Part shown: in pieces, positions 1 to 64,000 of the stretch
How the letters are laid out: every line of letters begins with the position of its first letter
How positions within the stretch are numbered: position 1 is the stretch's first letter
Assembly: GCA_918797485.1 (NCBI GenBank)
Contig: CAKKNE010000002.1
Span: 2,260,501-2,324,500 of the forward strand
Length of the DNA: 64,000 nt
From: Pelagomonas calceolata
Taxonomy: Eukaryota > Sar > Pelagophyceae > Pelagomonadales > Pelagomonadaceae
Direction of reading: 5' to 3'
Position numbers and translations under genes: made by a program
Notes under the pieces: generated by a model
Told to the model about the DNA's origin: nothing
The model's database searches: none
Seen by the model: only the letters and a program-made list of their open reading frames with translations

Positions 1-61
1 CCGCCATCGACGCGACGTCGTCTCCGTGACAGGGATGGTTAATTTCTGCACGGGCGCCTAC
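1..61 (-). mobile_element. Introner in ESF1 (partial, cut by window edge)
   Basis: On the minus strand the exon ends ...AAG C and meets GTAGGCGC (54-61), the left target copy and presumed donor. The element start CCGTGCAGAAATTAACC follows at 53-37. Family core sequence (CGCGTCGATGGCG) lies at the window edge. Orientation F (AACC after the TIR), phase 1. The acceptor and second target copy are outside the window. Confidence 0.8.
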
Positions 62-1400
62 GCTTGCGCCGCTCGCGCGCCTCCCAGGGCGTCTCGCCCT
101 CGTCGTTCGGCGCCTCGCCGCCGAACTCATCAAATGACACTTGCACATCTTCCGCCGTGGTGTCGCCCTCGGCAGCCCCAAAAAAGTCATCATCAAAACC
201 CTCGCCCGACGCCTCCCGCGTCGGTTGGTCCTCCGCGGGCTTCTGCGGGTCCAAGCCGAGCATCTTCCGCAAGTTCGCCGCGTTGCCGCCGTCGTCGTCG
301 GAGTCGTCGCTGTCGGCGAGGTACTTCGACGCCGTCGCGGCGTCGGGATCTTTCAGCATCTCCTCGATGGCGTGCTGGCGGTGGCCGTCGTCGTCGTCGA
401 AGGTGCACTTCACCTTCGTCTGTTGGCGCGCGGCGCAGACGTACGCCTTGGGCGGCTTGTAGGCTTCGGCAGACGTGGCCTCGTCGCGCTTCCGCCCTTC
501 GTCGAAGGTCGTCTCGTCGGGGATGAACGACAGGTTCAGGGGCACGGACGTCGCTTCGATCTCGACGCCGTCGCCGGACGCGTAGACGGCCTCGGCCGTC
601 GCGGGCGCGTCGAACGTCGCGACGGCGAAGTACCGCCGCAGCTTCTTGAGCTCGTAGGCCCGCAGCTTCTCGGCGTCGAAGCCCTCTTCCGCCTCGTCCT
701 CCGACCCGGAGTCCGACGACGCGTCCGGCGCGTCGTCCGCGAAGATGCCGCCCGGCCCGAACTTCTCCTCCCGTTCCATCTCGCGCGCGCCGTACTCCGA
801 CGCGTACACCACGACTCGGGAGCACTGGCCGCCCGGCGGGCAGAGCGACTGGAGCATCACGAGTAGGTCCTGCGCGCGGCAGTGCTTCCACTCCTGGTCG
901 GTCACGGCGAGCCTCGCGGCCTCGACGCTCCCCTCGACGGTGTCGTGCGTCGGCGGCAGGTCCGCGTCCCAGGCGCGCACCTCGACCTCCTCCAGCTCGT
1001 CGCTCTCGTCTCCAGAAGATCCGTCGTCGGACGACGACGACGCCGCGTCGTCGTCATCCTCGCCGCGCATCTTCGCGTCGAGCTCGGCCCGCCGCGCGCG
1101 CTCCGGCGCCGTCAGGCCGTCGTCGAGCTCGTAGAACGGCGCCAGGCTCTCGGCCTGCGCGTTCTTGTCGACCTTGCGGCCGCGCTTGTCGACCTTGCCT
1201 TGCGCGAGTCCGAAGCGCTCGTCGTCCAGCGCGCCCTTGAAGCGCGGGTCGATCTTCAGCTTGCGCTTCTTGCGGCCGCCTCGGAACGTCGGGTCCGTCG
1301 CCGCGTGCGCGAAGCGCTCGTCGTCTTCGAGCCCGTGCTTCTGCTTCGCGGCCATGGCCTTTTTTATTTGCTTGTGGGACTTTTTCTTCGAGGGATCCAT
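62..1400 (-). CDS. ESF1: ESF1-like pre-rRNA processing protein (3' part outside window)
   Basis: Likely nucleolar factor for 18S rRNA maturation in the small-subunit processome. From the ATG at 1400 the protein opens with a Lys-rich stretch, then the ESF1 signature of a DPRF segment and a VDKRGR segment (residues about 50-75), an acidic Ser/Asp tract, and the central ESF1 region with RAWDADLPP and SRVVVYASEYG near residues 145-205. The C-terminal NUC153 domain is missing because the coding exon stops at base 62, at an introner donor that runs off the window edge. The continuous reading frame into the introner would end at an in-frame stop after about 7 extra residues, so splicing is needed to reach the C-terminus. 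It is divergent from the CAF-1 gene at 1915. Family confidence is good from the N-terminal half. Confidence 0.85.
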
Positions 1401-1914
1401 GCTTATTATATCCAGTCGCGCCGCGGTGGCACACCTGTGGCTCTCTGGGCTGTGGCTCTGTGCAGTTATTGATGCGCAGTTGCGTTACACAAACGCTGCT
1501 ACGGGTGCGTTGCACGCGTGCGATAACAAAACGCGTGTCGGGCAAAATGCACGCTTGCGCAGTGCCGTTTTGTATATCGCCTGTCGAGGCTGCAGAGACC
1601 AGGCAGTGCAAGGCCTCTACCAGACTTCTGCCATGCCAGGGGGCGCATTAATCGCGCCGGGACTGTTCACGCGTCTGTAGCGACTTCTAAAATGAGCTGC
1701 TAGCGGCCTTAAGACTCTAGCAATATTGCGAGTTTAAGCGCGGAGCCGCGGGCGCGGCTAATCGAGCCAAACCGAGCAAGACACAGCCTGTGCGCTAGCT
1801 GACAGCCATACTCTTGGCTGCGAGATCGCGCTGCACAAGAAACCGCCGCCGCCGGCCGCGCACCAGCCAAGCCAAAAGCCAAGTCAAGCCGGTCGCGCCC
1901 TACATACAAAAACC
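1401..1914. other. Divergent intergenic region ESF1 / CAF-1
   Basis: 514 bp shared 5' region of two divergent genes, less GC-rich than the coding DNA. It holds one copy of the CTAG-bounded motif at 1699-1721. I see no other gene or RNA in it. Confidence 0.6.
1699..1721 (-). promoter_or_regulatory. CTAG-bounded intergenic motif, copy 1
   Basis: Reverse strand reads CTAGAGTCTTAAGG then CCGCTAGC. It lies 194 bp upstream of the CAF-1 start. See the finding on this motif. Confidence 0.4.
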
Positions 1915-3414
1915 ATGGCCGACTTCGACGTCGCCGCCAAACTGGAGGCCTACCGCGGCGAGCTCGGCGCGCAAGTCAACGCTATACAAGAGAAGTCGCC
2001 CTTCGAGGACTACCGCCAGCCGTACCTGAACGAGGCGGCGGTCTCGGGCGACGACGCGTTCCCTTCGTCATTACTGCCGCGGCTGGCGTCCCTGGTTCAG
2101 GGCCGCGCCGAGCCGTTGGCACTCGTCGCGACCGAGGCCCAGGCGGAATTGGGCGAGGGCGCGCCGGCTGTAGATGTCGTCGTCGCGAAGATCCGGTTAG
2201 TAGCGGAGCGAAAAGCGTACGGCGTCAACCCCAAGAAGGCCGTCGTCGTCGCCGACGACGAGTCCCAGATCCACGCCTGGTGCTGGGAGGTGTCCGCGCC
2301 CGAGGCCTACTTCCCCGCTGAAAGCGTCAAGCTCATCAAGGCCGCGCGCCAGGCGCGGAGCCGCGAGGGCAAGCTCGTCAAGGCCACCGCGAAATTAGTT
2401 GACGTCCTCATCAAGGGCGACGCCACGAAAGCAAAAGCCGAGGAGGAGAAGGTCCTCAAAGTGAAACGGGACGCCGAAGCGCAGCGCCTCAAGGCCGAGG
2501 TCGCGCAGCGCAAGCGCGAGGAGGCCGCGGCCAAGAAGGAGGCCGCCGCCCTCAAGAAGCGCGAGAAGGAGGCCGCCAAGGCCGCGAAGCAGAACGCGTC
2601 GCCGAAGAAGCCCGCCAAGGCCAAGGTCTCGAACGCGTCGAAGAGCGTCATGGCCGGCTTCCTGTCCAAGGCGCCGAAGCGCGACTCCACCGAATCGCGG
2701 AAGGCGCCGCCGCCCAAGCCCGCGGAGGTGTCCACGGTCAGGACCGTGGCCCTGCTCGACGCCCTGGAGAAGGCGCGGGCCGCGCCGCCTCCCTTGGAGG
2801 ACCTGCGCGCGGAGCTGCGGCGGACGCGGGCCGCCGAGGAGGAGCCCGAGGTCCAGATCCTCGAGCCGCGGCGGGGCTTCTTCGCCTTCCACACGGACTT
2901 CGGCCCGCCGCGGCGCAAGGAGGTGACGCGGTCGGCGGTCGTGACGGCCACGAGCCCCTTCGCGCGGGACCCGGCCGTGGACTACGACTACGACAGCGAC
3001 GAGGAGCGCTACGCCAACGAGGGCCTCGTCGAGGACGGCGAGGACCTGTCGGACGGCGAGGACCTCGAGGACGAGGACGACGGCGAGCTCGACAACGAGG
3101 ACGGCTTCTTCTGCGGCGACGACGACGAGGGCGGCCCGGCCCAGCGCGCGGCCCTCGAGCGCGAGGTCGTCACCGTGTCGCCGCTCAAGGCCGGCGAGGC
3201 GGGCGACGCGGACCGCGCCGCGGCGCTCGCGCCGTTCGCGCCCGTCGTCTTCTTCGACCCGCGCGTGCCGCTGCCCGCCGAGCCGGCGCCGCGGAAGCGG
3301 TCCTCCGCCGCCAAGCCCGCGACGCCCGAGGACGCGCCGGCGGCGAAGAAGAAGAAGGGCGCGGTCTCGACGGGCCAGAAGCAGCTGACGGCCTTCTTCG
3401 GCGCGAAGAAGTAG
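1915..3414 (+). CDS. CHAF1A: Chromatin assembly factor 1, large subunit (p150/FAS1)
   Basis: Histone H3-H4 chaperone subunit that deposits nucleosomes behind replication forks through PCNA. The 499-residue protein has a long Lys/Glu/Ala-rich KER-type helix (about 165-235), then the diagnostic CAF-1 p150 block with FFAFHTDFGPP (about 322-332), and DYDYDSDEERYANE (about 358-371) followed by an acidic stretch. The extreme C-terminus carries a PIP box, QKQLTAFF, six residues before the end plus AKK. A second FL-containing segment after VMAG near residue 245 could be another weak PCNA site. The start has AAAACC before ATG. Shorter than the animal protein but complete in one exon. Confidence 0.9.
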   Translation: MADFDVAAKLEAYRGELGAQVNAIQEKSPFEDYRQPYLNEAAVSGDDAFPSSLLPRLASLVQGRAEPLALVATEAQAELGEGAPAVDVVVAKIRLVAERKAYGVNPKKAVVVADDESQIHAWCWEVSAPEAYFPAESVKLIKAARQARSREGKLVKATAKLVDVLIKGDATKAKAEEEKVLKVKRDAEAQRLKAEVAQRKREEAAAKKEAAALKKREKEAAKAAKQNASPKKPAKAKVSNASKSVMAGFLSKAPKRDSTESRKAPPPKPAEVSTVRTVALLDALEKARAAPPPLEDLRAELRRTRAAEEEPEVQILEPRRGFFAFHTDFGPPRRKEVTRSAVVTATSPFARDPAVDYDYDSDEERYANEGLVEDGEDLSDGEDLEDEDDGELDNEDGFFCGDDDEGGPAQRAALEREVVTVSPLKAGEAGDADRAAALAPFAPVVFFDPRVPLPAEPAPRKRSSAAKPATPEDAPAAKKKKGAVSTGQKQLTAFFGAKK

Positions 3415-3448
3415 GGCGGGGCGGGGCCTAACCTTATGATGTCACGAG

Positions 3449-4570
3449 TCGACTGCGAACTCCTTATGAGCGCTGGGGGAGAGAAGGAAACGACACGCGG
3501 GGTAAGAGGACGATGTGGGGGTAACAGTGCAGGGGGAACATGACGGCCCTGAAGAAGACCGTTCGGACCCGGAGGGGCGTGGAGCCCGCGGGCCGGCCCG
3601 CTTGACGTGAGGTCGAGCGGGGAAGAAGAGCACGAACGAACTCGTCCAGCCGCGAACCCGCCTGCAACGAGCCGCTCGAGCCCGCGCGCGAGCGGTAGGC
3701 CGGACTCGTGGCCACGGCGTGGCAGTAGACCGCGGTGTCTCTCCTGTGTTGAAAAGCGTAAATAAAGCCCGCCGCCGGTGCGAACGGGTCCCGGCGCCGA
3801 CGCGCTCACCACTCGAAGGAGATCACCGCGAGGACCTGCGCGAATCACGAAGTCACTTGCGCAGTCGATCATGGCTGCGCCGGGGCCGCACGCCCAGGAC
3901 GTCGCTTTCGAGGCTCGCCTCCCAGAGCTGCGCGCGGGGGGCGCGGTCGACGGCGTCGCGCGCGAAGCGAATTTTCGGGCGCGCGCGCGCGCGCGCGCAC
4001 TCTCGCAACGGCCACGCGCTGCGCGGCGCGCGGGCTCTCGCGGGGCGGGCGGGCGCCTTACCTCGGCGAAGGCGCCGCCCGCGCGCGACGTGACGACGTT
4101 AATCCAGTGGTCTTCGGCGTGGCCCGCGAACGCCTGCGCGGGGGCCGTGAGGCGGCGGCGCGGTCGCGCCCGGTCCCGCGCGGGGCGGCGGGGCGAAAAT
4201 CCGGGCCGCGCGGGCCAAACGCGGCGCGGTACGTCGGTCAGGATGTCGGCCATGCCCCAGGCCCGGCCTTCGCTGCTGGGCCCCCGCTCCACCCGGAAGG
4301 TGCAGCCGGTCCAGTCGTCGCGCGCCTCGTTCTTGTGGTTGTTCTCGTCCGTCGCCATGGTCCTCTGCGCCGCGCTTGCGCCGTAGACGGCCGCCGCCCC
4401 AGATCGTTCTGCGCTCTGCGATTTTTTTGATTCGCAAAGGGGCCTTGCGCCCCCCGGCCGGGTCCGCGGCGCGGGCGCGGCCCGGGAGGGCTCGGGGGCC
4501 TTGGGGGAGGTACTACTACGGAATTCCTACTCGCTGGAGGCGTCGGGGACCCGTCACGCGCGGGCGCGCG
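3449..4570. repeat. Dispersed repeat, copy 1 (contains the five-exon gene)
   Basis: Two blocks are nearly identical to the copy at 28.0 kb: 3449-3648 matches 28021-28220, and 4231-4570 matches 28407-28750. The middle differs completely (582 bp here, 186 bp there). The right block spans exon 1 and the presumed promoter, including a T-run near 4425. Confidence 0.8.
3464..4358 (-). CDS. Five-exon small protein, dispersed gene family member
   Basis: Predicted exons on the minus strand: 4358-4233, 4133-4062, 3927-3892, 3835-3810 and 3743-3464 (540 nt, 179 residues). All four introns are GT-AG (98, 134, 56 and 66 bp) and the joined frame stays open, which a chance model would rarely do. The protein starts MATDENNHKNEARDDW and contains WGMADILTD, EDHWINVVTS, LWEASLESDVLG, ISFEW and SRLDEFVRALLP. 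I do not recognise a family. The introns are ordinary, not introners; one contains a (CG)n run at about 3980-4000. The first exon plus about 210 bp upstream and the last exon are repeated at 28.0-28.75 kb. Exon 5 may be longer or end differently, since its last 40 residues look less protein-like. Confidence 0.5.
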
Positions 4571-4621
4571 GGTGGGACGCCTCGGCGCCTTGGGGCCGCT
4601 GCAAGTACACCTAACATCACA

Positions 4622-6784
4622 TTACGGGAGGGGCGCCGTTGCAACCTCCGAAGATGGACCCTCCACACAGCAACCGTCCTCCTCGCATCGGGCGACGAAC
4701 GCGCGCCACGTGTCATCCGACGCGAGCGTGCCTGGGTCCCCCACCACCACGACCGCCCTCCGCGCCCGCGTGAGGGCCACGTTCAGGCGGCGGTCGTCAG
4801 CGACGAAGCCCAGGTTGCCCTTCTCGTTCGACCGCACGGTCGAGATGAGGACCACGTCCTTTTCGCGGCCCTGGTACGCGTCCACGGTGTTGACCTCGAC
4901 GTCGCCCGCGAGGGCGTCGCGGATGAGGCGCGCTTGCGCCGCGTAGGGCGTGATGACGCCGATGTCCCGCTCGGCGACCGTCGCGAGCAGCTCGCGGACG
5001 ACCTTGACTAGCGCGGCGCACTCGGCCTCGTTCGAGATCGACGCGGCGTCGGCGTTGCTCTCCCGCGACTCCGCGCCGCGGACCGCGACGAGCGCGAGGG
5101 GCGCGCTCGCGTTGGGCCAGGCGAAGCCCGCGGGCAGCTCGGCCGCCACGCGGCGCGCCTCGACGGCAAGACACGTCCGCACCGCCCCGCCGTAGAAGCG
5201 CTCGGAAGAGAAGCGGTTCAGCTCGGGGTGCATGCGGTACTGCGTCGTGAGGAGCCGCGGCCGCAGCCCCGTCCCCACGAGCCGCTGGAAGAGCGACGCG
5301 CGGAGCGCGCCCGCGTCCCGCGAGAGCACGGTGGGCGGCAGCTGGCACGGGTCGCCCACGAGGACGAGCTGCGTCGCGCGCGGCGCCGCCGCGAGCGGCA
5401 CCAACGCCGCGGGCTCCGTGGCCTGGGCCGCCTCGTCGACGAGCACCAGCCCAAAGTCGAGGAAGTCCTCGGACTGGCCGGGCCGGGGCGCGAGGCCCAG
5501 CCACGGCGCCAGGGCGTCGGACCCCGCGCCGACGCAGCTCGCGACGACGACGTCCGCGTCCAGCAGCGCCCGCCGCCGCAGCTCGTCGCGCGCGTCGGGC
5601 CGCGCGCGCGCGTAGTCGTCGCCCCCCAGGCGCAGCGCCCAGGCGTCCAGCGTGTGGTTGCGCAGCTCCTCCCGCGTCGCCGCCGGGTGGCCCACGCGCA
5701 CGGCCGAGACGTTCAGCCGCAGGAGGGCCTCGAGGAGGTTGTCCGCGGCCACGTTCGACACCGCGCACGCGAGCGCGCGCCGCCGCTTCTCGGGCCGCAG
5801 GCGCGACTTGCTTTCGCGGTCCCGCAGCGCGACGGCCGCGGCCAGCAGGGCCGCCGCGGTCCGCGTCTTGCCCGTGCCCGGTGGGCCCTGGATGAGCGAC
5901 ACGCGCGCCGTGAGCGCGGCCACCGCCGCGCGCACCTGCGCGTCGACGAGCTCGCCGCCCGAGACGTCGTGGAGCGCCCGGCGCGCGGCGGCGTCGTTCG
6001 GGCAGCGCCGCGTCAGGCCGCCGGCGCGCTCCGCCGCGAGGACGGCGTCGTCGCGCGTCAGGACCTTGCGCAGCTCCGCGGACGCGTCGTCGGCGTCGCG
6101 GCCGCGCGCGTTCGGCGTGAGCGCCTCGACGGCCGCGCGCATGCGGTCGTACGAGACCGCCGAGAAGCACTGGTCCAGCCGCGCCGACGGCTCCCGCGCC
6201 AGCGCGTCGGCCTGCTGCGCCGACGAGAGCACGACGTCGACGTGGCGCGGGCCCGTCTTCAGGATCGTACCCTCGGCGGCGCCGCAGCCGCCCATCGTGC
6301 CCGGCGCGACGATGCACAGGTCGCCGGACCCGAAACGGTGGTGCCGCGGCAGCAAGGGCGGCGCGCGCTCGCCGCGGCGGCGCGGCTTCTCGAGGCGCAC
6401 GACCGGCCGGCCGTAGAGGCCGCGCGGGAGCCGCGCGCACCGCACGTCCGTCAGCGAGAGGCCCGCGTCTTCGAGCCGCTTGTCGGACCACTTCTCGAGC
6501 CGCTCCTTCGCCACGCGCTCCTCCTCCTTGCGCTCGTGCGTCAGGAGGCCGAGCAGCCGCGTCGCGTACTTTTGCTCGGCGTCGCGGCGCTCGTGGTACT
6601 TTGCGGCGCGGCCGCGGCCCTTGGCGTGCAGCAGCACCACACTTTGGTGGTTTTTTGGGGGTGGCTGGAAGCACTGTGTGATTGCGAGCAGTGCGAGTGT
6701 TTTGAGATGCTGGTGTGGCATTGTGCTACGATGCATGCATGCACGGCACGCGTCTCGAATCCTTACACCGGACGATTGCCACAC
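4622..6784 (-). CDS. IGHMBP2/SMUBP2-like SF1B helicase
   Basis: Superfamily 1 (UPF1-like) ATP-dependent helicase, probably 5'-3' on RNA or DNA. All motifs are visible: Walker A GPPGTGKT (about residue 300), the DEAA box VLVDEAAQA (about 446), GDPCQLPPTV (about 475), TQYRMHPEL (about 513), VDAYQGREKDVVLIS (about 631) and LNVALTRARR (about 665). The N-terminal region has the 1B-type beta barrel residues typical of IGHMBP2. There is no R3H or AN1 domain, unlike the human protein. Two starts are possible; the second Met (at 6721) gives a hydrophobic, possibly targeting, N-terminus. Divergent from the gene at 7063. Confidence 0.85.
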   Translation of the reverse strand: MWQSSGVRIRDACRACMHRSTMPHQHLKTLALLAITQCFQPPPKNHQSVVLLHAKGRGRAAKYHERRDAEQKYATRLLGLLTHERKEEERVAKERLEKWSDKRLEDAGLSLTDVRCARLPRGLYGRPVVRLEKPRRRGERAPPLLPRHHRFGSGDLCIVAPGTMGGCGAAEGTILKTGPRHVDVVLSSAQQADALAREPSARLDQCFSAVSYDRMRAAVEALTPNARGRDADDASAELRKVLTRDDAVLAAERAGGLTRRCPNDAAARRALHDVSGGELVDAQVRAAVAALTARVSLIQGPPGTGKTRTAAALLAAAVALRDRESKSRLRPEKRRRALACAVSNVAADNLLEALLRLNVSAVRVGHPAATREELRNHTLDAWALRLGGDDYARARPDARDELRRRALLDADVVVASCVGAGSDALAPWLGLAPRPGQSEDFLDFGLVLVDEAAQATEPAALVPLAAAPRATQLVLVGDPCQLPPTVLSRDAGALRASLFQRLVGTGLRPRLLTTQYRMHPELNRFSSERFYGGAVRTCLAVEARRVAAELPAGFAWPNASAPLALVAVRGAESRESNADAASISNEAECAALVKVVRELLATVAERDIGVITPYAAQARLIRDALAGDVEVNTVDAYQGREKDVVLISTVRSNEKGNLGFVADDRRLNVALTRARRAVVVVGDPGTLASDDTWRAFVARCEEDGCCVEGPSSEVATAPLP

Positions 6785-6805
6785 GCTCCCTTGCCACCAG
6801 CATCC

Positions 6806-6828
6806 CTAGTGCCTTACAGGCCGCTAGC
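6806..6828 (+). promoter_or_regulatory. CTAG-bounded intergenic motif, copy 2
   Basis: CTAGTGCCTTACAGG then CCGCTAGC, lying 22-85 bp upstream of the helicase start options and 235 bp from the gene at 7063. Confidence 0.45.
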
Positions 6829-7062
6829 TCTCACGCGTCCTGTGTTGATTTGAGCAATGCTGAACGGGCTGTAAACGTCCCCGCGACTGAAGCGATTTAC
6901 GCTTTTTTTTAGCTCAAGATTATGCATCGATTCTGTGCTAGTTGCTAGCTAGGCTTGGGCAGCGGGAGTGAGTCTCCTGCGCGGCCAGCATTGCTCACAG
7001 AGCCCCACGCTAGTTTTCTTGCAATAACCCAACGCTCTGCTAGTAAAACGCATCGCTACGCA

Positions 7063-8979
7063 ATGTCGAGGCAGCTGCAGCGGCTGCTCCCGGCCGCCGC
7101 CAGGCGCCGGCACGCCGTCGCCTGGCGTTTGGCCTCGTCAACTGCAACGACTGAGCGCGACGACGCAGCGAAGCGCTCTTTCGCTAGTCGTCTCAAGGAC
7201 GTCGGCGTCGGCTTCGCCGCAAACGCGAGCCGGAGCAAGGAGGAGAAGCAGATCAACTTGGGCAAGGCGATGACAGGCGGCCTGCCGGACTTTGTGGAAG
7301 AGTGGACGCCCGACCTTTTCCGGAAGGTCGGCAAGGGTCTGGGCGTCGCGGCGGTCGCGAGCTGGCCGCTCGCGTTCCACCACGACATCTCCCTGCTCGT
7401 GCCGCTGTTAGCGAGCGGCGCGACGGTGGGCTACTGGAAGATCGGATTGGACGACCTGAAGCAGACGTCGTCGGCGCTCCCGAAGAACTTCCCCGTGCTC
7501 ATTCACCTGCGCTACATCCTCGAGTCGATCCGGCCGGAGATCCAGCAGTACTTTATTGAAGCGGACGAGTCGCAGGGCCAGGTGCCCTTCACGCGGGCCA
7601 TGCGCAGCACGATCTACCAGCGCGCCAAGGGCGCGCAGGACACGCGCGCGCTGGGCACGCGGCGCAACGTCTATGGCGAGGGCTTCGAGTGGGCGAACCA
7701 CTCCATGTTCCCCGTGTCCCACGCGGACGTCGAGGACCGCGTGACGATCGGCGGGTCGCGGTGCGCGCAGCCCTACTCGGCGTCGCTACTCAACATCTCG
7801 GCGATGTCGTTCGGGGCCCTGTCGGCGAACGCGATCGAGGCCTTGAATCGCGGGGCCGCGCGGGGCGGCTTCTACCACAACACGGGCGAGGGGGGCATTT
7901 CCCGCTTTCATCTGTCGGGCGGCGACGTCGTCTGGAACGTGGGGACGGGCTACTTCGGCTGCGGCAAGACGATCGACGACAAGGGCACGCGCGCCTTCTG
8001 CCCCGACCAGTTCAAGGAGAACGCCACGAAGGAACAGGTCAAGATGATCGAGATCAAGCTGAGCCAGGGCGCCAAGCCCGCGCATGGTGGTATCTTACCT
8101 GCCGCAAAAATTACGTCGTTGATCGCGGAAGCGAGAGGCCTAGGTGAGGGGCCCTGGCTCACTGATTGCGCGTCGCCGCCGCGCCACTCGGCCTTCGGGT
8201 CGCCGGCGGAGTTGATCCAGTTCGTGCAGCAGCTCCGAGAGCTGTCGGGCGGCAAGCCCATCGGCTTCAAGCTCTGCGTGGGCCAGCCCCACGAGTTCGC
8301 GGCGCTGTGCCACGCCATGCTCGACGCGAACGTCGCGCCGGACTTCGTCACGGTCGACGGCACGGAGGGCGGCACGGGCGCCGCGCCCCCAGAATTCCAG
8401 GACTCGATCGGCATGCCGCTCGCCGAGGGTCTGAGGATTGTGGACGGCTTCCTGACGGGCGCCGGCCTACGGGACGAAGTGAAGGTCATCGCCGCGGGCA
8501 AGATCTACAACGGCTTCTCGTTAGTCAGAACGCTTGCTTTAGGTGCCGATGCCACAAACTGCGCGCGCGGCATGATGTTCGCTTTAGGGTGCATCCAGGC
8601 CCTGAAGTGCAACACGAACAAGTGCCCGACGGGAATCGCGACCCAGGACGCGGCCCTGTCGTCCTCGCTCCACGTGCCGACGAAGGAGGTGCGCGTCGCG
8701 AACTTCCACCGGGCGACGGTCCACGCCGCGCGCGAGATCATCGGCGCCGTCGGCGTGAAGCGCGGGCGCGACGTGAGCCAGGACCACATCTTCAAGCGGC
8801 GCGACGGCGTCCAGGTGCGGTCGCTCTCCGAGGTCCACACGAACTACTTCGCGAAGCTCAAGGCCGGCCAGCTCCTCACGGAGGAGGGCCTCGCCGAGAC
8901 GTCGCCGATCATGCGCCGCTGGTGGCGCGACGGCTACGACGCGCATACCGCGTCGCAGGACCGCGCGATGGCGGCGTAA
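7063..8979 (+). CDS. FMN-binding glutamate-synthase-like protein
   Basis: 638-residue member of the glutamate synthase central/FMN domain family that stands alone without the glutaminase domain. Seen: a Ser/Ala/Arg-rich N-terminus like a mitochondrial presequence, a hydrophobic pair of segments (about 95-125), then the barrel with SAMSFGALS, NTGEGGISRFH, GTGYFGCG, QGAKPAHGGILP, IGFKLCVGQP, TVDGTEGGTGAAP, VIAAGKIYNGF and the CxxxxCPTGIATQ segment that in GltB binds the 3Fe-4S cluster. The lone-domain family is usually of unknown reaction, so glutamate synthase activity is not assured. I chose the ATG at 7063 because the upstream extension is not protein-like. It ends one base before the stop of the convergent SMN gene. 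Confidence 0.85.
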   Translation: MSRQLQRLLPAAARRRHAVAWRLASSTATTERDDAAKRSFASRLKDVGVGFAANASRSKEEKQINLGKAMTGGLPDFVEEWTPDLFRKVGKGLGVAAVASWPLAFHHDISLLVPLLASGATVGYWKIGLDDLKQTSSALPKNFPVLIHLRYILESIRPEIQQYFIEADESQGQVPFTRAMRSTIYQRAKGAQDTRALGTRRNVYGEGFEWANHSMFPVSHADVEDRVTIGGSRCAQPYSASLLNISAMSFGALSANAIEALNRGAARGGFYHNTGEGGISRFHLSGGDVVWNVGTGYFGCGKTIDDKGTRAFCPDQFKENATKEQVKMIEIKLSQGAKPAHGGILPAAKITSLIAEARGLGEGPWLTDCASPPRHSAFGSPAELIQFVQQLRELSGGKPIGFKLCVGQPHEFAALCHAMLDANVAPDFVTVDGTEGGTGAAPPEFQDSIGMPLAEGLRIVDGFLTGAGLRDEVKVIAAGKIYNGFSLVRTLALGADATNCARGMMFALGCIQALKCNTNKCPTGIATQDAALSSSLHVPTKEVRVANFHRATVHAAREIIGAVGVKRGRDVSQDHIFKRRDGVQVRSLSEVHTNYFAKLKAGQLLTEEGLAETSPIMRRWWRDGYDAHTASQDRAMAA

Positions 8980-8980
8980 A

Positions 8981-9385
8981 TTAGCTCTTACTTTCCGCGG
9001 CCGCCTCCTGCTCGCCGTGGTAGCGGCCGAGGTAGTAGCCCGCGTAGTACCAGCTCGCCAGGACGTCGTGGAGGCCCGCCGCGTCGGGGCCCGCCGGCGG
9101 GACGGCCGGCGGTAGCGGTGGCGGCGCGGCGGCCGGCGGCGCCGCTGGCCGCTGGACGGGCTCCCACTCGCCGTACTCGCCGACGGTCGGGTCCTTGACC
9201 GGCGAGGCGGCCGTGGCGGGCGTTGTTGCTGGGACGGGCGCCTCGAGCAGCGCGGCGAAGCGCGCGTCCGCCTCGGCCATCTCGTCCTCGTCCTCGGCGG
9301 CCGCGCCCGCGTCGAGGTTCTCGAGGCCGCGGCTCACCGCAGCAATCAGCTCGCTGTCGTCCCACTTGTCCGGGTCGGCCTGCAT
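8981..9385 (-). CDS. SMN1: Minimal SMN-like protein (no Tudor domain)
   Basis: Probable survival-motor-neuron homologue, the scaffold that assembles Sm rings on spliceosomal snRNAs. The N-terminus has WDDSELIAAVSRGLENL (residues about 8-24), matching the Gemin2-binding helix. A proline-rich stretch (about 82-100) precedes the C-terminal YG box, LASWYYAGYYLGRY (about 107-122), which oligomerises SMN. The middle is short and acidic and there is no Tudor domain, as in fission yeast Smn1. 134 residues, one exon. Both diagnostic ends are present in the right order, so the assignment is fairly strong despite the length. Confidence 0.8.
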   Translation of the reverse strand: MQADPDKWDDSELIAAVSRGLENLDAGAAAEDEDEMAEADARFAALLEAPVPATTPATAASPVKDPTVGEYGEWEPVQRPAAPPAAAPPPLPPAVPPAGPDAAGLHDVLASWYYAGYYLGRYHGEQEAAAESKS

Positions 9386-9680
9386 GGTTTTTTTCCACCG
9401 CTGCGTCTCGCGAGCGCGACAGCACCTCTGCAGTGCCAGCCTCTTGCCCGCTGCTTCGCGCGACGAGTTCAGCCTGGACGAGTGGTGTAGTACAAAACGG
9501 TGTTATAACGTATGCGCACTGCAACGCCAAAAGGTGGGTTTGGACTGAGTAAAACCCGTCTACATTTTTGCAATTTGGGCAGAGCGGCGTTTCACGCTAG
9601 ACGGGCGGCGCAGCACGACCGAAGAGCTCATCTGTGCTGGAATTTGTGGCAGCACAACCCAAACAAGCAGTTTCACCCCG
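9386..9680. other. Divergent intergenic region SMN / coiled-coil gene
   Basis: 295 bp with short A- and T-runs. No recognisable gene or motif beyond the two 5' flanks. Confidence 0.5.
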
Positions 9681-12050
9681 ATGGACGCCTGGGAGGCCTA
9701 CGCCGTCGACGCGGCGGAGGAGCAGGGTGACCAACCCGCCGAGGACGCCATCAGCAAAGGGCTGGAGTCGTTGGCGGACTCGGCGAGCCAGTGGCTGGCG
9801 CCGGGCGTCGAAAAGGCTGCTGCGGCGGCCGACGGCCTGCGGCAAAAGGGCCTCGAGGCGGCGAACCAGGGCCTCGCGGCGGCCAAGGACCGGGCGAAGT
9901 TGTTTGACCTGAACGCGTTGCAGGCGAACGACCCGCTCTTCGCGGCCGGCGAGCAGCCCGCGGCGCCGGCCGCCGAGCCCGACGCCGCGCCGACGACGAA
10001 CGACGACGCGCACGCGCGCGAGCTCGCCCGCGTCAAGGAGCAGTCGCTGCGCGACGCGCGGCGCGTCGAGGGCGAGCAGCTCCGCGAGAATCGGAAGCTC
10101 TCGCAACGCCTCGCGGAGCTCCAGCGCGCGATGGAGGAGGCGACCGCGCGGGCCGCCTCGTCGGACCGCGCGGTGGCGGAATTGCGGGAAAGCGAGCGCC
10201 GCGCGGCGGGCGACGCGCGGCGCTTCCGCGAGGAGGCCGAGGCGCTGCGGGAGGCGCAGCGCGACGCCGCCGAGGCGCTCGCGGGCGCGCGGGACGCGGC
10301 GCGGCGGGCCGACGACCGGGCGGCGCAGGCCCTGGCGGACGCGGAGCGGGCGCAGCGCGAGCTGCGCCGGACGGCGTCGCGGACCGAGGCGCTGGCCGAG
10401 GGCCGCGAGGACCTCGCCGGGGCCGTCGAGCGGTCGCGGGACGAGGCGGCGCGCGCGTCGGCCGCGGCGCTGCGCCACCGCGACGACCTGGCGGCCGCGC
10501 ACGGCGAGGTGGCGCGCCTCCTCCACCGCGTCGAGGCCGAGGCGCGGGCGCGGCGGGACGCCGAGGACAAGCTGCGGCGGCTCGCGCACAAAAAGGCGCC
10601 CGTCGCCGCGGCGGCGCCGCCGCCGCCGCCGGCGCCCGTCGTCGTGCAAGAGGACGACGGCCAGGTCCGCGCGCTGCGCGAGGAGCTCGCCGCCGCGCGG
10701 GCCAAGGCGGCGCGCGCCGAGCAGCGCGAGGCCGACGGCCAGCGCCGCATGCGCGTGCTCGAGGCCGCGGCGTCCAAGGCGCGCGCCGAGGCGGCGGCGG
10801 CCGACTCGGAGGCGCGCCGCTACCGCGACGGCGACTCCGATCTGAGGAGACGGTGCGAGGCGGCCGAGCGCGCGGCGACGCGCGCGACGGCGGCGCGCGA
10901 GGAGGCGCTGGCCGAGGTCGACGCGCGCGTCGACGCGGCCAAGCTCGCCGGCGAGCGCATCGCGAACGCCGCGAAGCGCCAGGTCGCGGCGCTGGACAAG
11001 GCGCTGTCGGGCCGCGACGCGCTCGTCGCGTGCACCGAGGCGCGGGGCGCGATGGCCCTCCGCGACAAAACCAGGGAGCTCGCGGACGCGAAGCGCGCCT
11101 TGGGCGTCGCGGAGTCGCGGACCCAGGCCGCGCGCCGGTCCAAGGCGTTCCTCTTCGGCGGCGCCGTGCGCGACGAGCTCGCGCGCCTCCAGCGGCAGAA
11201 CGACCGGCTCCGCGAGGAGGTTCTTGCCGGCGGCGGCGAGCGGGACGAGGACGCGGCGCCGCCGCCTCCGGCCAAGAAGGCGCCGCCCGCGGCGCGGCCC
11301 AGCAACGACACCTTCGACGCGAAGACGCGCGCGACGTACGTCGCGCTCGCCGTGTCGCAGCTCTGCGCGGCCGCGGGCGCCGGCGAGGAGTCGCGCGCCG
11401 CGACGGTGGCGCCCGTTCTACGCGAACTCCTGAAGCAGCCGCACAACGCGGTCAAGCACTGGCTCGCGTTCCTGGAGCGGGACGCCGAGGCCGCGGCGGC
11501 GACGTGCGCCGCGCTCGACTTGTTGCGGGACGCGCTGGACGAGGGCGCGGAGCGCGAGCGGTCCGCGGCGTCGCTCGGCGCGCAGCGGGCGCTCTTGCGG
11601 TACGACGCGCGCCTCGCGGCGGCCGCCGTGCTGTCGGCGGCGCGCGACAACGCCGCGCGCGCGCGCGAGGACACGCGCACGCGCGCCGCGGCGCAGCGCA
11701 TGTGCGCCGCGGCCGAGGCCGCCGTCGCCGACGCCGTCAAAAGGGTTGAAGCCGCGGACAACGCGCGGGACAACGCCGTCCAGGAGGCGGCCGAGCTCCA
11801 GCGCGCGGTCGCCGAGTCCGGCACGTCCGTGGAATTCGCCCACGCGCGCGCGGCCTGCGTCGCCGTGTTGCGGAGCGGCCGCGGCTCGGCCGCGTACAAC
11901 AAGCTGCTGCCGCTGCTGCGCGGCTTCCTACGCGTGCCGCACGCGGTCGTCGAGGACAACGTCCTCGCGCTGCTCGGGACGGGGTCGGGCGCGGACTTCG
12001 TCGAGGCGCTGACGGCGCCGCCGCCGGCGAAGGAGAGGGCTCCGTCGTAA
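9681..12050 (+). CDS. Long coiled-coil protein, golgin-like
   Basis: 789 residues, dominated by Ala/Arg/Glu-rich heptads from about 100 to 520 and again from 640 to 710, so a long coiled coil. The N-terminus is a short amphipathic region, as in some golgins. Two C-terminal helical segments, around 560-600 (with VAPVLRELLKQP) and 715-760 (VEFAHARAACVAVL, then LLPLLRGFLRVP), have the spacing of hydrophobics seen in GRIP-type Golgi-targeting domains, but the match is weak. A role as a Golgi tether is inference. It could instead be any coiled-coil cytoskeletal protein. Confidence 0.65.
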   Translation: MDAWEAYAVDAAEEQGDQPAEDAISKGLESLADSASQWLAPGVEKAAAAADGLRQKGLEAANQGLAAAKDRAKLFDLNALQANDPLFAAGEQPAAPAAEPDAAPTTNDDAHARELARVKEQSLRDARRVEGEQLRENRKLSQRLAELQRAMEEATARAASSDRAVAELRESERRAAGDARRFREEAEALREAQRDAAEALAGARDAARRADDRAAQALADAERAQRELRRTASRTEALAEGREDLAGAVERSRDEAARASAAALRHRDDLAAAHGEVARLLHRVEAEARARRDAEDKLRRLAHKKAPVAAAAPPPPPAPVVVQEDDGQVRALREELAAARAKAARAEQREADGQRRMRVLEAAASKARAEAAAADSEARRYRDGDSDLRRRCEAAERAATRATAAREEALAEVDARVDAAKLAGERIANAAKRQVAALDKALSGRDALVACTEARGAMALRDKTRELADAKRALGVAESRTQAARRSKAFLFGGAVRDELARLQRQNDRLREEVLAGGGERDEDAAPPPPAKKAPPAARPSNDTFDAKTRATYVALAVSQLCAAAGAGEESRAATVAPVLRELLKQPHNAVKHWLAFLERDAEAAAATCAALDLLRDALDEGAERERSAASLGAQRALLRYDARLAAAAVLSAARDNAARAREDTRTRAAAQRMCAAAEAAVADAVKRVEAADNARDNAVQEAAELQRAVAESGTSVEFAHARAACVAVLRSGRGSAAYNKLLPLLRGFLRVPHAVVEDNVLALLGTGSGADFVEALTAPPPAKERAPS

Positions 12051-12626
12051 GGGTTTGTGTTGGCTTTTCTTTCTTTCTCCCGCGTTATGATGCGAGTGAG
12101 CTTCGCTTTTCGTCATCGTTTTTACTAGCGGCTGTCCCCCTGTTGTTCGCGCCGCGCGAAGCTCAGGTTGAAAAAAACCCATGATTGAACGACCTGCCGC
12201 TCGAGGAGAACGTAGGAGGGCTTCTTGTAGTCTTGATCGATGATGGCACAACCGGGGGGGGAGGATGGCGCCGACTCTTGCCGGACTGACTCTAAAGGCA
12301 TCGCCCCCGGCTCCTCAGTGCACAGCGCGCCACAGCAAGTTTGCTGGCGTACAGACTTTTATCGACGTTTACCTGAAGCCTGCGTAAAAAGCGCGCTGCT
12401 GAACGATTGCGTCAAATATCGCTGTGGCCAAATAAGAGCCAGCTCCCATCTTGGCTCCGTTTTCGTCATGGGGAGCTTAGAAAATCCTTCTGTGACGCTC
12501 GATGATGGCAGGGACTGCCTGAGGTGCGCTTCGGCGTCCGTTGCAACGGTTTCGTCCGAAGTCGTTTCCCGCTGGTTCCGCGCTCGAGCCAAAAAAAATA
12601 ATTCTCTCCGAATAACCCACAGGCTC

Positions 12627-13391
12627 ATGGTCCTCGACTACGACGACACGCTCTGCCCGTCGTCGTGGATCTCGGCGGCGCCCGAGCGCGTGCACGCGGC
12701 GACGGACGCCGACGCCGAGTGCCTCCGGCGCTTGGAGGACGGCATCGAAGCCCTGCTGCAGCGCGCCGAGGCGCTGAACTGCAAGGTCGTGATTATCACG
12801 AACGCCGACGAGGACTGGGTCCGCTTCTCGTCGCAGCAGTTCCTGCCGCGCATCGTGCCGCTGCTCCAGAACCTGCGGGTCGTGTCGGCGCGGCGCTACG
12901 AGCACCTGTACCCGGGCCGGAGCGTCTGCTGGAAGGCCGCGGCTTTTACGCACGTGGCCAAGGCCTTCTTCCACGGCGAGGACCCGAGCGGCACGCGGCC
13001 GCGCGAGATCGTGTCCATCGGCGACTCGAACGACGAGCGCCTGGCCGTGCGCGCGGCGGCGGCGCCCCTGGACGCGACGGCGAAGGCCATTAAGTTGGTC
13101 GACGCGCCGTCGCTCGACACCGTCGCGTGCCAGCTCGTCGCCGTGACGGCCGCTCTCCCTTTCCTCGCGGCGGCGAAGACGTCCGTCGACGTCGACGTGG
13201 CGGCGGTGCTGGCCTACGTGGGCGCGGCGCACCGCGACGACGGGCCCGCGCAGGACGCCGTCCAGCGCGTCTGGAACGACGCCGCGTGGGGGCTCCTGAC
13301 GGCGATCCGCTTCCAGGACGCGAACCCGGCGCCCGTCACCGATGGGACGCCGGGCTCGCCCGTCTCGCCATCGATCACCGCCCAAGCTTAG
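12627..13391 (+). CDS. HAD-superfamily hydrolase
   Basis: Phosphatase-type HAD protein of about 254 residues. The catalytic motif I is VLDYDDTL (Asp nucleophile plus DxD-like second Asp), motif II is VVIITNA, and the C-terminal IV motif is VSIGDSNDERLA, with the Lys (motif III) probably in CWKAAA. The substrate cannot be told. The frame is open upstream to 12240 but that extension is low in GC3, and the CCCACAG just before the ATG looks like a 3' splice site. A short upstream exon is therefore likely and was not found. Confidence 0.75.
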   Translation: MVLDYDDTLCPSSWISAAPERVHAATDADAECLRRLEDGIEALLQRAEALNCKVVIITNADEDWVRFSSQQFLPRIVPLLQNLRVVSARRYEHLYPGRSVCWKAAAFTHVAKAFFHGEDPSGTRPREIVSIGDSNDERLAVRAAAAPLDATAKAIKLVDAPSLDTVACQLVAVTAALPFLAAAKTSVDVDVAAVLAYVGAAHRDDGPAQDAVQRVWNDAAWGLLTAIRFQDANPAPVTDGTPGSPVSPSITAQA

Positions 13392-13564
13392 CTGTGCACT
13401 GTGTGTTTGCTTGGTATCTAACGTTAGTTTATATTTCTCGGCGACGTCTCCCTTCACGTCTCCCTTCGTTTGGAAATTAAGCTCTGAACTTCACTATTCG
13501 GGGGTCAGTCGGAGAGGTCTCTTTTCAAAAGCCATCCGCCTAATACATGTATACTATATTAATG

Positions 13565-13590
13565 TATATACATATATATATATATATATA
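13565..13590. repeat. TA microsatellite
   Basis: Uninterrupted TA repeat except for one CA unit near its start. Confidence 0.9.
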
Positions 13591-13929
13591 CGGATTCCTA
13601 GTGTGTCGATACGCTAGATCACTAGTCTTGCGGCTCGCCAAAATACACCAGCGATTGACGATGCCTTCTACCGTCCAAATGGGACATCATATCAACTCCA
13701 GCCCAGTTTTCATCCACACTCGACGGAACCGGAGCCGACGGCCCGCGCTCGGAGGGCGGGAGAAGAGTTCTACTAGACAACTCTCGCGTTTATGTTCGTT
13801 TCCTTCCGTTTGTTAGTGGTAGAGTCCATCTAGGCCGGATTAGCGCCCACTGAGCTATTTTAGATATTCCGTTAGAGCCTCGCGATTCGTCGTCTTCGCG
13901 ACCCCGTGTTTATGCTCAGACGGGCTCGA

Positions 13930-14302
13930 AGCCTGAACCCGCGAGTATCAGCGACGCCACCATCCAGATGGACCATAACGCCGTTGTTCTATTCACAATC
14001 GACCGACTTGCCCGTTCTCCGCGGACGACGGTGCGTACGCGGGGCACTGGAAAGGCCCCAGACCCGTGAGTTATAGAATAAATTTGCGTTTCAGGCGCTT
14101 CGGTTGTGGGACGGGCCAGATAACCGGGCTGAGCGCCTACTACATTGCTCGAGACCCCACGATGCTCCGCGCGGCTCGGCCAACTCCCGAGCCCACATCT
14201 TGTTAATTTTGGCTTCAGGCTCAGACCTGCGACCATCAGCCCGTGTACCTTCACCATGGACCATGACGCGATCATTTGTTCCATGATCGACCGACTTGCG
14301 CG
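13930..14302. repeat. Pair of diverged direct repeats
   Basis: Segments 13930-14014 and 14218-14302 both read ...ATCAGC...CACCAT...ATGGACCAT...ATCGACCGACTTGC, about 70% alike by eye and about 288 bp apart. A weaker third relative may lie at 13655-13735. Confidence 0.5.
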
Positions 14303-14932
14303 AGGTCCAGATCAAGATGTTCACGTCCCGAGCGTGGTCGGCCCAAAGTACCCTTCTCGTGGTGTAGATGTCCTATACTTGTAGTTGACTATCGTTGGGT
14401 TAGTATGGGGTCCGACGAGACCGCTACGGCGACTACTGGGGGCCCTCGGGTAATTGACGTTTTTGACGGGAACGGGGCGCCATCGGGTCCAAATTGCACA
14501 CTTTTTTCGGGGGCAGATCGGCTCCTGGCGGTCTCTCGGGGTAGGTCTGGTAGAGGGTAGTCGCCTGTCCCGCATACGCCATCGATGCAGCAGCCTAGTG
14601 CTCTCGGGGAGCTCTGGAAGCCATTGCCAAGTAATTCATGCTAAATCTCCGTGGGCTGCTGAGAGAAATCGACCAAAAATGCTTGAAGCGGCGGCGCTCG
14701 CGGTGTAAGCGCTTGCACGTGTATAGTACCGACCCTAGGCGACCCCAGGGAGACCTGTTTGGCAGGGATTGACAGGATTAAACCGGCGCGGCCGCCATGG
14801 TGCGATCGTCAGTCGGAGCCGCGAATTAAAAAATAAATTGTTTTGGACCCCAGTACGTGTCCCATTGATCTCTTTGGACCCGTAGCGAACTGAACGATAC
14901 TCAAACAGCTGCATGTCGATGTGTCGCGTTTG

Positions 14933-14955
14933 CTAGTGTCTTACCGGCCGCTAGC
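14933..14955 (+). promoter_or_regulatory. CTAG-bounded intergenic motif, copy 3
   Basis: CTAGTGTCTTACCGG then CCGCTAGC, close to the consensus, ending 76 bp upstream of the ATG at 15032. Confidence 0.5.
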
Positions 14956-15031
14956 TCGTCCAGCTCCGGGCCGGCAGAGCTGGCGCGCAGTGTAGTAGTG
15001 CTGTCAAGACTGACAGACGTGGAGAGGAGCA

Positions 15032-16266
15032 ATGCGACCGCTCGCGACCATGCTCATGCTGCGCTGCACGGCAGCGCTCGTGCCGAGGGCTCTCCCGCGG
15101 GTGAGCACGCGCCTGCTCTCGACGCAGACGGACGGCGTGACGGGCTGTGTGGAAATCAAATTTACGGCGCGTTCGTCCTGAATCGCCGCGTCGACCTCCA
15201 CGCCATCGACGCGACGCCTGCTCGATAGCGTGGCGGTGTCGGTTCCTCACCGCTCGACGGAGCCAGCGCGGCCATGTCGTCGCCGAGAAATGACTTAGTG
15301 AAGAATTATCGGGTACACCCGACCCACTGGTTGATTTCCACACAGGTGACGGGCACCAAATTCGAGGAACCCGACGAGAAGAAGAACCCCCAGCGCCGGG
15401 GCGGCCACCAGGTCAAGGGCATGAAGGAGGTCGACCCGGAGACGGCGAAGCGCATGGAGGCGGTCCGCGAGCACCAGTCGAACTGCCCGCGCCTGCCCTG
15501 GGCCGACGAGATCCGCACGATGGCGGCGCAGCCGCGCGGCTTCGCGTCGCTCTCGACGGTGTCGTGCGCCGAGGGCATCGAAGGCTTCCCGTCCGGGTCC
15601 GTCGTCGGCTTCGCGACGCTCGACGACGGCACGCCCATCTTTTGTTTTTCGGCTATGAGTGGTCACACGAAGAATCTGCTCGCGGACTCTCGGGCGTCGC
15701 TGACGGTGACGGAGCCGGGCTTCGAAGGGGCAGCGGATGCTCGAGCCGTCTTCACGGGCCGCGTCGTCCCCCTCAAGGCGGAACAGGCCGACGCCGCGCG
15801 CGAGGCCTACATCAAGGCGCACCCGACGGCCTTCTGGGCCCAGTTCGGCGACTTCAAGATGTACGGCATGACGGAGATGCTCGACGTGAGCTTCGTGGGC
15901 GGCTTCGCGCGCGCCGGCGGCGTCACGGTCGACGAATACTTGGAGGCGAGCGTGGACCCGTGCCTGGCCTTCTCCGAGCCGGTCATGGGCCACATGAACG
16001 GCGACCACGGGTCCTCTTTGAAACAGTACGTCGAGGTGCTCGTGGGCTGCGCGCCGGTGAAGAGCGCGCGCATGAAGCGGCTGGACCGGCTGGGCTTCGA
16101 CGTGCGCGTCGAGGACGCGGAGAGCGGCTCGACGGGCGTGCTGCGCGTGCCCTTCGACGAAGAAGTCACGGAGCGGAAGAAGATCAAGGACGCGATCGTG
16201 GCCCTCTCGAAGAAGTGCGCCGCCATCAACCCCGACTGGCGGCCGCACGGCTCCGAGGAGGAGTGA
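15032..16266 (+). CDS. HugZ/DUF2470 family FMN-split-barrel protein
   Basis: Exons 15032-15136 and 15346-16266 (341 residues) after removal of an introner. The first exon encodes an Arg/Leu-rich presequence (MRPLATMLML...RLLSTQ) that suggests an organelle. The body has a pyridoxamine-5'-phosphate-oxidase-like split barrel (about 70-215, with RGFASLST, GSVVGFAT and the heme/FMN-contact region MSGHTKNLLADSRASL). A C-terminal DUF2470 domain with GHMNGDHGSSLKQY follows. This architecture is shared by bacterial HugZ heme oxygenases and by the plastid glutamyl-tRNA-reductase-binding protein of plants. A tetrapyrrole role is likely. The ATG at 15274 seen in the open frame lies inside the introner and is not the start. 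Confidence 0.85.
15137..15345 (+). mobile_element. Introner, 209 bp, in the HugZ-like gene
   Basis: Perfect 8-bp target duplication GTGACGGG (15137-15144 and 15346-15353). TIRs are CTGTGTGGAAATCAA and TTGATTTCCACACAG. Splicing GTGACG...CACAG restores ...TDG|VTGT in phase 0. Orientation R (AAATTT and GGCGCG after the left TIR). Full-length type, used as a reference copy. Confidence 0.95.
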
Positions 16267-16292
16267 TTGCTAAGAATATTTGTATGACAGAC

Positions 16293-17057
16293 CTACGCCC
16301 CACCACTCCTCGCCACCAGCGCGACCGTCGCGACGGCCGCGCCCTTCCGGCCGCCGAACTCGAAGGTCGGGTAGGGCACGCGGTCCCTCTCGACGAATCC
16401 CCGCGCGGTAAATAGGGCGGAGACCTCGTCGGCCGTCGAGTTGCACGTCGTGATCACGAACACGCCGCCCGGCTTCAGCGCCGCGAGCACCGACGCCGCG
16501 TAGCGGTCCACGCTGGCGGTCGCCCCGAGCATGTACGCGTCGAAGGTGCCCTTGTCGAGCACGAGGCCGAACCGCTCCTCCAAATCCTCCAGGCGCGTCG
16601 CGTCGGCGTGGCAGAAGCGGACCTGGCTCAATCCGCGCTTCTGCCCGACGTTGGCCGCGAGCGCGACGGCCACCTCCGAGTAGTCGATGCCCAGGAAGCG
16701 CCCTTCCCGGTTCGCCGCCAGATCCAAAAGGAACACGGCCGAGCCGCAGCCGAGGTCGAGGACGCCGTCCTCCAGAGGACAGTTCTCCGTGACGTACTCC
16801 ATCAGCCGGTCGCCGACGTCATCCGAGAACCAGTCCACGCCCTCGTCGCTCGGGTCGTGCGCGAAGTTGCGCAGCTCGCGCTCGTAGACGCCGTCCCAGT
16901 GCGCGCGCGTGCCGAGCTTCGACTCGAGCGCCGTGACGCCGTCGGCGCGCTCGCCGGCGTCCGTGTCCAGCGCCTCGACGTGCTGTTCCCACGCCTGGCG
17001 GGCGGCGGCCCAGTCGAGCGTTTGCTGCTTGTCGTCGGCGCCGAGTTGTGAGGCCAT
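16293..17057 (-). CDS. EEF1AKMT2: EEF1A lysine methyltransferase 2-like (METTL10/Efm4)
   Basis: Class I SAM methyltransferase of 254 residues. The family hallmark SKLGTRAHWDGVYERELRNF stands near residues 50-70, WF follows in DWFSDDVG, motif I is VLDLGCGSAVFLLDLA (about 100-115), then FLGIDYSEVA, and the post-II loop LVLDKGTFDAYML (about 165-178). These match Efm4/See1/METTL10, which methylates a lysine of translation factor eEF1A in the cytosol. The start is set at the Met of MASQLGADD; the longer open frame upstream is not protein-like. It faces the DUF2470 gene tail to tail, 26 bp apart. Confidence 0.88.
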   Translation of the reverse strand: MASQLGADDKQQTLDWAAARQAWEQHVEALDTDAGERADGVTALESKLGTRAHWDGVYERELRNFAHDPSDEGVDWFSDDVGDRLMEYVTENCPLEDGVLDLGCGSAVFLLDLAANREGRFLGIDYSEVAVALAANVGQKRGLSQVRFCHADATRLEDLEERFGLVLDKGTFDAYMLGATASVDRYAASVLAALKPGGVFVITTCNSTADEVSALFTARGFVERDRVPYPTFEFGGRKGAAVATVALVARSGGA

Positions 17058-17532
17058 ATGGCGCGTTTTTGAGGCGCAGAGCTGGCAATTTGACCTTCCA
17101 AGCGGTGTTGTTGCAACACAGAACGGCTGCTGCGACTTGTACGCGCGATGCACCAATGTGACGCTCAGGGCCCCCCTTTTGCAGCCTAGATAAAAGACAC
17201 TAGACTCAAACCCGCGCAACCCCTTGGACTGCCCATCTGTCTGGTACTCGTCCTAACAGGTACCGCGCCCCGTAGGACTCGAAGACAGCATGGTGCTGCT
17301 GCCACTCAGTAATGACAAGCTCAGTGCAGGGCCAAAAACCGGGCGTCCTGTGCGGCATCGCTGGTGATTCGGACGGCGTCGGCTCAGCATTCATTGTGCT
17401 TGTTGGCGTCGAAGCAGTTGCGAGAGTTTTAACCGACGCCGACCTTCTCAAACCAGACCTCTAAAGCTGCCGTCAGAGTGCAGTGAAAAAACACCCTCGG
17501 CCCGACCGATCGCTGCCGGCGGCGCTGCCAAA
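17058..17532. other. Divergent intergenic region
   Basis: 475 bp between the methyltransferase and the gene at 17533, with one short CTAG-bounded motif (17186-17203). Nothing else seen. Confidence 0.5.
17186..17203 (-). promoter_or_regulatory. CTAG-bounded motif, short variant
   Basis: Reverse strand CTAGTGTCTTTTATCTAG, 129 bp upstream of the methyltransferase start on the same strand. Confidence 0.35.
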
Positions 17533-18862
17533 ATGGCGGCTCACAGAGTGCTCTCCTTGGTAGCACTCCTCGTCGCACCAACCACCGCACTGAGCTACGA
17601 CCCGGCGCGGTCGCTCGCGCCGCTGCACCGCCTGCTCTTGCAGCGCACGGTGCAGACGCAGACGGTCTATCTGACGGACTTCCACGACGAGGCCAAGGCC
17701 CAGTGGCTCGCGAACTACCTGGACCCGCAGGCGCCCATGGACACGGTGCGCATGTCGAACACGGAGTGTTTGCCGCGCTACAACGGTTTGGACGGCTTCC
17801 CGCACGCGACGAACGAAGAGTACCTAAGGACGATGATCCGGAGCGAGCCCATCACCTACGAAGTCCGGTACAAGGTCGGGACCTGGGCCGGCGGCAACCA
17901 GGGCACCGGCGGCGCGGTCGGGCCCTCGGAGGAGCCCGCGGCGGACGAGGCCTTCCGCAAGGGCATGGAGCAGAAGCAGACCTTGGACTTCTGGGGCGGC
18001 TCGAACAACGCCGCCGCCGCGAGCACGCGGCGGAACAACCCGTTCCTCGGCGAGCACACGGCGAAGTACCGCGAGTACGAGGAGACGATCGTGCCCTCGC
18101 GCTTCGCCCAGCTATTGATGACGACGCAGCAGCAGCTCGCCAAGGAGTGGCGGCGGGACCTCTGCGCCATCTACGACGGGTCGCTAATCCTGCCGCGCGA
18201 CCCCGACGCCGACGAGGCGCAGGCCATCGCGGCGGAGCAGTCGCTCTCAGTGCACAAATCAAATTGGCGGGGCGCGCCTCTTCCACGCCATCGACGCGAC
18301 GTCAGCACGACGGCGTGGTGGTGTGGTCTCTCGCCGCTCGTGAACCCGACTCACTGGTTGATTTATGCACAGGTCGCTCTACGCGCGCGTGATTCGCGAC
18401 AAGGCCATGGGCGAGGACCCGGACGAGCTCGGGCGGTTCGCGACGTCTCCGCTGCGGGCCGCGAACCTGGATCTGTGCGAGCGGCTGGCGACGCGCGTGG
18501 CCGCGCGCGAGCTTTGCGTGGACGGCGACCTGTCGCCGGCCCAAGCGCGACGCCTGGAGGAGTGCCTCGAGCGCCTCGAGAGCAGCGAGCCGGCCGAGCC
18601 GGAGGCCGGGCCGACGGACGACATCCACGCGGCGCTCGCCGCGAAGCTTGAAACCATGACGCGCGTCGACGCCTTGGGCGGCCACGCGCGACGCCGCGGC
18701 CTCGCGCGGCGGTGGCTCGAATCGCTCGAGGACGAGGCGCTCGCGGACGTCGTCCGCCGCCGCCGGAACGAGCTCGCGCGGCACTGGGCCGAGTCCGTCG
18801 TGGACGAGGTCGCCGCGACGCACGCGCTGCTGCTCCGGGAGTCGCTCGAGAGCCAACTCTAA
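17533..18862 (+). CDS. Unknown secreted or organellar protein
   Basis: Exons 17533-18239 and 18373-18862 give 398 residues. A clear signal peptide (MAAHRVLSLVALLVAPTTALS) starts it. The middle (40-230) has ordered segments such as TVYLTDFHDEAKAQWLANYL, NTECLPRYNGLDGFPHATNEEYL and a Gly/Asn-rich stretch. The C-terminal half is Arg/Glu/Ala-rich helices. I recognise no family. Without a plastid-type Phe after the signal cleavage site, secretion or the ER is as likely as the plastid. The introner splits the codon for the Ser of QSLYARV. Confidence 0.75.
18240..18372 (+). mobile_element. Introner, 133 bp
   Basis: Perfect target duplication GTCGCTCT (18240-18247 and 18373-18380). The left TIR is the variant CAGTGCACAAATCAA, the right TTGATTTATGCACAG. 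Phase 2, orientation R. Confidence 0.93.
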
Positions 18863-18902
18863 CTTATTATAAATGTTACTAGTATAGACACCATGTGATT
18901 AC

Positions 18903-20280
18903 TCAGGCGGTCACGAACATCTTTTCCAGCTGGAAGGTCCCGTAGATCACGGGCCACATCGCCAGCAGCGGCCACGACGCGAGGAGCGCCTCGCGCGGCA
19001 GCTCGAAGGACAGCTTGTTCTCGTCGAACTGGTCCTCGTTCTCGAGGTCCGCGTTCAGCGACGCGTCCAGCTCGAACTCGCGCGTCAATTCGATCTCGAG
19101 CGTCGGGTCGACGCCGAACGGCTCGACGACCTCGAGCACCTCGGCGTCCTCCTCGAGGCCCCGCTCCGCCAGGCGCGCCTCCTTGTCGTCGTTCGCGACC
19201 TTGGACAGGATCGTGACCCAGACGATCTCCATGACGTCGACCCACAGCAGTTTCAGATCCAACGGCACGAGGTGCGAGAACGAGATGCAGTGCACAAAGG
19301 GCCAGAAGCGCCACGAACTCCGCAGCGCCGGCCACGACGTCGCCTGGACGTCCTTCCAGACCTCGCGCGGGTCCCGCAGCGCAAACGTGCCAATCAGGAA
19401 GGAGTAGCACGCGTTGAGGTAGAGAGACCACACGGTCTGGTCCGCCAGGACCTTGACCCCCGTCCCGTACCAGGCCCCGTCAAAGTCCAAATAAGTCTCC
19501 ATGAAGACCTGTGTGGAAATCAAATTTCGGACGCCCCACGCCATCGAACTACATCTGCTCGTTGATTTCCACACGGATGAAGACCATCCAGTAGTGGCAG
19601 AGCGGGCCGTGGCCCACGAAGCCCGCGGCGCCCGACCGCGCGGACCGCGCCAGGTCGACGGTCTTCAGGGTCCGGCCCTGGTAGACCTGCGACACGAAGT
19701 CGCCCAGCGTGTAGGCGACGCCCGATGTGCAGGCCTTGTAGAAGACGGGGTTCGTCGGCACCAGGGCCTCGTAGCCCCGGATGGAGTCGCCCGGCAGCTT
19801 CGCGAGGAGGTCCACGGACGTCGCGAGGCGGTAGGCCAGCGCGTCCTCCATGGGCCGGTCCTCGGGCAGCGTGTACTTAAAGAGCGCCAGAATGGCCTCG
19901 ACGTCCACGTGGAGCAGCTCGTAGCCGACGCCGATCGCCACGAACGCGAGCACGGCGGCGTTCACGTACGCGATGAGGTTGAGGCGCTGGATCACGGCCA
20001 GCCGGTCCGCGGCGGCCTGGCGCCGCGCGGCCTTCATCTCGCGCTCGTAGGCGGCGTCGTCGTAGTCGACGCCAGTATCCGCGGCCAGCGCCGTCGACGG
20101 CCGGTCGCCGGCCGCGTCTTTCACGGCCGCGAGCACGGGAGTCCTCCTTCTTGCCGTTGGTCGCGCGCGCTGGCACGGCGTTGGGGCGAGGCCGTCCGCG
20201 GCCAGTATTGCGCAGGCGACGAGTACTGTTGTGAGTTTCCGCTTTTGCAGCAGCAGCATCATGCTGACCCACGGCAGCAA
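18903..20280 (-). CDS. Mpv17/PMP22 family membrane protein
   Basis: Exons 20280-19585 and 19508-18903 (433 residues) flank an introner. The start has a hydrophobic signal segment (about 14-29, ending AADG before LAPTP), which could be a plastid bipartite leader. A hydrophobic helix (about 100-125) and the family core follow: PVFYKACTSGVAYTLGDFVSQ, FVGHGPLCHYWMVFMETY, WRFWPFVHCISFSHLVP and LLWVDVMEIVWVTILS. These are the four-helix Mpv17 signatures. The C-terminal extension (about 330-433) is acidic and ends in another hydrophobic stretch, longer than usual for the family (about 200 residues). The channel-like role in inner organelle membranes is family knowledge. Confidence 0.88.
19509..19584 (-). 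mobile_element. Introner, 76 bp, in the Mpv17 gene
   Basis: Perfect target duplication GTCTTCAT (plus-strand ATGAAGAC at 19501-19508 and 19577-19584). It is an internally deleted copy with intact TIRs. Sense orientation F, phase 0, restoring YWM|VFMETY. Confidence 0.95.
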
Positions 20281-20626
20281 TGAGATAGCTCTTTCCTCGT
20301 TCTTTTTCTACGATCGCCGAGCGATATCAGTTGCACACTACGAATTGCTGTGATAGCGTATCCTTACGCGGTGTGACGAAGGTATGACTCCGCTGTGTGT
20401 CGACAGTGGCGCATGATGAGGTGCTGGCTGATTGGCCAGTCAACGAAACCACGACTCCGTCCGCGAAGTAGATTACTCTGGCTGACGTCGCACAGGCCCA
20501 AGCGGACTCGCGGCTTTTTCTGCTAGCTAACAGCGCGACGCGCGCTAAAAGGCACTCATACAAAACAGACTAACTCGCTGCTAGCTAACTAGCGCGACGC
20601 GCGCGAAAGGCACTCATACAAAACAA
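20281..20626. other. Intergenic region with a tandem duplication
   Basis: 346 bp between two minus-strand genes. The half next to the SDR gene contains two adjacent near-copies (20523-20568 and 20581-20625) of GCTAGCTAAC...GCGCGACGCGCGC...GGCACTCATACAAAAC. No gene. Confidence 0.6.
20523..20625. repeat. Tandem duplication, unit about 57 bp
   Basis: Two copies share GCTAGCTAAC, the palindrome-like GCGCGACGCGCGC and GGCACTCATACAAAAC with only a few differences. It sits at the 3' end of the SDR gene. Confidence 0.8.
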
Positions 20627-21502
20627 CTAACTGGAGAGGGGCAAACACGCGCTCCCCACGGCCGTGAACCCGCCGTCGACGGCGAGGTCCTGGCCGTGGA
20701 CCATCTTGCACTCGTCCGACAGGAGGAACAGGACGGCGTCGGCGACGTCGGAGGGCTCGGGGAATCGTCCCAACGGGATGCGTCCGAGCATCGGCGCCGA
20801 TTTAGCTGGATCCGCCCACGCCTGGCGGCCCATGTCCGTCATGGTGACGGTGGGGCTCACGGCGTTGACGCGGACGCCGAGCAGACCGAGCTCCAACGCC
20901 ATGCAGCGCGTCAGCTGATTCAAGGCGCCTTTGGACGAGCAGTAGGCCGCCCGGTGGGGCATGGCCCAGCGCCCCGACGGCACGGACGAGATATTCACCA
21001 CCGCTCTTCCACTTGGAGACGGGTTCGCCGCCCAGAGTTTGGCGACAGCCTGCGTCAGGAACATGGGACCGCGCACGTTCGTCGCGTAATGCGCGTCCCA
21101 GTCCTCCGGCGTCACCTCCAGAAACGGCGTCGGCCGCGCCACTCCCGCGCAGTTCACGACCAGATCAATACGCCCGAAGGCGTCCCACGCCGTCTTGACG
21201 CCCTCGCGGCACGCTTGCGCGTCGGCTACGTCTAGGGCGAAGCCGCTGAAGGAGTCCTTGAAGCTGTTGTTCAGCTCCGCGAGCGATTCCACCGAGCGCG
21301 CCACGCCAAAGACGCGGCAGCCCTCCTCGACGAGCTGGACGCAGACCTGTCTTCCTATTCCCCTACTCGCGCCGGTGACCAGCGCTACTTTGCCGTCGAA
21401 GCGCCTGGCGTCGACCTGGCTGGCCGAGCTGGACTGCTGGAGCATCCTGACTGTGAACAGTGTTTGCTCTGTAGTCGTCCAAAAAAGACCGCTTTTAAGC
21501 AC
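20627..21502 (-). CDS. Short-chain dehydrogenase/reductase (DCXR-like)
   Basis: Classical SDR with the cofactor loop TGASRGIG, NCAG (VNCAGVA), the catalytic Ser in NISSV, and YCSSK for Tyr and Lys. The segment RCMALELGLLGVRVNAVSPT and the C-terminal VHGQDLAVDGGF are family standard. Similarity in layout to L-xylulose/carbonyl reductases is my reading; the substrate is not known. Two starts are possible: the Met at 21502 or the Met at 21445 (MLQQSSSASQ). The second gives a length of about 272, nearer the usual 250. Confidence 0.85.
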   Translation of the reverse strand: MLKSGLFWTTTEQTLFTVRMLQQSSSASQVDARRFDGKVALVTGASRGIGRQVCVQLVEEGCRVFGVARSVESLAELNNSFKDSFSGFALDVADAQACREGVKTAWDAFGRIDLVVNCAGVARPTPFLEVTPEDWDAHYATNVRGPMFLTQAVAKLWAANPSPSGRAVVNISSVPSGRWAMPHRAAYCSSKGALNQLTRCMALELGLLGVRVNAVSPTVTMTDMGRQAWADPAKSAPMLGRIPLGRFPEPSDVADAVLFLLSDECKMVHGQDLAVDGGFTAVGSACLPLSS

Positions 21503-21808
21503 GGCTGAAATACAAAATAGTCACAGACTGGGCGGGGAAAGTACAATGTCCCGCGTAGGGTAAGTCTTTGCCCAAAATAATCGATAGCGTCAGTAACACA
21601 CTAGGTTAGCAACAAGCTTTTACCTGGGCCAGCCAATCACCAGTCCTGGGAAACGCTTAGGCCCTTTTTTGGGCGTCTATGCATTGGGGCTAGAGTTTGC
21701 GGCCTGCTCTTACGATTTTAACAGCTACTACCACCAGAGAGCACGCCGTAACAAAAGCTTGCATCGGCAGCGTTGCAGAAAAAGATGCAGCAATAGCACA
21801 GGGCACGC
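21503..21808. other. Divergent intergenic region SDR / exonuclease
   Basis: 306 bp without a recognisable gene. A weak ACACACTAGGTTAGC near 21596 resembles half of the CTAG motif. Confidence 0.4.
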
Positions 21809-23539
21809 ATGCGCCTGATGCGCCTCGGCCGCCTGCTCTCGTTCATGTCGTCGCGTGCGAGGGTGCTCCCACCAGCCTCGCTCACGGCCGCGATCGAGTC
21901 GCTGCCGGCGGCGCCGGAGAGCGTGGCGGCGCTGGCAAGGGTGCGGGCCGCGCTCGACGACGACGACGGCATCGACGCGGACGAGCAGCTGGCCGCCGCG
22001 GCCGCGGCGGCCGCGACGGCGCTGGAGCGGGCGGCGCACCGCCACGGCAAGCGCGGCTGGACGACGCTGCGCGACGCCGCGCGGCCGGCGGCCGCCTCAC
22101 CTGCGGCGGCCTGCGGGCTGGGGGCCGCGCTCGCGCTGTGGCGCGACCGGCGGCAGAACACGACGGCGCCGCACGGCGATGCCGCGCCCTCGCGGGCGGC
22201 GGCGGCGGCGCTGTTCGCGAGCGTCGACGCGCCGCTCGCCGGCGCGGGGCCCGTCGTCGACGCGCTGCTGCCGCACAAGCCGGACCTGAAGATCGTCGCC
22301 GGCTTCGCGCGGAGCGCGCGGTGCGACGTGGAACCCGCCAGGGCGGCGGCGGCCGTGCGGCGCGAGGTGCTGAGCACAGACCCGCCGCCGCCGCGCGACG
22401 CGATCGGGGGCGCGCTGGCGCTCGCCGCGGAGGTCGGCGCCTGGGACGCCGCGTGCCCGCCGGCCGCGCTCGTGACCGTCGCGGCGGAGGCCGGGCTCTG
22501 GGCCGCGGCCGAGGGCCTCGTCAAGGCGGCGCGCGACCGCGGCGACGCCGGCGCCGCGCCGGCGGCGGAGACGCTCGTCGACGCCTGCCTCGAGCGCGGC
22601 CTGCACCGCCAGGCCGACACGCACGCGTCGCAGTTCTCCGACCTCTGCGGCGCGGGGCGCCTCGTCGAGGCGCGCCTGCGCCACGGCGAGGACACTATCC
22701 GCAAGGTCGTGAAAAAACAACAATTCCAGCTCGTGGAAAAGGTCGTGGCGGGCGTCGACCGGGCCGCGCGGCAGAATAAAGACGTGGAGGCGCGGCGGCG
22801 CGTCCGCGCCGTCGCGCTCGAGGTGCTCGCGGAAGCGTCGGAGCGGGCGCTCGCGCGGGACCTGCGCAACACGTGGGCGGCGCGGGACGGCGTCGAGGTG
22901 GACCTGGGCTTCGCCGACACGGGCGACCTGGCGGTGCTGGACGCGGCGGCGCGGCGGGCCAAGTACGTGCAGTGGGACGAGGTCCTGCCGGCGGTGCCGG
23001 AACTTATTGACGACGCGACGCGCCTCGACGCCGCGGTCGACGAGTTGGGCGCCGGGCCGCGGGCCTTCGACGTGGAGTGGTCCGACAGGGCGGGCGCCGC
23101 GCTTTTGCAGCTCGCGACGAAGGAGGGCGCCGTCATCCTCGACGTGCCGCGGCTCTGCGCGTCGCGCGAGGGCTGCGCGGCGCTGCGGCGCGCGTTCCGG
23201 GGCGCGCCGCTGCTGGGCTTCGGCTGCTCGCAGGACCTCGCGCGGCTCCGCGCGACGCCGGCGGCCGCGCCGTGGGTCGACGCCGACCAGGAGGTCTACG
23301 ACCTGCAGACGGCCCTGACGCAGAAGCGGGGCGGGCCCGGCCTCGCGGCCGCGGCGAAGGCGTACCTGGGCAAGGCCCTCGACAAGTCGCAGCAGTGCTC
23401 CGACTGGGACGCGCGGCCCCTCTCCGAGGCGCAGCGCGCATACGCGGCGCTGGACGCCGTCGCCGTCTTGCTGATCCACGAGAAGCTCCGGAGCGTCGAC
23501 GACGCCATCGAGAAGCTCCGGCGGATCCCGCCGAGGTAG
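21809..23539 (+). CDS. Mut7/EXD3-like DEDDy 3'-5' exonuclease
   Basis: 576 residues: an Ala-rich helical N-terminal half of unknown role, then an RNase D-like fold. Exo I is FDVEW (about 415), Exo II is LLGFGCSQDLARL (about 470), and Exo III is YAALDAVAVLLI (about 547-558), a DEDDy set with the Tyr and Asp in place. DLQTAL, then LGKALDKSQQCSDWDARPLSEAQ, is the typical link before Exo III. The animal relatives act on RNA (nematode mut-7 in small-RNA silencing). The substrate here is unknown. It converges on the CDK gene 35 bp away. Confidence 0.85.
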   Translation: MRLMRLGRLLSFMSSRARVLPPASLTAAIESLPAAPESVAALARVRAALDDDDGIDADEQLAAAAAAAATALERAAHRHGKRGWTTLRDAARPAAASPAAACGLGAALALWRDRRQNTTAPHGDAAPSRAAAAALFASVDAPLAGAGPVVDALLPHKPDLKIVAGFARSARCDVEPARAAAAVRREVLSTDPPPPRDAIGGALALAAEVGAWDAACPPAALVTVAAEAGLWAAAEGLVKAARDRGDAGAAPAAETLVDACLERGLHRQADTHASQFSDLCGAGRLVEARLRHGEDTIRKVVKKQQFQLVEKVVAGVDRAARQNKDVEARRRVRAVALEVLAEASERALARDLRNTWAARDGVEVDLGFADTGDLAVLDAAARRAKYVQWDEVLPAVPELIDDATRLDAAVDELGAGPRAFDVEWSDRAGAALLQLATKEGAVILDVPRLCASREGCAALRRAFRGAPLLGFGCSQDLARLRATPAAAPWVDADQEVYDLQTALTQKRGGPGLAAAAKAYLGKALDKSQQCSDWDARPLSEAQRAYAALDAVAVLLIHEKLRSVDDAIEKLRRIPPR

Positions 23540-23574
23540 GTAGCACATTAAATTAGTTAAAAATCTCCCCGGAG

Positions 23575-24826
23575 TCAGCCGAGGCCCTCCCAGCCGCCCC
23601 GGTTCCAGTCCTCCTCGTCGGAGTCGACCTGGGCGCTCCGTTTGGCGTCGCAGGCGGCCGCCGTCGAAAGGGCGAGCGTCGCGAGGTCGACGCGCGGCGC
23701 GTCCGGCCCCTCGAAGAAGCGCGCCCCGAGCGCCTCCGCCGCCGTCGCGCGCCGCGTCGGCTCGAGCACGAGGATGGTCCCTATCAGCTCGAGCGCCGCC
23801 GCGTCGGCCCGCGGGCAGACCTCGGCGAGCGGGAGGGGCTCCATGGCCTTGAAGCAGATCTTCGGAAAGTCCGGCGTCGCCGCGGCGGACGGGAACCGCT
23901 CGGCCGTTGGCGAGCCCATCTTTTTGAAGACGACGAGGAGCTGCTCGATGTCGCTGCGGCCCTCGAAGAGCACGTAGGCGTGCAGGATTTCCGCCAGGAC
24001 GACGCCGACGGCCCAGAGGTCGATGGCCGTCGTGTACGAGCGCGCGCCGAAGAGCAGCTCGGGGCTCCGGTACCACCGCGTGCTGATCTGGTGCGAGAAG
24101 TCGCTTTTTTCACCCTCCTTTGCGACGAGGGGCCGCGCCTGGCCGAAGTCGCCGACCTTGAGGACGCCGGCGTCCGTGATCATGAGGTTGCTCGGCTTGA
24201 CGTCGCGGTGGCAGAGGGCCCGGGCGTGGATTTCGCCTGCGCGCGGACGGACGGCGTGAGTTGTTCGCCCTCCACGCCGTCGACGCGGACCGGTGGTCAA
24301 TCAGGGACGCGGGCCACGGACGCAGCCCCAGCAGCGCCATGCGCGTCCAGGCCCGCGCGACGGGCGCGTCGAGGGGCGCCTTGCGCACGTCCATGACGCT
24401 CTTGAGGTCCGTCGCGCAGAACTCGAGGACGATCGCGATGTTCGGCCCGCGCGGGAAGTGCGCCACGTACTGCGTCACGTGCTCGACGCCGACGAGCTCC
24501 CGCAGGCACCAGATCTCCCTGAGTAAGCCCTTGGGGACGCTCTCGCCGTCGTCGCGCTCCGCGCCCGGCACGCCCGACAGCCGTGCGAGCTTGACCGCCA
24601 CGCGCGCCTGCGTCAGCCGGCAGAAGCCCTCGTGGACGTCGCCGAAGGCGCCGCCGCCCACGTTCCTTCGTAGTTCAAAGCGCCGCTTGTCCGGCAGGTC
24701 GCCGATGCCGCTGCCGGGGACTTCGGGCGCCTCGCCGCAGCCCTCGAGGATGTCCTCCTGGAGGGCCGGGCTGTGGTCCTCGGCGTAGGTCTCGCTCTTG
24801 CAGTCGTCGTCCGCGAGGCTACTCAT
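23575..24826 (-). CDS. Cyclin-dependent-kinase-like Ser/Thr kinase
   Basis: Exons 24826-24322 and 24236-23575 (388 residues) joined across an 85-bp intron. Visible motifs: Gly-rich loop GGGAFGDV, VAVK lysine, the C-helix region ESVPKGLLREIWCL in place of PSTAIRE, HRDVKPSN, VGDFGQA (DFG), the activation segment end TRWYRSPELL, and DLWAVGVVLAEI. The RWYRSPE segment is CMGC-type, and the C-helix resembles CDK20 (CCRK), which acts in cilia; that placement is tentative. The intron removes a gap between LLGL and EIHARALCHRD exactly where other kinases are continuous. Confidence 0.85.
24237..24321 (-). mobile_element. Degenerate introner-like intron, 85 bp
   Basis: GT-AG intron in the kinase (donor GTCCGTGG, acceptor CGCGCGCAG), phase 1. 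It keeps the family core (plus-strand CCTCCACGCCGTCGACGCGG) but no clear TIRs and no target duplication, so it looks like an old, decayed copy. Confidence 0.55.
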
Positions 24827-25574
24827 CGCACACTGCTCAATTACTCTGTGGGCCTCTCACTCTGTGCTACTCACGTTTGCGCACGCCTTGCAGAGCACGC
24901 GACAGCGGCAGGCGTGCGGCAAAATGCTTTTTCTTCACTCTTAGGCCGCACTTGGCCTTTAGAACTGCTCCTATGGCCCCTATGGCCCCAAAAGGTAAAT
25001 AGAGCCAAATCGCGCGTTTTTTTTTTGCAAATTAACGGGTTTCTTTCGCGAAAAAAAATCAGTGCATTACGCACTAGCCCCATCACCCCATCTCAAAAGT
25101 CAAGACGATAGCACACCTGTGGCCCCCACCCCACGCCCGCAGCGTAGCACCTGCGAGAGGCTGGCTTATGACCTGCCAGAGGGACGGATGCTAGAATGGA
25201 CTTCACTCGGTCTCAGACTAAGCAATTTTCCTAGTTTTTGTTTAGGCTTGTGGCATGGGCCTGTCTGCACCTCTGGTGCCGGACTTGTGGCGGGAGGGCT
25301 GGGTCACGCGCCGTCGCAAGCTGGGATAGGGGGTGCTCTCCAAGCCAAAGGGCGCGGAGTCGCTCTCGACAAAAGAGCCTCTGCGCGGCCCAAATTGCCA
25401 TTGCACGAGCCAACGCCACAGCGCCCTCAACTTCATCAATTTACTGTGCCGCCCGCGCCAGAAACGCGGCGCTTCGCGCAGCATTTCCCAGCGATTACAG
25501 GATTTTAGGCGGGCCCGCCACAGCCGCCAAAAGTAGCCAAAACGCTAGCAAACCCTCCCGAAAAAAAACTCAAA
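24827..25574. other. Divergent intergenic region CDK / RCC1 gene
   Basis: 748 bp, the longest divergent spacer, with homopolymer T and A runs around 25017-25060 and 25560-25570. Only short, unlikely ORFs. No RNA gene seen. Confidence 0.5.
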
Positions 25575-27938
25575 ATGGCCGACAACAACAACGACGACCG
25601 CCGCCGGCGCCACCTGCGCCGCGCCCTCAAGCAGGCCGCGCAAGCGGCGCCGGGCGGCCGGCGTTCGAACGAGGGGCCGGCCGAGGGCCCCGGCAGCCGC
25701 ACCCGGAGCCGCTCGGCGAGCGTCACGGACGACCAGAGCCGCTCGGCGAGCGTCGCGGACGAGCCCGCGCCGGCGGGCGAGCCCGCGTGCTTCCAGGTCC
25801 TCGAGAACGCGTCGGGCGTCGCCGCCGAGGTCGCCGCCGCCGCCGACGCGGCGAGCCTCGCGCAGCTCGGCGCCTCGTCCATGCGCGCGCGGGCCGCGGC
25901 CCTCGGCGCCTCGGCCCAGCTCGCGCGGCGGCGCCACGGCGTCGCGCTGCCCGAGATCGCGTGGACGACGGACGTCGCGCGCGACGGCCTCGCCCAGCGG
26001 CGCGTGGCCCTCGCGACGGGCGCGCCGGCGCCCGACGAGACGCCGCTGGAGCTCCTCCGGTTCCTCGAGGCGCGCGACGCGGCCGAGCAGCGCAAGGGCA
26101 AGATCTTCGCCGCCTTCTCGGCGCGGCACGCGGTCTTCGTCGACGGGCGGGGCGCGGCCTTCGCCTGCGGGCGCGCCGAGGACGGCCGCTGCGGCCTCGC
26201 GACGCCGGCCCTGGATCGGTGCGAGGCGGGCGGGTCCGGCGCGCTGCTCTCGCCGACGCCGCTGCGCATCGACGCGCGCGCCGCCTTCGAGCGCGGGGCC
26301 TCGCCGCCCGCGTCGCCGCCGCCGCGCGCGGCCGCGGCGCCGCCGTCGCCGCCGCCCGAGCCCGCGTCGCCGCGGCGCAAGGCGCGCCGCGGCGCCGACG
26401 GCCGCCCGGCCGAGGCGACGCCGACCTGGGGCCCGACGCCGCCGGCGCGCGGCGCCGCGGGCCGCGCCGGCGCGCTCGCGCCGCCCAAGCTCCGCGGCAG
26501 CGCGACGTACCGCGTCGACGTCGAGGACGCGGCGCCGCGGCGCCTCACCGCCGGCGCGCGCCGCTCGCCGCCGCGGCGCAAGACGCGCGCGCGCCGCCCG
26601 GCCGAGGTCACGGTGGAGCACGAGGACCGCGTCGTGGCCGTCGCCGCGGGCGCGGGCCACTCGATCGTGCTCAGCGCCGCGGGCGTGGCGTCCTGCTGCG
26701 GCCGCGGCGCGCCGCGGTCGCCGGCGCCGGCCCTCGCGCTCTCCTTCGACGACCTCGGCGGCTCGGACGACGACAGCGACGAGTCGGACGTGTCCTCCGT
26801 CTCGGACTCGGCCTCGTCCGGCGACGAGGCGCCGGCCCGCGCCTGGGTCGGCCGCACGCGGTCCGCGCGCGGCCGCGCGCCCATGAAGCGCGCGCGCAGC
26901 GCCGGGCGCTCGCCCTCGTCGGCGCGGTCGTCGCTCGCGTGGGCCGCGCCCGTCGCGGCCGTGCCCCGGGCCCTGGGCCTCGGCCCGCGCACGCGCATCG
27001 TCGTCGTCTCGGCCACGGCGAACCACGCCCTCTTCGTCACGGCGGGCGGCCGCGCGCTCTCGTCGGGCGTCGGCGCGTTCGGCCGCCTCGGCCACGGCGA
27101 CGAGGCCGACGCGCCGGCGCCGCGCCCCGTGCGCGCGCTGCGGCACGTGCGCGTCGTCGCGGCCGCGGCCGGCGCGGCGCACTCGCTCTTCGCGGCGGCG
27201 GGCGGCGACGTCTACGCGTGCGGCCAGGGCGAGGACGGGCGCCTCGGCCTCGGCCGGCCGCGCGACGAGGACCTTGGCGACGACGCGTCGTCCGACGACG
27301 CGACGACGCGCCTCCGTAGGGCGCCGCCGCGCCGCGCGTCGTCGGGCCGGCGCGCGCCGCCGCCCTCGGTCCTGCCGCGCGGCCGGACGGCGGACCGCGG
27401 CGGCGACGTGCTGGCCCCGCGCCGCCTGGCCCGCGTCGGCGGCGCGCGGGGCGTGCGCGACGTCGTCGCCGGCGCGCACCACTCGCTCCTCGTGACGCAC
27501 GCGGGCGGCGTGCTCTCGTGCGGCCACAACGCGGCCGGCCAGCTCGGCCACGGCTCGCAGCGGTCCTTCGCCCCGGAGCGCGTGCCCTTCCCGGGCGACG
27601 ACCGCACGGTCATCGTCGGCGCCGCCGCGGGCTACGCGCACAGCCTCTTCGTCGACGCGACCGGCCGCGCGTTCGCCTGCGGCTCGAACGCGCGCGGCGC
27701 GCTCGGCCTCGGCGACCACGTGGACTCGGCCTACCGCCCGGCGCGGACGCCGCCGCCCGGCTCGCGGGCCGCGCGCGCGCTCGGCGCCGTCGCGCGCGTC
27801 GCCGCGGGCGGCGCGTCGTCGGCCTTCCGTGCCGCCGCGGGCGACGGCGTCTTCGTCGTCGGCGCGAACACGGACGGCCAGCTCGGCCTGGGCCACTTCT
27901 CCGACGTCTACGTGCCGACGGCGCGCCCGCGGCTCTGA
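25575..27938 (+). CDS. RCC1-repeat protein
   Basis: 787 residues with a set of RCC1 beta-propeller blades: GAGHSIVLSAAG (about 357), ATANHALFVTAGGRALSSG...FGRLGHG (about 478), GAAHSLFAAAGGDVYACGQGEDGRLGLG (about 535-562), GAHHSLLVTHAGGVLSCG..GQLGHG (about 635), YAHSLFVDATGRAFACGSN (about 685) and GDGVFVVGANTDGQLGLGHF (about 755). Disordered, Arg/Pro- and acid-rich linkers separate them, notably at 225-350 and 395-450. The N-terminal 130 residues contain an RSRSASVTDD-type duplicated motif. It may be a GEF-like or a ubiquitin-ligase-associated protein; the specific role cannot be told. GC is extreme (long antisense ORFs here are artefacts). Confidence 0.85.
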   Translation: MADNNNDDRRRRHLRRALKQAAQAAPGGRRSNEGPAEGPGSRTRSRSASVTDDQSRSASVADEPAPAGEPACFQVLENASGVAAEVAAAADAASLAQLGASSMRARAAALGASAQLARRRHGVALPEIAWTTDVARDGLAQRRVALATGAPAPDETPLELLRFLEARDAAEQRKGKIFAAFSARHAVFVDGRGAAFACGRAEDGRCGLATPALDRCEAGGSGALLSPTPLRIDARAAFERGASPPASPPPRAAAAPPSPPPEPASPRRKARRGADGRPAEATPTWGPTPPARGAAGRAGALAPPKLRGSATYRVDVEDAAPRRLTAGARRSPPRRKTRARRPAEVTVEHEDRVVAVAAGAGHSIVLSAAGVASCCGRGAPRSPAPALALSFDDLGGSDDDSDESDVSSVSDSASSGDEAPARAWVGRTRSARGRAPMKRARSAGRSPSSARSSLAWAAPVAAVPRALGLGPRTRIVVVSATANHALFVTAGGRALSSGVGAFGRLGHGDEADAPAPRPVRALRHVRVVAAAAGAAHSLFAAAGGDVYACGQGEDGRLGLGRPRDEDLGDDASSDDATTRLRRAPPRRASSGRRAPPPSVLPRGRTADRGGDVLAPRRLARVGGARGVRDVVAGAHHSLLVTHAGGVLSCGHNAAGQLGHGSQRSFAPERVPFPGDDRTVIVGAAAGYAHSLFVDATGRAFACGSNARGALGLGDHVDSAYRPARTPPPGSRAARALGAVARVAAGGASSAFRAAAGDGVFVVGANTDGQLGLGHFSDVYVPTARPRL

Positions 27939-28015
27939 CCCCGCTCTCCTCTTGTTAGCGCCCCCACCCGGCTGCCACCGCCTAAGAGACTACTACGCAG
28001 TTCCCCATCAATGGT

Positions 28016-28534
28016 CTACTTCGACTGCGAACTCCTTATGAGCGCTGGGGAGAGAGGAAACGACACGCGGGGTAAGAGGACGATGTGGGGGTGAACAGTG
28101 CAGGAGGAACATGACGGCCCTGAAGAAGACCGTTCGGACCCGGAGGGGCGTGGAGCCCACGGGCCGGCCCGCCCGACGTGAGGTCGAGCTGGGGAAGGAG
28201 AGCACGAACGAACTCGTCCATCGGTCGGCTCGGCCGCGAGGAAGATCGCGAGCGCCTCCGTCTGCGCGGCCGGGGCCGTCGGGTCCCGCACGACCGGTTG
28301 CCGCGGCCGCGCTCGTGAGCACGTGTGAACGACGCTATGATTTCCGCGGCGCTGCTCTTGGCAGCACGCGACGCACGTCGGCTCGAACGGGAGCGGCGCG
28401 CGCGCTACGTCGGTCAGGATGTCGGCCATGCCCCAGGCCCGGCCTTCGCTGCTGGGCCCCCGCTCCACCCGGAAGGTGCAGCCGGTCCAGTCGTCGCGCG
28501 CCTCGTTCTTGTGGTTGTTCTCGTCCGTCGCCAT
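28016..28534 (-). pseudogene. Broken second copy of the five-exon small gene
   Basis: Exon 1 (MATDENNHKN to MADILTD) and its upstream region are intact and nearly identical to copy 1. The last exon's LDEFVRALLP and SSYPACRF parts are also present. Exons 2-4 are absent, replaced by 186 bp of unrelated sequence, and the reading frame of the last exon no longer matches that of copy 1 after any obvious splice. It could still be expressed as a short variant. Confidence 0.5.
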
Positions 28535-28750
28535 GGTCCTCTGCGCCGCGCTTGCGCCGTAGACGGCCGCCGCCCCAGATCGTTCTGCGCTCTGCGATTT
28601 TTTTGATTCGCAAAGGGGCCTGGCGCCCCCCGGCCGGGTCCGCGGCGCGGGCGCGGCCCGGGAGGGCTCGGGGGCCTTGGGGGAGGCAATACTACGAAGT
28701 TTCTAGTCGCCGGAGGCGTCGGGGACCCGTCAACGCGCACGCGCGGGCGG
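28021..28750. repeat. Dispersed repeat, copy 2
   Basis: Blocks 28021-28220 and 28407-28750 match copy 1 at 3449-3648 and 4231-4570. See copy 1. Confidence 0.8.
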
Positions 28751-28813
28751 CGGCCCCAAACCCATTACACGGCTCCATCGCCGCGACAGACGTCCGGCGC
28801 GCCAGGAAACAAA

Positions 28814-30403
28814 CTAGGCATTACTCACGCGGCTCTGGAAGTCCTCCCAGCCGTCCCGCCGCTCGCGCTCGGACATGTCCTTCGCCGTCGTCGAGTCCGC
28901 GGCCTTGGAGGACTTGAAGCCGGCGCCCGCGAACATAGCCATAACGTCATCCTTCTTGCTCCCGCCGCCCGAGAGCGCCGCGGCGGCCGCGGCCGCGGCC
29001 TGATCCCGCGCGGACCGCGGCACCATGCGCGGTGCCTGGCGCGCGGCGCGCGGGACCATCCCGGCCGGGGCGCGGGGCTGTCGACGCGGCGGCGGCGGCG
29101 CCCCGCCACCGCCCGCCGCCGCGTTCATGCGGAGCACCTCGCCCGGCGACGGCAGGCCCACGTGCTCGGCCGGCGCGGCCGGTGCGGCGCCGTCGTCGAA
29201 CGTGTACGACGTCGCGTAGCCGGGGGCCGTCACGTCCATCAGGTCGACCTGGCCGCGGTTGCCGCCGGCCTGGCGCTGGCCCAGGCACCGGGCCTTCATG
29301 TCGCGCCGCGCCTGGCCGACGAGGCCGTCCCAGGGGTTCCGCTTCTTCTGTTTCTGCCGCCCCTGGGTCGGCGGCGGCGGCGGCGGGGGGGCCTGGGGCG
29401 GCGGCGGCGCCTCGCCTCGCAGGCTCGCGAGGCGCGCGGCGACGTCGGGGGGCAGGCCCGCGTACGCGTCCTCGGCCGGCGGGTCGGCGGCGGCCGGCGG
29501 GGGCGGCGCGGCGGCGGCCGGCGGCGGCGCCCGGCCCCGCGGCGGCGGCGCGGCGCCCGGCGGCGCCCCGCCGTCTTCGAGGTAGTAGCCCGTGCGGCCG
29601 CGCCGCGTCGTGAAGACGTAGCCCGGGCGCGCGCCGAGGTAAGTGGCCGCGGCCACGAAGCGCTCGCGCGGCGGCGGCGGCCCGGGGTAGCGCCAGGTGG
29701 AGGCGCCGCGCGCCGCGTCGAAGAAGTAGTAGGCCCACGCGTCGACGTCCCAGGTCGCGACCCAGCCGGGCGGCACCTCGGGGCACGGCGGCTTGCGCTC
29801 GGCGGGCCGGTACTGGTCGGCGGGCTCGTCCCAGGTCGACTCGCCCGTCGCGTCGTTGTGGTAGTAGCGCGCGCCGGTTGCGGGGTCCTCCCACGCGGCC
29901 CACGGCAGCGTCGCCGCGACGCGCGGGTCGAGCGTCAGCTCCGCGAGGGGCCGCGTGACGCCGTCCTCCGAGACGTAGGCGAGGCACCGCTCGCTCCGCG
30001 GCGCGAAGCACCGCGGGCACTCGTAGCGGATGCGCTTGACCTCCTCCTGGCACTCGGCGCAGCGCCACGCGCCGACCTCGAATGTCCGCCCGGGGGCGAA
30101 CTGCGCGTCCGTGTCCGGATAGGCCGCGTCCGTGTCGGGGTAGGCTGCGTCGGTGTCCGGATAGGCGCCGTCGGTGTCCGGGTACGCGCCGTCCGTATTC
30201 GGGTAGGCGCCATCAGTGTTCGGGTACGCGGCGTCGGCGTCTGGGTAGGCGTCCGGGTAGGCCCCGTCGGTATTCGGGTAGGCCGGGCCGGCGGGCTCGT
30301 CGACCTGCTCGACGCGCGGGCCGGCGTAGTCCTGCGGCACCTCTACTTCGGCGTCCGAGTCGTCGTCGCTACTGCTGCCGCTGTAATCGATGAGGGCGTT
30401 CAT
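28814..30403 (-). CDS. WW-domain protein with AYPDTDG heptad repeats
   Basis: 529 residues, probably a pre-mRNA splicing or transcription factor. After an acidic N-terminus comes a run of about ten 7-residue repeats (AYPDTDG/AYPNTDG, about 40-100). Next is a CxxC...CxxC pair in WRCAECQEEVKRIRYECPRC (about 117-137) that may bind zinc, then a good WW domain (LPWAAWEDPATGARYYHNDATGESTWDEP split around 168-196) and a second, weaker one (PPGWVATWDVDAWAYYFFD, then STWRYP). A Pro-rich low-complexity region follows. The C-terminus, SERERRDGWEDFQSRV, resembles the ends of several spliceosomal proteins. No exact family assigned. Confidence 0.7.
   Translation of the reverse strand: MNALIDYSGSSSDDDSDAEVEVPQDYAGPRVEQVDEPAGPAYPNTDGAYPDAYPDADAAYPNTDGAYPNTDGAYPDTDGAYPDTDAAYPDTDAAYPDTDAQFAPGRTFEVGAWRCAECQEEVKRIRYECPRCFAPRSERCLAYVSEDGVTRPLAELTLDPRVAATLPWAAWEDPATGARYYHNDATGESTWDEPADQYRPAERKPPCPEVPPGWVATWDVDAWAYYFFDAARGASTWRYPGPPPPRERFVAAATYLGARPGYVFTTRRGRTGYYLEDGGAPPGAAPPPRGRAPPPAAAAPPPPAAADPPAEDAYAGLPPDVAARLASLRGEAPPPPQAPPPPPPPTQGRQKQKKRNPWDGLVGQARRDMKARCLGQRQAGGNRGQVDLMDVTAPGYATSYTFDDGAAPAAPAEHVGLPSPGEVLRMNAAAGGGGAPPPPRRQPRAPAGMVPRAARQAPRMVPRSARDQAAAAAAAALSGGGSKKDDVMAMFAGAGFKSSKAADSTTAKDMSERERRDGWEDFQSRVSNA
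30105..30290 (-). repeat. 21-bp minisatellite inside the WW gene
   Basis: About nine tandem units encode AYP(D/N)TD(G/A). They differ mainly at synonymous sites, with one shortened unit. Confidence 0.85.
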
Positions 30404-30731
30404 CGCTCCTGTCTGTGCGCAGCGCAGCAGACCGCTGAAAGACTGGTGTCCGAGGCGATCGCTATGTGGGCGCGCGCGTTGTTGAACAATGCAAATCGAG
30501 CAGCGTTACTGCTCAACCGCTGCTCGCGCCCGCGACGTGTGCCGCACGGGCTTTGAGCCTCACGAAATGCCTGCAGCTGAGCCAGCCTCTGCCAGCAAAG
30601 GCGCACAGCGCTTGGAAGGCTCCAAGCGAGCAGCTTGCCAAGCAATGCGATGAATCAATCGAGGAGAGCCGTGCGACAAACGTTCGACGCGTAACCGCAC
30701 GCTGGGGCAAAAACACGACTGCCAGGCCAGC
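30404..30731. other. Divergent intergenic region
   Basis: 328 bp between the WW gene and the monooxygenase. Nothing recognisable. Confidence 0.45.
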
Positions 30732-32480
30732 ATGCTGCGGGTGGCCCTGGCGCGGCGACGCGTCGCGACAAAGGTCGTGGTCAGCGGCGGCGGCCCGGCG
30801 GGCCTCGTGACCGCGCTCGCGCTCGGCCGCGCCGGCACGCCGTGCGCGCTCGTCGAGCCGCGGACGGCGCCGTCGGCCCACCCGCGCGCGCACGTGCTGA
30901 CGGCGCGCACGCTGGAGATCTGCGAGGACCTGGGCCTCGGCGACGCCCTGCGGCAGATCGCGCCGCCGCTCGAGCGCTGGCGGCGGTTCCGCTACTGCGA
31001 CCGCGTCGACGGCGCCGACTACGCCGTCGCCGACCACGGCGCCGCGCCGGCCTGGGCGAACCTCGAGGCGGCGAGCGACCAGCGCGTGCAGCACATCTCG
31101 CAGCCCGTGTTCGAGGCGCTGCTGCGCCGGGCCGTGGCCGACGCGGACGTCGAGACGCGCTACGGCCGGCGCGTCGTCGACGTCGGCCTCGGTGGTGACG
31201 GCGTGGCCTGCGTCCTCGACGACGGCGCGACCCTCGGCGCGGAGTACCTCGTGGCAGCGGACGGCCCGCGCGGCGCCGCGGCGGGGGTCGTGCTCAATGC
31301 CGCCACGGATGCCGCGGACCGCGTGCCGGGCGTCGCGCACCACCTCGACGCGCCGGCCCTCCAGCACTTCGTGAGCGTCGCGTTCCGGTCGCGGGACCTC
31401 GCGGCGCGGCTCCGCGCGCGGCCGGCGATGCTCTACTTCGTCTTCAACCAGGAGACGACGTCGGTCGTCGTCGCCCACAATCTAGACGAGGGCCTCTTCA
31501 ACCTCCAGTTCCCCGTGTTCCCGCCCGCGGAGCGGCCCGGCGACGCCGCGGCGCCCCGGAATGTGCGGCGCGAGGTGCGCGCGCTGACGGCGACGCCCCT
31601 CGCCGATTTGAAGATCGAGAGCGCGCGGCCCTGGCTCATGCGCGCGCGCCTGGCGGACCGCTTCGCCCTCGACAGCCACAAGGCGTTCCTCGTCGGCGAC
31701 GCGGCGCACGAGATGCCGCCGAGCGGCGGCTTCGGCATGAACACGGCCGTGGGCGACGCGCACAACCTGGCCTGGAAGCTCGCCCGGGCGAGCGCCGGCG
31801 CCGCGAACGGTCGGGACCTGCTCGCGTCCTACGAGCGCGAGCGGCGGCCAGCCGCGGCGGCGAACGTCGCGCTGTCGGTCGATAATTGGAGGCGCGGTCT
31901 CCTGATACCGGAGGCGCTCGGCCTGCCGCCGCGGGCGTTGGACCTGGCCAAGGTCGCGGCGCCGACGAGCGCCGCGTTCAAGACGACGACGGCCGCCGCG
32001 CGCGCCGCGGTCCTCGCGCGCGCCGCGGCGCCGCACGGCGGCGTGACGGAGGTCGTCGCCGGGCGGCGCGAGCTGCCGCTGTTCTTCCCGCACCACGACC
32101 TCGGCCTCCGCTACGACGGCGCGTCCGCGCGCGCCGCGGCGGCCGACGCCGTGGAGCACGCGCGGCCGGGCTCGCGCGCCTACGAGCCGCGCCTCGCCGC
32201 GGGCGAGCGCCTGCCGGCGGCCTACGCGCTCGGGTCGCTCGACGCCGGGCGGTACGCGCTCGCCGTGATCGGCGCGGCCGACGACCTCGCGGCGGCGGCG
32301 GCTGAAGCGGCCGCGGACGACCGGCTCGCGGGCGTCCTCGACGTGCGGCCGGCGGGCGGCGCCGGCGGCCCGGCGCTCGCGCTCGTGCGGCCCGACCGCT
32401 ACGTCGCCGCAGTCTGGACCGGCGCCGCGGACGCGGACGCGCTGCGGCGGGACCTCCTGCGCTTGACGTTTTGTGTGTAA
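30732..32480 (+). CDS. FAD-dependent aromatic-ring monooxygenase-like
   Basis: 582 residues, class A flavoprotein hydroxylase (PheA/TfdB/UbiH superfamily). Seen: the dinucleotide-binding loop VSGGGPAGLVTALALGRAG (about 18-36) with VEPR, the HVLTARTLEICEDLGL segment, the DG motif in LVAADGPRGA (about 175), and the GD motif FLVGDAAHEMPPSGGFGMN (about 320) with DAHNLAWKL. A thioredoxin-like C-terminal domain typical of phenol hydroxylases (about 480-580) is present but without cysteines. The N-terminal Arg-rich leader may target mitochondria. Substrate unknown. Start at ATG 30732 places the FAD loop close to the N-terminus, as usual. Confidence 0.82.
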   Translation: MLRVALARRRVATKVVVSGGGPAGLVTALALGRAGTPCALVEPRTAPSAHPRAHVLTARTLEICEDLGLGDALRQIAPPLERWRRFRYCDRVDGADYAVADHGAAPAWANLEAASDQRVQHISQPVFEALLRRAVADADVETRYGRRVVDVGLGGDGVACVLDDGATLGAEYLVAADGPRGAAAGVVLNAATDAADRVPGVAHHLDAPALQHFVSVAFRSRDLAARLRARPAMLYFVFNQETTSVVVAHNLDEGLFNLQFPVFPPAERPGDAAAPRNVRREVRALTATPLADLKIESARPWLMRARLADRFALDSHKAFLVGDAAHEMPPSGGFGMNTAVGDAHNLAWKLARASAGAANGRDLLASYERERRPAAAANVALSVDNWRRGLLIPEALGLPPRALDLAKVAAPTSAAFKTTTAAARAAVLARAAAPHGGVTEVVAGRRELPLFFPHHDLGLRYDGASARAAAADAVEHARPGSRAYEPRLAAGERLPAAYALGSLDAGRYALAVIGAADDLAAAAAEAAADDRLAGVLDVRPAGGAGGPALALVRPDRYVAAVWTGAADADALRRDLLRLTFCV

Positions 32481-32883
32481 TATTTATGCGTGTACTTTTT
32501 CCTCTCCTGGACCCACGCAACCGAAGGGGCCTACTTTAGCATGTGTGGTTGTTCTACCCGGCGCGAGGCCGCTAGCTCCCGAGAACAGAGGCCGCCGGTG
32601 GTAGCCGTTGCTCTTACTGGTGCTAGGACTAGTTGGCGACGAAGGCCCATCGGGAACACTGCGTCGCCAGGATCCCGCACGATAGGATCGATGATCGAGA
32701 GCGTCGCGCCGGAAACCGGGCGCCTCGAGCTCTGGCGACGAATTATCGCCCCGCACCACCGCAGGACGTCGGCCGCGACCGCAGCTCACGTCGCCTGCCC
32801 CCAGGAGCGGTGCAGCTTGCCTAGCCGCCGCGGCTGCGTGGGGCAGCCGATCGTCTCGGAGAGCAGCAGGCCTTGGACCGAGG
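32481..32883. other. Intergenic region
   Basis: 403 bp between two plus-strand genes. It holds a half copy of the CTAG motif (GGCCGCTAGCTC near 32566) and no gene. Confidence 0.45.
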
Positions 32884-33153
32884 ATGGCCGACAAATGGAC
32901 GGCGCCGCGGCCGGACGCGGACGAAGTGCCGTACTGGGGCGTGAACGACTCCTTCGAGGAGGAGGGCGACGACGCCGACGCCGACCTCGACGCCGACGGC
33001 CGCAAGAAGCTCACGGTGCGGCAGCAGTGCCTGCGCCTGTTCTCGCTGGTCATCTTCGTCGTCTTGTTCCCGTTCGTTGTTATCGCGCTCGGCGCCTACC
33101 GCGCCGCCTCCGTGGTCCGAGGGCTTTTGCGGCGGCGCCGCGTCGAGCGATGA
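32884..33153 (+). CDS. Small single-pass membrane protein
   Basis: 89 residues. Acidic N-terminal half (EEEGDDADADLDAD), one strong hydrophobic helix (LFSLVIFVVLFPFVVIALGA, about 52-71), then a basic tail (RGLLRRRRVER) that would stay in the cytosol. Start AGGATGG. No family recognised. Coding composition and the clean membrane topology support it as real. Confidence 0.6.
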   Translation: MADKWTAPRPDADEVPYWGVNDSFEEEGDDADADLDADGRKKLTVRQQCLRLFSLVIFVVLFPFVVIALGAYRAASVVRGLLRRRRVER

Positions 33154-33236
33154 TGGGGCGTAAGTGGGATCGTCGTTTTATGTAGTTGAGTGCATATTAT
33201 TGAAGTAAAACGGAAGTGGAGCGTGCCAAAACCTCG

Positions 33237-33258
33237 CTAGTGCCTCACCACTCTAGCT
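33237..33258 (+). promoter_or_regulatory. CTAG-bounded motif, copy 4
   Basis: CTAGTGCCTCACCACTCTAGC, weaker copy, 180 bp upstream of the GATA-like gene. Confidence 0.35.
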
Positions 33259-33438
33259 AAGGGAGCAGGCTAAGCCGAGCCACGAGCTGAAAGCACTTAG
33301 ACTGCCAGTTTTGCAGTGCCATTGTAGCGTAAGAGATTGCTGCTTGCTCGTTGCTGACAACTCGCTGCGCAGCACACCACCAGCAGTTTCGCTTCGCATT
33401 GGCACCCTGTGCACTCGCGGCGACGGCCGAACAAATCG

Positions 33439-33900
33439 ATGGCCGAGGCGCCGCGCTACCAGCGAGGAGAAAAGTCCTCCGCTGCGGCGCCGCGCGATGC
33501 GAAGCGGCAGCGCACACAGCCCTTCGCGGCGCAGACGTGCATGGCGTGCGACGGGCCTCTCGCGGCGTCGACGGCGCCGGACGCCAACGGGCTCCTCCTC
33601 TGCGGCCGGTGCGTCAAGTTCAACAACAACGCCAAGCCGCGCAAGCCGCGCGAGAAGGTGGTGCCGCCGCCGACGCGCAAGGAGGCGCTGGCCGAGTACT
33701 GGCTCGTCGCGCAGACGCTCGCCGACACGTCCGGCGCGGACGCCGACGCCGTCGCGCGCCTCGCTCCCGTCGAGAAGGTCGACGCGCTGCAGCGGGCCAT
33801 CGAGGGCTTGCCGACCGCGGGCCCTGCGCGGCGCCGGCGAAAGGGCACGCCAAGGAAGCGTCGGCACGACGGAACTCTCGAGCCGCCAGCGCCGAGCTGA
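33439..33900 (+). CDS. GATA-like zinc-finger protein
   Basis: 153 residues. CMAC, 17 residues, then CGRC (CX2CX17CX2C) with LLCGRCVKFNNN matches the layout of GATA fingers, whose second half reads LLCNACGLY. The tryptophan of the canonical loop is missing. Basic patches flank the finger (DAKRQRT before it; RRRRKGTPRKRRH near the C-terminus, a likely nuclear signal). DNA binding is inferred only from the spacing. An upstream GTG in frame exists, but I take the ATG at 33439. Confidence 0.6.
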   Translation: MAEAPRYQRGEKSSAAAPRDAKRQRTQPFAAQTCMACDGPLAASTAPDANGLLLCGRCVKFNNNAKPRKPREKVVPPPTRKEALAEYWLVAQTLADTSGADADAVARLAPVEKVDALQRAIEGLPTAGPARRRRKGTPRKRRHDGTLEPPAPS

Positions 33901-33943
33901 GGGCAGTTTTCTTCTGTGTGTGTAGTTTGTAAGAGGTGTAAAT

Positions 33944-33965
33944 GCTAGCGCCTGTAAGACACTAG
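33944..33965 (-). promoter_or_regulatory. CTAG-bounded motif, copy 5
   Basis: Reverse strand CTAGTGTCTTACAGG then CGCTAGC, very near the consensus, 156 bp upstream of the Hikeshi gene. Confidence 0.5.
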
Positions 33966-34120
33966 AGAGCTCTGGAGGCAGCGCTGCGCAGAGCTCCTTT
34001 GCAGTACATGTTAGCTCGCTTGGCATTCGCCGTATATGCTACTGAGTGCAAGATCTCCCACTCAGCACCTGGCTCAGCAGTAGCGAGCTGGCACTCTGCT
34101 GCAGTGCAAAATAGACAACA

Positions 34121-34639
34121 ATGAGCGCCTTCGGCATCGACTGGTTCGGCCTCGTCATTCCCGGCCGGCCGATCCTGGTCAACTTCGAAATGGTCGACCC
34201 GACGAAGTGCGCCGCGACGATCGAGCGGCCGGGCGACGTCGCCGAGATCTGCTTCTTCCTGACGCCGAGCGGCGCGCAGCTGCCGCCGGACAAGTGCGCG
34301 GTGCTCTACCTGTCGCTCGACGGCGCGGCGTGGACGCTGCTGGGCACGCTCTCGCTCGCGAAGCCCTCGGGCCTGTTCCGGCTGCCGAGCGACGACGCGC
34401 GGGCCCGCGCGCCGGCGGCGCGGCTCGGCGTCGCGCTCGAGCCCCTGGCGAGCGCGCGGGACCTCGACAGCGCGGCCTCGCAGACGTCGGACCGGCGCCT
34501 CTTCGCGCGCGCGATCGCGCGGGACCTCGGCGCGTTCGTCTCGTCGTTCGAGCGGCCGCCCGCGGACGTCGTGGACCGGTGGCTCCGGCGCTTCGACGAG
34601 AAGTACGCGCGCGACCCGTCGTACTTTCTCAAGGCGTAA
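34121..34639 (+). CDS. HIKESHI: Hikeshi/OPI10-like protein
   Basis: 172 residues. Resembles Hikeshi, the nuclear import carrier for Hsp70 under heat stress. Seen: the opening FGLVIPGRPIL, the hydrophobic strand EICFFLTPSGAQLPPDK, LYLSLDGAAWTLLGTL followed by KPSGLFRL (Hikeshi: WQLLGF...KPSAIFK), LGVALEPL, and the C-terminal FVSSF...VVDRWLRRF with the final YFLKA. Order and length fit the family. Confidence 0.85.
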   Translation: MSAFGIDWFGLVIPGRPILVNFEMVDPTKCAATIERPGDVAEICFFLTPSGAQLPPDKCAVLYLSLDGAAWTLLGTLSLAKPSGLFRLPSDDARARAPAARLGVALEPLASARDLDSAASQTSDRRLFARAIARDLGAFVSSFERPPADVVDRWLRRFDEKYARDPSYFLKA

Positions 34640-34658
34640 TTTAGTATGTGGAATTTTC

Positions 34659-34680
34659 CTAGTGTGTCACCGCCGCTAGC
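34659..34680 (+). promoter_or_regulatory. CTAG-bounded motif, copy 6
   Basis: CTAGTGTGTCACCGCCGCTAGC split as CTAGTGTGTCACC and GCCGCTAGC, 123 bp upstream of the thioesterase ATG at 34803. Confidence 0.45.
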
Positions 34681-34802
34681 TCGAGTTTTTGCGGTTTTGT
34701 GCGAGCCGCGCGAGGCGCTGGGGCAGTCCGTAGCCGCCTACGGTCTCGCCTCGACACGTCAGTCACCCGAGGCCCACGATATAGTTGTGAGAGAAGACGT
34801 GC

Positions 34803-35528
34803 ATGCGCATCCACACGGCACGCACCTATCTCAGCATCCTAGCCTCGGCAGCGGCGAGCACCTGCAGCGCGGCCGATAAAATGAAGGCTGGAGTCGTCTT
34901 CCTGCACGGCCTAGGCGACACGCCGGCCGGGTGGTCGGACCTCAAGCACCAGTTGGCGCGCTTCGACGCGCGCCTGAAAAGCCCGGAGATCGAATGGACC
35001 TTTCCGGCCGCGCCGACGATCCCTATAACGATCAACGGCGGCGCGACGATGCCGGGCTGGTTCGATCTCTTCGATTGGCCCATCGGCCCCGACGCGAAGG
35101 ACGACCGCGCGCGCGTGCTGCAGGGCGTCGAAGCCGTGAAGACGCAGATCGCGAAGCTCGAGGCCCGCGGCGTGGCGCCGGATCGTATCGTCGTCGGCGG
35201 CTTCTCGCAGGGCGGCGCGATCGCGCTCAACGCCGCCTACCGCCACGACAAGAAGCTCGGCGCCTGCGTGGCGCTGTCGGGCTGGCTCACGCTCAAGGAG
35301 GACTTCTCCGGCGACCTCGGCGCGGCGAAGGGGACGCCCCTCTTCTGGGGCCACGGCGTGCACGACGACAAGGTCCTCTTCCCGCACCAGAAGATCGGCG
35401 TGGACCTGCTCACGCAGCGCGGCGTCGCCGTCGACGCGTCGCAGTACGCGATGGGCCACGGCGCGCACCCCGACGAGATGGCGAAGCTGGCCAAGTTCGT
35501 CGGCGACGTCCTCTTCCCCGAGTCGTAA
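34803..35528 (+). CDS. Acyl-protein thioesterase / lysophospholipase-like
   Basis: Alpha/beta hydrolase of the APT1/LYPLA family that removes palmitate from proteins. Catalytic Ser in GGFSQGGAI, Asp in GHGVHDDKVL, and His in MGHGAHPDEM. The front loop FLHGLGDTPAGW and FPAAPTIPITINGGATMPGWFDL are family hallmarks. The first Met adds a 26-residue leader (RIHTARTYLSILASAAAS) that may target an organelle; the second (MKAGVV, at 34881) gives the usual cytosolic length. Confidence 0.9.
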   Translation: MRIHTARTYLSILASAAASTCSAADKMKAGVVFLHGLGDTPAGWSDLKHQLARFDARLKSPEIEWTFPAAPTIPITINGGATMPGWFDLFDWPIGPDAKDDRARVLQGVEAVKTQIAKLEARGVAPDRIVVGGFSQGGAIALNAAYRHDKKLGACVALSGWLTLKEDFSGDLGAAKGTPLFWGHGVHDDKVLFPHQKIGVDLLTQRGVAVDASQYAMGHGAHPDEMAKLAKFVGDVLFPES

Positions 35529-35545
35529 AATAACCTGACAGAATT

Positions 35546-36061
35546 TTACGATTGGTGCAGCTGTGCGTCGGCGTGGTCCTCGGCGTCGCCGAAGAAGCCG
35601 TCCTCGTCGTCCGCGAGGTCGACCTCGACCTCGTCCGACGTGCCGCGGCGCGGCCGCGCGGCCATGTCGCTCCGGAACTCGGACGACTCGAGCACCGACA
35701 GGATCGGCGCCGGCCGCTCGGGCGAGAGCGCCGCCGCCGGCGCGGGCCCGTCGGTCGAGTCGACGCGCAAGCGGTTCAGCAGGGCCCCGGCGCCGGCGGT
35801 CGGCGGCGCGTCGAAGGACGCCGTGCGCACGGCGCCCGCGCGCGCGGAAGCCACGTCGTACGACGCCGGCAGCGCCAGCGGCGGGATGTTCGACGCGAGC
35901 CGCGACGGCACGGGCATCGAGCCGATGACGGGCGCGCGCGGGCAGGCCAGCGGGCTCGACGCGCCGCCGTGCCACGAGAGGCCGCGGTTGCGCGGGCCGC
36001 CGCGCTCGCCGATGGCGATGGGCTGCGTCTGGGTCGCGTGCGGGTCGGCGTAGCCGCTCAT
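35546..36061 (-). CDS. Disordered protein of unknown function
   Basis: 171 residues, rich in Ala, Pro, Ser and Asp, no hydrophobic segment. Two short stretches look ordered: GGPRNRGLSWHGGASSPLA and, near the C-terminus, the acidic DEVEVDLADDEDGFFGDAEDH. A run of ten A on the coding strand directly precedes the ATG. It ends 17 bp from the convergent thioesterase. Confidence 0.55.
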   Translation of the reverse strand: MSGYADPHATQTQPIAIGERGGPRNRGLSWHGGASSPLACPRAPVIGSMPVPSRLASNIPPLALPASYDVASARAGAVRTASFDAPPTAGAGALLNRLRVDSTDGPAPAAALSPERPAPILSVLESSEFRSDMAARPRRGTSDEVEVDLADDEDGFFGDAEDHADAQLHQS

Positions 36062-36563
36062 TTTTTTTTTTGGCGCGCAGGGGTTTCCGTGCCCTGGTTG
36101 GCTTGCTGTCTCAGCACCTCTCGGTTCGCTGAGGGCCCGCGGGGGGGCTTCCCTGCTCGGTTTGGCTTCCTGCTCTTTAGCAGCTCTTTTGGCTGGAGGA
36201 GGGCTGCGGATCGACTAACCGCCAGGCGAGCCGGGTGTGCCTTTTGGGGGTGTTCAGTGGTAACCAGCGTGACCGCAAAGGGTCCAGAGGGCGCTGCTAC
36301 GGCGCTTACCCGTCAGGGAGGCAGACTCGAGCTCGAGCTCGGGTTTTTGTCGATTAATAGGGGCCAAGCTGCGATCAAGGCGTAAGAGCGCGAGCAAAGC
36401 GTGAAAAGGTCTCTATACGACGCTCCGAGCACACACGTAACGAGCAGCGCTCTGAAATTCGCTGCCGTAAAGCACCAGCCCTCAGCCTTGGCTTTCGGCT
36501 GGCAAGCACCACCTTCCGCAAAGCCAGCAGTCCAAAAAAACTGCCGAAAGCGACGCCGAAACC
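36062..36563. other. Divergent intergenic region
   Basis: 502 bp with a T-run at 36060-36072 and no recognisable gene or motif. A GAGCTCGAGCTC palindrome lies near 36330. Confidence 0.45.
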
Positions 36564-38088
36564 ATGGGCCGCTGCCGCTGCTGCCTCTTGGTCGCCGCGA
36601 GCCTGCTCACGACCGCCGCGGCCGCCGCGTTCGGCTGGTTCTACGTGTGGCAGGTGCTCTACGCGCCGTACCTGCAGGGCGCGCGCGACATCGTCTACGA
36701 CGCGGCGCGGGAGCGCGTGATCGTTTCCGCGCTGCACAGCAACGTGATCGCCGTCGTCGACGTGGCGACGCCGTCGAAGCCGAGGACCCTCGGCTGGCGC
36801 GCCGACGACGCGTTCACGAACGCGCACGGCTTCGCGTACGACCACGGCAGCGCCACGGCCTACGTCGCGTCGTACGGGCGCGGGTCCCTCGCCAAGGTCG
36901 ACCTCCGGAACCCGGCGCGCGACAAGCTGCCCGTCGTCGCGACCCTCGAGAACGACGAGCTATACAGCGCGACGCACGCGTCCTACGACGCGGCGCGGAA
37001 CCTCGTCTTCGTGACGGCGGCCGGCAGCCACGACCTCGGCGAGGACGCCGACGTGCTCCGGGGCGGCCACGACCTGCTCGTCGTCGACGCGGCGACGATG
37101 CGGCGGACGGGCCTGCTCACGGACTGGGGCGCCGGCGCGGAGCCGGCGTACCCGGTCTACTGCGTCTACGACGCGGCGCGCGCGCTGCTCTTCGCGTCGA
37201 ACGACGCGCGGAACCGGCTCGAGGTCGTCGACGTCGGCGACGCGGCGCGGCCCGCGGTCGTCGGCGAGGTCGCGGCCGTGCCCGAGCTCGCGTACGTGTC
37301 GCAGCTGGCCCTCGACGCGCCGTCGAACCTCATCATCGCGGCGTCGCAGAAGGGCGACTCCGTGGCGGTCGTCGACGTCGCGGACGCCGCGAACCCCAAA
37401 ATTCTGGGGTCGCTGACCTCGGACGCGCTCGACGGCGCGACGGGCGTCGCCTACGACGCGGCCCGGCGCCTCGCGTACGTCGCGAGCGAGTTCGCCGGCA
37501 CGCTCAGCGTCGTGAACGTGACGGACCGGGCGACGCCCGTCATCGTCGCGGGCGTACGCGCGCCGTGTGGAAATCGACCAGCGAGTCTCGGTCAGCAGAC
37601 GTCGCGTCGATGGCGTGGGGGTCACCGCGACGATTTCCGCGCAGGTCGCGCACGACGCGCTGCGCGGGGGCGAGGCCGTCGCGTTCGACGCGGCGCGGCG
37701 GCGCGTCTTCGTCGCGTCGCGGACGAGCGCGTGCCTGGTGGAGGCCGACGTGCGCGACGCGGCCGCGCCGACGGTCGTCGCGGCGCTCTGCACGCCGCGG
37801 ACGCCCGCGGACGCCGTCAAGGTCGTGGCGATGGTCGCCGGGTCCTTGCTCTTCTTTTTGCTCGCGCTTTGGCTCGCGGCGGCGGCGTGCTCGCGAAAGC
37901 GGTACGCGCGGCAAGGGTACGGCCAGGTCGACACGTTCGACGAGGACGGCTACGACCTCGGCGACTTCGAGCTCGGGCGCCTCGAGACGAAGGACGAGTA
38001 CTGCGACGACGACGACGACGACGACGACGATGGGGAGGGGCTGCCCCAGGTCAATCCGCTGGTGGTGCCACCAGGTAAGGGTGATTAG
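36564..38088 (+). CDS. Membrane-anchored beta-propeller (LVIVD-type repeats)
   Basis: Exons 36564-37553 and 37645-38088 (477 residues). A hydrophobic N-terminal signal/anchor (LLVAASLLTTAAAAAFGWFYVW), then about seven repeats of a 40-45-residue unit that pairs YDAARxxxxVxA with VVDVxxxxxP, as in LVIVD/propeller proteins. Near the C-terminus is a strong membrane helix (VVAMVAGSLLFFLLALWLAAAAC) and an acidic cytoplasmic tail with a run of nine Asp. The introner sits inside one repeat. Removing it restores VIVAG|VAHDALRGG, in register with the other blades. Likely a surface or endomembrane protein. Ligand unknown. Confidence 0.75.
37554..37644 (+). mobile_element. Introner, 91 bp
   Basis: Donor GTACGC, then CCGTGTGGAAATCGACC, ending GATTTCCGCGCAG. 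The target copies GTACGCGC and GTCGCGCA are diverged. Orientation F, phase 0. Confidence 0.88.
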
Positions 38089-38091
38089 TTT

Positions 38092-39229
38092 TTAGTAGTC
38101 CCCGACGCCCGGGATGTCGAGCTCTCCTAGATCGGCGGCGATTTCCTCGCCTTCGTCGTCCTCGTCGTCCGCGGCCGGCCTCGCGCCGTTGTCGATGAGG
38201 GGCTTTCCCGCTAACAAAAGCGCGCATTGCTCGGCGAATTGGCCCTGCTTGAGCATCCACGACGACGTGAAGACCTGTGTGGAAATTAACCCATCGGGTG
38301 CATTCCTCGGCGGCGACGCGACTGCATTTCTCGGCGGCGACGCGACCATGCTGAGAGACCCACACCGCCACACCGTCGAGCAGGCAAAGCGTCGATTGCG
38401 TGCAGGTCATGATTCAGCAGGACGCGCCACGACAAATTGATTTATGCACCGGTGAAGACCTCCTTCCAGACCAACACCCCGTTCTTGTCGAACAGGAATA
38501 AGAAGCCGGGCGCCGGCGCCTTGCCGATCGCGGCGAAGGCTTCCTTGACCTTGCGGCCCTCGTCAAAAGCCAGAGACATGTCGAAGATAAGCTCATCGAT
38601 CGACTGCGTCGGCATAGCAGTCCCGTTCTTCTTGAGCATCGCCTCGCAGTCCTCCTTGGCCGCGTCGCACGAGACGCCCAGGACCTGCGCGCAAATGAAG
38701 GCCATGATTGTAGCAGTGGCGGAGACGCGCCGCGACAATTTGATTTATGCACTGCGCAGCACCTGGAGCTCGGGCAGCGCCCTCATCAAATACGAGACGT
38801 GGACCATCGTGCGGTAGTCACCCTTGGCGTACTTCCCCCAAAATAATACTGCGCACGGCTTGCCGGCGGCGGGCGCCTGTGTACAAATCAATCCGTGAGT
38901 CGGGTGCACGCAGACGTGCTGGCTCCGTCGAGCGGCGAGGAACCAGCAGCGCCACGCTATCGAGCAAACGTCGCGTCGATCGCCTGGAGGTTGACGCGAC
39001 GAAGGCGCCGTGGTATTTTGATTCATGCACAGGTCGGCGCCTCGCCCTTGACAAACTGCAGCGTCGACAGATCCGGCATCTTGAACGTCCCGTCGAGGCC
39101 GCGCGCGTCGGAATAGGTCGCCTTGTCCTCGGTCAGGCCCGGCTTGCTGGCCAGCGTGGCTCCTTCAGGTGAGGCAAGGTCGGGGAGCGCCATTTTGCTG
39201 ATCGCTGCATGGTCGACGTTGGCAGCCAT
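38092..39229 (-). CDS. Thioredoxin-like protein without the CxxC site
   Basis: Four exons (39229-39041, 38876-38763, 38684-38460, 38274-38092), 236 residues, interrupted by three introners. The fold is readable: a strand GKPCAVLFWGKYAKGD where thioredoxins have the WCxxC site, then VLGVSCDAAKEDCEAML, the cis-Pro-type APAPGFLFLFDKNGVLVWKEVF strands and a C-terminal helix, as in AhpC/TSA or TlpA-like proteins. The catalytic cysteine pair is replaced by YAKGD, so it is probably not a classical redox enzyme. The tail is acidic (ADDEDDEGEE). Stops converge with the propeller gene 3 bp away. Confidence 0.75.
38275..38459 (-). mobile_element. Introner, 185 bp
   Basis: Perfect target duplication GTCTTCAC (plus-strand copies at 38267-38274 and 38452-38459). 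Left TIR CGGTGCATAAATCAA, right TTAATTTCCACACAG. Orientation R, phase 0. It restores WKE|VFTSSW. Confidence 0.95.
38685..38762 (-). mobile_element. Introner, 78 bp
   Basis: Target copies GTGCTGCG and GTCCTGGG (6/8). TIRs CAGTGCATAAATCAA and CATTTGCGCGCAG. Orientation R, phase 0. Internally deleted copy. It restores PELQ|VLGVSC. Confidence 0.9.
38877..39040 (-). mobile_element. Introner, 164 bp, GC-AG
   Basis: Target copies GCGCCGAC and GCGCCCGC. Donor GC. TIRs CTGTGCATGAATCAA and TTGATTTGTACACAG. Orientation R, phase 0. It restores VKGE|APAAGK. Confidence 0.88.
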
Positions 39230-39742
39230 GTGTGTCGTTACGAGTCTGAGACTAAGCTAGTTGCAAGCTTGCGATTTGTAAGCAAAGCAACGTGTGTGAT
39301 TCGCCAACGAGCCTAGCGTATACCAACACACTAGAATCCGGCAATTCTCAAATTGCGTTTATCATGCCTCAGACTGACTCTGCGCGGCAGGAAAACCCAC
39401 ACAGCAGGCAGCGGCAGGCGCGTCACGGTTCCGTCCCGCGTCCCGGCGGCCGTGGACGAGTCGTAGCTTTCCTCGTCCTCATCATTGCGTAGGAGCAGTG
39501 TTTAGGTAGCAATCTATCAAGTCGCAGGTATACTGGCGCACGGGGTAGGGCGGCTATATACGATATACGTAAGGCTATGTTATGTATATAGAGGTACAGA
39601 GGCGCCCTAAGCAAGGCGGCGGCTGGTCAAACTAACGACGCCGTTTCTCTGATCGCGATTACGTACGCTAGAAAAAATTGGTGGCTCAATCGTCGCAACC
39701 AATCAATTGATGTTGACTCATAAAACTCAGTAGTCCTAGGAG
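39230..39742. other. Divergent intergenic region
   Basis: 513 bp between two introner-bearing genes. It holds one CTAG-bounded motif (39313-39334) and TA-rich stretches near 39550-39595. No gene. Confidence 0.5.
39313..39334 (-). promoter_or_regulatory. CTAG-bounded motif, copy 8
   Basis: Reverse strand CTAGTGTGTTGGTA then TACGCTAG, 84 bp upstream of the thioredoxin-like gene on the same strand. Confidence 0.45.
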
Positions 39743-40271
39743 ATGGCAGACCTAGAAACCATGTACGGCGAGGACGCCGCGCAAGCCCTGTACATGTGGC
39801 GCTTCGCCGGCGTGAGCTTCGGGCTCGAGGCCCGCTTCTGGTGGACGCTACTGGGCTCGCTGGCGACGGCGTCGCTCACGGCGCTCGGCGCGATCGTGTA
39901 CAAGGTTATCGACGAGCGGATCTCAGACAATACCTGGCTGACAAACGAGCTGAAGGACGGGCTCCCCTACGACGGCACGACGTCGGTTCCCGGCGGCACG
40001 CGAGCCTTCGGACGCTGGGGCGGCGGAAAATGGATTTGGATGGCTCAGAGCTGTGTGGAAATCAAAATTTTACGGCGCGGTCGTCTTTGCGTCGACCTCC
40101 ACGCCATCGACGCGACGCTTGCTCCCGAAACACTGGTTGATTTCCACACAGGCTTACAGTATCGCCGGCGGCGCGGTCATAGAATACGAGATCGTCTCCT
40201 CCGCGCCGGACGGCGAGCAGCTGGCGGACGACTACGAGGAGCTCGGCGGCGGCCGCTGCGCCGTCATGTGA
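39743..40271 (+). CDS. Small membrane protein ending in a CaaX box
   Basis: Exons 39743-40042 and 40152-40271 (139 residues) around a GC-AG introner. One hydrophobic helix (FWWTLLGSLATASLTALGAIVY, about 34-55). The C-terminus is GGGRCAVM, a textbook CaaX motif (A, V aliphatic; Met in the last place favours farnesylation). Without splicing the frame reads into the introner and never reaches that C-terminus. Family unknown. The codon use and the frame restored across the intron make the gene credible. Confidence 0.7.
40043..40151 (+). mobile_element. Introner, 109 bp, GC-AG
   Basis: Target copies GCTCAGAG and GCTTACAG (6/8). TIRs CTGTGTGGAAATCAA and TTGATTTCCACACAG. Removal gives WIWM|AYSIAGG in phase 0. 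Orientation R. Confidence 0.9.
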
Positions 40272-40305
40272 ACCCCCAACCTCCTCATTATAAACAACAT
40301 GTCCA

Positions 40306-43300
40306 TCACAATCTTGAATTAAACTCCGGCCGCGGCTGCCCGCGGAGCGCCTGCTTCGCCGCCCGGAGCGCGTCAGACGCGCCCGGCGGGCCCGCCGCGG
40401 CGTTGCGGGACTTCCGCGGCGCGCGCGCCGGGACGACGGGCGCCGCCGTCTTTGTCTTGCGCCGCGGCGCCGGCCGCGACGACGACCCGTAGGGGCCGGC
40501 CGCGCGGCGCGGCTTACGTTTGCCAGCGTTCCTGCGCGGCTCCGAAGGGCGCCTCGGCTCTTGGACGACCGGCTCGTCGTCGTAGTCGTCGTCGTCGTAG
40601 CGCTTCGGGGCCACGGCCGGGCGGACTCGCATGGGCCGCGCCTCGGGGCTGTGCCAGGGTCCGCGGTCGGGGTCGCGCGGCGCGAAGACCGGATCGCGCG
40701 GCGGCGCCGGCCGGGGCTCGCTCCGCGGCGGCTCTCGCGCCGGCTCGGTGCGCCGCGCGGGCGTCGTCGCCGAGAGCAGCGGCGCGTAGTACGACGCCGG
40801 CCCGCGCACGAAGCGGTTCGCGCCCGCGGCGCCGCCGAGCGCGAGCTCGGGCGGCCGGTCCAGAGTCGCCGGCGCGGCGCCGACGCCCCGCTCGCGCAGG
40901 GAGCACAGGAAGCAGCTCGCGAGGCCGTGGCGCGCGCAGGGCTCCGGCGACGCCGGGGCCGCGGTCGTCGCGGCCGCGACGGGCAGCGCGATGCCGCCGC
41001 GGACGCCGCAGACGGGGCAGTCCGCGACGCCGTGGACGGCGCAGCCCGGCCGCGGCGCGGGCAGCGGCGACGTCAGGCTCGCGCCCTGCAGGGAGCAGAG
41101 GAAGCAGTCCTTGAGGCCGTGGCGGTCGCACGCGGCGCCCGCGGGCTTCGGCGCTTGCTGCGTCGGCGCCGCCGGGGCCGTCGGCGCCGGCTGCGCGAGG
41201 TAGCTCGCGACGGCGGAGGGCTTGGGCGGGCTCGCCGCCGGCCGGGCCCGGAGCGTCGCGACGCGCGGGTCGGAGCCCTCGAGCGACTCGGCCGACGACA
41301 CCTCGCCCGGCGTCGCCTCGCGGCGGCGTCGCGCGGCGCGGCCCGACGACGCGGACGGGCTCCGGTCCTTCCGCGCGGGCGTCCGCGCTGTGTCGCCGCC
41401 GCGCGCGTCGTCCTTCCGCGCGGGCGACCCGCGCGACCCGCGCGACGCGCGCGACTCCCGGAGCAGCGCGCGGGCCGGCGAGGCGGCTGCTTCCTCGGCC
41501 TGGGCCTCCGCGGCCCGGGCGACGGCCGCCTCGGCCTTTGCGGCGACGCGCGCGGCGCCCCTGCCGAGCTCCTCGACCCGCCGGCGCCGCCGCCGCGTTT
41601 CGAGCTTGGCCGTCCGGCCGCGCTCGGCGGCCTGCAGGCGCGCGGCCGCGGCGTCGCGGGCCGCCGCCTCCTCGGCGCGCGCGTCGGCCGCTTCCCGGGC
41701 CCGCCGCTTGGCGCCGCGGCCGCGTTCCGCCGCCTGCAGCCGCGTCGCGGCGGTCGAGTAGGCCTCGGCCTCGGCCCGCGCCTTCTCGCGTTCCGCGCGC
41801 TGACGCTCCCGCTGGAGCTCGGCCAGCCGCGCTTCGTACGCGGCCGCCTCGGGCGACCAAGGCTCCTCGGGCTCCTGCCTTGCTAGCGGCGTCGCAGGCG
41901 ACCGTGCTGCGGCCGGCTCTCGCCTTTCCGCAGAGCGTGCGGGCGACCGCACCTTGGCTGGCTCCCGTCTTTCTGCAGAGCGCGCGGGCGGGGATCGCGC
42001 TTTGGCGGGCTCCCGCCTCTCTTGAGAGCGCGCGGGCGACCGCACCTCGGCCGGCTCTCGTCTTTCTACGGAGCGCGCAGGTGATCGCGCTTTGGCAGGC
42101 TCCCGTCTCTCTTGAGAGCGCGCGGGCGACCGCGTCTCGGCGGGCTCCCGTCCTCCTCGAGCGCGTGGTGTACTCCTCGCAGCGCGCTGGGGCGACGGCG
42201 CCTCGACGGGCTCCCGTCTTCCCGCAGAGCGTGCGGGCGATCGATCTTTGGCAGGCTTTCGTCTCTCTGCGGCACGCGCGGGCGACCGCGCCTCGGCTGG
42301 CTCCCTCCTTCCCGCAGAGCGCGCGGGCGACCGCGCCTCGGCGGGCTCCCGTTTCCCGGCAGCCCGCGGCGTCCTCCCGGCAGCACGCGCGGGGGACCGC
42401 ACCTCCTCGGGCTCCCGCCTTCCGGCAGCGCGCGGTGTCCTCCCCGCAGCGCGCTGGGGTGACCGCACCTTGGCTGGCTCCCGCCTTCCCGCAGAGCGCG
42501 CGGGCGATCGATCTTCGGCGGGTTCCCGTCTCTCTGCGGAGCGCGCGGGTGATCGCTCTTTGGTAGGCGGCGGCCTCCGGCCAGCACGCGCGGGCTCGGC
42601 CTCGCGCCTCCCCGCACCTCGCGCGGGCTCAGCAGGCAGCGGCCGCCCGCGGCGCGCCGCCGCCGCGGGCGACCGATCCGACGTCTTGCGGGACCGCGGG
42701 GCGTCGGGCGTCGTGTTGCGGAGCCGCGGCGGCGAGAACCGCTTCGCCGGCGTGACGCGCGGCCGCGGCGGCGACGCCTGGGGCGAGTTCCGCGGCGTCG
42801 AGACGGGCGACTCCGGCGGCGGCGACGCCGGCCGCACCGGCGCCGGCCGCATCGTGTCCGTTTTGTCGGCGCGCCTCCGCGTAAGCGACGGCGGCGGTGC
42901 CAGGCGGGGCGAATCCCGCGACGGCGAGATGTAACGCTCGAGGATGCCGTCGACGTCGTCGTCGATCGGCGGCGTCGCGAGCCCCGGCGGCACCTCGTCG
43001 GCGTCGTCCCAGAAGCCCGGCTCCGCCTTCTTCGTCGGCGTCGGCCGCGGCCGGAACCGCTCGTCGTCGGCGTCGTCGCCGGCCTCGGGCGTCGGCGCGC
43101 GGTGGCGGGGCGTCGACTTGCGGAGCGGCCCGCGCCGCCGCTTCTGGCTCGGCGGCGTGCGCGCGTCCGCGCGGAACGTGACCTGGCGCGTCGGCGACGC
43201 CGGCGTCTTGGGCGTCCGCTCGCCGGTCCGCCGCGGCGTCGCCGCGTCGGCGTCGGCGGCGAAGGACACGCTCCGCGCGGTGCGCGTCGACTCGGGCCGG

Positions 43301-46300
43301 CTCGGCCCAAAGTCCGACGACGGGGGGCGGCTCGACTCGAGCCCGAGGTCGTCGAGCGACGAGCCGCGGCTCGAGAGCGAGCCGCGGCTCGAGCGCCGCG
43401 ACGTGGCGTAGGCGTCGTCGCTTTCGACGTCGTACTCGTAGTCCGTGCGCGAGTCGACCGACGACGGCGTCGGCGGCCCGCGCGACGCCGTCGAGAGGCG
43501 GGTCCGCGCGCGCGCGACGCGCTCCGCGACCTCGTCGGCCGTCAGGGCGCCCGTCGGCGCGAGCGCCGCCAGCAGCGCGTCCGCGTCGCGCCGCGTCACG
43601 TCCGAAAAGGACCCGCCGCAGCGCCGCAGGCCGCGGTGCAGCTCGGCGGCCGTCACGGGCCGCCGGCCGGACGCCGCGTCCAGCGCGCGCCGCAGCCGCA
43701 CGCCGGCGGCCTCGCAGGCGTCGAGGAGCGCCTGCAGCCGCGCCGCCTCGGGCCCGGCCGACGGCGGCGGGGGCGGCGCCCGCGCGGGCCGCGGCGGCGG
43801 CGAGCCGCGGTAGCGGTCGCAGAACCGCTCGAGCTCGCGCCGTGAGACGCGGCCGTCGCCGTCGCCGTCCATGGTCTCGCAGACGCGCCAGACGTCGGCC
43901 CGCGTGAGGCCCTGCGTGCCGCTGCCCCGCTTGAGCGCCGCCCAGAGCTCCTCCGCCGTGAGCGGTGCGTCGCCGACGTTGCTGAAGTAGAACCGGAGGG
44001 GCGTGCCCCGCGCCTCCCGCTCGAGCAGTATGGAGGCCAGCCGCGCTGCAGAGGCCCCGGTGTGACGGTCGTCGGGGCTGCGCTTCTTCGGCAGCGACCG
44101 CGGCGCGTTGCCGCCGTCGGCGACGCCCGGCGTGGACACGGCGAAGCTCGGGCGCGGGGCGGGCCGCTGGGGGCGCGCCGGCGCATTTTTCGGGGCGCGC
44201 TGGGGCGGCGGCACGGCGGGCGGCGGTCGCTTGGGGGGCGATGGACCTGTGGGCGCGGGCCGCCCGCGGAGCCAGGCCTTGCCTTTGGGGGGAGAGTGGA
44301 ACAGTCGCTGCGCCGCGAGCTCGGCCATCTCAGCCCGCTCCTCTGCGGCCGTGGCTCGCCCCTCGAGCGTCCGCGCACCTGTGCGGAAATCAGTGCGTCG
44401 GGTGCACCCGATAATTCTTCACCAGTCATTTCTCGGCGATGACGCGGCCGTGCTGGCTCGGTCGAGCAGCGAGGAACCGGCATCGCCACGCCGTCGAGCA
44501 GGCGTCGTGGCGATGGTATGGAGGTCATAATTGAGCCGTGAAAAGTGCCGCGAAATTTGATTATTGCACTGCCGTGCACGTGCCTCTGCGCGCTCGGCGC
44601 GCTCGACTGCCGCGGCCGCTGCCGCCTCGAAGGGGTCCGGCTTCGTAGGCCGCCCCGGCCGTCTCACCGGACTCGGTGACGGCGTCCGTGCTCGTTGCTC
44701 CGCGGCTTGGAGTCGCTTGCGCAGGCGCGCAATCTCTCGCTTCGCTTTGACGAGGCGACGGCTATCGTCGATGACCTCGTCGACGCCTGTGTGGAAATCA
44801 AATTTCAGGCGCCCCACGCCATCGACGCGACGTCGTTCCAATGACTGCGTCTGCTCTCCACGCCATCGACGCGACATTGTCACACCGTAACTGGGCAGCT
44901 CGATGGCGTAGAGGTTCACGAAGATCTCAACAACCTAACCCACTGCTTGATTTCCACACAGGTCGAGGCGGAGCCGCGCCGTGACGCGCGTGGCGCGCTG
45001 AGCAAATGCTAATGTGGACGCCGTCTCGTCGTAGGCGTCCTGGGCCGCCGACGCCGTCGCGATGACTACGGCGCGCGTTCCGCCCCCGAGCGCGTCCTGC
45101 AGCAACCGTGTCAGCACCGAATCTCTATAAGGAACGTGGCCTCCGCCCCGATGAGCCTCCGTCGCCAGATCCGCGAGCGCTGCGATACAATTTCCTAAAG
45201 CGCTCAGCGACGTGTTGATCGCCCGGAGCTCGCGAGCGAATTGCTGAGATGCGGCGACCTCGTCGGACCTATGTGAAAATCAAATTTCGAGCGCCCCACG
45301 CCATCGACTCGATGTCGTTCCCGTGACTGCGTCTGCTCAATGGAGTGGAGATTAAACGCCATCGACGCGACGTTGCCTCCGTAACTAGCGGCTCGATGGC
45401 GTGGATGTTGACGAAAGTCTCCGATAACCTAGCTCACTGGTTGATTTCCGCACAGCGTCGGACCACTTCTCAGAACCAGCCAGGTCCACGAGCGAGAGCT
45501 TCGCGCGACGAACCACCGTGCGCGTACCGGCCGTGCCCGGCGTCTGGGCCGTGGACGGCGGCACGTCGGAGGCAGCAAACTGGCTCCATCGCGCCGGGTC
45601 GTTATTCTCGTCGTTGCCCTTCTCCACGGACTCGACCTCGAGCGCGAGCTGCAGCACGGCGTGGCTTCGCGACGAGTGCTCGTTTGACCGCGTGGCGCGC
45701 GTGGCGCGGCCTTTCGTGCCACGCGCGACGAGCGCGAGCACCTGTGCGCAAATCAACCAGTGAGTCGGAGTTCACGGCGATACCGCGGCCGCTCTGGCTG
45801 AATCGAGCGGTGAGAGACCGCACGGCCACGCCGTCGAGCAGGCGTCGCGTCGATGGCGTGGAGGTCATGATTCGGCGAACCACGGCGACGACCCGAGGCG
45901 CTCATCCACTGACACAGGGAGCGTCTCGTAGCAATTACCAGCCGTACGTACAAAGTACGAAAGGATCTGGCTACTTCCCCACCGTTGAGAATCGCGTCCG
46001 GCGGGCATGGAGGTCATGTATCAGTAGTGGCTGAGACGCGCCTCGACAATTTGATTTATGCACTGGTGAGTACATCCGCCGCTGATGCGACCTGGTACTC
46101 CGAGAGCCCGCGCACGAAGACTGCGCCCTTGGATCCTAGGTTCGAGGGCGCCTCGCGCACCTGGAGCGCCGGCGCCTTCGAGGGGTCCGGCACCAACAAA
46201 TCCTGGACGCGGTCCCCGTAGATCTGGAGGTAGGAACAGTGGGCCGTCGCGCGCACGATCGTGCCGTCGGCAGAGCCCGTCGCCAGGGCCTCGAAGAGCG

Positions 46301-46718
46301 ACGCCGCCGCGCGCGGGATGACGCCCGCATCTCCCGGTAACTGGCCGGCCTCGGGCGCTGCCGGCGCGCCGAGCATCGTGAAGGTCTTGCCCGTGCCGGT
46401 CTGGCCGTAGGCCATGACCGTCGCGTTGACCTGTGTGGAAATCGAATTTCGGGCGCCCCACGCCATGCTCACTGGTCGATTTCCACACAGGGTGTTGACG
46501 CCCTTGCGTGCCACGTCCTCGACGGCCGGCGCGACCCAGTCGTAGACGTCGCCCTGCGAGCAGTCTTCGGGGAAGACCTGGTCCATAGCATGCGTCAGCG
46601 ACGCGTCCTGGCCGTGGCGCGCCTTTATTATGACGTCGTTTTCTTCCACTCTAAGACTCCGGAAGGCCTCCGGGGGCAGCGGCAGCAGGCGGACCGCCGC
46701 TCTCACTCTCTCCTCCAT
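40306..46718 (-). CDS. Large kinesin: motor, EF-hand, repeat and Cys/His tail
   Basis: Six exons (46718-46500, 46430-46074, 45741-45464, 45268-44970, 44786-44580, 44378-40306) joined through five introners, 5433 nt, 1810 residues. N-terminal motor: GQTGTGKT (about 82), NEHSSRSH (about 212), LVDLAGSE (about 274), SLSALGNCIAAL and HVPYRDSVLTRLLQD. A short coiled coil (about 395-450) follows. The 1360-residue tail has an EF-hand loop DGDGDGRVSRRE (about 634), about 14 repeats of RSPARSAERREPAE (about 1050-1280), two IQ-like RLQAAERGRxAK motifs (about 1330-1390) and three CxxHGxxxCxxC motifs (about 1535-1600). The open frame extends upstream to 46907 but the motor starts at MEERVRAAVRLLP. Cargo and class unknown; calcium control is inference from EF-hand and IQ. 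Confidence 0.85.
41890..42600 (-). repeat. Degenerate tandem repeat in the kinesin tail
   Basis: About 14 units of about 45 bp (RSPARSAERREPAE), with a few longer 66-bp units that add TPRAAG. In-frame and diverged, so an old repeat rather than a recent microsatellite. Confidence 0.85.
44379..44579 (-). mobile_element. Introner, 201 bp, in the kinesin
   Basis: Target copies GTGCACGG and GTGCGCGG (7/8). TIRs CAGTGCAATAATCAA and CTGATTTCCGCACAG. Orientation R, phase 1. It joins the coiled coil to the long tail exon. Confidence 0.92.
44787..44969 (-). mobile_element. Introner, 183 bp, GC-AG, in the kinesin
   Basis: Target copies GCCTCGAC and GCGTCGAC (7/8). TIRs CTGTGTGGAAATCAA and TTGATTTCCACACAG. 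Orientation F, phase 1. Confidence 0.92.
45269..45463 (-). mobile_element. Introner, 195 bp, in the kinesin
   Basis: Perfect target duplication GTCCGACG. Left TIR CTGTGCGGAAATCAA; the right end TTTTCACATAG has drifted. Orientation F, phase 2. It restores EKWSDEVAASQQ. Confidence 0.94.
45742..46073 (-). mobile_element. Composite introner, 332 bp, in the kinesin
   Basis: Target copies GTACTCAC and GTGCTCGC (6/8). TIRs CAGTGCATAAATCAA and TTGATTTGCGCACAG. Orientation R, phase 0. It carries an extra block of about 149 bp bounded by a 15-bp direct repeat (45855-45869 and 46004-46018, 14/15 identical). Confidence 0.9.
46431..46499 (-). mobile_element. Minimal introner, 69 bp, next to the kinesin P-loop
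   Basis: Target copies GTCAACAC and GTCAACGC (7/8). TIRs CTGTGTGGAAATCGA and TCGATTTCCACACAG. Orientation F, phase 0. No stop and divisible by 3, so retention would add 23 residues just before the P-loop. Shortest copy in the window. Confidence 0.95.
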
Positions 46719-47053
46719 CCTACTCCGGTCGCGGGTCGCCCTTCGTGATGTATCGTCGTTCACTGGCCGCAGGCCTTTATCGTAAGGTGTGCTGGCATGG
46801 TGGGGCAGCCCCCGGCCGCGAGTCCCGCTCCTGCGGTTGCGTAGGGTTCTGGAAGGAGACCCCAGGGCGCTTCGCGGCTTGGCCGGCCGATCGGTTGCGC
46901 GGATCACAGAGCTAAGTTTGTAGACATACTAGGTTTTCCTCCTAGACGGCGCTGCGAGACTTTTTTGCGTTGCTTTCGTATAGACACGCCGTTTGCTCCG
47001 GAGAGACACTTCTCGGCGGCCACTGACAAAAATGTGATCGGCTGCCCTGCATT

Positions 47054-49364
47054 ATGCAACTGCTCTGGGCCCTATGGGCTGCCTGTGCCACCGCCGACGT
47101 CGTGCGGCTGCCATCGCTCTGGGCCCTATGGGTTGCCTGTGCCACCGCCGACGTCCTGCGGCTACCCGTGACGACGTCCTTCCACCGCCGGGGCAACACA
47201 ATAACCCAACGCGTGCGCCGCCGCCACGGCCGCCGCCTCCGGACGACGATTCCCATCACCGCGTGCAACGATGCCGTCTACTACGGCGACGTGCTATTGG
47301 GCACGCCGGGGCAGCGGCTTCAGGTCATATTTGATACGGGATCCGCGGATTTCTGGGTCAACGGCCAGCTCTTCGACGGGAGCCAGTCGGAGACCTACGT
47401 CGGGGACGAAACCTACCCGTTCAGCGTACACTATTCCGATGGAGACGGCGTGAGCGGGTTCCGGGCCTTCGACACTCTTACGGCGGGAAGCGTTACAGCT
47501 CCGAGCGTGGCCTTCGGCGAAGCGGAGGCGATGGGCAACTTCTACGTCTGCGGCGCCGAGGACGGCGTGTTCGGCCTCGCGTTCCGGGCGATCTCGCGGC
47601 TCAACGCGCCCACGGCCTTCGAGATGCTCGCTCCCTACCTCGACGAAGAGATGTTTGCGTTCTCCGTCCCGACGGATACGTTGGCGGGCGAGCTCGTGCT
47701 GGGCGGCGTCGACGAGAGTAGGTTCGTCGGCGAGCTGCAGTGGATCGACGTCTCCACGCCGCACAAGTACTGGCAGGCCGCGCTGACGTCCGCGTCAATC
47801 GGCGCGCAGCCGCTCGCCGGCTCCGCCGCGGTCTTCGACACGGGCACGACGCTCCTCGTGACGACGGAGGCGAACGCCTGGGCCCTCGCGGGGGCGCTCG
47901 ACGCGTGGTGCTACGCCTGGGTGAACGCCTGTGCGGAAATCAACCAGTGCGTCGGTTGCACCCGAGACACAAAGTCATTTCGCGGCGATGACGCGGCCGT
48001 GCTGGTTCCGTCGAGCGGCGAGGAACCGGCATCGCCACGCCATCGAGCAGGCGTCGCGTCGATGGCGTGGAGGTCGACGCGATGATTCAGCACGAACGCG
48101 CCGTAAAATTTTGATGTCCACACAGGTGAACGCGACGAGCTCCTACGATGTGCGGCGCTGCGCCGAGGCCGACGCGGCGGCTCCGTTCCCGGACCTCGTC
48201 GTGGCGCCGTGCGGCGCCGGCGACGATCTGGTCTTTCGCTTCGGCGCCGTCGAGGCCCGCGTGCCGCGCGACCAATACCTCTACGGCCAGGACTGCGACG
48301 AGGCCCTCGAGTTCCGCGACTGCCGCGGCGTCTGCTGGCCGAACGAGTACCTGAGCTGGATCGACGACGTCTACTGCGACGACGGGTCCGCAGGCATCTT
48401 CCTGAACTGCCCGCGCTTCGGCTGCGACTTGTGCCCCGATAACGACTGTATCGAGGACCCGGCCGACGACGCGTGCCTCCTCTCGGTCGCCGCGGACGAC
48501 AGCGTCGGCACGTGGATCCTGGGCGACGTCTTCTTCTCGGCGACGTACGTGGCGTTCGACCACGGAAACGCGCGCCTCGGCCTCGCGCCGCTCGCGTCGG
48601 GATCGGCGCCGGTCCCAGCGCCCCTGTCGCCCGCACCGTCGCCCAGGCCCTCGCCGGAGCCGGTGCCGGCGCCGACGGTAGGAACCCTGTCGTCCGACTC
48701 GTCGCCTGGGCCGACGGTCGCGCCGACGGTCGCGCCGGTGACCGGAGACATGACATTCTCCGGTCTGAGCCTCGCGGTTGCGCGGGCTAACGAGGCCGTG
48801 CTCGTCGATACGATCGCCGCCAGCGCCGGAGTCGAAGACACGTCGCGCGTGAGCATAGTCATCGCTGCCGCTGCGCGGCGCCGCCTCTCGGACGGCGTGG
48901 TCGTGACTTACACTATCGCCACCGACACGACAGCAGACTCCGACGCGGTCCTCGGCGCGCTGTTGGCCCTCACCACGGAAGATGCCAAGGCAGCCCTCAC
49001 GACCGCGGCGGCGGCGCACGGCGTCGCCGCGACCTTCGCAACCGTCGAGATCACGCAAATACACGCATCGTTGTTTGACTACCGGGTTCCGGCGCCGACC
49101 GCGCAGAGGCCCGCCGCTTCCCGACGGCGTCGCCGCGCCGGGGCCTCGCCGGCCGCGAAGACCGCGCTCGCCGCGACGCTCGCCGTCGTCGTTGCCGTGG
49201 TCGTCATCGCCGTGGCGGTCTGTGCCTGGCGACGACGGCGGCGACGGCGCCAAGAAACGTACAACAGCGTCGAACTGGCGACCAAGAGCCTCGAGCTCTC
49301 GGACCTCGCCGTCGACGAGAGCGGCGCGTGGATCATGGACGATGTAGCTAACCCTATGAGATAA
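47054..49364 (+). CDS. Pepsin-like aspartic protease with membrane anchor
   Basis: Exons 47054-47920 and 48126-49364 (701 residues). Both catalytic motifs are intact: FDTGSADFWV (about 93) and FDTGTTLLV (about 261). The flap region has YSDGDGVSGFRAFDTL. The N-terminus carries a tandemly duplicated 18-residue signal-like unit (LWALWAACATADVVRLP). After the protease come six or more Cys, a Pro/Ala/Thr-rich stretch (about 445-490), an autotransporter-like beta segment, a membrane helix (TLAVVVAVVVIAVAVCAW, about 635-652) and a basic stop-transfer RRRRRRR. Probably a type I protein of the secretory pathway. The introner lies after the second catalytic Asp, before the Cys-rich part. Confidence 0.88.
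47056..47168 (+). repeat. 54-bp tandem duplication in the protease signal peptide
   Basis: Units 47062-47115 and 47116-47169 differ at only a few bases (CTCTGGGCCCTATGGG start of each). It duplicates the hydrophobic leader. Confidence 0.9.
47921..48125 (+). mobile_element. Introner, 205 bp, in the aspartic protease
   Basis: Perfect target duplication GTGAACGC (47921-47928 and 48126-48133). TIRs CTGTGCGGAAATCAA and TTTTGATGTCCACACAG. Orientation F, phase 0. Full-length reference copy for that orientation. Confidence 0.95.
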
Positions 49365-49411
49365 GTAAATAGGCTAGGCAGGCGGCCTAGCTCTAAGCAA
49401 AGCAACATACA

Positions 49412-50374
49412 TTACGAGCGAGACACCTCCCGCCATTTCGAGGCTATGAGCGCTCCGAACGTGTCGGGCCGCGCCGCGGGACACGACTCGGCCTGGCACT
49501 GCAATAGACTCAGGGTTCGCCTTTGCGACTCGGTCGCCGGCGGTATTGGCGTTTTAGAGTCCGGATAGAAGAAAAAAACCAGCGACAGGCGCTTCTCCGG
49601 CCCGAGGACGACTCGGTGGAACGGCGATGCCGTGTCCGCGGCGAGCGCCATAAAGTCTCCCGCGTTTGCGATCAGCGCATTCTTTGGCGCTGACGCTTTC
49701 CTCCATACGCCATGGTCGTCGAATTCGAGGGAGCCGCCCGCGACGTCGTCTGCGACGACTAACGTGAGCAGTCCCCAGTCCGTGTGCGGACTGGAGCCCG
49801 TGAAGCCCTCCTCGTAGGCCTCGTACGCGAACAGCCGCGAGAGCGCTTCCTCCGTCGCGTCGCCCGCGCAGCAGTCCTCCAGGCGCGTGGCGCCAGCTGC
49901 GACCGCCAATGCGACGACGCGCCGCGCCGCGCGCGTCAGGTTCGCGTGGGCCGTTTCCAGAACCACCCTCGCGCTCGTCCTCCACGGCCACCGATTCCCC
50001 GTCGCGCCGAACGCGAAGCCCTCCTTCGCCTCCCGCAAGCCCAGCGCGCCGGCCTCGGCGCCGCGCGGCAGGAAGCCGCGTTGGCTTCCCTTTGCGTCGA
50101 GCCGCCGCTTCGTCGCCGCGCGCGTCTTCTCGAAGAGGGCGCGGCCCGCGGCCAGCGTCGCGTCGACGTCGACACCGTGGTCGACGAGAGCGGCCGCGCC
50201 GACGCCGCGGAATGCTGCTAGCAATGCGTGGCCGCTGTCGGTGCGACTGATGTCGACCGGGCTCAGCGCCAAAGGGGTCCCGCATTCCTCGCTTGCGATG
50301 GCTGCGGCCATGACGTTTATGATAACTGCTGCCAGTGCCGGATTATTACAAAGCTGCCTACTTAGGCGCGCCAT
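49412..50374 (-). CDS. 2-oxoglutarate/Fe(II) dioxygenase (IPNS-like)
   Basis: 320 residues. The jelly-roll iron site is visible: HTDWGLLT (His and Asp) and HRVVLG (second His), with the 2OG-binding Arg-x-Ser in RLSLVFFF. The N-terminal DIOX_N part has GVGAAALVDHGVD and KGSQRGFLPRG. The family oxidises small molecules such as gibberellins, flavonoids and beta-lactam precursors. The substrate here is unknown. A hydrophobic N-terminus (VIINVMAAAIAS) may be a signal anchor, or translation may begin at the Met at 50311. Confidence 0.85.
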   Translation of the reverse strand: MARLSRQLCNNPALAAVIINVMAAAIASEECGTPLALSPVDISRTDSGHALLAAFRGVGAAALVDHGVDVDATLAAGRALFEKTRAATKRRLDAKGSQRGFLPRGAEAGALGLREAKEGFAFGATGNRWPWRTSARVVLETAHANLTRAARRVVALAVAAGATRLEDCCAGDATEEALSRLFAYEAYEEGFTGSSPHTDWGLLTLVVADDVAGGSLEFDDHGVWRKASAPKNALIANAGDFMALAADTASPFHRVVLGPEKRLSLVFFFYPDSKTPIPPATESQRRTLSLLQCQAESCPAARPDTFGALIASKWREVSRS

Positions 50375-50577
50375 CGGCGTTACCGTTATGAAATCTCACG
50401 AATCGTGCGTGCGATGTTTTTTTATCCACCTGCCAGCGGCTGCTTCAACGGAATCGCATTAATGCGACTGCAGGCTGCACACCAGGTTCAGCCTCGCGCG
50501 GCCAACACCGCCTCGCACGACTAGCGGTTGTCAATTAGTTACCAGAGCACGCGCACAGTTATTGACCCTCGCGTAGA

Positions 50578-51318
50578 ATGACGCTCGCCGCTGCGCGCGC
50601 AGCCCTGGCGCCTCGAGGCGTGCTCCGTGCAGCTATCAATCTGAGCAACTTTTTACTTGTCTCAGATCAGACCGGGGCGACGCCGCGCGGCATCTCGCCG
50701 TCGCTTTGTGGCGCGTTGGCACAGCGTTTAGAAGTGCCGCTGGAACTCGTCCCGTATGCCAATCCGGGCCTCCTCGCCGACGCCGCGACGAGTGACGAGT
50801 GGGACGTGGGCCTGATCGGCGCCGAGCCGGCGCGCGCGGCGACGATCGCGTTTACTAGACCATACGCTCATCTGGAAGCCACGTTTCTGGTGCGCGACGG
50901 CTGCCCGGCCCGGCGCTGCGACGACGTCGACGCGGAGGGCTACTCGATCGCGGTCTCGCGGCGAGCGGCGTACGCGCTCAAGCTGGAGGCGTCGCTGGCC
51001 TCCGCGACGCTGAAACAAACGGCGGAACCCGGCCTGCCGGCCTCCGCGGACCTGTACTTCGCGGAGTCCTGCGACGCGCTCGCGGGCTTGCGACCCTGGC
51101 TGCTGGGCCTCCTGAAGAACGACGAACGCTTCGTCGGATCGCGAGTTCTCGACGGCCGCTTCCACGTCGTCGAGCAGGCCGTCGGCACGCCGAGGGGCCG
51201 CGGCGACGCGGCGCTCCCGTTCCTGGAGGCGTTCGTCGCCGAGGCGACGGGCGGCGGCCTCGTCGCCGAGCTCATCCGCGAGCATGGGGTCGAGGGGAAG
51301 GTTGTTGTGGCATCTTAG
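50578..51318 (+). CDS. Periplasmic-binding-protein-fold protein (SBP family 3-like)
   Basis: 246 residues with the bacterial amino-acid-binding-protein layout: LRAAINLSNFLL, then GISPSLCGALAQRLEVPLELVPY, the DVGLIGAEPARAATIAFTRPY domain and VSRRAAYALKLEAS. The usual lipid or signal peptide is absent, so it is probably cytosolic. Eukaryotic stand-alone copies are uncommon, which suggests transfer from bacteria, but base composition is like the neighbours. The last 20 codons are duplicated downstream (see repeat). Confidence 0.7.
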   Translation: MTLAAARAALAPRGVLRAAINLSNFLLVSDQTGATPRGISPSLCGALAQRLEVPLELVPYANPGLLADAATSDEWDVGLIGAEPARAATIAFTRPYAHLEATFLVRDGCPARRCDDVDAEGYSIAVSRRAAYALKLEASLASATLKQTAEPGLPASADLYFAESCDALAGLRPWLLGLLKNDERFVGSRVLDGRFHVVEQAVGTPRGRGDAALPFLEAFVAEATGGGLVAELIREHGVEGKVVVAS

Positions 51319-51393
51319 CGATACTAGTGTGTTTCGTCGCCGAGCTCATCCGTGAGCATGGCGTGGAGGGGAAGGTTGTTGTACCATCTTAGC
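51261..51393 (+). repeat. Tandem duplication of the SBP-like gene's 3' end
   Basis: 51261-51321 and 51335-51393 both read CGTCGCCGAGCTCATCCG, GAGCATGG, GAGGGGAAGGTTGTTGT and CATCTTAG. A partial third echo (TTAGCGATACTAGT) lies at 51543-51558. Confidence 0.85.
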
Positions 51394-51737
51394 TATGGCT
51401 ATGGCTAGTTACGTCGCAGGGTCCCCCGTACCCCTCCCGCTCCCCCCGGGCCCACCCGTCCGGCTGGACTAGGACGCAAGGGCTGAGTCACATGGACTCG
51501 CACGCCCCTCCCTTTTTTGGGACGACCCCCGTCAGGATGTGGAACTTAGCGATACTAGTATGTTTATGCGCGCTATTTGTCTCTTCGTCCCGGCTTTGGG
51601 CAAAAGTGGTTGTGAGTAGAGAATAGAGCTCTAGCAGCTTGCGTGCTTGGGCATTTATTCCTTAAAGGTAGCAGCCGTGTAGACGATACTGCTACACGTG
51701 CACCGCTATTGCTCAAGAAACTCGAGCCACTTCCTGC
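51319..51737. other. Intergenic region before MsrA
   Basis: 419 bp. Its first 75 bases are the duplicated gene tail. The rest has C-rich stretches and no gene. Confidence 0.5.
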
Positions 51738-52241
51738 ATGGGCACCAAACATAGCAAGCCAGCGAAGATGAGCACCCAGCACACTGTTGACGCCACTGGC
51801 GGCGACGCCGAGGTCGCATACTTTGCGCTCGGCTGATTCTGGACCCCGGAGCCCGCCTTTAAGCGGCTCCGGGGCGTACGTGCGACGCGTGTCGGCTACA
51901 CCGGTGGCCAGACGGACTCGCCAACGTACAGCAAGGTCTGCTCCGGCAAGACCGGCCACAGCGAAGCGGTCAAGGTCGTCTTCGATCCGTCGACCATCTC
52001 CTACGCGGAGCTCGTCGACAAGTTTTTCTCGCTGCATCCGTATCAGTACGAGTCGAAGCCGCAGTACATGTCGGCCTTGTTTTATTTGAACGAAGCGCAG
52101 CGCGAGGTCGCCCAGGCGAAGATCAACAAGCTCAAGGCCGGCGGCGCGACGGTAGCGACAAAGCTACTCCCGGCGACCATGTGGCACGACGCTGAGGAAT
52201 ACCACCAGAACTATCACGCCAAGAATTCAAAAATGTGGTAG
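51738..52241 (+). CDS. MSRA: Methionine sulfoxide reductase A, selenoprotein
   Basis: Reduces methionine-S-sulfoxide in proteins. From ATG 51738 (or the in-frame ATG 51768) the frame runs to an in-frame TGA at 51834-51836 in the context FALG-TGA-FWTPE. In MsrA this is the catalytic GCFW position, so TGA stands exactly where Cys or Sec is expected. Downstream the protein is intact: VGYTGGQTDSPTYSKVCSG, TGHSEAVKVVFDP, YAELVDKFFSLHP, YEAKPQ-like YESKPQYMSAL, and the C-terminal WHDAEEYHQNYHAK, ending at TAG 52239. Algal MsrA selenoproteins are known. A SECIS-like fold follows the stop. About 167 residues including Sec; no sign of decay. Confidence 0.88.
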
Positions 52242-52266
52242 TTCAGCGGCAAGAGTGGTGAGCGAA

Positions 52267-52334
52267 GCGAGACGCCCGTGACCCCCCGGCGCCGCCTCCG
52301 CAGAGGCGCGCCGGGGGCGACTTTTGCGCCTCGC
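52267..52334 (+). promoter_or_regulatory. Candidate SECIS element of MsrA
   Basis: Starts 26 bases after the stop. Helix I pairs 52267-52275 with 52326-52334 (8 of 9). The internal loop leads to TGAC (52279-52282) opposite CGAC (52318-52321), the expected UGAN/NGAN core. Helix II (52283-52291 with 52309-52317) ends at an unpaired CC (52292-52293). A mini-stem GCCTC/GAGGC with a 4-base loop closes it. This is the type II layout with CC in place of AA. Confidence 0.65.
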
Positions 52335-52448
52335 CTTGCTCTGTGCTGTTGTGTGCCCCAGTGTAAGATCCCCCGTTCCTGAACGCGTGCGGGGAACTAG
52401 ACCCTCGATGCAGAACTAGATACACAACTTTACCACACCCCCACACAC

Positions 52449-52811
52449 TCAGTCGCCCGTGTTGAGCATCGCGCTGACGCGCTGCATGATGTAGTCCTGG
52501 GCCGGGTCGTAGGGCATGTCCTTCGACGGCATCTCGAGCACCGTCGGGATCGTCTTCGAGTAGTCGTCGAGGAGGTGGCGGATCTGGGCCGCGACGTGCT
52601 GGTTCACGAGCACGATGCCGACGTCGTCGCGGTTCGTGAACTCGAGGAAGGCCTTCTCGATCTGCGGGAGCGGCGTGCCCTCCTTGACCACGAGGAAGTT
52701 GCTAGACTCGGCCGTGCGGTGGCCGACGCCCGCGAGGACGAAGCCCGTGACCGTGTCCTCGTCTCCAATGATAGCGATGAGCTTGCCGTCGCCGCCCACG
52801 AGGCCCGCCAT
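52449..52811 (-). CDS. ATP6V1F: V-type ATPase subunit F
   Basis: 120 residues, the usual length. Small stalk subunit of the V1 sector of the proton pump. Seen: KLIAIIGDEDTVTGFVLAGVGH (near residues 9-30), then NFLVVKE, RDDVGIVLVNQHVAAQIRHLLDDY and IPTVLEMPSKDMPYDPAQDYI, all family signatures. The start is the Met of MAGLVGGDGK; the open frame upstream is not part of the protein. It shares a divergent spacer with CEP76. Confidence 0.95.
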   Translation of the reverse strand: MAGLVGGDGKLIAIIGDEDTVTGFVLAGVGHRTAESSNFLVVKEGTPLPQIEKAFLEFTNRDDVGIVLVNQHVAAQIRHLLDDYSKTIPTVLEMPSKDMPYDPAQDYIMQRVSAMLNTGD

Positions 52812-53229
52812 TTGTATATTGCTCCGCGCCGCGCCGGGGGGTCGCGACTCGCTGGCTGCTGCTGCTCCTCCAGTCGCTGGCTGCTGCTCCGCCAATGCCG
52901 AGCCAAAATCCGTCGGTTTTGATACCGCTGGGCGTTCACCGCTAATATTACTAGTCCAAAGTGCAAGCAGCGCGCGCCGGCTGTCTACGGTGTAAAATGC
53001 CCGACTTTTTGTGTGGCAAAGCTTGAGAAACCCGCACGATTTTGCGAAGGGTCTGATCCGTGTTGGACACCGCAGCCACGCCTCCTGAAAAGCAACAGCA
53101 GTCGTCTCTCCACGCGGCAGCCGGCCGGCCGCAAAGCAAAACAATTTAAAAAAAGACTGCTGGCTGGGCGTCCGGTGCGCGCACGAAAACGGGAAGCGCC
53201 GCAGGTAGGGGCAGCCCCAACACCTCATC

Positions 53230-55170
53230 ATGGCCTCCCTCGTGGCGACGGCCCAGACGGGCGACGCCCAGCTCGAGGACCTCCGCAGCAAACTGGACGG
53301 CCTGCTGCGCGACGCCGACGCCTACGGGAAGATCCGGGAGGCGCTCGACGACGCCGGTGCCAAGGAGAACCGCGGCCAGGGGCTGCAGAAGGACGCCCTG
53401 CTCCGGCGGCTCATGGCGGCCGCCGAGCGGAGCCCGGCGCCGGAGCTGCTCGGCGGCTCGGACAGCACGCGCGGGGCGCCGGCGGGCGACGTCCTCGCGC
53501 TGAAGATCGACGTCAAGGGCGGCGCGGCCTTCGTGGCCGAGCTGGCCGAGACGGACGGCGTGTCGCGCGCGGTGCGGGCGCACCTCGCGTTCGACCGCCA
53601 GCGCGCGTCGACGCGGCTGGCCGCGGCGCGCGTCGACCCGGAGCTGCGGGGCTGCTTCTTTTTTGAAATTGCGCGGCCCGCGCCGAAGACGCCCGGCGCC
53701 TGGCGGAAGCTGATCCAGGGCCGGGCGTCGTCGCTCCGGATCGCGGTGACGCGGGAGCGCGTGGGCAACGCGCTCTCGCACAAGCGCGAGCTCGTGGCCA
53801 CGGCGTCCCTGGACTGGCGCAAGGCGCTCCTGGACCGGGGCGGCGCGCGGTCCATCGCGCTCAAGGCGGCCGGGCCCGACGGCGTCGACGGCGAGGTCGC
53901 GACGCTGGACGTGGCCCTTGACGTGGTCGCCGTCGGTGGCGCCCTGGACCTGCCCTTCCAGCCCGACGACGTGGAAGACGCGATGCGCAAAGCGAGGAGC
54001 GAGCACGCCGAGGCCGCGCGGGCCTTTTACCTCTACGCGAAGCAGTGGTGGGACGGCTTCGCCAAGGGGGCCGGGCGAGATTTGCAGCAGCGGGAAGTCA
54101 AGCTCTTTGCCCGCGACGAAGCCGGCGAGATGCGGTGCGTCTGCTCGTACGTGCACCCGCTCCGCGCGAACCGCGTGCTCGACGGGCCGCACCAGGCGGC
54201 GCGCTTCGTGTCGCTGCTCCCGCTCGAGAAGGCGGGCAGCGTCGCCGGCGGCAACGCGGACACGTGGCACACGCCGCTCGCCACGTGCGCGCGGGGCTCG
54301 GGCGACGTCTGGGACCACGCGACGCTGCTCTGCTCGCTGCTGCGCGGCTACGGGCTCGACGCGCGCGTCTGCGTGGGGAGCATGTCGGACGGCCGCGGCG
54401 GCGCGCAGCCGCACGTCTGGGTCGCGACGTTCCTGCGGACGTCCGTCGACGCGTCGGGCCGGGCCCGGCTGCGCGTGACGGCCTGGGAGAGCGCGACGGG
54501 CCGGCGGTGCTCGCTCGCGCCGCTCGACGCCCAGGCGCGCGAGCGCTACCTGAGCGTCGCGTGCGTCTTCGGCGACGACTCGTTCCACGCGAACAAGCAG
54601 CCGTCGGACGCGATCCTGCGCTGCTCCTGGGACCTCGAGGACGCGAACGCCTGGCTCGCGCTCGACCCGCGGCGTCTGGCGGCGCTGGAGAACAACGCGG
54701 CGAAGGGCGCCATGGCGGACTTCGGCCTGGCGGCGCCGCTGCGGGACCCGCGCGCCATGGAGCTCGAGATGGAGCGCGACCTCAAGGCCCTCATCGAGCG
54801 GCACCGCGAGGCGTCGCGCGGCCTGAGTACGCACTGGGACGCGGACCTGGGCTACATGCTCCAGCCGTCGCTCGCGGCCTACGAGCAGGAGCGCGTCACG
54901 GGCCACGCCGTCGACCACGCGGACTTCCAGGACGCCGTGCGGCGCCGCGTGCCGCGGGGCCACTGCTTCAAGGGCTTCCCGACGTGCTTCCCGCACGCGC
55001 ACGCGGGTCGCGCGCTCGCCGCGCTCGAGCGCGGCGACCTGAGCCGCGACGTGCTCGACACGCAGGGCGAGCAGGTCACGCACGCGCTCCGCGTGCGCGT
55101 CTTCCCCTACGCGGAGAACGTGTGCGCCGTCTGGGTCATGCTCGCGGTGCACTACAAGAAGGCGACGTAA
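53230..55170 (+). CDS. CEP76: CEP76-like centrosomal protein
   Basis: 646 residues. CEP76 limits centriole reduplication and belongs to the C2 plus transglutaminase-like group of ciliary proteins. Seen: an N-terminal helical region with DALLRRLMAAAE (about 55), a C2-like part (about 90-240), then AFYLYAKQWWDGFA, RFVSLLPLEKAGSV (about 320) and the transglutaminase-like block VWDHATLLCSLLRGYGLDARVCVG with PHVWVATFL (about 360-405). The order fits CEP76. With the kinesin and CDK20-like kinase it suggests that genes for cilia or centrioles are kept, though pelagophytes differ in having flagella. Confidence 0.85.
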   Translation: MASLVATAQTGDAQLEDLRSKLDGLLRDADAYGKIREALDDAGAKENRGQGLQKDALLRRLMAAAERSPAPELLGGSDSTRGAPAGDVLALKIDVKGGAAFVAELAETDGVSRAVRAHLAFDRQRASTRLAAARVDPELRGCFFFEIARPAPKTPGAWRKLIQGRASSLRIAVTRERVGNALSHKRELVATASLDWRKALLDRGGARSIALKAAGPDGVDGEVATLDVALDVVAVGGALDLPFQPDDVEDAMRKARSEHAEAARAFYLYAKQWWDGFAKGAGRDLQQREVKLFARDEAGEMRCVCSYVHPLRANRVLDGPHQAARFVSLLPLEKAGSVAGGNADTWHTPLATCARGSGDVWDHATLLCSLLRGYGLDARVCVGSMSDGRGGAQPHVWVATFLRTSVDASGRARLRVTAWESATGRRCSLAPLDAQARERYLSVACVFGDDSFHANKQPSDAILRCSWDLEDANAWLALDPRRLAALENNAAKGAMADFGLAAPLRDPRAMELEMERDLKALIERHREASRGLSTHWDADLGYMLQPSLAAYEQERVTGHAVDHADFQDAVRRRVPRGHCFKGFPTCFPHAHAGRALAALERGDLSRDVLDTQGEQVTHALRVRVFPYAENVCAVWVMLAVHYKKAT

Positions 55171-55236
55171 GCACTACGGGGCGGGCCTAAGCATCCCCCA
55201 TATACTGCATACGCGGGCCAGATACGCGTAAACGCA

Positions 55237-55259
55237 GCTAGTGGCTGTAAGACACTAGC
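55237..55259 (-). promoter_or_regulatory. CTAG-bounded motif, copy 9
   Basis: Reverse strand CTAGTGTCTTACAGC then CACTAGC, about 52 bp upstream of the GT25 gene. Confidence 0.5.
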
Positions 55260-55310
55260 ACGCTGCCCCAAACGCGGCGGACGGCACGCACGGCTGCCCC
55301 AAAGCTCACC

Positions 55311-57482
55311 ATGTGGCGCCACGCATGGCTCCTGTGCTTGGTAAGAGCGGACGAGTCCCTGTTCGTGCGGCACCCGACGGTGTACGATGTGCCACGAAGC
55401 TTCGACATGTGCCTGCAGGAGATTTACGTAAAGGACGCGCCGCGCACCGTCCGCTTCCGCGCGAACGAGACGGCACTCACGTGTGCAGCGCGGTCCGTGG
55501 CCTCGGGCGGCGGCGACGCCGGCAACAACGGCACGATCCGACACATCGCGCGCTTCCTCGAGCATCGGGCGTCGATGGCGCTCATGGCGCGGCGCGAGTT
55601 TCGGAGGGCCCTCCGCTGGGCGACGCGTATAGGAGCGCCTGCCTTGTTGGTGTCGTCGCAGGAGTGCCCCGAGGGGCCCGCGGATACCGACGTCGCGGCC
55701 GTCCTGGATCGGTTCGACCCCTGGCTGGCGCTGGACCTGAACCATTTCAACGCCTTCGCCGCAAGCGACTGGGAATTTTACCTCGGGGACCGGCCCCTCG
55801 CGGCCTTCGCCATGGCGTGCCGCTCCACCGCGCCGCTGGACGATAGGGCGCTCCGGGACACAATCACATACGCCTTCGCCGCGCTGCTGCCCGGCGCGGC
55901 CGTGGAGCTCGCCGTCCACCAGGAGCGGGCCGCGGGCGTGGACCGGATTCTGTTAGAAGCGGGGTTCGTCTTCGACCAGCCCGCCGTCGAGAGCGAGCGC
56001 GGCCCGCTGCCTTCGATCTTCGAGCTGCCCTTCGCGCCCGGCGAGCTCCAGCGGGAGATGGCCTGCCGCGGCGGCGCGGAGTCCGTTTTGGTGCGGGCCT
56101 TCAAGCCCGTCGACTTCGCGGCGGACGCGCGGCGGATCCAACGGAGGCCGCTCCCCTACGTCGACGGCGTCCACGTGCTCAACCTGAAACGACGGGAGGA
56201 CCGCTGGGACGCCGTGCGGGCGAAGTGCGACCGCGCGGGCTTCGCGGCGGGCGGGCCGCGGCGCGTCGACGCCGTCGACGGGGCGACGCTGGACGTCGCG
56301 GCCGAGGACGTCAAGCGCGTCTTCAACCTGACGTCGTGGCGCTACGGCGGCGCGAAAAACTGCCACCAGGACCACGGGTATAGGAGCCGCGTCATCGGCT
56401 GCGCCCTGTCGCACCTCAAGGCCTGGCGGCTCATTAGTGAGGACGACGACGCGCACGCGCTGCATCTCATCCTGGAGGACGACGTCGAGTTCGCCGGGGA
56501 CTTCGCGGAGCGGTGGGCGGATCTGGGACGGCGGCTCAAGGCGGACTACTCCTGGGACCTCGTGCACCTGGGCGTGTTAGATGACAGGAACCTCTACGAC
56601 GACTCCCCGGTCGAGGGCGTGCCGGGCGCGCGGCGGTTCTCGGCCGCGCAGCGCAGCTTCGGGGCCGGCGCCTTTGCGTACGTGATCCGGCCGCGCACGG
56701 CGCGGTGGCTCCTGGCCAAAGCCTACGACATCGGCATCCAGCAGGCCGTCGACTGGTGGCTCGTCGAGCGCTTCGGCGAATTGGTCGCCTACAAGGCGGC
56801 GCCCAAGCTCGCGGCGTCGCCCCAGGGCGAGGGCCGCGACTCGGACAACGACGAGGACTACGACCAGGACCGCCTCGTGCTGGACACGTACCTCGACGAC
56901 GACAAGAACGCGTCGCTCGACTCGCTCCGGATCATCCAACCGGACCCCGGCGCGCGCGTGGCGGCCAACGCGAGCCTGGAGGTGCGGACGGAGATGCTCG
57001 TCCACGGCGACCCGCGCGCCTTCTTCCTCGCGAGGCAGCTCATGCGCCTGTGCTACGAAGTGCACCGGCTCGCGCACTACGACGCGCCGACGAACGTCTT
57101 CGGGCCCCTCTGCCTCGGCCTCGCCAAAGCAAAGAACTACCAGCTGCCCGCGCCTACGTTCTCCGTCCCGGCCTGGTACGCCCTCAACGCGACGCTCGTC
57201 GACGAGTTCGGGGCCGAGCTCGCGGCGGCAACCGTCGTCTTCGAGGCGCGCGAGCCGGACGTGCCCGAGACCTACGAGCTGCCGCCCGCGCTGACGCCCG
57301 ACGCGGCCGCGCGGCTCGTGCCCATCGAGGTCTCGCTCAACGGCGCCTTCACGTCGCTCGACTGCGCGCGGCAGCCCGACCTGTTCGACTGCGTCCGCGA
57401 CTTCTGCGTGGGCAACGAGATCGAACCGGCGGTCCAGTGCATGGCGTCGCTGATCTCGTCATTCCAGGCGCAGGTTTTGTAA
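55311..57482 (+). CDS. Glycosyltransferase family 25-like protein
   Basis: 723 residues. A short signal peptide (MWRHAWLLCLVRADES) suggests the secretory pathway. The second half holds the GT25 domain (collagen and LPS galactosyltransferase group): VHVLNLKRREDRWDAVRAKCD (about 286-306), GYRSRVIGCALSHLKAWRLI, the metal-binding LILEDDVEF (about 387), and YSWDLVHLGVL, then AGAFAYVIRPRTARWLL and IGIQQAVDWWLV. The first 250 residues are a separate region with several Cys and His and no recognised family. Sugar and acceptor unknown. Confidence 0.85.
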   Translation: MWRHAWLLCLVRADESLFVRHPTVYDVPRSFDMCLQEIYVKDAPRTVRFRANETALTCAARSVASGGGDAGNNGTIRHIARFLEHRASMALMARREFRRALRWATRIGAPALLVSSQECPEGPADTDVAAVLDRFDPWLALDLNHFNAFAASDWEFYLGDRPLAAFAMACRSTAPLDDRALRDTITYAFAALLPGAAVELAVHQERAAGVDRILLEAGFVFDQPAVESERGPLPSIFELPFAPGELQREMACRGGAESVLVRAFKPVDFAADARRIQRRPLPYVDGVHVLNLKRREDRWDAVRAKCDRAGFAAGGPRRVDAVDGATLDVAAEDVKRVFNLTSWRYGGAKNCHQDHGYRSRVIGCALSHLKAWRLISEDDDAHALHLILEDDVEFAGDFAERWADLGRRLKADYSWDLVHLGVLDDRNLYDDSPVEGVPGARRFSAAQRSFGAGAFAYVIRPRTARWLLAKAYDIGIQQAVDWWLVERFGELVAYKAAPKLAASPQGEGRDSDNDEDYDQDRLVLDTYLDDDKNASLDSLRIIQPDPGARVAANASLEVRTEMLVHGDPRAFFLARQLMRLCYEVHRLAHYDAPTNVFGPLCLGLAKAKNYQLPAPTFSVPAWYALNATLVDEFGAELAAATVVFEAREPDVPETYELPPALTPDAAARLVPIEVSLNGAFTSLDCARQPDLFDCVRDFCVGNEIEPAVQCMASLISSFQAQVL

Positions 57483-57537
57483 CTAACAGTTTTGTATTCA
57501 CTTCGCGCGCGGGGTGATGTGCGTTAGACAAGTACTC

Positions 57538-58800
57538 TTAGGGGTCCAAGATCGCTCGCACCAGCACGTCCGCCGCGCGTCTTACCTCGGCGTCCGTCGT
57601 GTGGCGGCCGACGCTCAGCCGCAGCGTGCCGACGGCGAGCTCCTGCTCGACGCCGACCGCCTTTAGCACGGCCGAGACCGCCGCCGTGCCGGAGTGGCAC
57701 GCGGCCGACGCCGACGCCGCGACCTCGTCCTTGACCTTTGAGAGCACGCTCGACGCGACGCAGCCGCGCACCGCGAACGACAAGACGTTCGGGAGCGCAT
57801 TCACGGTATCCCCGGCGCCGAGGGGCCCGTTGACGGCGCATCTACTAGCACCCAGGCGCTCCTCGAGCGCCGCCCGCAATGAGTCGCGCTGCTTCGCCGA
57901 GTGGGCGGCGATCGCCGCCCCCTCGGCCAACCAGATGTCCGCCGCGGCGCCTAGGGCCACAATATTTGGCACGGCCTCGGTGCCCGCCCGTCGTCCATTC
58001 TCCTGGCCGCCGCCGTACAACATCGAGGGCAAGGGCACACCTTCGCGGTGGAAGAGCGCCGCCACGCCCTTGGGCGCGCCGAACTTGTGGCCCACGAGCG
58101 TGAGGTAGTCGACGTTTAACTCGCTAACGTCGACGTCGATCTTTCCCACGGCCTGCGCCGCGTCCGTGTGGACCAGCACGCCGGCATCGACGGCTTTCAC
58201 CGACTCCACGATCCGCGAGACGGGCTGGACCGCGCCGACCTCGTTGTTCGCGAGCATGATCGAGACGAGGGCCGTCTTGCCGGGCCTGATGGCCGCGGCG
58301 ACGGCCGCCGGGTCCACGATGCCGCATTTGTCGACGCCGACCTTTGTGACTTCACACCGTCCCTGCTCCTCCAGCGCGTCGACGCACGCGAGGATCGCCG
58401 GGTGCTCGATGCTCGACACGACGACGTGCGTCCGGTCGTCGCGCAGACTCGCGGCGATGGCCCAGTTGTCGGCCTCGCTGCCGCAGCTGCAGAAGGTGAT
58501 TTCTTTGCTGTCTGCGTGAATGAGCGTCGCCACGGAGTTCCTCGCCTTCGTCACCGCGTCGCGGCAGGGCGCGCCGTAAGCGTGGCTCGACGACGGGTTG
58601 CCCCAGTGGCTGTAGAGGTAGGGCAGCATCGCGTCGCCCACTTCCGGATAAATGGGGCACGTCGCCGCGTAGTCGAGGTAGACGCAATTGTTTTGCTGCG
58701 GCAGGGGCTTTGGGCCTCTCCGTCGCAAGCGCAGCGCCTGGGCGACCGCTGCTGCGAACGTGACGGCTAGGATCGCATGAATGGGAGTCGTTGCGGGCAT
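57538..58800 (-). CDS. NifS-like cysteine desulfurase / selenocysteine lyase
   Basis: PLP enzyme of about 420 residues that takes S or Se from Cys or Sec. The N-terminus has a membrane or targeting helix (IHAILAVTFAAAVAQAL). Conserved blocks: VYLDYAATCPIYPEV, HWGNPSSSHAYG, SSIEHPAIL, SIMLANNEVGAVQPV, VHTDAAQAVGKIDVDV and the PLP lysine in LTLVGHKFGAPKGVAAL. The mobile catalytic loop has SASAACHSG, with the Cys retained. Class I NifS proteins and animal selenocysteine lyase share this layout. Its position 6 kb from a selenoprotein gene is suggestive only. The open frame upstream of the Met at 58800 is ignored. Confidence 0.87.
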   Translation of the reverse strand: MPATTPIHAILAVTFAAAVAQALRLRRRGPKPLPQQNNCVYLDYAATCPIYPEVGDAMLPYLYSHWGNPSSSHAYGAPCRDAVTKARNSVATLIHADSKEITFCSCGSEADNWAIAASLRDDRTHVVVSSIEHPAILACVDALEEQGRCEVTKVGVDKCGIVDPAAVAAAIRPGKTALVSIMLANNEVGAVQPVSRIVESVKAVDAGVLVHTDAAQAVGKIDVDVSELNVDYLTLVGHKFGAPKGVAALFHREGVPLPSMLYGGGQENGRRAGTEAVPNIVALGAAADIWLAEGAAIAAHSAKQRDSLRAALEERLGASRCAVNGPLGAGDTVNALPNVLSFAVRGCVASSVLSKVKDEVAASASAACHSGTAAVSAVLKAVGVEQELAVGTLRLSVGRHTTDAEVRRAADVLVRAILDP

Positions 58801-59134
58801 TTTCTCTTGCCTCGGCGCAGTAGTTGGCTGGAGTGACAAGCTGCTCCTGGTTACACTAGTGTCTTATAGTACGCTAGCTATATGACGTGTGCCCTTGACC
58901 GCCCAAAAAGCCCGCCAGCAGCGAAATATCGCAAGCCGGATCTCATTTTGCCATCATTGGTCTACAGTTATCGCACCCCCCTTCACAAGGACAGAGCAGA
59001 GGGCTTCAAAAAGCGCTCTCACAAGCCTCACAGATTGTCTGGACACCATAGAGGCTGCAGCAGCGCGCAGTCTATCCTCATAAACGGCACGGAGTGCTTG
59101 AAAGGCTCTCACACTAAGTCAAGAAAACCCAAAA
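58801..59134. other. Divergent intergenic region
   Basis: 334 bp between the desulfurase and ClpX genes, with one CTAG-bounded motif (58856-58878). No gene. Confidence 0.5.
58856..58878 (+). promoter_or_regulatory. CTAG-bounded motif, copy 10
   Basis: CTAGTGTCTTATAG then TACGCTAGC, 56 bp upstream of the desulfurase start. Confidence 0.5.
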
Positions 59135-60508
59135 ATGCTGCTCCGCCGGGCCCTCCGCCGAGCCGGAGCCGTCAGACGCTGCCGCGAGAAGTCTAGCTCG
59201 CCCAAGGAGGACCCGTTTCACAACCGCGCCACGGCGATGAACTTCGAGGAGGGGGAGGGCTGGCTCCAGCGCCTCGTGGGCACCACGGGCCGGACGACGA
59301 CCGAGTTCGAGCGCTACAAGGCCGCCGCGAAAGCTGCAGTCAAGACCGACGCGGGCCTCAAGAGCGGCGACGAGCTCCTCTTTGCGGGCGAGGACGGCGA
59401 CTGGCTGAAGAAGCTCGAGTCGTCGTCCGAGGCGCGCCAGCCGCGCACGCCCAAGGTCACCAAGACCGCCCGCACGACGCGGCGCCTCGAAGCCATCTCG
59501 AAGTTTTCGCTGACGCCGCGCGAGCTCAAAGCTCGCCTTGACACGTACGTCATCGGCCAGGACGAGGCGAAGAAGGCGCTCGCGGTCGCGCTGACGGACC
59601 ACTTCCAGCACGCGCGGCGCGTCCTGGCCGACCCCGCCCAACACCTGGACGAGCCGTACCACAAGCGGAACGTGCTGCTCCTGGGACCGAGCGGCGTGGG
59701 CAAGACCGCGTTGCTCCGAGCCGCGCGGTTGGCTGTCGACGCGCCGTTGGTCGCCGCGGATGCGACGGCGTTCTCGGCCACGGGCTACGTGGGGCGGGAC
59801 GCGTCCGACGTCGCGGCGCAGCTCGTCACCGCGGCCGACGGGGACAGAGACCTCGCGTCGTTTGGCGTCGTGTGTGTCGACGAAGTCGACAAGCTGCGGT
59901 CGCGCAGCGAGGGGAACGAAGTCGGTAAGCTGGACGTCCAGAGCTCACTGCTCAAACTAGTCGAGGACGCCGAGATCGACCTCGACGAGCGCGGGTCGGG
60001 CGGCGCGGCGGACCCAAAGCGCGCGCGACTCCTGAATCCGGACTCGACCTTCGACAACCTTTTCTCGACGAAGCACGTCCTCTTCGTGTTCTGCGGCGCC
60101 TTCACGGATCTGGCGGAGAACGACCGCGTCACGCCCGACGACCTCGTCGAGGCCGGCCTCATCCGGGAGCTCGTCGGGCGGCTGCCGGTGCGCGTGCGCC
60201 TCGACGCGCTGACCGCGGACGACCTCGCGAGCATCCTGGCCGCGTCCGGGCCCGCGTCGCCGCTGACGCAGATTAGGGGCGAGATGGCGGCCTATGGAGT
60301 CGACGTCGACTTCTCGGACTGCGCGATCCAGGCGTGGGCGGAGCGTGCCTTTGCCGAACGAACCGGCGCGCGCGGGCTCGCGACGGCGGTCGAGGACACG
60401 CTCCGGGGCTTCAAGTACGAGCTCCCGGGATCGGGCCGAGACTCCCTCCGCGTGACGGCGGACCTCGTCGCCGACCCCCGGGGCGCGCTGGCGCGGCTGC
60501 TTTCCTAG
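59135..60508 (+). CDS. CLPX: ClpX-like AAA+ unfoldase, mitochondrial type
   Basis: 457 residues. Unfolds substrates for the ClpP protease. An Arg-rich presequence (LLRRALRRAGAVRRCREK) points to mitochondria. Seen: TPRELKARLDTYVIGQDEAKKALAVAL (start of the AAA+ module), Walker A LLLGPSGVGKT (about 187), the GYVGRDASDV pore loop, Walker B VVCVDEVDKL (about 248), VQSSLLKLVEDAE, NLFSTKHVLFVFCGAF, and FAERTGARGLATAVEDTL (sensor 2 GAR). The N-terminal zinc domain of bacterial ClpX is absent, as in some mitochondrial forms. Confidence 0.9.
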   Translation: MLLRRALRRAGAVRRCREKSSSPKEDPFHNRATAMNFEEGEGWLQRLVGTTGRTTTEFERYKAAAKAAVKTDAGLKSGDELLFAGEDGDWLKKLESSSEARQPRTPKVTKTARTTRRLEAISKFSLTPRELKARLDTYVIGQDEAKKALAVALTDHFQHARRVLADPAQHLDEPYHKRNVLLLGPSGVGKTALLRAARLAVDAPLVAADATAFSATGYVGRDASDVAAQLVTAADGDRDLASFGVVCVDEVDKLRSRSEGNEVGKLDVQSSLLKLVEDAEIDLDERGSGGAADPKRARLLNPDSTFDNLFSTKHVLFVFCGAFTDLAENDRVTPDDLVEAGLIRELVGRLPVRVRLDALTADDLASILAASGPASPLTQIRGEMAAYGVDVDFSDCAIQAWAERAFAERTGARGLATAVEDTLRGFKYELPGSGRDSLRVTADLVADPRGALARLLS

Positions 60509-60560
60509 ATGTAAATATACGGTGTTTGTCGTTCTACGATTAGGGGACACAACAACAAAA

Positions 60561-61871
60561 TTAGCCCATCGAGGCGGTCGCCGCCGCGGCCACGGCGAAG
60601 CCGACGCTGACGAGCGCGAGCGCCGCCGCGGTCCGCTCCCGTCGCGCGCGCGACGGCGACGGCGGCGGCGACAGCGACGCGGCCCGCGGCGCGGCGACGG
60701 CGCGCGCCGGCCGCCGGCGCGCCGCGGGGGCCCCGCCCGCGGCGTCCTCGATGTCCACGGCGCCGCGCTTCTTCTTGAGGAGCTGGCCGCAGGCGCCGGC
60801 GACGTCGCTGCCCATCGTGACGCGCACGCAGCAGAGGAGCCCGCGCTGCGTCAGGATGGCCTGGAAGGCGCGCGCGCGGCCCTCGGTCGGCCGATCGTAC
60901 GGCAGGTCCGGCGTCGGGTTGTAGGGGATCAGGTTCACCATGAGCCGGCCCGCGAACCGATGCTCCAGCAGGTCCCCGAGGGCCTCGGCGTCGGCGTCCG
61001 AGTCGTTGCAGCCGCCGAGCAGGATGTACTCGACCATGATCAGGGGCCCCTTGGTGATGAGGGGCAGCCGGAGCGCGACGTGCGCGTCGACCGCGTCCAG
61101 GACCCGGTCGATGCGGTGGCCCCGCGCGGCGGGCATGATCGCCTCGCGCTTCGCCTGGTCCGGCGCGTGCAGCGACAGCGCGAGGCCCACGCGCGGCTCG
61201 TCCTCGCCCAGCTGCCGGATGCGCTCGACGACGCCCACCGTCGACACCGTGACGCGGCCCGCGCGCAGCGCGAGGTACTGCGAGTCGAGGAGAAGCCGGC
61301 AGGCGCCGACCACGCTGTCGTAGTTGTTCAGGGGCTCGCCCATGCCCATAAAAACGACGTTTCTTGTCGACGGCTCCAGCGACCGCGCGATGAGGACCTG
61401 CTCCACGATCTCGCCGCGGCTCAGGTCGCCGCGGTCGCCCATCGTGCCCGTGGCGCAGAAGGAGCAGGCCATCGCGCAGCCCACTTGCGACGACACGCAG
61501 CAGGTCACGCGCGTCGACCGCAGCGTCGCGTGGCGCATGACGACGGCCTCGACCTCGGCGCCGTCGCGCAGCTCGACGACGACCTTCGTCGTCGTGCCGT
61601 CCTTGGAGTCGTGGCGCGACGCCACGCGCGTGCTCCGCACGGAGAACGCGTCTTCGAGAAACGCCGGCAGCTTCTGGGGCACGCGGCGCTTGAGCGCGGC
61701 CCAGTTCACGTCGGCCCAGGTCGTGACCTCCGGGTGGTGCGCCAGGTACGTCAGCAGCGCTTCGCCGTGGCGCCAGTCGACGTCTATGCTCTCGAGCTCC
61801 CGCCGGAGATGGTCCACGTCCCAGACCGACGGCGGGCGCGACGCGCTCGCGAACTTGCGGCGGCCGCCCAT
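60561..61871 (-). CDS. RlmN-like radical SAM RNA methyltransferase
   Basis: 436 residues. In bacteria RlmN methylates A2503 of 23S rRNA and A37 of tRNAs; here it probably works in an organelle. Signatures: CAMACSFCATGTMG (radical SAM CxxxCxxC, about 135-148), NVVFMGMGEPLNNYD, VTVSTVGVVERI, VGLALSLHAPDQAKREAIMP, VEYILLGGCNDSDADAEAL and NLIPYNPTP. The catalytic C-terminal Cys is in LLCCVRVTMGSDVAGACGQL. The C-terminal 70 residues are Arg/Ala-rich with a hydrophobic end, an addition to the family. The converging ClpX gene stops 52 bp away. Confidence 0.93.
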   Translation of the reverse strand: MGGRRKFASASRPPSVWDVDHLRRELESIDVDWRHGEALLTYLAHHPEVTTWADVNWAALKRRVPQKLPAFLEDAFSVRSTRVASRHDSKDGTTTKVVVELRDGAEVEAVVMRHATLRSTRVTCCVSSQVGCAMACSFCATGTMGDRGDLSRGEIVEQVLIARSLEPSTRNVVFMGMGEPLNNYDSVVGACRLLLDSQYLALRAGRVTVSTVGVVERIRQLGEDEPRVGLALSLHAPDQAKREAIMPAARGHRIDRVLDAVDAHVALRLPLITKGPLIMVEYILLGGCNDSDADAEALGDLLEHRFAGRLMVNLIPYNPTPDLPYDRPTEGRARAFQAILTQRGLLCCVRVTMGSDVAGACGQLLKKKRGAVDIEDAAGGAPAARRRPARAVAAPRAASLSPPPSPSRARRERTAAALALVSVGFAVAAAATASMG

Positions 61872-62315
61872 TATTGTTACTACGGTTATCGCAGCTTGTT
61901 TTTTTGCTGCTGCTCTCCCACGGCACAGAGAGTGCTCTCCAGGCTCTCAGTAGTGTAACAAATCCAGCACCGATGCACGAATGCGTTCGATCAATGCAAA
62001 TGTAAGTATGAAACGCAGCGCTTGTCGCGCACTGCCGTCCGCGTATAGCAGCACGTCGCCGTGCCGTGTGCAGCCCAGCAGCTTGCCAATGGTGCCTGGA
62101 ATCGTCGCACCCCCAGGAATCGGTCGTCGAGGCATGCGATGAGAAGTATACAGATACGGTAAAAAGCGTGCGGGGCTGAGACATCCTGATTTCAAGCCAT
62201 TGCGTGGAATTTGCGTGCTCAGCTGACGCTTGCGCGGCGGCGCGCGGACACAAGCTCGCTTCCTCCGCCGGCGTCGCCCGCGGGGCAGCCGAGAGGAGCC
62301 GAGCGGCCTTCTAAA
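61872..62315. other. Divergent intergenic region
   Basis: 444 bp between RlmN and the PLAC8-like gene. No recognisable gene or motif. Confidence 0.45.
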
Positions 62316-63140
62316 ATGTGCATCTGCTTCTTCGACGATGGGCCCATCGACAAGGACCCGCGCGCGAACCGCGGGAACATGTTCAAGGTGGGCATGAAGG
62401 ACGCGCCCTGCAAGGACCCGGCGATCTGCTGCGCCGGCTTCCTCTGCAACCCCTGCGTGGGCTTCTACATGCGCAAGAAGGTGCTGGGCGGCAACCTGGA
62501 CCTCTACATGTGCTGCCAGGGCTACTACGACGGCCTCTGCTGCGGCCACCCGAAGGCCGGGTCCTACGGCGACACGGGCAACCCCGCGTGCATGGCCTGC
62601 GAGATGTGCTGCTGCCCGGGCTGGGCGACGTCGGCGACGCGCCAGTACGTCATGGACCAGTACGACCTCGCGAGCGACCCCTGCGACCGCCAGATCATCC
62701 GCTTCAACAACTTCATGCAGCTGCTCAGCTGCATCTGCTACACGCTCGCCATCATCGAGCCGTCGTGCCGCGACCTCGCCGACCTCGTGGGCTGCATCGC
62801 GGACCTCGTCTTCTACGCCACGGCGGCCTGCATGTTCGCCCAGGTCAACTACGAGCTCACGGAGCGCGAGAAGGGCGGCACGCTCGGCGCGCCGCGCGGC
62901 GGCGGCCAGGCCATGACCGCGCCCAAGCACCTCCAGATGGCCAGCCGGGGCGAGGCCTACCCGGCGGCGGCGCCGGTGCAGGGGCAGTACATGCAGCAGC
63001 CGCGCACGTTCCCCGTGGTCATCCCCCAGGGCGCCTACGCCGGGTCGCAGTTGACCGTCACGGCGCCGGACGGCCGGCAGATGGCGTTCGTCGTGCCGCC
63101 CGGCTCCGCGCCGGGCCAGCAGGTCCTTTGCCCGTACTGA
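62316..63140 (+). CDS. PLAC8-like cysteine-rich protein
   Basis: 274 residues from the Met of MCICFFDDGP. About 22 Cys in the first 170 residues, in runs such as CCAGFLCNPC, YMCCQGYYDGLCC and CEMCCCPGW, with hydrophobic stretches between them (LLSCICYTLAIIE and CIADLVFYATAACMF). This resembles PLAC8/Cys-rich membrane proteins. The C-terminal part is a Gly/Pro/Gln-rich repeat, TFPVVIPQGAYAGSQLTV then VPPGSAPGQQVLCPY, seen as a linker domain in many protist proteins. Membrane or metal-related role is inference. Confidence 0.65.
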   Translation: MCICFFDDGPIDKDPRANRGNMFKVGMKDAPCKDPAICCAGFLCNPCVGFYMRKKVLGGNLDLYMCCQGYYDGLCCGHPKAGSYGDTGNPACMACEMCCCPGWATSATRQYVMDQYDLASDPCDRQIIRFNNFMQLLSCICYTLAIIEPSCRDLADLVGCIADLVFYATAACMFAQVNYELTEREKGGTLGAPRGGGQAMTAPKHLQMASRGEAYPAAAPVQGQYMQQPRTFPVVIPQGAYAGSQLTVTAPDGRQMAFVVPPGSAPGQQVLCPY

Positions 63141-63196
63141 GCTACGGACTAATGTGCCAGGAATCTATAGGACTATAGGAAAGGGGGGGCGGGGGC

Positions 63197-64000
63197 TTAG
63201 GCGTCCTCGTCGTCGTCGAAGTCGTCGTCGATGTCCTCCTCGGCCGCGCCGTCGGAGTCCTCGGCGTCCTCGCCGCGGAGCTCGATGCCATGCTTCGCAG
63301 CGAGGGCACGCTCAAGGCCGCGCGCGAACGCGCTGGGCACGCGGCCCCGGAAGAGCGCAAAGTCGCGGATCGCGCCGCGCAAAGGCCAGCGGCCGAGGTG
63401 GTCGGCGCCGAGCACGACGCGGTCGCCGAAGCCCCGCGACCGGGCGAGGGGCGCGCCCTCGAGCTCGCGCGCGCCGTCGACCTGCGCGCGCGTCGTGGTA
63501 TCGGTACGGGCGGCAGGCGAAAAGTTTGATAAGGCGCGCCGCCGCCGACGAAGAGGTCCGCGCCGAGGTCCTGCTCCGCGGCCCGCTTGCCCCGGGTCCG
63601 CTTCGTCAGCACGACCGTGTAGACGCGGAGCGCGCCCGTGCTGCGCGTGCGGCCGCGGTGCACCGTCGCGCGCGCGCCGCCGCGGCCGGGCTGGAAGAGG
63701 GAGACGCGCGGCTGCGCGGCATCCGTGGCAGGAAAGGGATACCCGTGGCAGAGCTCGAGGCGCTGGGCGCCCTCGGTCGACGCGCAGTCGAAGATCGTGC
63801 AGTCGCCCGCCGCCGACGCGACGACGACGGCGACGCCCTCCTGGATCGGCTCGTCCAAGTGCTCGAGCACGAGGCCCGCCGGCGCCGGCTCCGCCTCGGC
63901 GCGGGGGCCGCCCGCGGCCCCGGGCCGCGCCTGGGCCTGGGGCTTCCGCCCGAGCGCGTCGCGCCAGACGTGGGCGCGGTCGGGCGCGACGACCTGCGGC
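63197..64000 (-). CDS. Partial gene with LamG-like C-terminus, open at window end
   Basis: The frame is open from the window edge (64000) to about 63530 (DRAHVWRDALGRK...LEHLDEPIQEGVAVVVASAAGD...VSLFQPGRGG...RVYTVVLTK), and a second frame from about 63495 to the stop at 63197 (ARELEGAPLARSRGFG, VVLGADHLGRWPLRGAIRDFALF). Together they read like a concanavalin/LamG-type jelly roll ending in an acidic tail (EEDIDDDFDDDEDA). A short intron must lie between 63530 and 63495, probably ending at the CGCGCGCAG there, but I could not fix the donor. The 5' part is outside the window. Confidence 0.5.
   Translation of the reverse strand, partial: AAGRRARPRPRLARRARAEAPGPGAARGRGRPPRRGGAGAGGPRARALGRADPGGRRRRRRVGGGRLHDLRLRVDRGRPAPRALPRVSLSCHGCRAAARLPLPARPRRRARDGAPRPHAQHGRAPRLHGRADEADPGQAGRGAGPRRGPLRRRRRALSNFSPAARTDTTTRAQVDGARELEGAPLARSRGFGDRVVLGADHLGRWPLRGAIRDFALFRGRVPSAFARGLERALAAKHGIELRGEDAEDSDGAAEEDIDDDFDDDEDA

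Follow-up and report, generated by a model that had tools for sequence, protein, structure and literature searches.

Introns as putative MITE-like DNA transposons: a probable introner family laid out in 33 kb of Pelagomonas calceolata

Why introns are at times gained in bursts has long been asked, and transposons arriving as ready-made introns are reportedly the best-documented answer. Huff, Zilberman and Roy reportedly described, in Nature in 2016, the introners of Aureococcus anophagefferens as non-autonomous DNA transposons that reside as introns, and are said to have found that one splice site is carried by the element, that the other is co-opted from the duplicated target and that the insertions show a phase bias. 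The transposon-born intron is thus already known as a mechanism, and the initial annotation, which had invoked Aureococcus, agrees with the mechanism so reported. The present locus raises the question of whether a set of introns sharing their ends arose in this way. We studied it in a window (the whole stretch of DNA analysed) of 64,000 nt and 69.4 percent G+C. Judged from the sequence, the introns are very probably introner elements, that is, non-autonomous, MITE-like DNA transposons that bring a 3′ splice site of their own and take the 5′ one from the duplication.

The family was delimited by a scan for two 15-mers representing the terminal inverted repeats (TIRs), with up to five mismatches allowed and two ends accepted as a pair when less than 900 bp lay between them. 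Among the 32 pairs returned were all 14 complete elements, which are 60–324 bp long with 15-bp inverted ends; the other 18 were discarded, as they join adjacent copies or have poor ends, and their flanks agree at 4 of 8 bases at best. An nhmmer profile made from the 14 copies recovers the same 14, by construction, and one extra partial match at 2–52 (E 4e-4); no further site in the whole window lies below E 1, a search that strongly diverged copies could escape. The partial match speaks for the 15th copy claimed at positions 1..61 (minus strand), with the qualification that it is truncated and represented by its donor side only; it lies in an ESF1-like minus-strand gene whose ORF 39–1484 encodes an ESF1 RRM domain. 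The family therefore stands as described initially, with 14 complete copies and one cut at the window’s left edge. In each of the 14, the two ends are complementary at 10 to 15 of 15 positions. All fall under one profile and their interiors are pairwise similar, the shared sequence looked for in introners, and the short copies have their ends in common and little of the interior. The introns measure 69–332 nt (195–209 nt in 4 of the 14), and nine copies sit in minus-strand genes. Elements are named here by their own start (e.g. 15145, 37563), introns by a start that includes the upstream duplication (15137, 37554).

Every complete copy is flanked by a duplication of fixed length, 8 bp, two copies having a 9-nt upstream repeat. 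Six duplications are exact (elements 15145, 18248, 19509, 38275, 45269 and 47929). The corresponding introns are 15137..15345 (plus strand, 209 nt, donor GTGACGGG), in a CREG/DUF2470 protein gene with the junction beyond the domains; 18240..18372 (plus, 133 nt, donor GTCGCTCT), whose donor-side end lacks the complement of AG and whose host protein has no Pfam match; 19509..19584 (minus, 76 nt, donor GTCTTCAT), in an Mpv17/PMP22-family gene, the junction lying beyond the domain; 38275..38459 (minus, 185 nt, donor GTCTTCAC), in the gene of a 236-aa protein; 45269..45463 (minus, 195 nt, donor GTCCGACG), in a kinesin gene (LAGSEK^WSDE); and 47921..48125 (plus, 205 nt, donor GTGAACGC), within an aspartyl protease domain match. 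Six more carry one or two substitutions. Elements 44379 and 44787 have one (7/8), in the kinesin introns 44379..44579 (minus, 201 nt, donor GTGCACGG), downstream of the motor domain, and 44787..44969 (minus, 183 nt, GC donor GCCTCGAC; TARL^RVDEV). Two substitutions (6/8) are found at 38685, 38877, 40051 and 45742, which correspond to introns 38685..38762 (minus, 78 nt, donor GTGCTGCG) and 38877..39040 (minus, 164 nt, GC donor GCGCCGAC) in the gene of the 236-aa protein, 40043..40151 (plus, 109 nt, GC donor GCTCAGAG) in an open frame of about 140 codons, and 45742..46073 (minus, 332 nt, donor GTACTCAC) in the kinesin (SAAD^VLAL), the last with some 150 nt of additional internal sequence. The remaining two, 37563 (5/8) and 46431 (2/8 ungapped), have upstream copies of 9 nt and were matched through a one-base gap set by eye. 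They belong to intron 37554..37644 (plus, 91 nt, donor GTACGCGCG), whose host protein has no Pfam match, and to intron 46431..46499 (minus, 69 nt, donor GTCAACACC), which lies in the kinesin P-loop (KG^VNATVMAYGQTGTGKT).

The duplication is thus present at all 14 copies, as had been proposed, whereas “perfect or nearly so in 13” was generous, given six exact cases, and divergence is not limited to the copy at 37554, that at 46431 being diverged as well. Without gaps, the paired 8-mers match at 93 of 112 positions. Re-pairing the same 8-mers 10,000 times gave a mean of 47.3 and a maximum of 74, and moving the flanks outward by 1, 8, 12 or 16 bp gave 28–38 matches; we surmise that the re-pairing mean exceeds the shifted values because the 8-mers share a GT or GC start.

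Read in the orientation of the gene, the duplication starts with GT in 11 copies and GC in three. All 14 exon-side 8-mers open in this way, as do 12 of those on the donor side, joined by 37563 and 46431 once 9 nt are taken. The element ends in AG in all 14, as CACAG in 11, CGCAG in two (37563 and 38685) and CATAG in one (45269). The initial annotation was therefore right that the duplication supplies a GT or GC donor, and too strict in making CACAG the universal acceptor; its left target copy is the donor in gene orientation only, nine of the 14 copies being in minus-strand genes. Deleting the element and one duplication copy leaves an open frame across all 14 empty sites, as claimed, although this test is weak at a GC content of 69 percent, where long open frames abound; the window has 137 ORFs of 200 aa or more. 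On the DNA alone, then, GT/GC...AG borders are seen throughout, and the transcript would keep its length. Codon usage places the best frame on the predicted strand in 26 of 28 flanks of 180 nt, the exceptions being 15145 and 38877, where the left flank scores slightly better on the other strand, and margins are small at 44379 and 44787; inside the elements, 83 of 84 frame scores are negative. Intron phase is 0 in 10 of 14, a share that agrees with the placement of GT in the local coding frames (58/6/36 percent).

These borders weigh on a simpler account, in which the elements are plain MITEs that sit unspliced in genes and leave disrupted alleles or pseudogenes. Their anatomy is indeed that of MITEs. 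However, such an account leaves the GT/GC start, AG end and restored open frame of all 14 copies unexplained, as it does the fixing of AG solely at the acceptor end, and a kinesin with five insertions still has an intact motor sequence. We find it scarcely credible.

The host proteins give further support to some of the junctions. A Pfam scan of seven spliced products found Kinesin, CREG/DUF2470, Mpv17 and Asp domains in four, and five junctions fall inside homology matches, four in the kinesin motor and one in the aspartyl protease. That one kinesin holds five copies was confirmed, in a single reading frame. Three alignments of the spliced kinesin to solved kinesins span four of its junctions, including that of the P-loop, and the alignment to 6a20_A is gap-free at all four; the fourth lies just beyond the Pfam stretch (28–379) and draws its support from the solved structures. 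The protease junction is inside the Pfam stretch 76–345, and two solved relatives align on either side of it, not across. For the 236-aa protein, whose gene holds three introners, Pfam gave no match, and even the best solved relative, at E 0.32, is not credible. For nine of the 14 junctions the support consists of the open frame and codon usage by themselves. A nucleosome-sized spacing of insertions was considered and rejected, since no pattern can be claimed from the distances in the kinesin (357, 278, 299, 207) or the gene of the 236-aa protein (225, 114).

How such introns could form can be set out stepwise. A transposase encoded elsewhere would move the element, and 8 bp of target would be duplicated at insertion. 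The upstream duplication copy, which starts with GT or GC in gene orientation, would serve as the 5′ splice site. From the TIR at the downstream end, TTGATTTCCACACAG, would come the AG of the 3′ splice site and probably also a short pyrimidine run and the branch point, placed at the A of TTGAT, 11 nt ahead of the final base; the downstream duplication copy would be the restored exon. We infer from the sequence that the spliceosome removes these introns, that this branch point is used, that the elements are mobile and that a transposase from elsewhere serves them. The introner interpretation, put forward initially, is well supported at the sequence level by the TIRs, the duplications, the GT/GC donors, the AG supplied by the TIR and the restored frames.

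Because the ends are inverted repeats, the 3′ module should be readable from either end, so that the element would be an intron in either orientation. When aligned, the interiors do fall into two groups that are oriented oppositely with respect to the gene, 8 copies against 6; for 15145 and 47929, both in plus-strand genes, the interior of the latter is inverted relative to the former, with an alignment score of 223 inverted and 36 direct. The literature had already anticipated insertion in both directions, inasmuch as the pipeline outlined in part of PMC9860276 sought introns alike in opposite orientation. The orientations also bear on an RNA route of multiplication, by reverse splicing and reverse transcription, in which the border repeats would be secondary. 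In favour of this route, PMC9860276 mentions introner families that have neither TIRs nor duplications; here, however, TIRs and 8-bp duplications are present, and both gene orientations would not be expected from an RNA copy of a spliced intron. It is the least probable of the explanations weighed here.

If the elements are introners, the TIR itself deserves a closer look. In the last 55 nt of the introns, a branch-point-like yTnAy lies inside the TIR, at a constant place, in 12 of 14 (a raw count), and was not found in introns 37554 and 46431. An alternative, CTCAC at 19 nt from the intron end, occurs in three of 14 in the same interval; unlike it, the motif inside the TIR is present in both orientations. 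Among the matches listed in a search of open-licence literature, no report of a branch point inside introner TIRs was found. In predicted RNA folds, 12 of the 14 introns have at least 7 bases of the 3′ TIR paired to their first 26 nt, and 11 of 14 have the proposed branch-point A paired; this pairing could hinder splicing. It would also suit hairpin-directed removal outside the usual spliceosome, with a TIR stem joining the ends, as suggested for Amoebophrya, whose introners have inverted repeats and hairpins (PMC7789003, in part). Yet the Amoebophrya borders are described there as varied and non-canonical, whereas GT/GC-AG is found here in 14 of 14 with the acceptor AG kept, and for introns 37554 and 38275 no TIR pairing is predicted. 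We consider hairpin-directed removal very unlikely, and return to spliced introners.

The two ends of the element differ in one respect. AG stands at the acceptor end in 14 of 14, against 7 of 14 for the matching dinucleotide at the donor end, with a Fisher p of 0.006 that is too small: the CAGTG subfamily end accounts for four of the seven changed donor ends, so that the copies cannot be counted as independent. The base concerned is the last but one of the TIR (base 14), singled out after inspection of all 15 columns: it is an invariant A at the acceptor end and A in seven, T in four, G in two and C in one at the donor end. Over the TIR as a whole, divergence on the donor side was not significantly different from that on the acceptor side (Wilcoxon p 0.14). 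Column 7 is likewise invariant solely at the acceptor end (14 against 12), and columns 1, 3, 6, 12 and 13 are invariant at the donor end and variable at the acceptor end, two of them belonging to the branch-point motif. We offer tentatively, and with more doubt than belief, that the TIR is a dual-use code, in which the site for the transposase doubles as a full 3′ splice module, with base 14 left free by the transposase and fixed as A by the spliceosome.

As to the transposase, no such domain was found in the 29 chosen window ORFs scanned. We considered hAT as the source, and the 8-bp duplication expected of hAT is there; this length is common to several transposon superfamilies. hAT elements have a characteristic terminal motif and the target nTnnnnAn. 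Here CAGTG is found at the donor-side end in 4 of 14 only, target position 7 is A in 4 of 14 exon-side copies, and T at target position 2 cannot be separated from the GT donor. Other conceivable sources are KDZ, P, MuDR and Novosib. The TIR 15-mer matched elsewhere in 43 stretches of viral contigs and at least 118 of genome contigs; none of the 161 matched loci has a TIR pair within 700 bp (up to three mismatches each), and we therefore take these matches as chance. A longer end pattern, in the search for relatives, gave no matches, and an interior 19-mer hit six contigs, but no TIR-like sequence (up to four mismatches) lay within 300 bp of it in any of them.

Compared by description, not by sequence, the elements likely belong to the same family as the Aureococcus anophagefferens introners, and no difference is apparent. 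Passages of PMC7789003 credit the latter with direct repeats of constant length, with TIRs and with canonical splice motifs, a repeat anatomy that agrees with the copies in the window. In part of PMC9481584 their characteristic length is about 210 bp, close to which lie the 4 of 14 introns of 195–209 nt here (range 69–332 nt), and the G+C content is alike, 67.4 percent in Aureococcus. Three other systems are instructive. First, the introners of Symbiodinium microadriaticum, as far as PMC9860276 describes them in part, similarly have TIRs, a carried 3′ site and a 5′ site from the duplication, which is 4 bp there and 8 bp here. Second, introner family 4 of Aureococcus sp. TARA_AOS_82_MAG_00129 shares the 8-bp duplication and a pelagophyte host, but brings along the two splice sites and makes the transcript 12 bp longer (same source, in part), whereas here the duplication provides the donor and the transcript would gain no sequence. 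Third, the Amoebophrya introners also have inverted and direct repeats at the intron borders, and differ in their direct repeats of 3–5 nt and non-canonical splice borders (PMC7789003, in part).

The locus makes a compact teaching case, in which the steps, bar splicing itself, are legible within 33 kb. Were the dual-use reading of the TIR true, the module of TTGAT, short pyrimidine run and AG would be mirrored, and the element would be an intron either way round. A change of CACTG to CACAG at one end would then make a MITE a one-way introner, and at both ends a two-way one, with the two end types observed in these copies, CAGTG...CACAG and CTGTG...CACAG, as those two stages; the step from MITE to introner would be a single mutation.

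The 64-kb window, with a G+C content of 69.4 percent, is rich in eukaryotic-type genes, including those for ESF1, a SMUBP-2-like helicase, RCC1, CEP76, Hikeshi, a protein kinase and a kinesin. It was searched with the 15-mer CTGTGTGGAAATCAA and its reverse complement, allowing at most five mismatches, and ends separated by less than 900 bp were paired. Thirty-two end pairs were obtained, of which 14 are the complete elements with shared inverted ends (TIRs) named by the initial annotation. The other 18 were rejected, as they link adjacent copies or have poor ends, with a flanking match of at most 4/8 bases. A profile made from the 14 recovers all of them (by construction) and a partial match at the window's left edge, which is the 15th claimed copy; nothing else in the window falls below E 1, and the regions between 19.6 and 37.5 kb and after 48.2 kb are free of copies by this search. 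Rfam families at gathering score were absent from the window. A tmRNA called by ARAGORN at 14545-14964 is, for a nuclear genome, most likely a false positive; Rfam gives no match there at gathering score. As a whole, the original observation is confirmed, with small corrections.

The first correction concerns the 8-bp target duplications, described as perfect or nearly so in 13 copies. The duplication itself is real. The flanking 8-mers, read in gene orientation, agree at 93 of 112 ungapped positions over the 14 copies, as opposed to 47.3 on average and at most 74 when the same 8-mers were re-paired among copies (10,000 rounds), and 28 to 38 when both flanks were shifted outward. The description was generous, however: six duplications are exact, two carry one substitution and four carry two, while the copies whose elements start at 37563 (5/8 ungapped) and 46431 (2/8 ungapped) have a 9-nt upstream copy that fits with a one-base gap placed by eye. 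Two of the targets, 19577-19584 and 38452-38459, both read GTCTTCA(T/C), alike at 7/8 bases, perhaps by target preference and perhaps by chance.

The predicted splice borders are largely as proposed. The duplication supplies a donor starting with GT (11 copies) or GC (three), where the 9-nt copies are read from base one. The acceptor was said to be the TIR end CACAG; AG is indeed present in 14/14, but CACAG in only 11, with CGCAG in two and CATAG in one. Intron phase is 0 in ten copies, 1 in two and 2 in two. For the 11 GT introns, phases 0/1/2 number 8/1/2, as expected if any GT of a coding frame can serve as an insertion site, since GT starts at codon positions 1/2/3 in 58/6/36 percent of 821 cases counted over 11 of the window's coding ORFs.

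When the element is taken out together with the upstream copy of the duplication (9 nt long for two elements), the predicted strand reads through as an open frame in 14/14, in line with the claim that the reading frame is restored. Because long frames are cheap in such G+C-rich DNA (137 stop-to-stop frames of at least 200 aa in the window), stronger support was sought. The minus-strand gene at ~40-46.5 kb encodes a kinesin (Pfam PF00225, E 3e-82) and does hold five copies. Four lie at predicted exon junctions (^) spanned by alignments with solved kinesins, namely KG^VNATVMAYGQTGTGKT (46431), SAAD^VLAL (45742), LAGSEK^WSDE (45269) and TARL^RVDEV (44787); the 6a20_A alignment has no gaps at any of them (of 158 matches, three were inspected as alignments). 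The fifth (44379) comes after the motor domain. In an aspartyl protease, the 47929 copy falls inside the Pfam match, where neither of two solved relatives viewed aligns across the junction. The copies at 15145 and 19509 share a frame with CREG/DUF2470 and Mpv17, respectively, outside the domains, and the remaining copies are supported by open frames and codon usage. In the 180-nt flanks, codon usage is best in a frame on the predicted strand in 26/28 (15145 and 38877 each depart from this at the left flank, and margins are small for 44379 and 44787); within the elements, 83 of 84 frame scores are negative and the remaining one is 0.03. Separately, one small gene without a Pfam match at 38275-39040 holds three introners in 770 bp, a few kb from the kinesin's five, and the coding region of the kinesin tail (41868-42596, minus) contains degenerate repeats, mostly at 45 bp spacing, that translate as RSPARSAERREPAE-type repeats.

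The protein kinase contains a likely ordinary intron at 24237-24321 (minus), GTCCGTGG...GCGCAG, whose removal joins LLGLR^EIHARALCHRDVKPSNL; it has neither 8-bp duplication nor TIRs. A 23-nt stretch of it is similar to the interior of 3/14 elements (91 percent, E 4e-4 to 8e-4), so this intron may descend from an introner copy that has decayed over time.

The TIRs, duplications, GT/GC-AG borders and restored frames support the interpretation of the elements as introner elements, that is, non-autonomous DNA transposons that bring their own 3' splice site and use the target duplication as the 5' site. The phenomenon as such is not new; this arrangement was reportedly described by Huff et al. 2016 for Aureococcus anophagefferens and Micromonas. 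According to Gozashti et al. 2022 (PMC9860276), Symbiodinium introners have the same arrangement with duplications of 4 bp, unlike the 8 bp found here; other arrangements occur in other hosts, including one with duplications of 8 bp in Aureococcus sp. Aureococcus introners have direct repeats of constant length, TIRs and canonical splice motifs (PMC7789003) and a characteristic length of ~210 bp (PMC9481584). The 14 introns described here measure 195-209 nt in 4/14 and range from 69 to 332 nt. The G+C of the window and the repeat anatomy of the elements agree with Aureococcus or a close pelagophyte as the probable source.

A branch-point motif was sought in the last 55 nt of each intron. The motif yTnAy, whose A precedes the final base of the intron by 11 nt, occurs in 12/14, always within the TIR; it is kept in the variants TTAAT, TTCAT and CTGAT and lost in the introns starting at 37554 (ACGAT) and 46431 (TCGAT). 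CTCAC is additionally present farther upstream in three introns. Of the two candidates, the motif in the TIR is the likelier branch point, being the one that both orientations possess. In predicted folds (z of -0.3 to -6.8 against 25 mononucleotide shuffles each), at least 7 bases of the 3' TIR pair with the intron's first 26 nt in 12/14, and the candidate branch-point A is paired in 11/14 (in 37554 with something other than the TIR). Such pairing at the 3' TIR would have to be opened by the cell.

Aligning element interiors both ways relative to the host gene placed eight copies in one orientation (15145, 18248, 38275, 38685, 38877, 40051, 44379 and 45742) and six in the other (19509, 37563, 44787, 45269, 46431 and 47929). 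Inversion is clearest between 15145 and 47929, which both lie in plus-strand genes: their alignment scores 223 in inverted and 36 in direct orientation. Some interior pairs score similarly in both directions; the placement of 19509, 45269 and 46431 depends entirely on the other copies in the group of six, and that of 38685 entirely on 45742. The 45742-46065 copy has ~150 nt of internal sequence not in the other aligned copies, which might stem from a nested insertion or reflect an ancestral form that was longer. Both orientations are found because the inverted-repeat ends offer the same 3' module from either side, and the survey pipeline of PMC9860276 already allows for opposite-orientation introners.

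Comparison of the two TIRs of each copy over 15 columns reveals no difference in overall divergence between donor and acceptor sides (p 0.14). The last-but-one base is A in 14/14 on the acceptor side; on the donor side, read on its own strand, it is A in seven, T in four, G in two and C in one (Fisher p 0.006 for 14 versus 7 of 14, the base having been singled out after all columns were viewed, and four of the seven changed ends having one common subfamily end). Among the other 14 columns, nine show no variation at the donor end (1, 3-6, 11-13 and 15) and five do (2 and 7-10); column 7 is likewise fixed at the acceptor end only, and columns 1, 3, 6, 12 and 13 go in the opposite direction. The last-but-one base thus seems free for transposition and fixed where splicing needs AG, which, from sequence alone, supports use of the AG. 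It is this split constraint at one TIR base, combined with two-way insertion, that may interest specialists, as it suggests that a single mutation could lead from MITE to introner.
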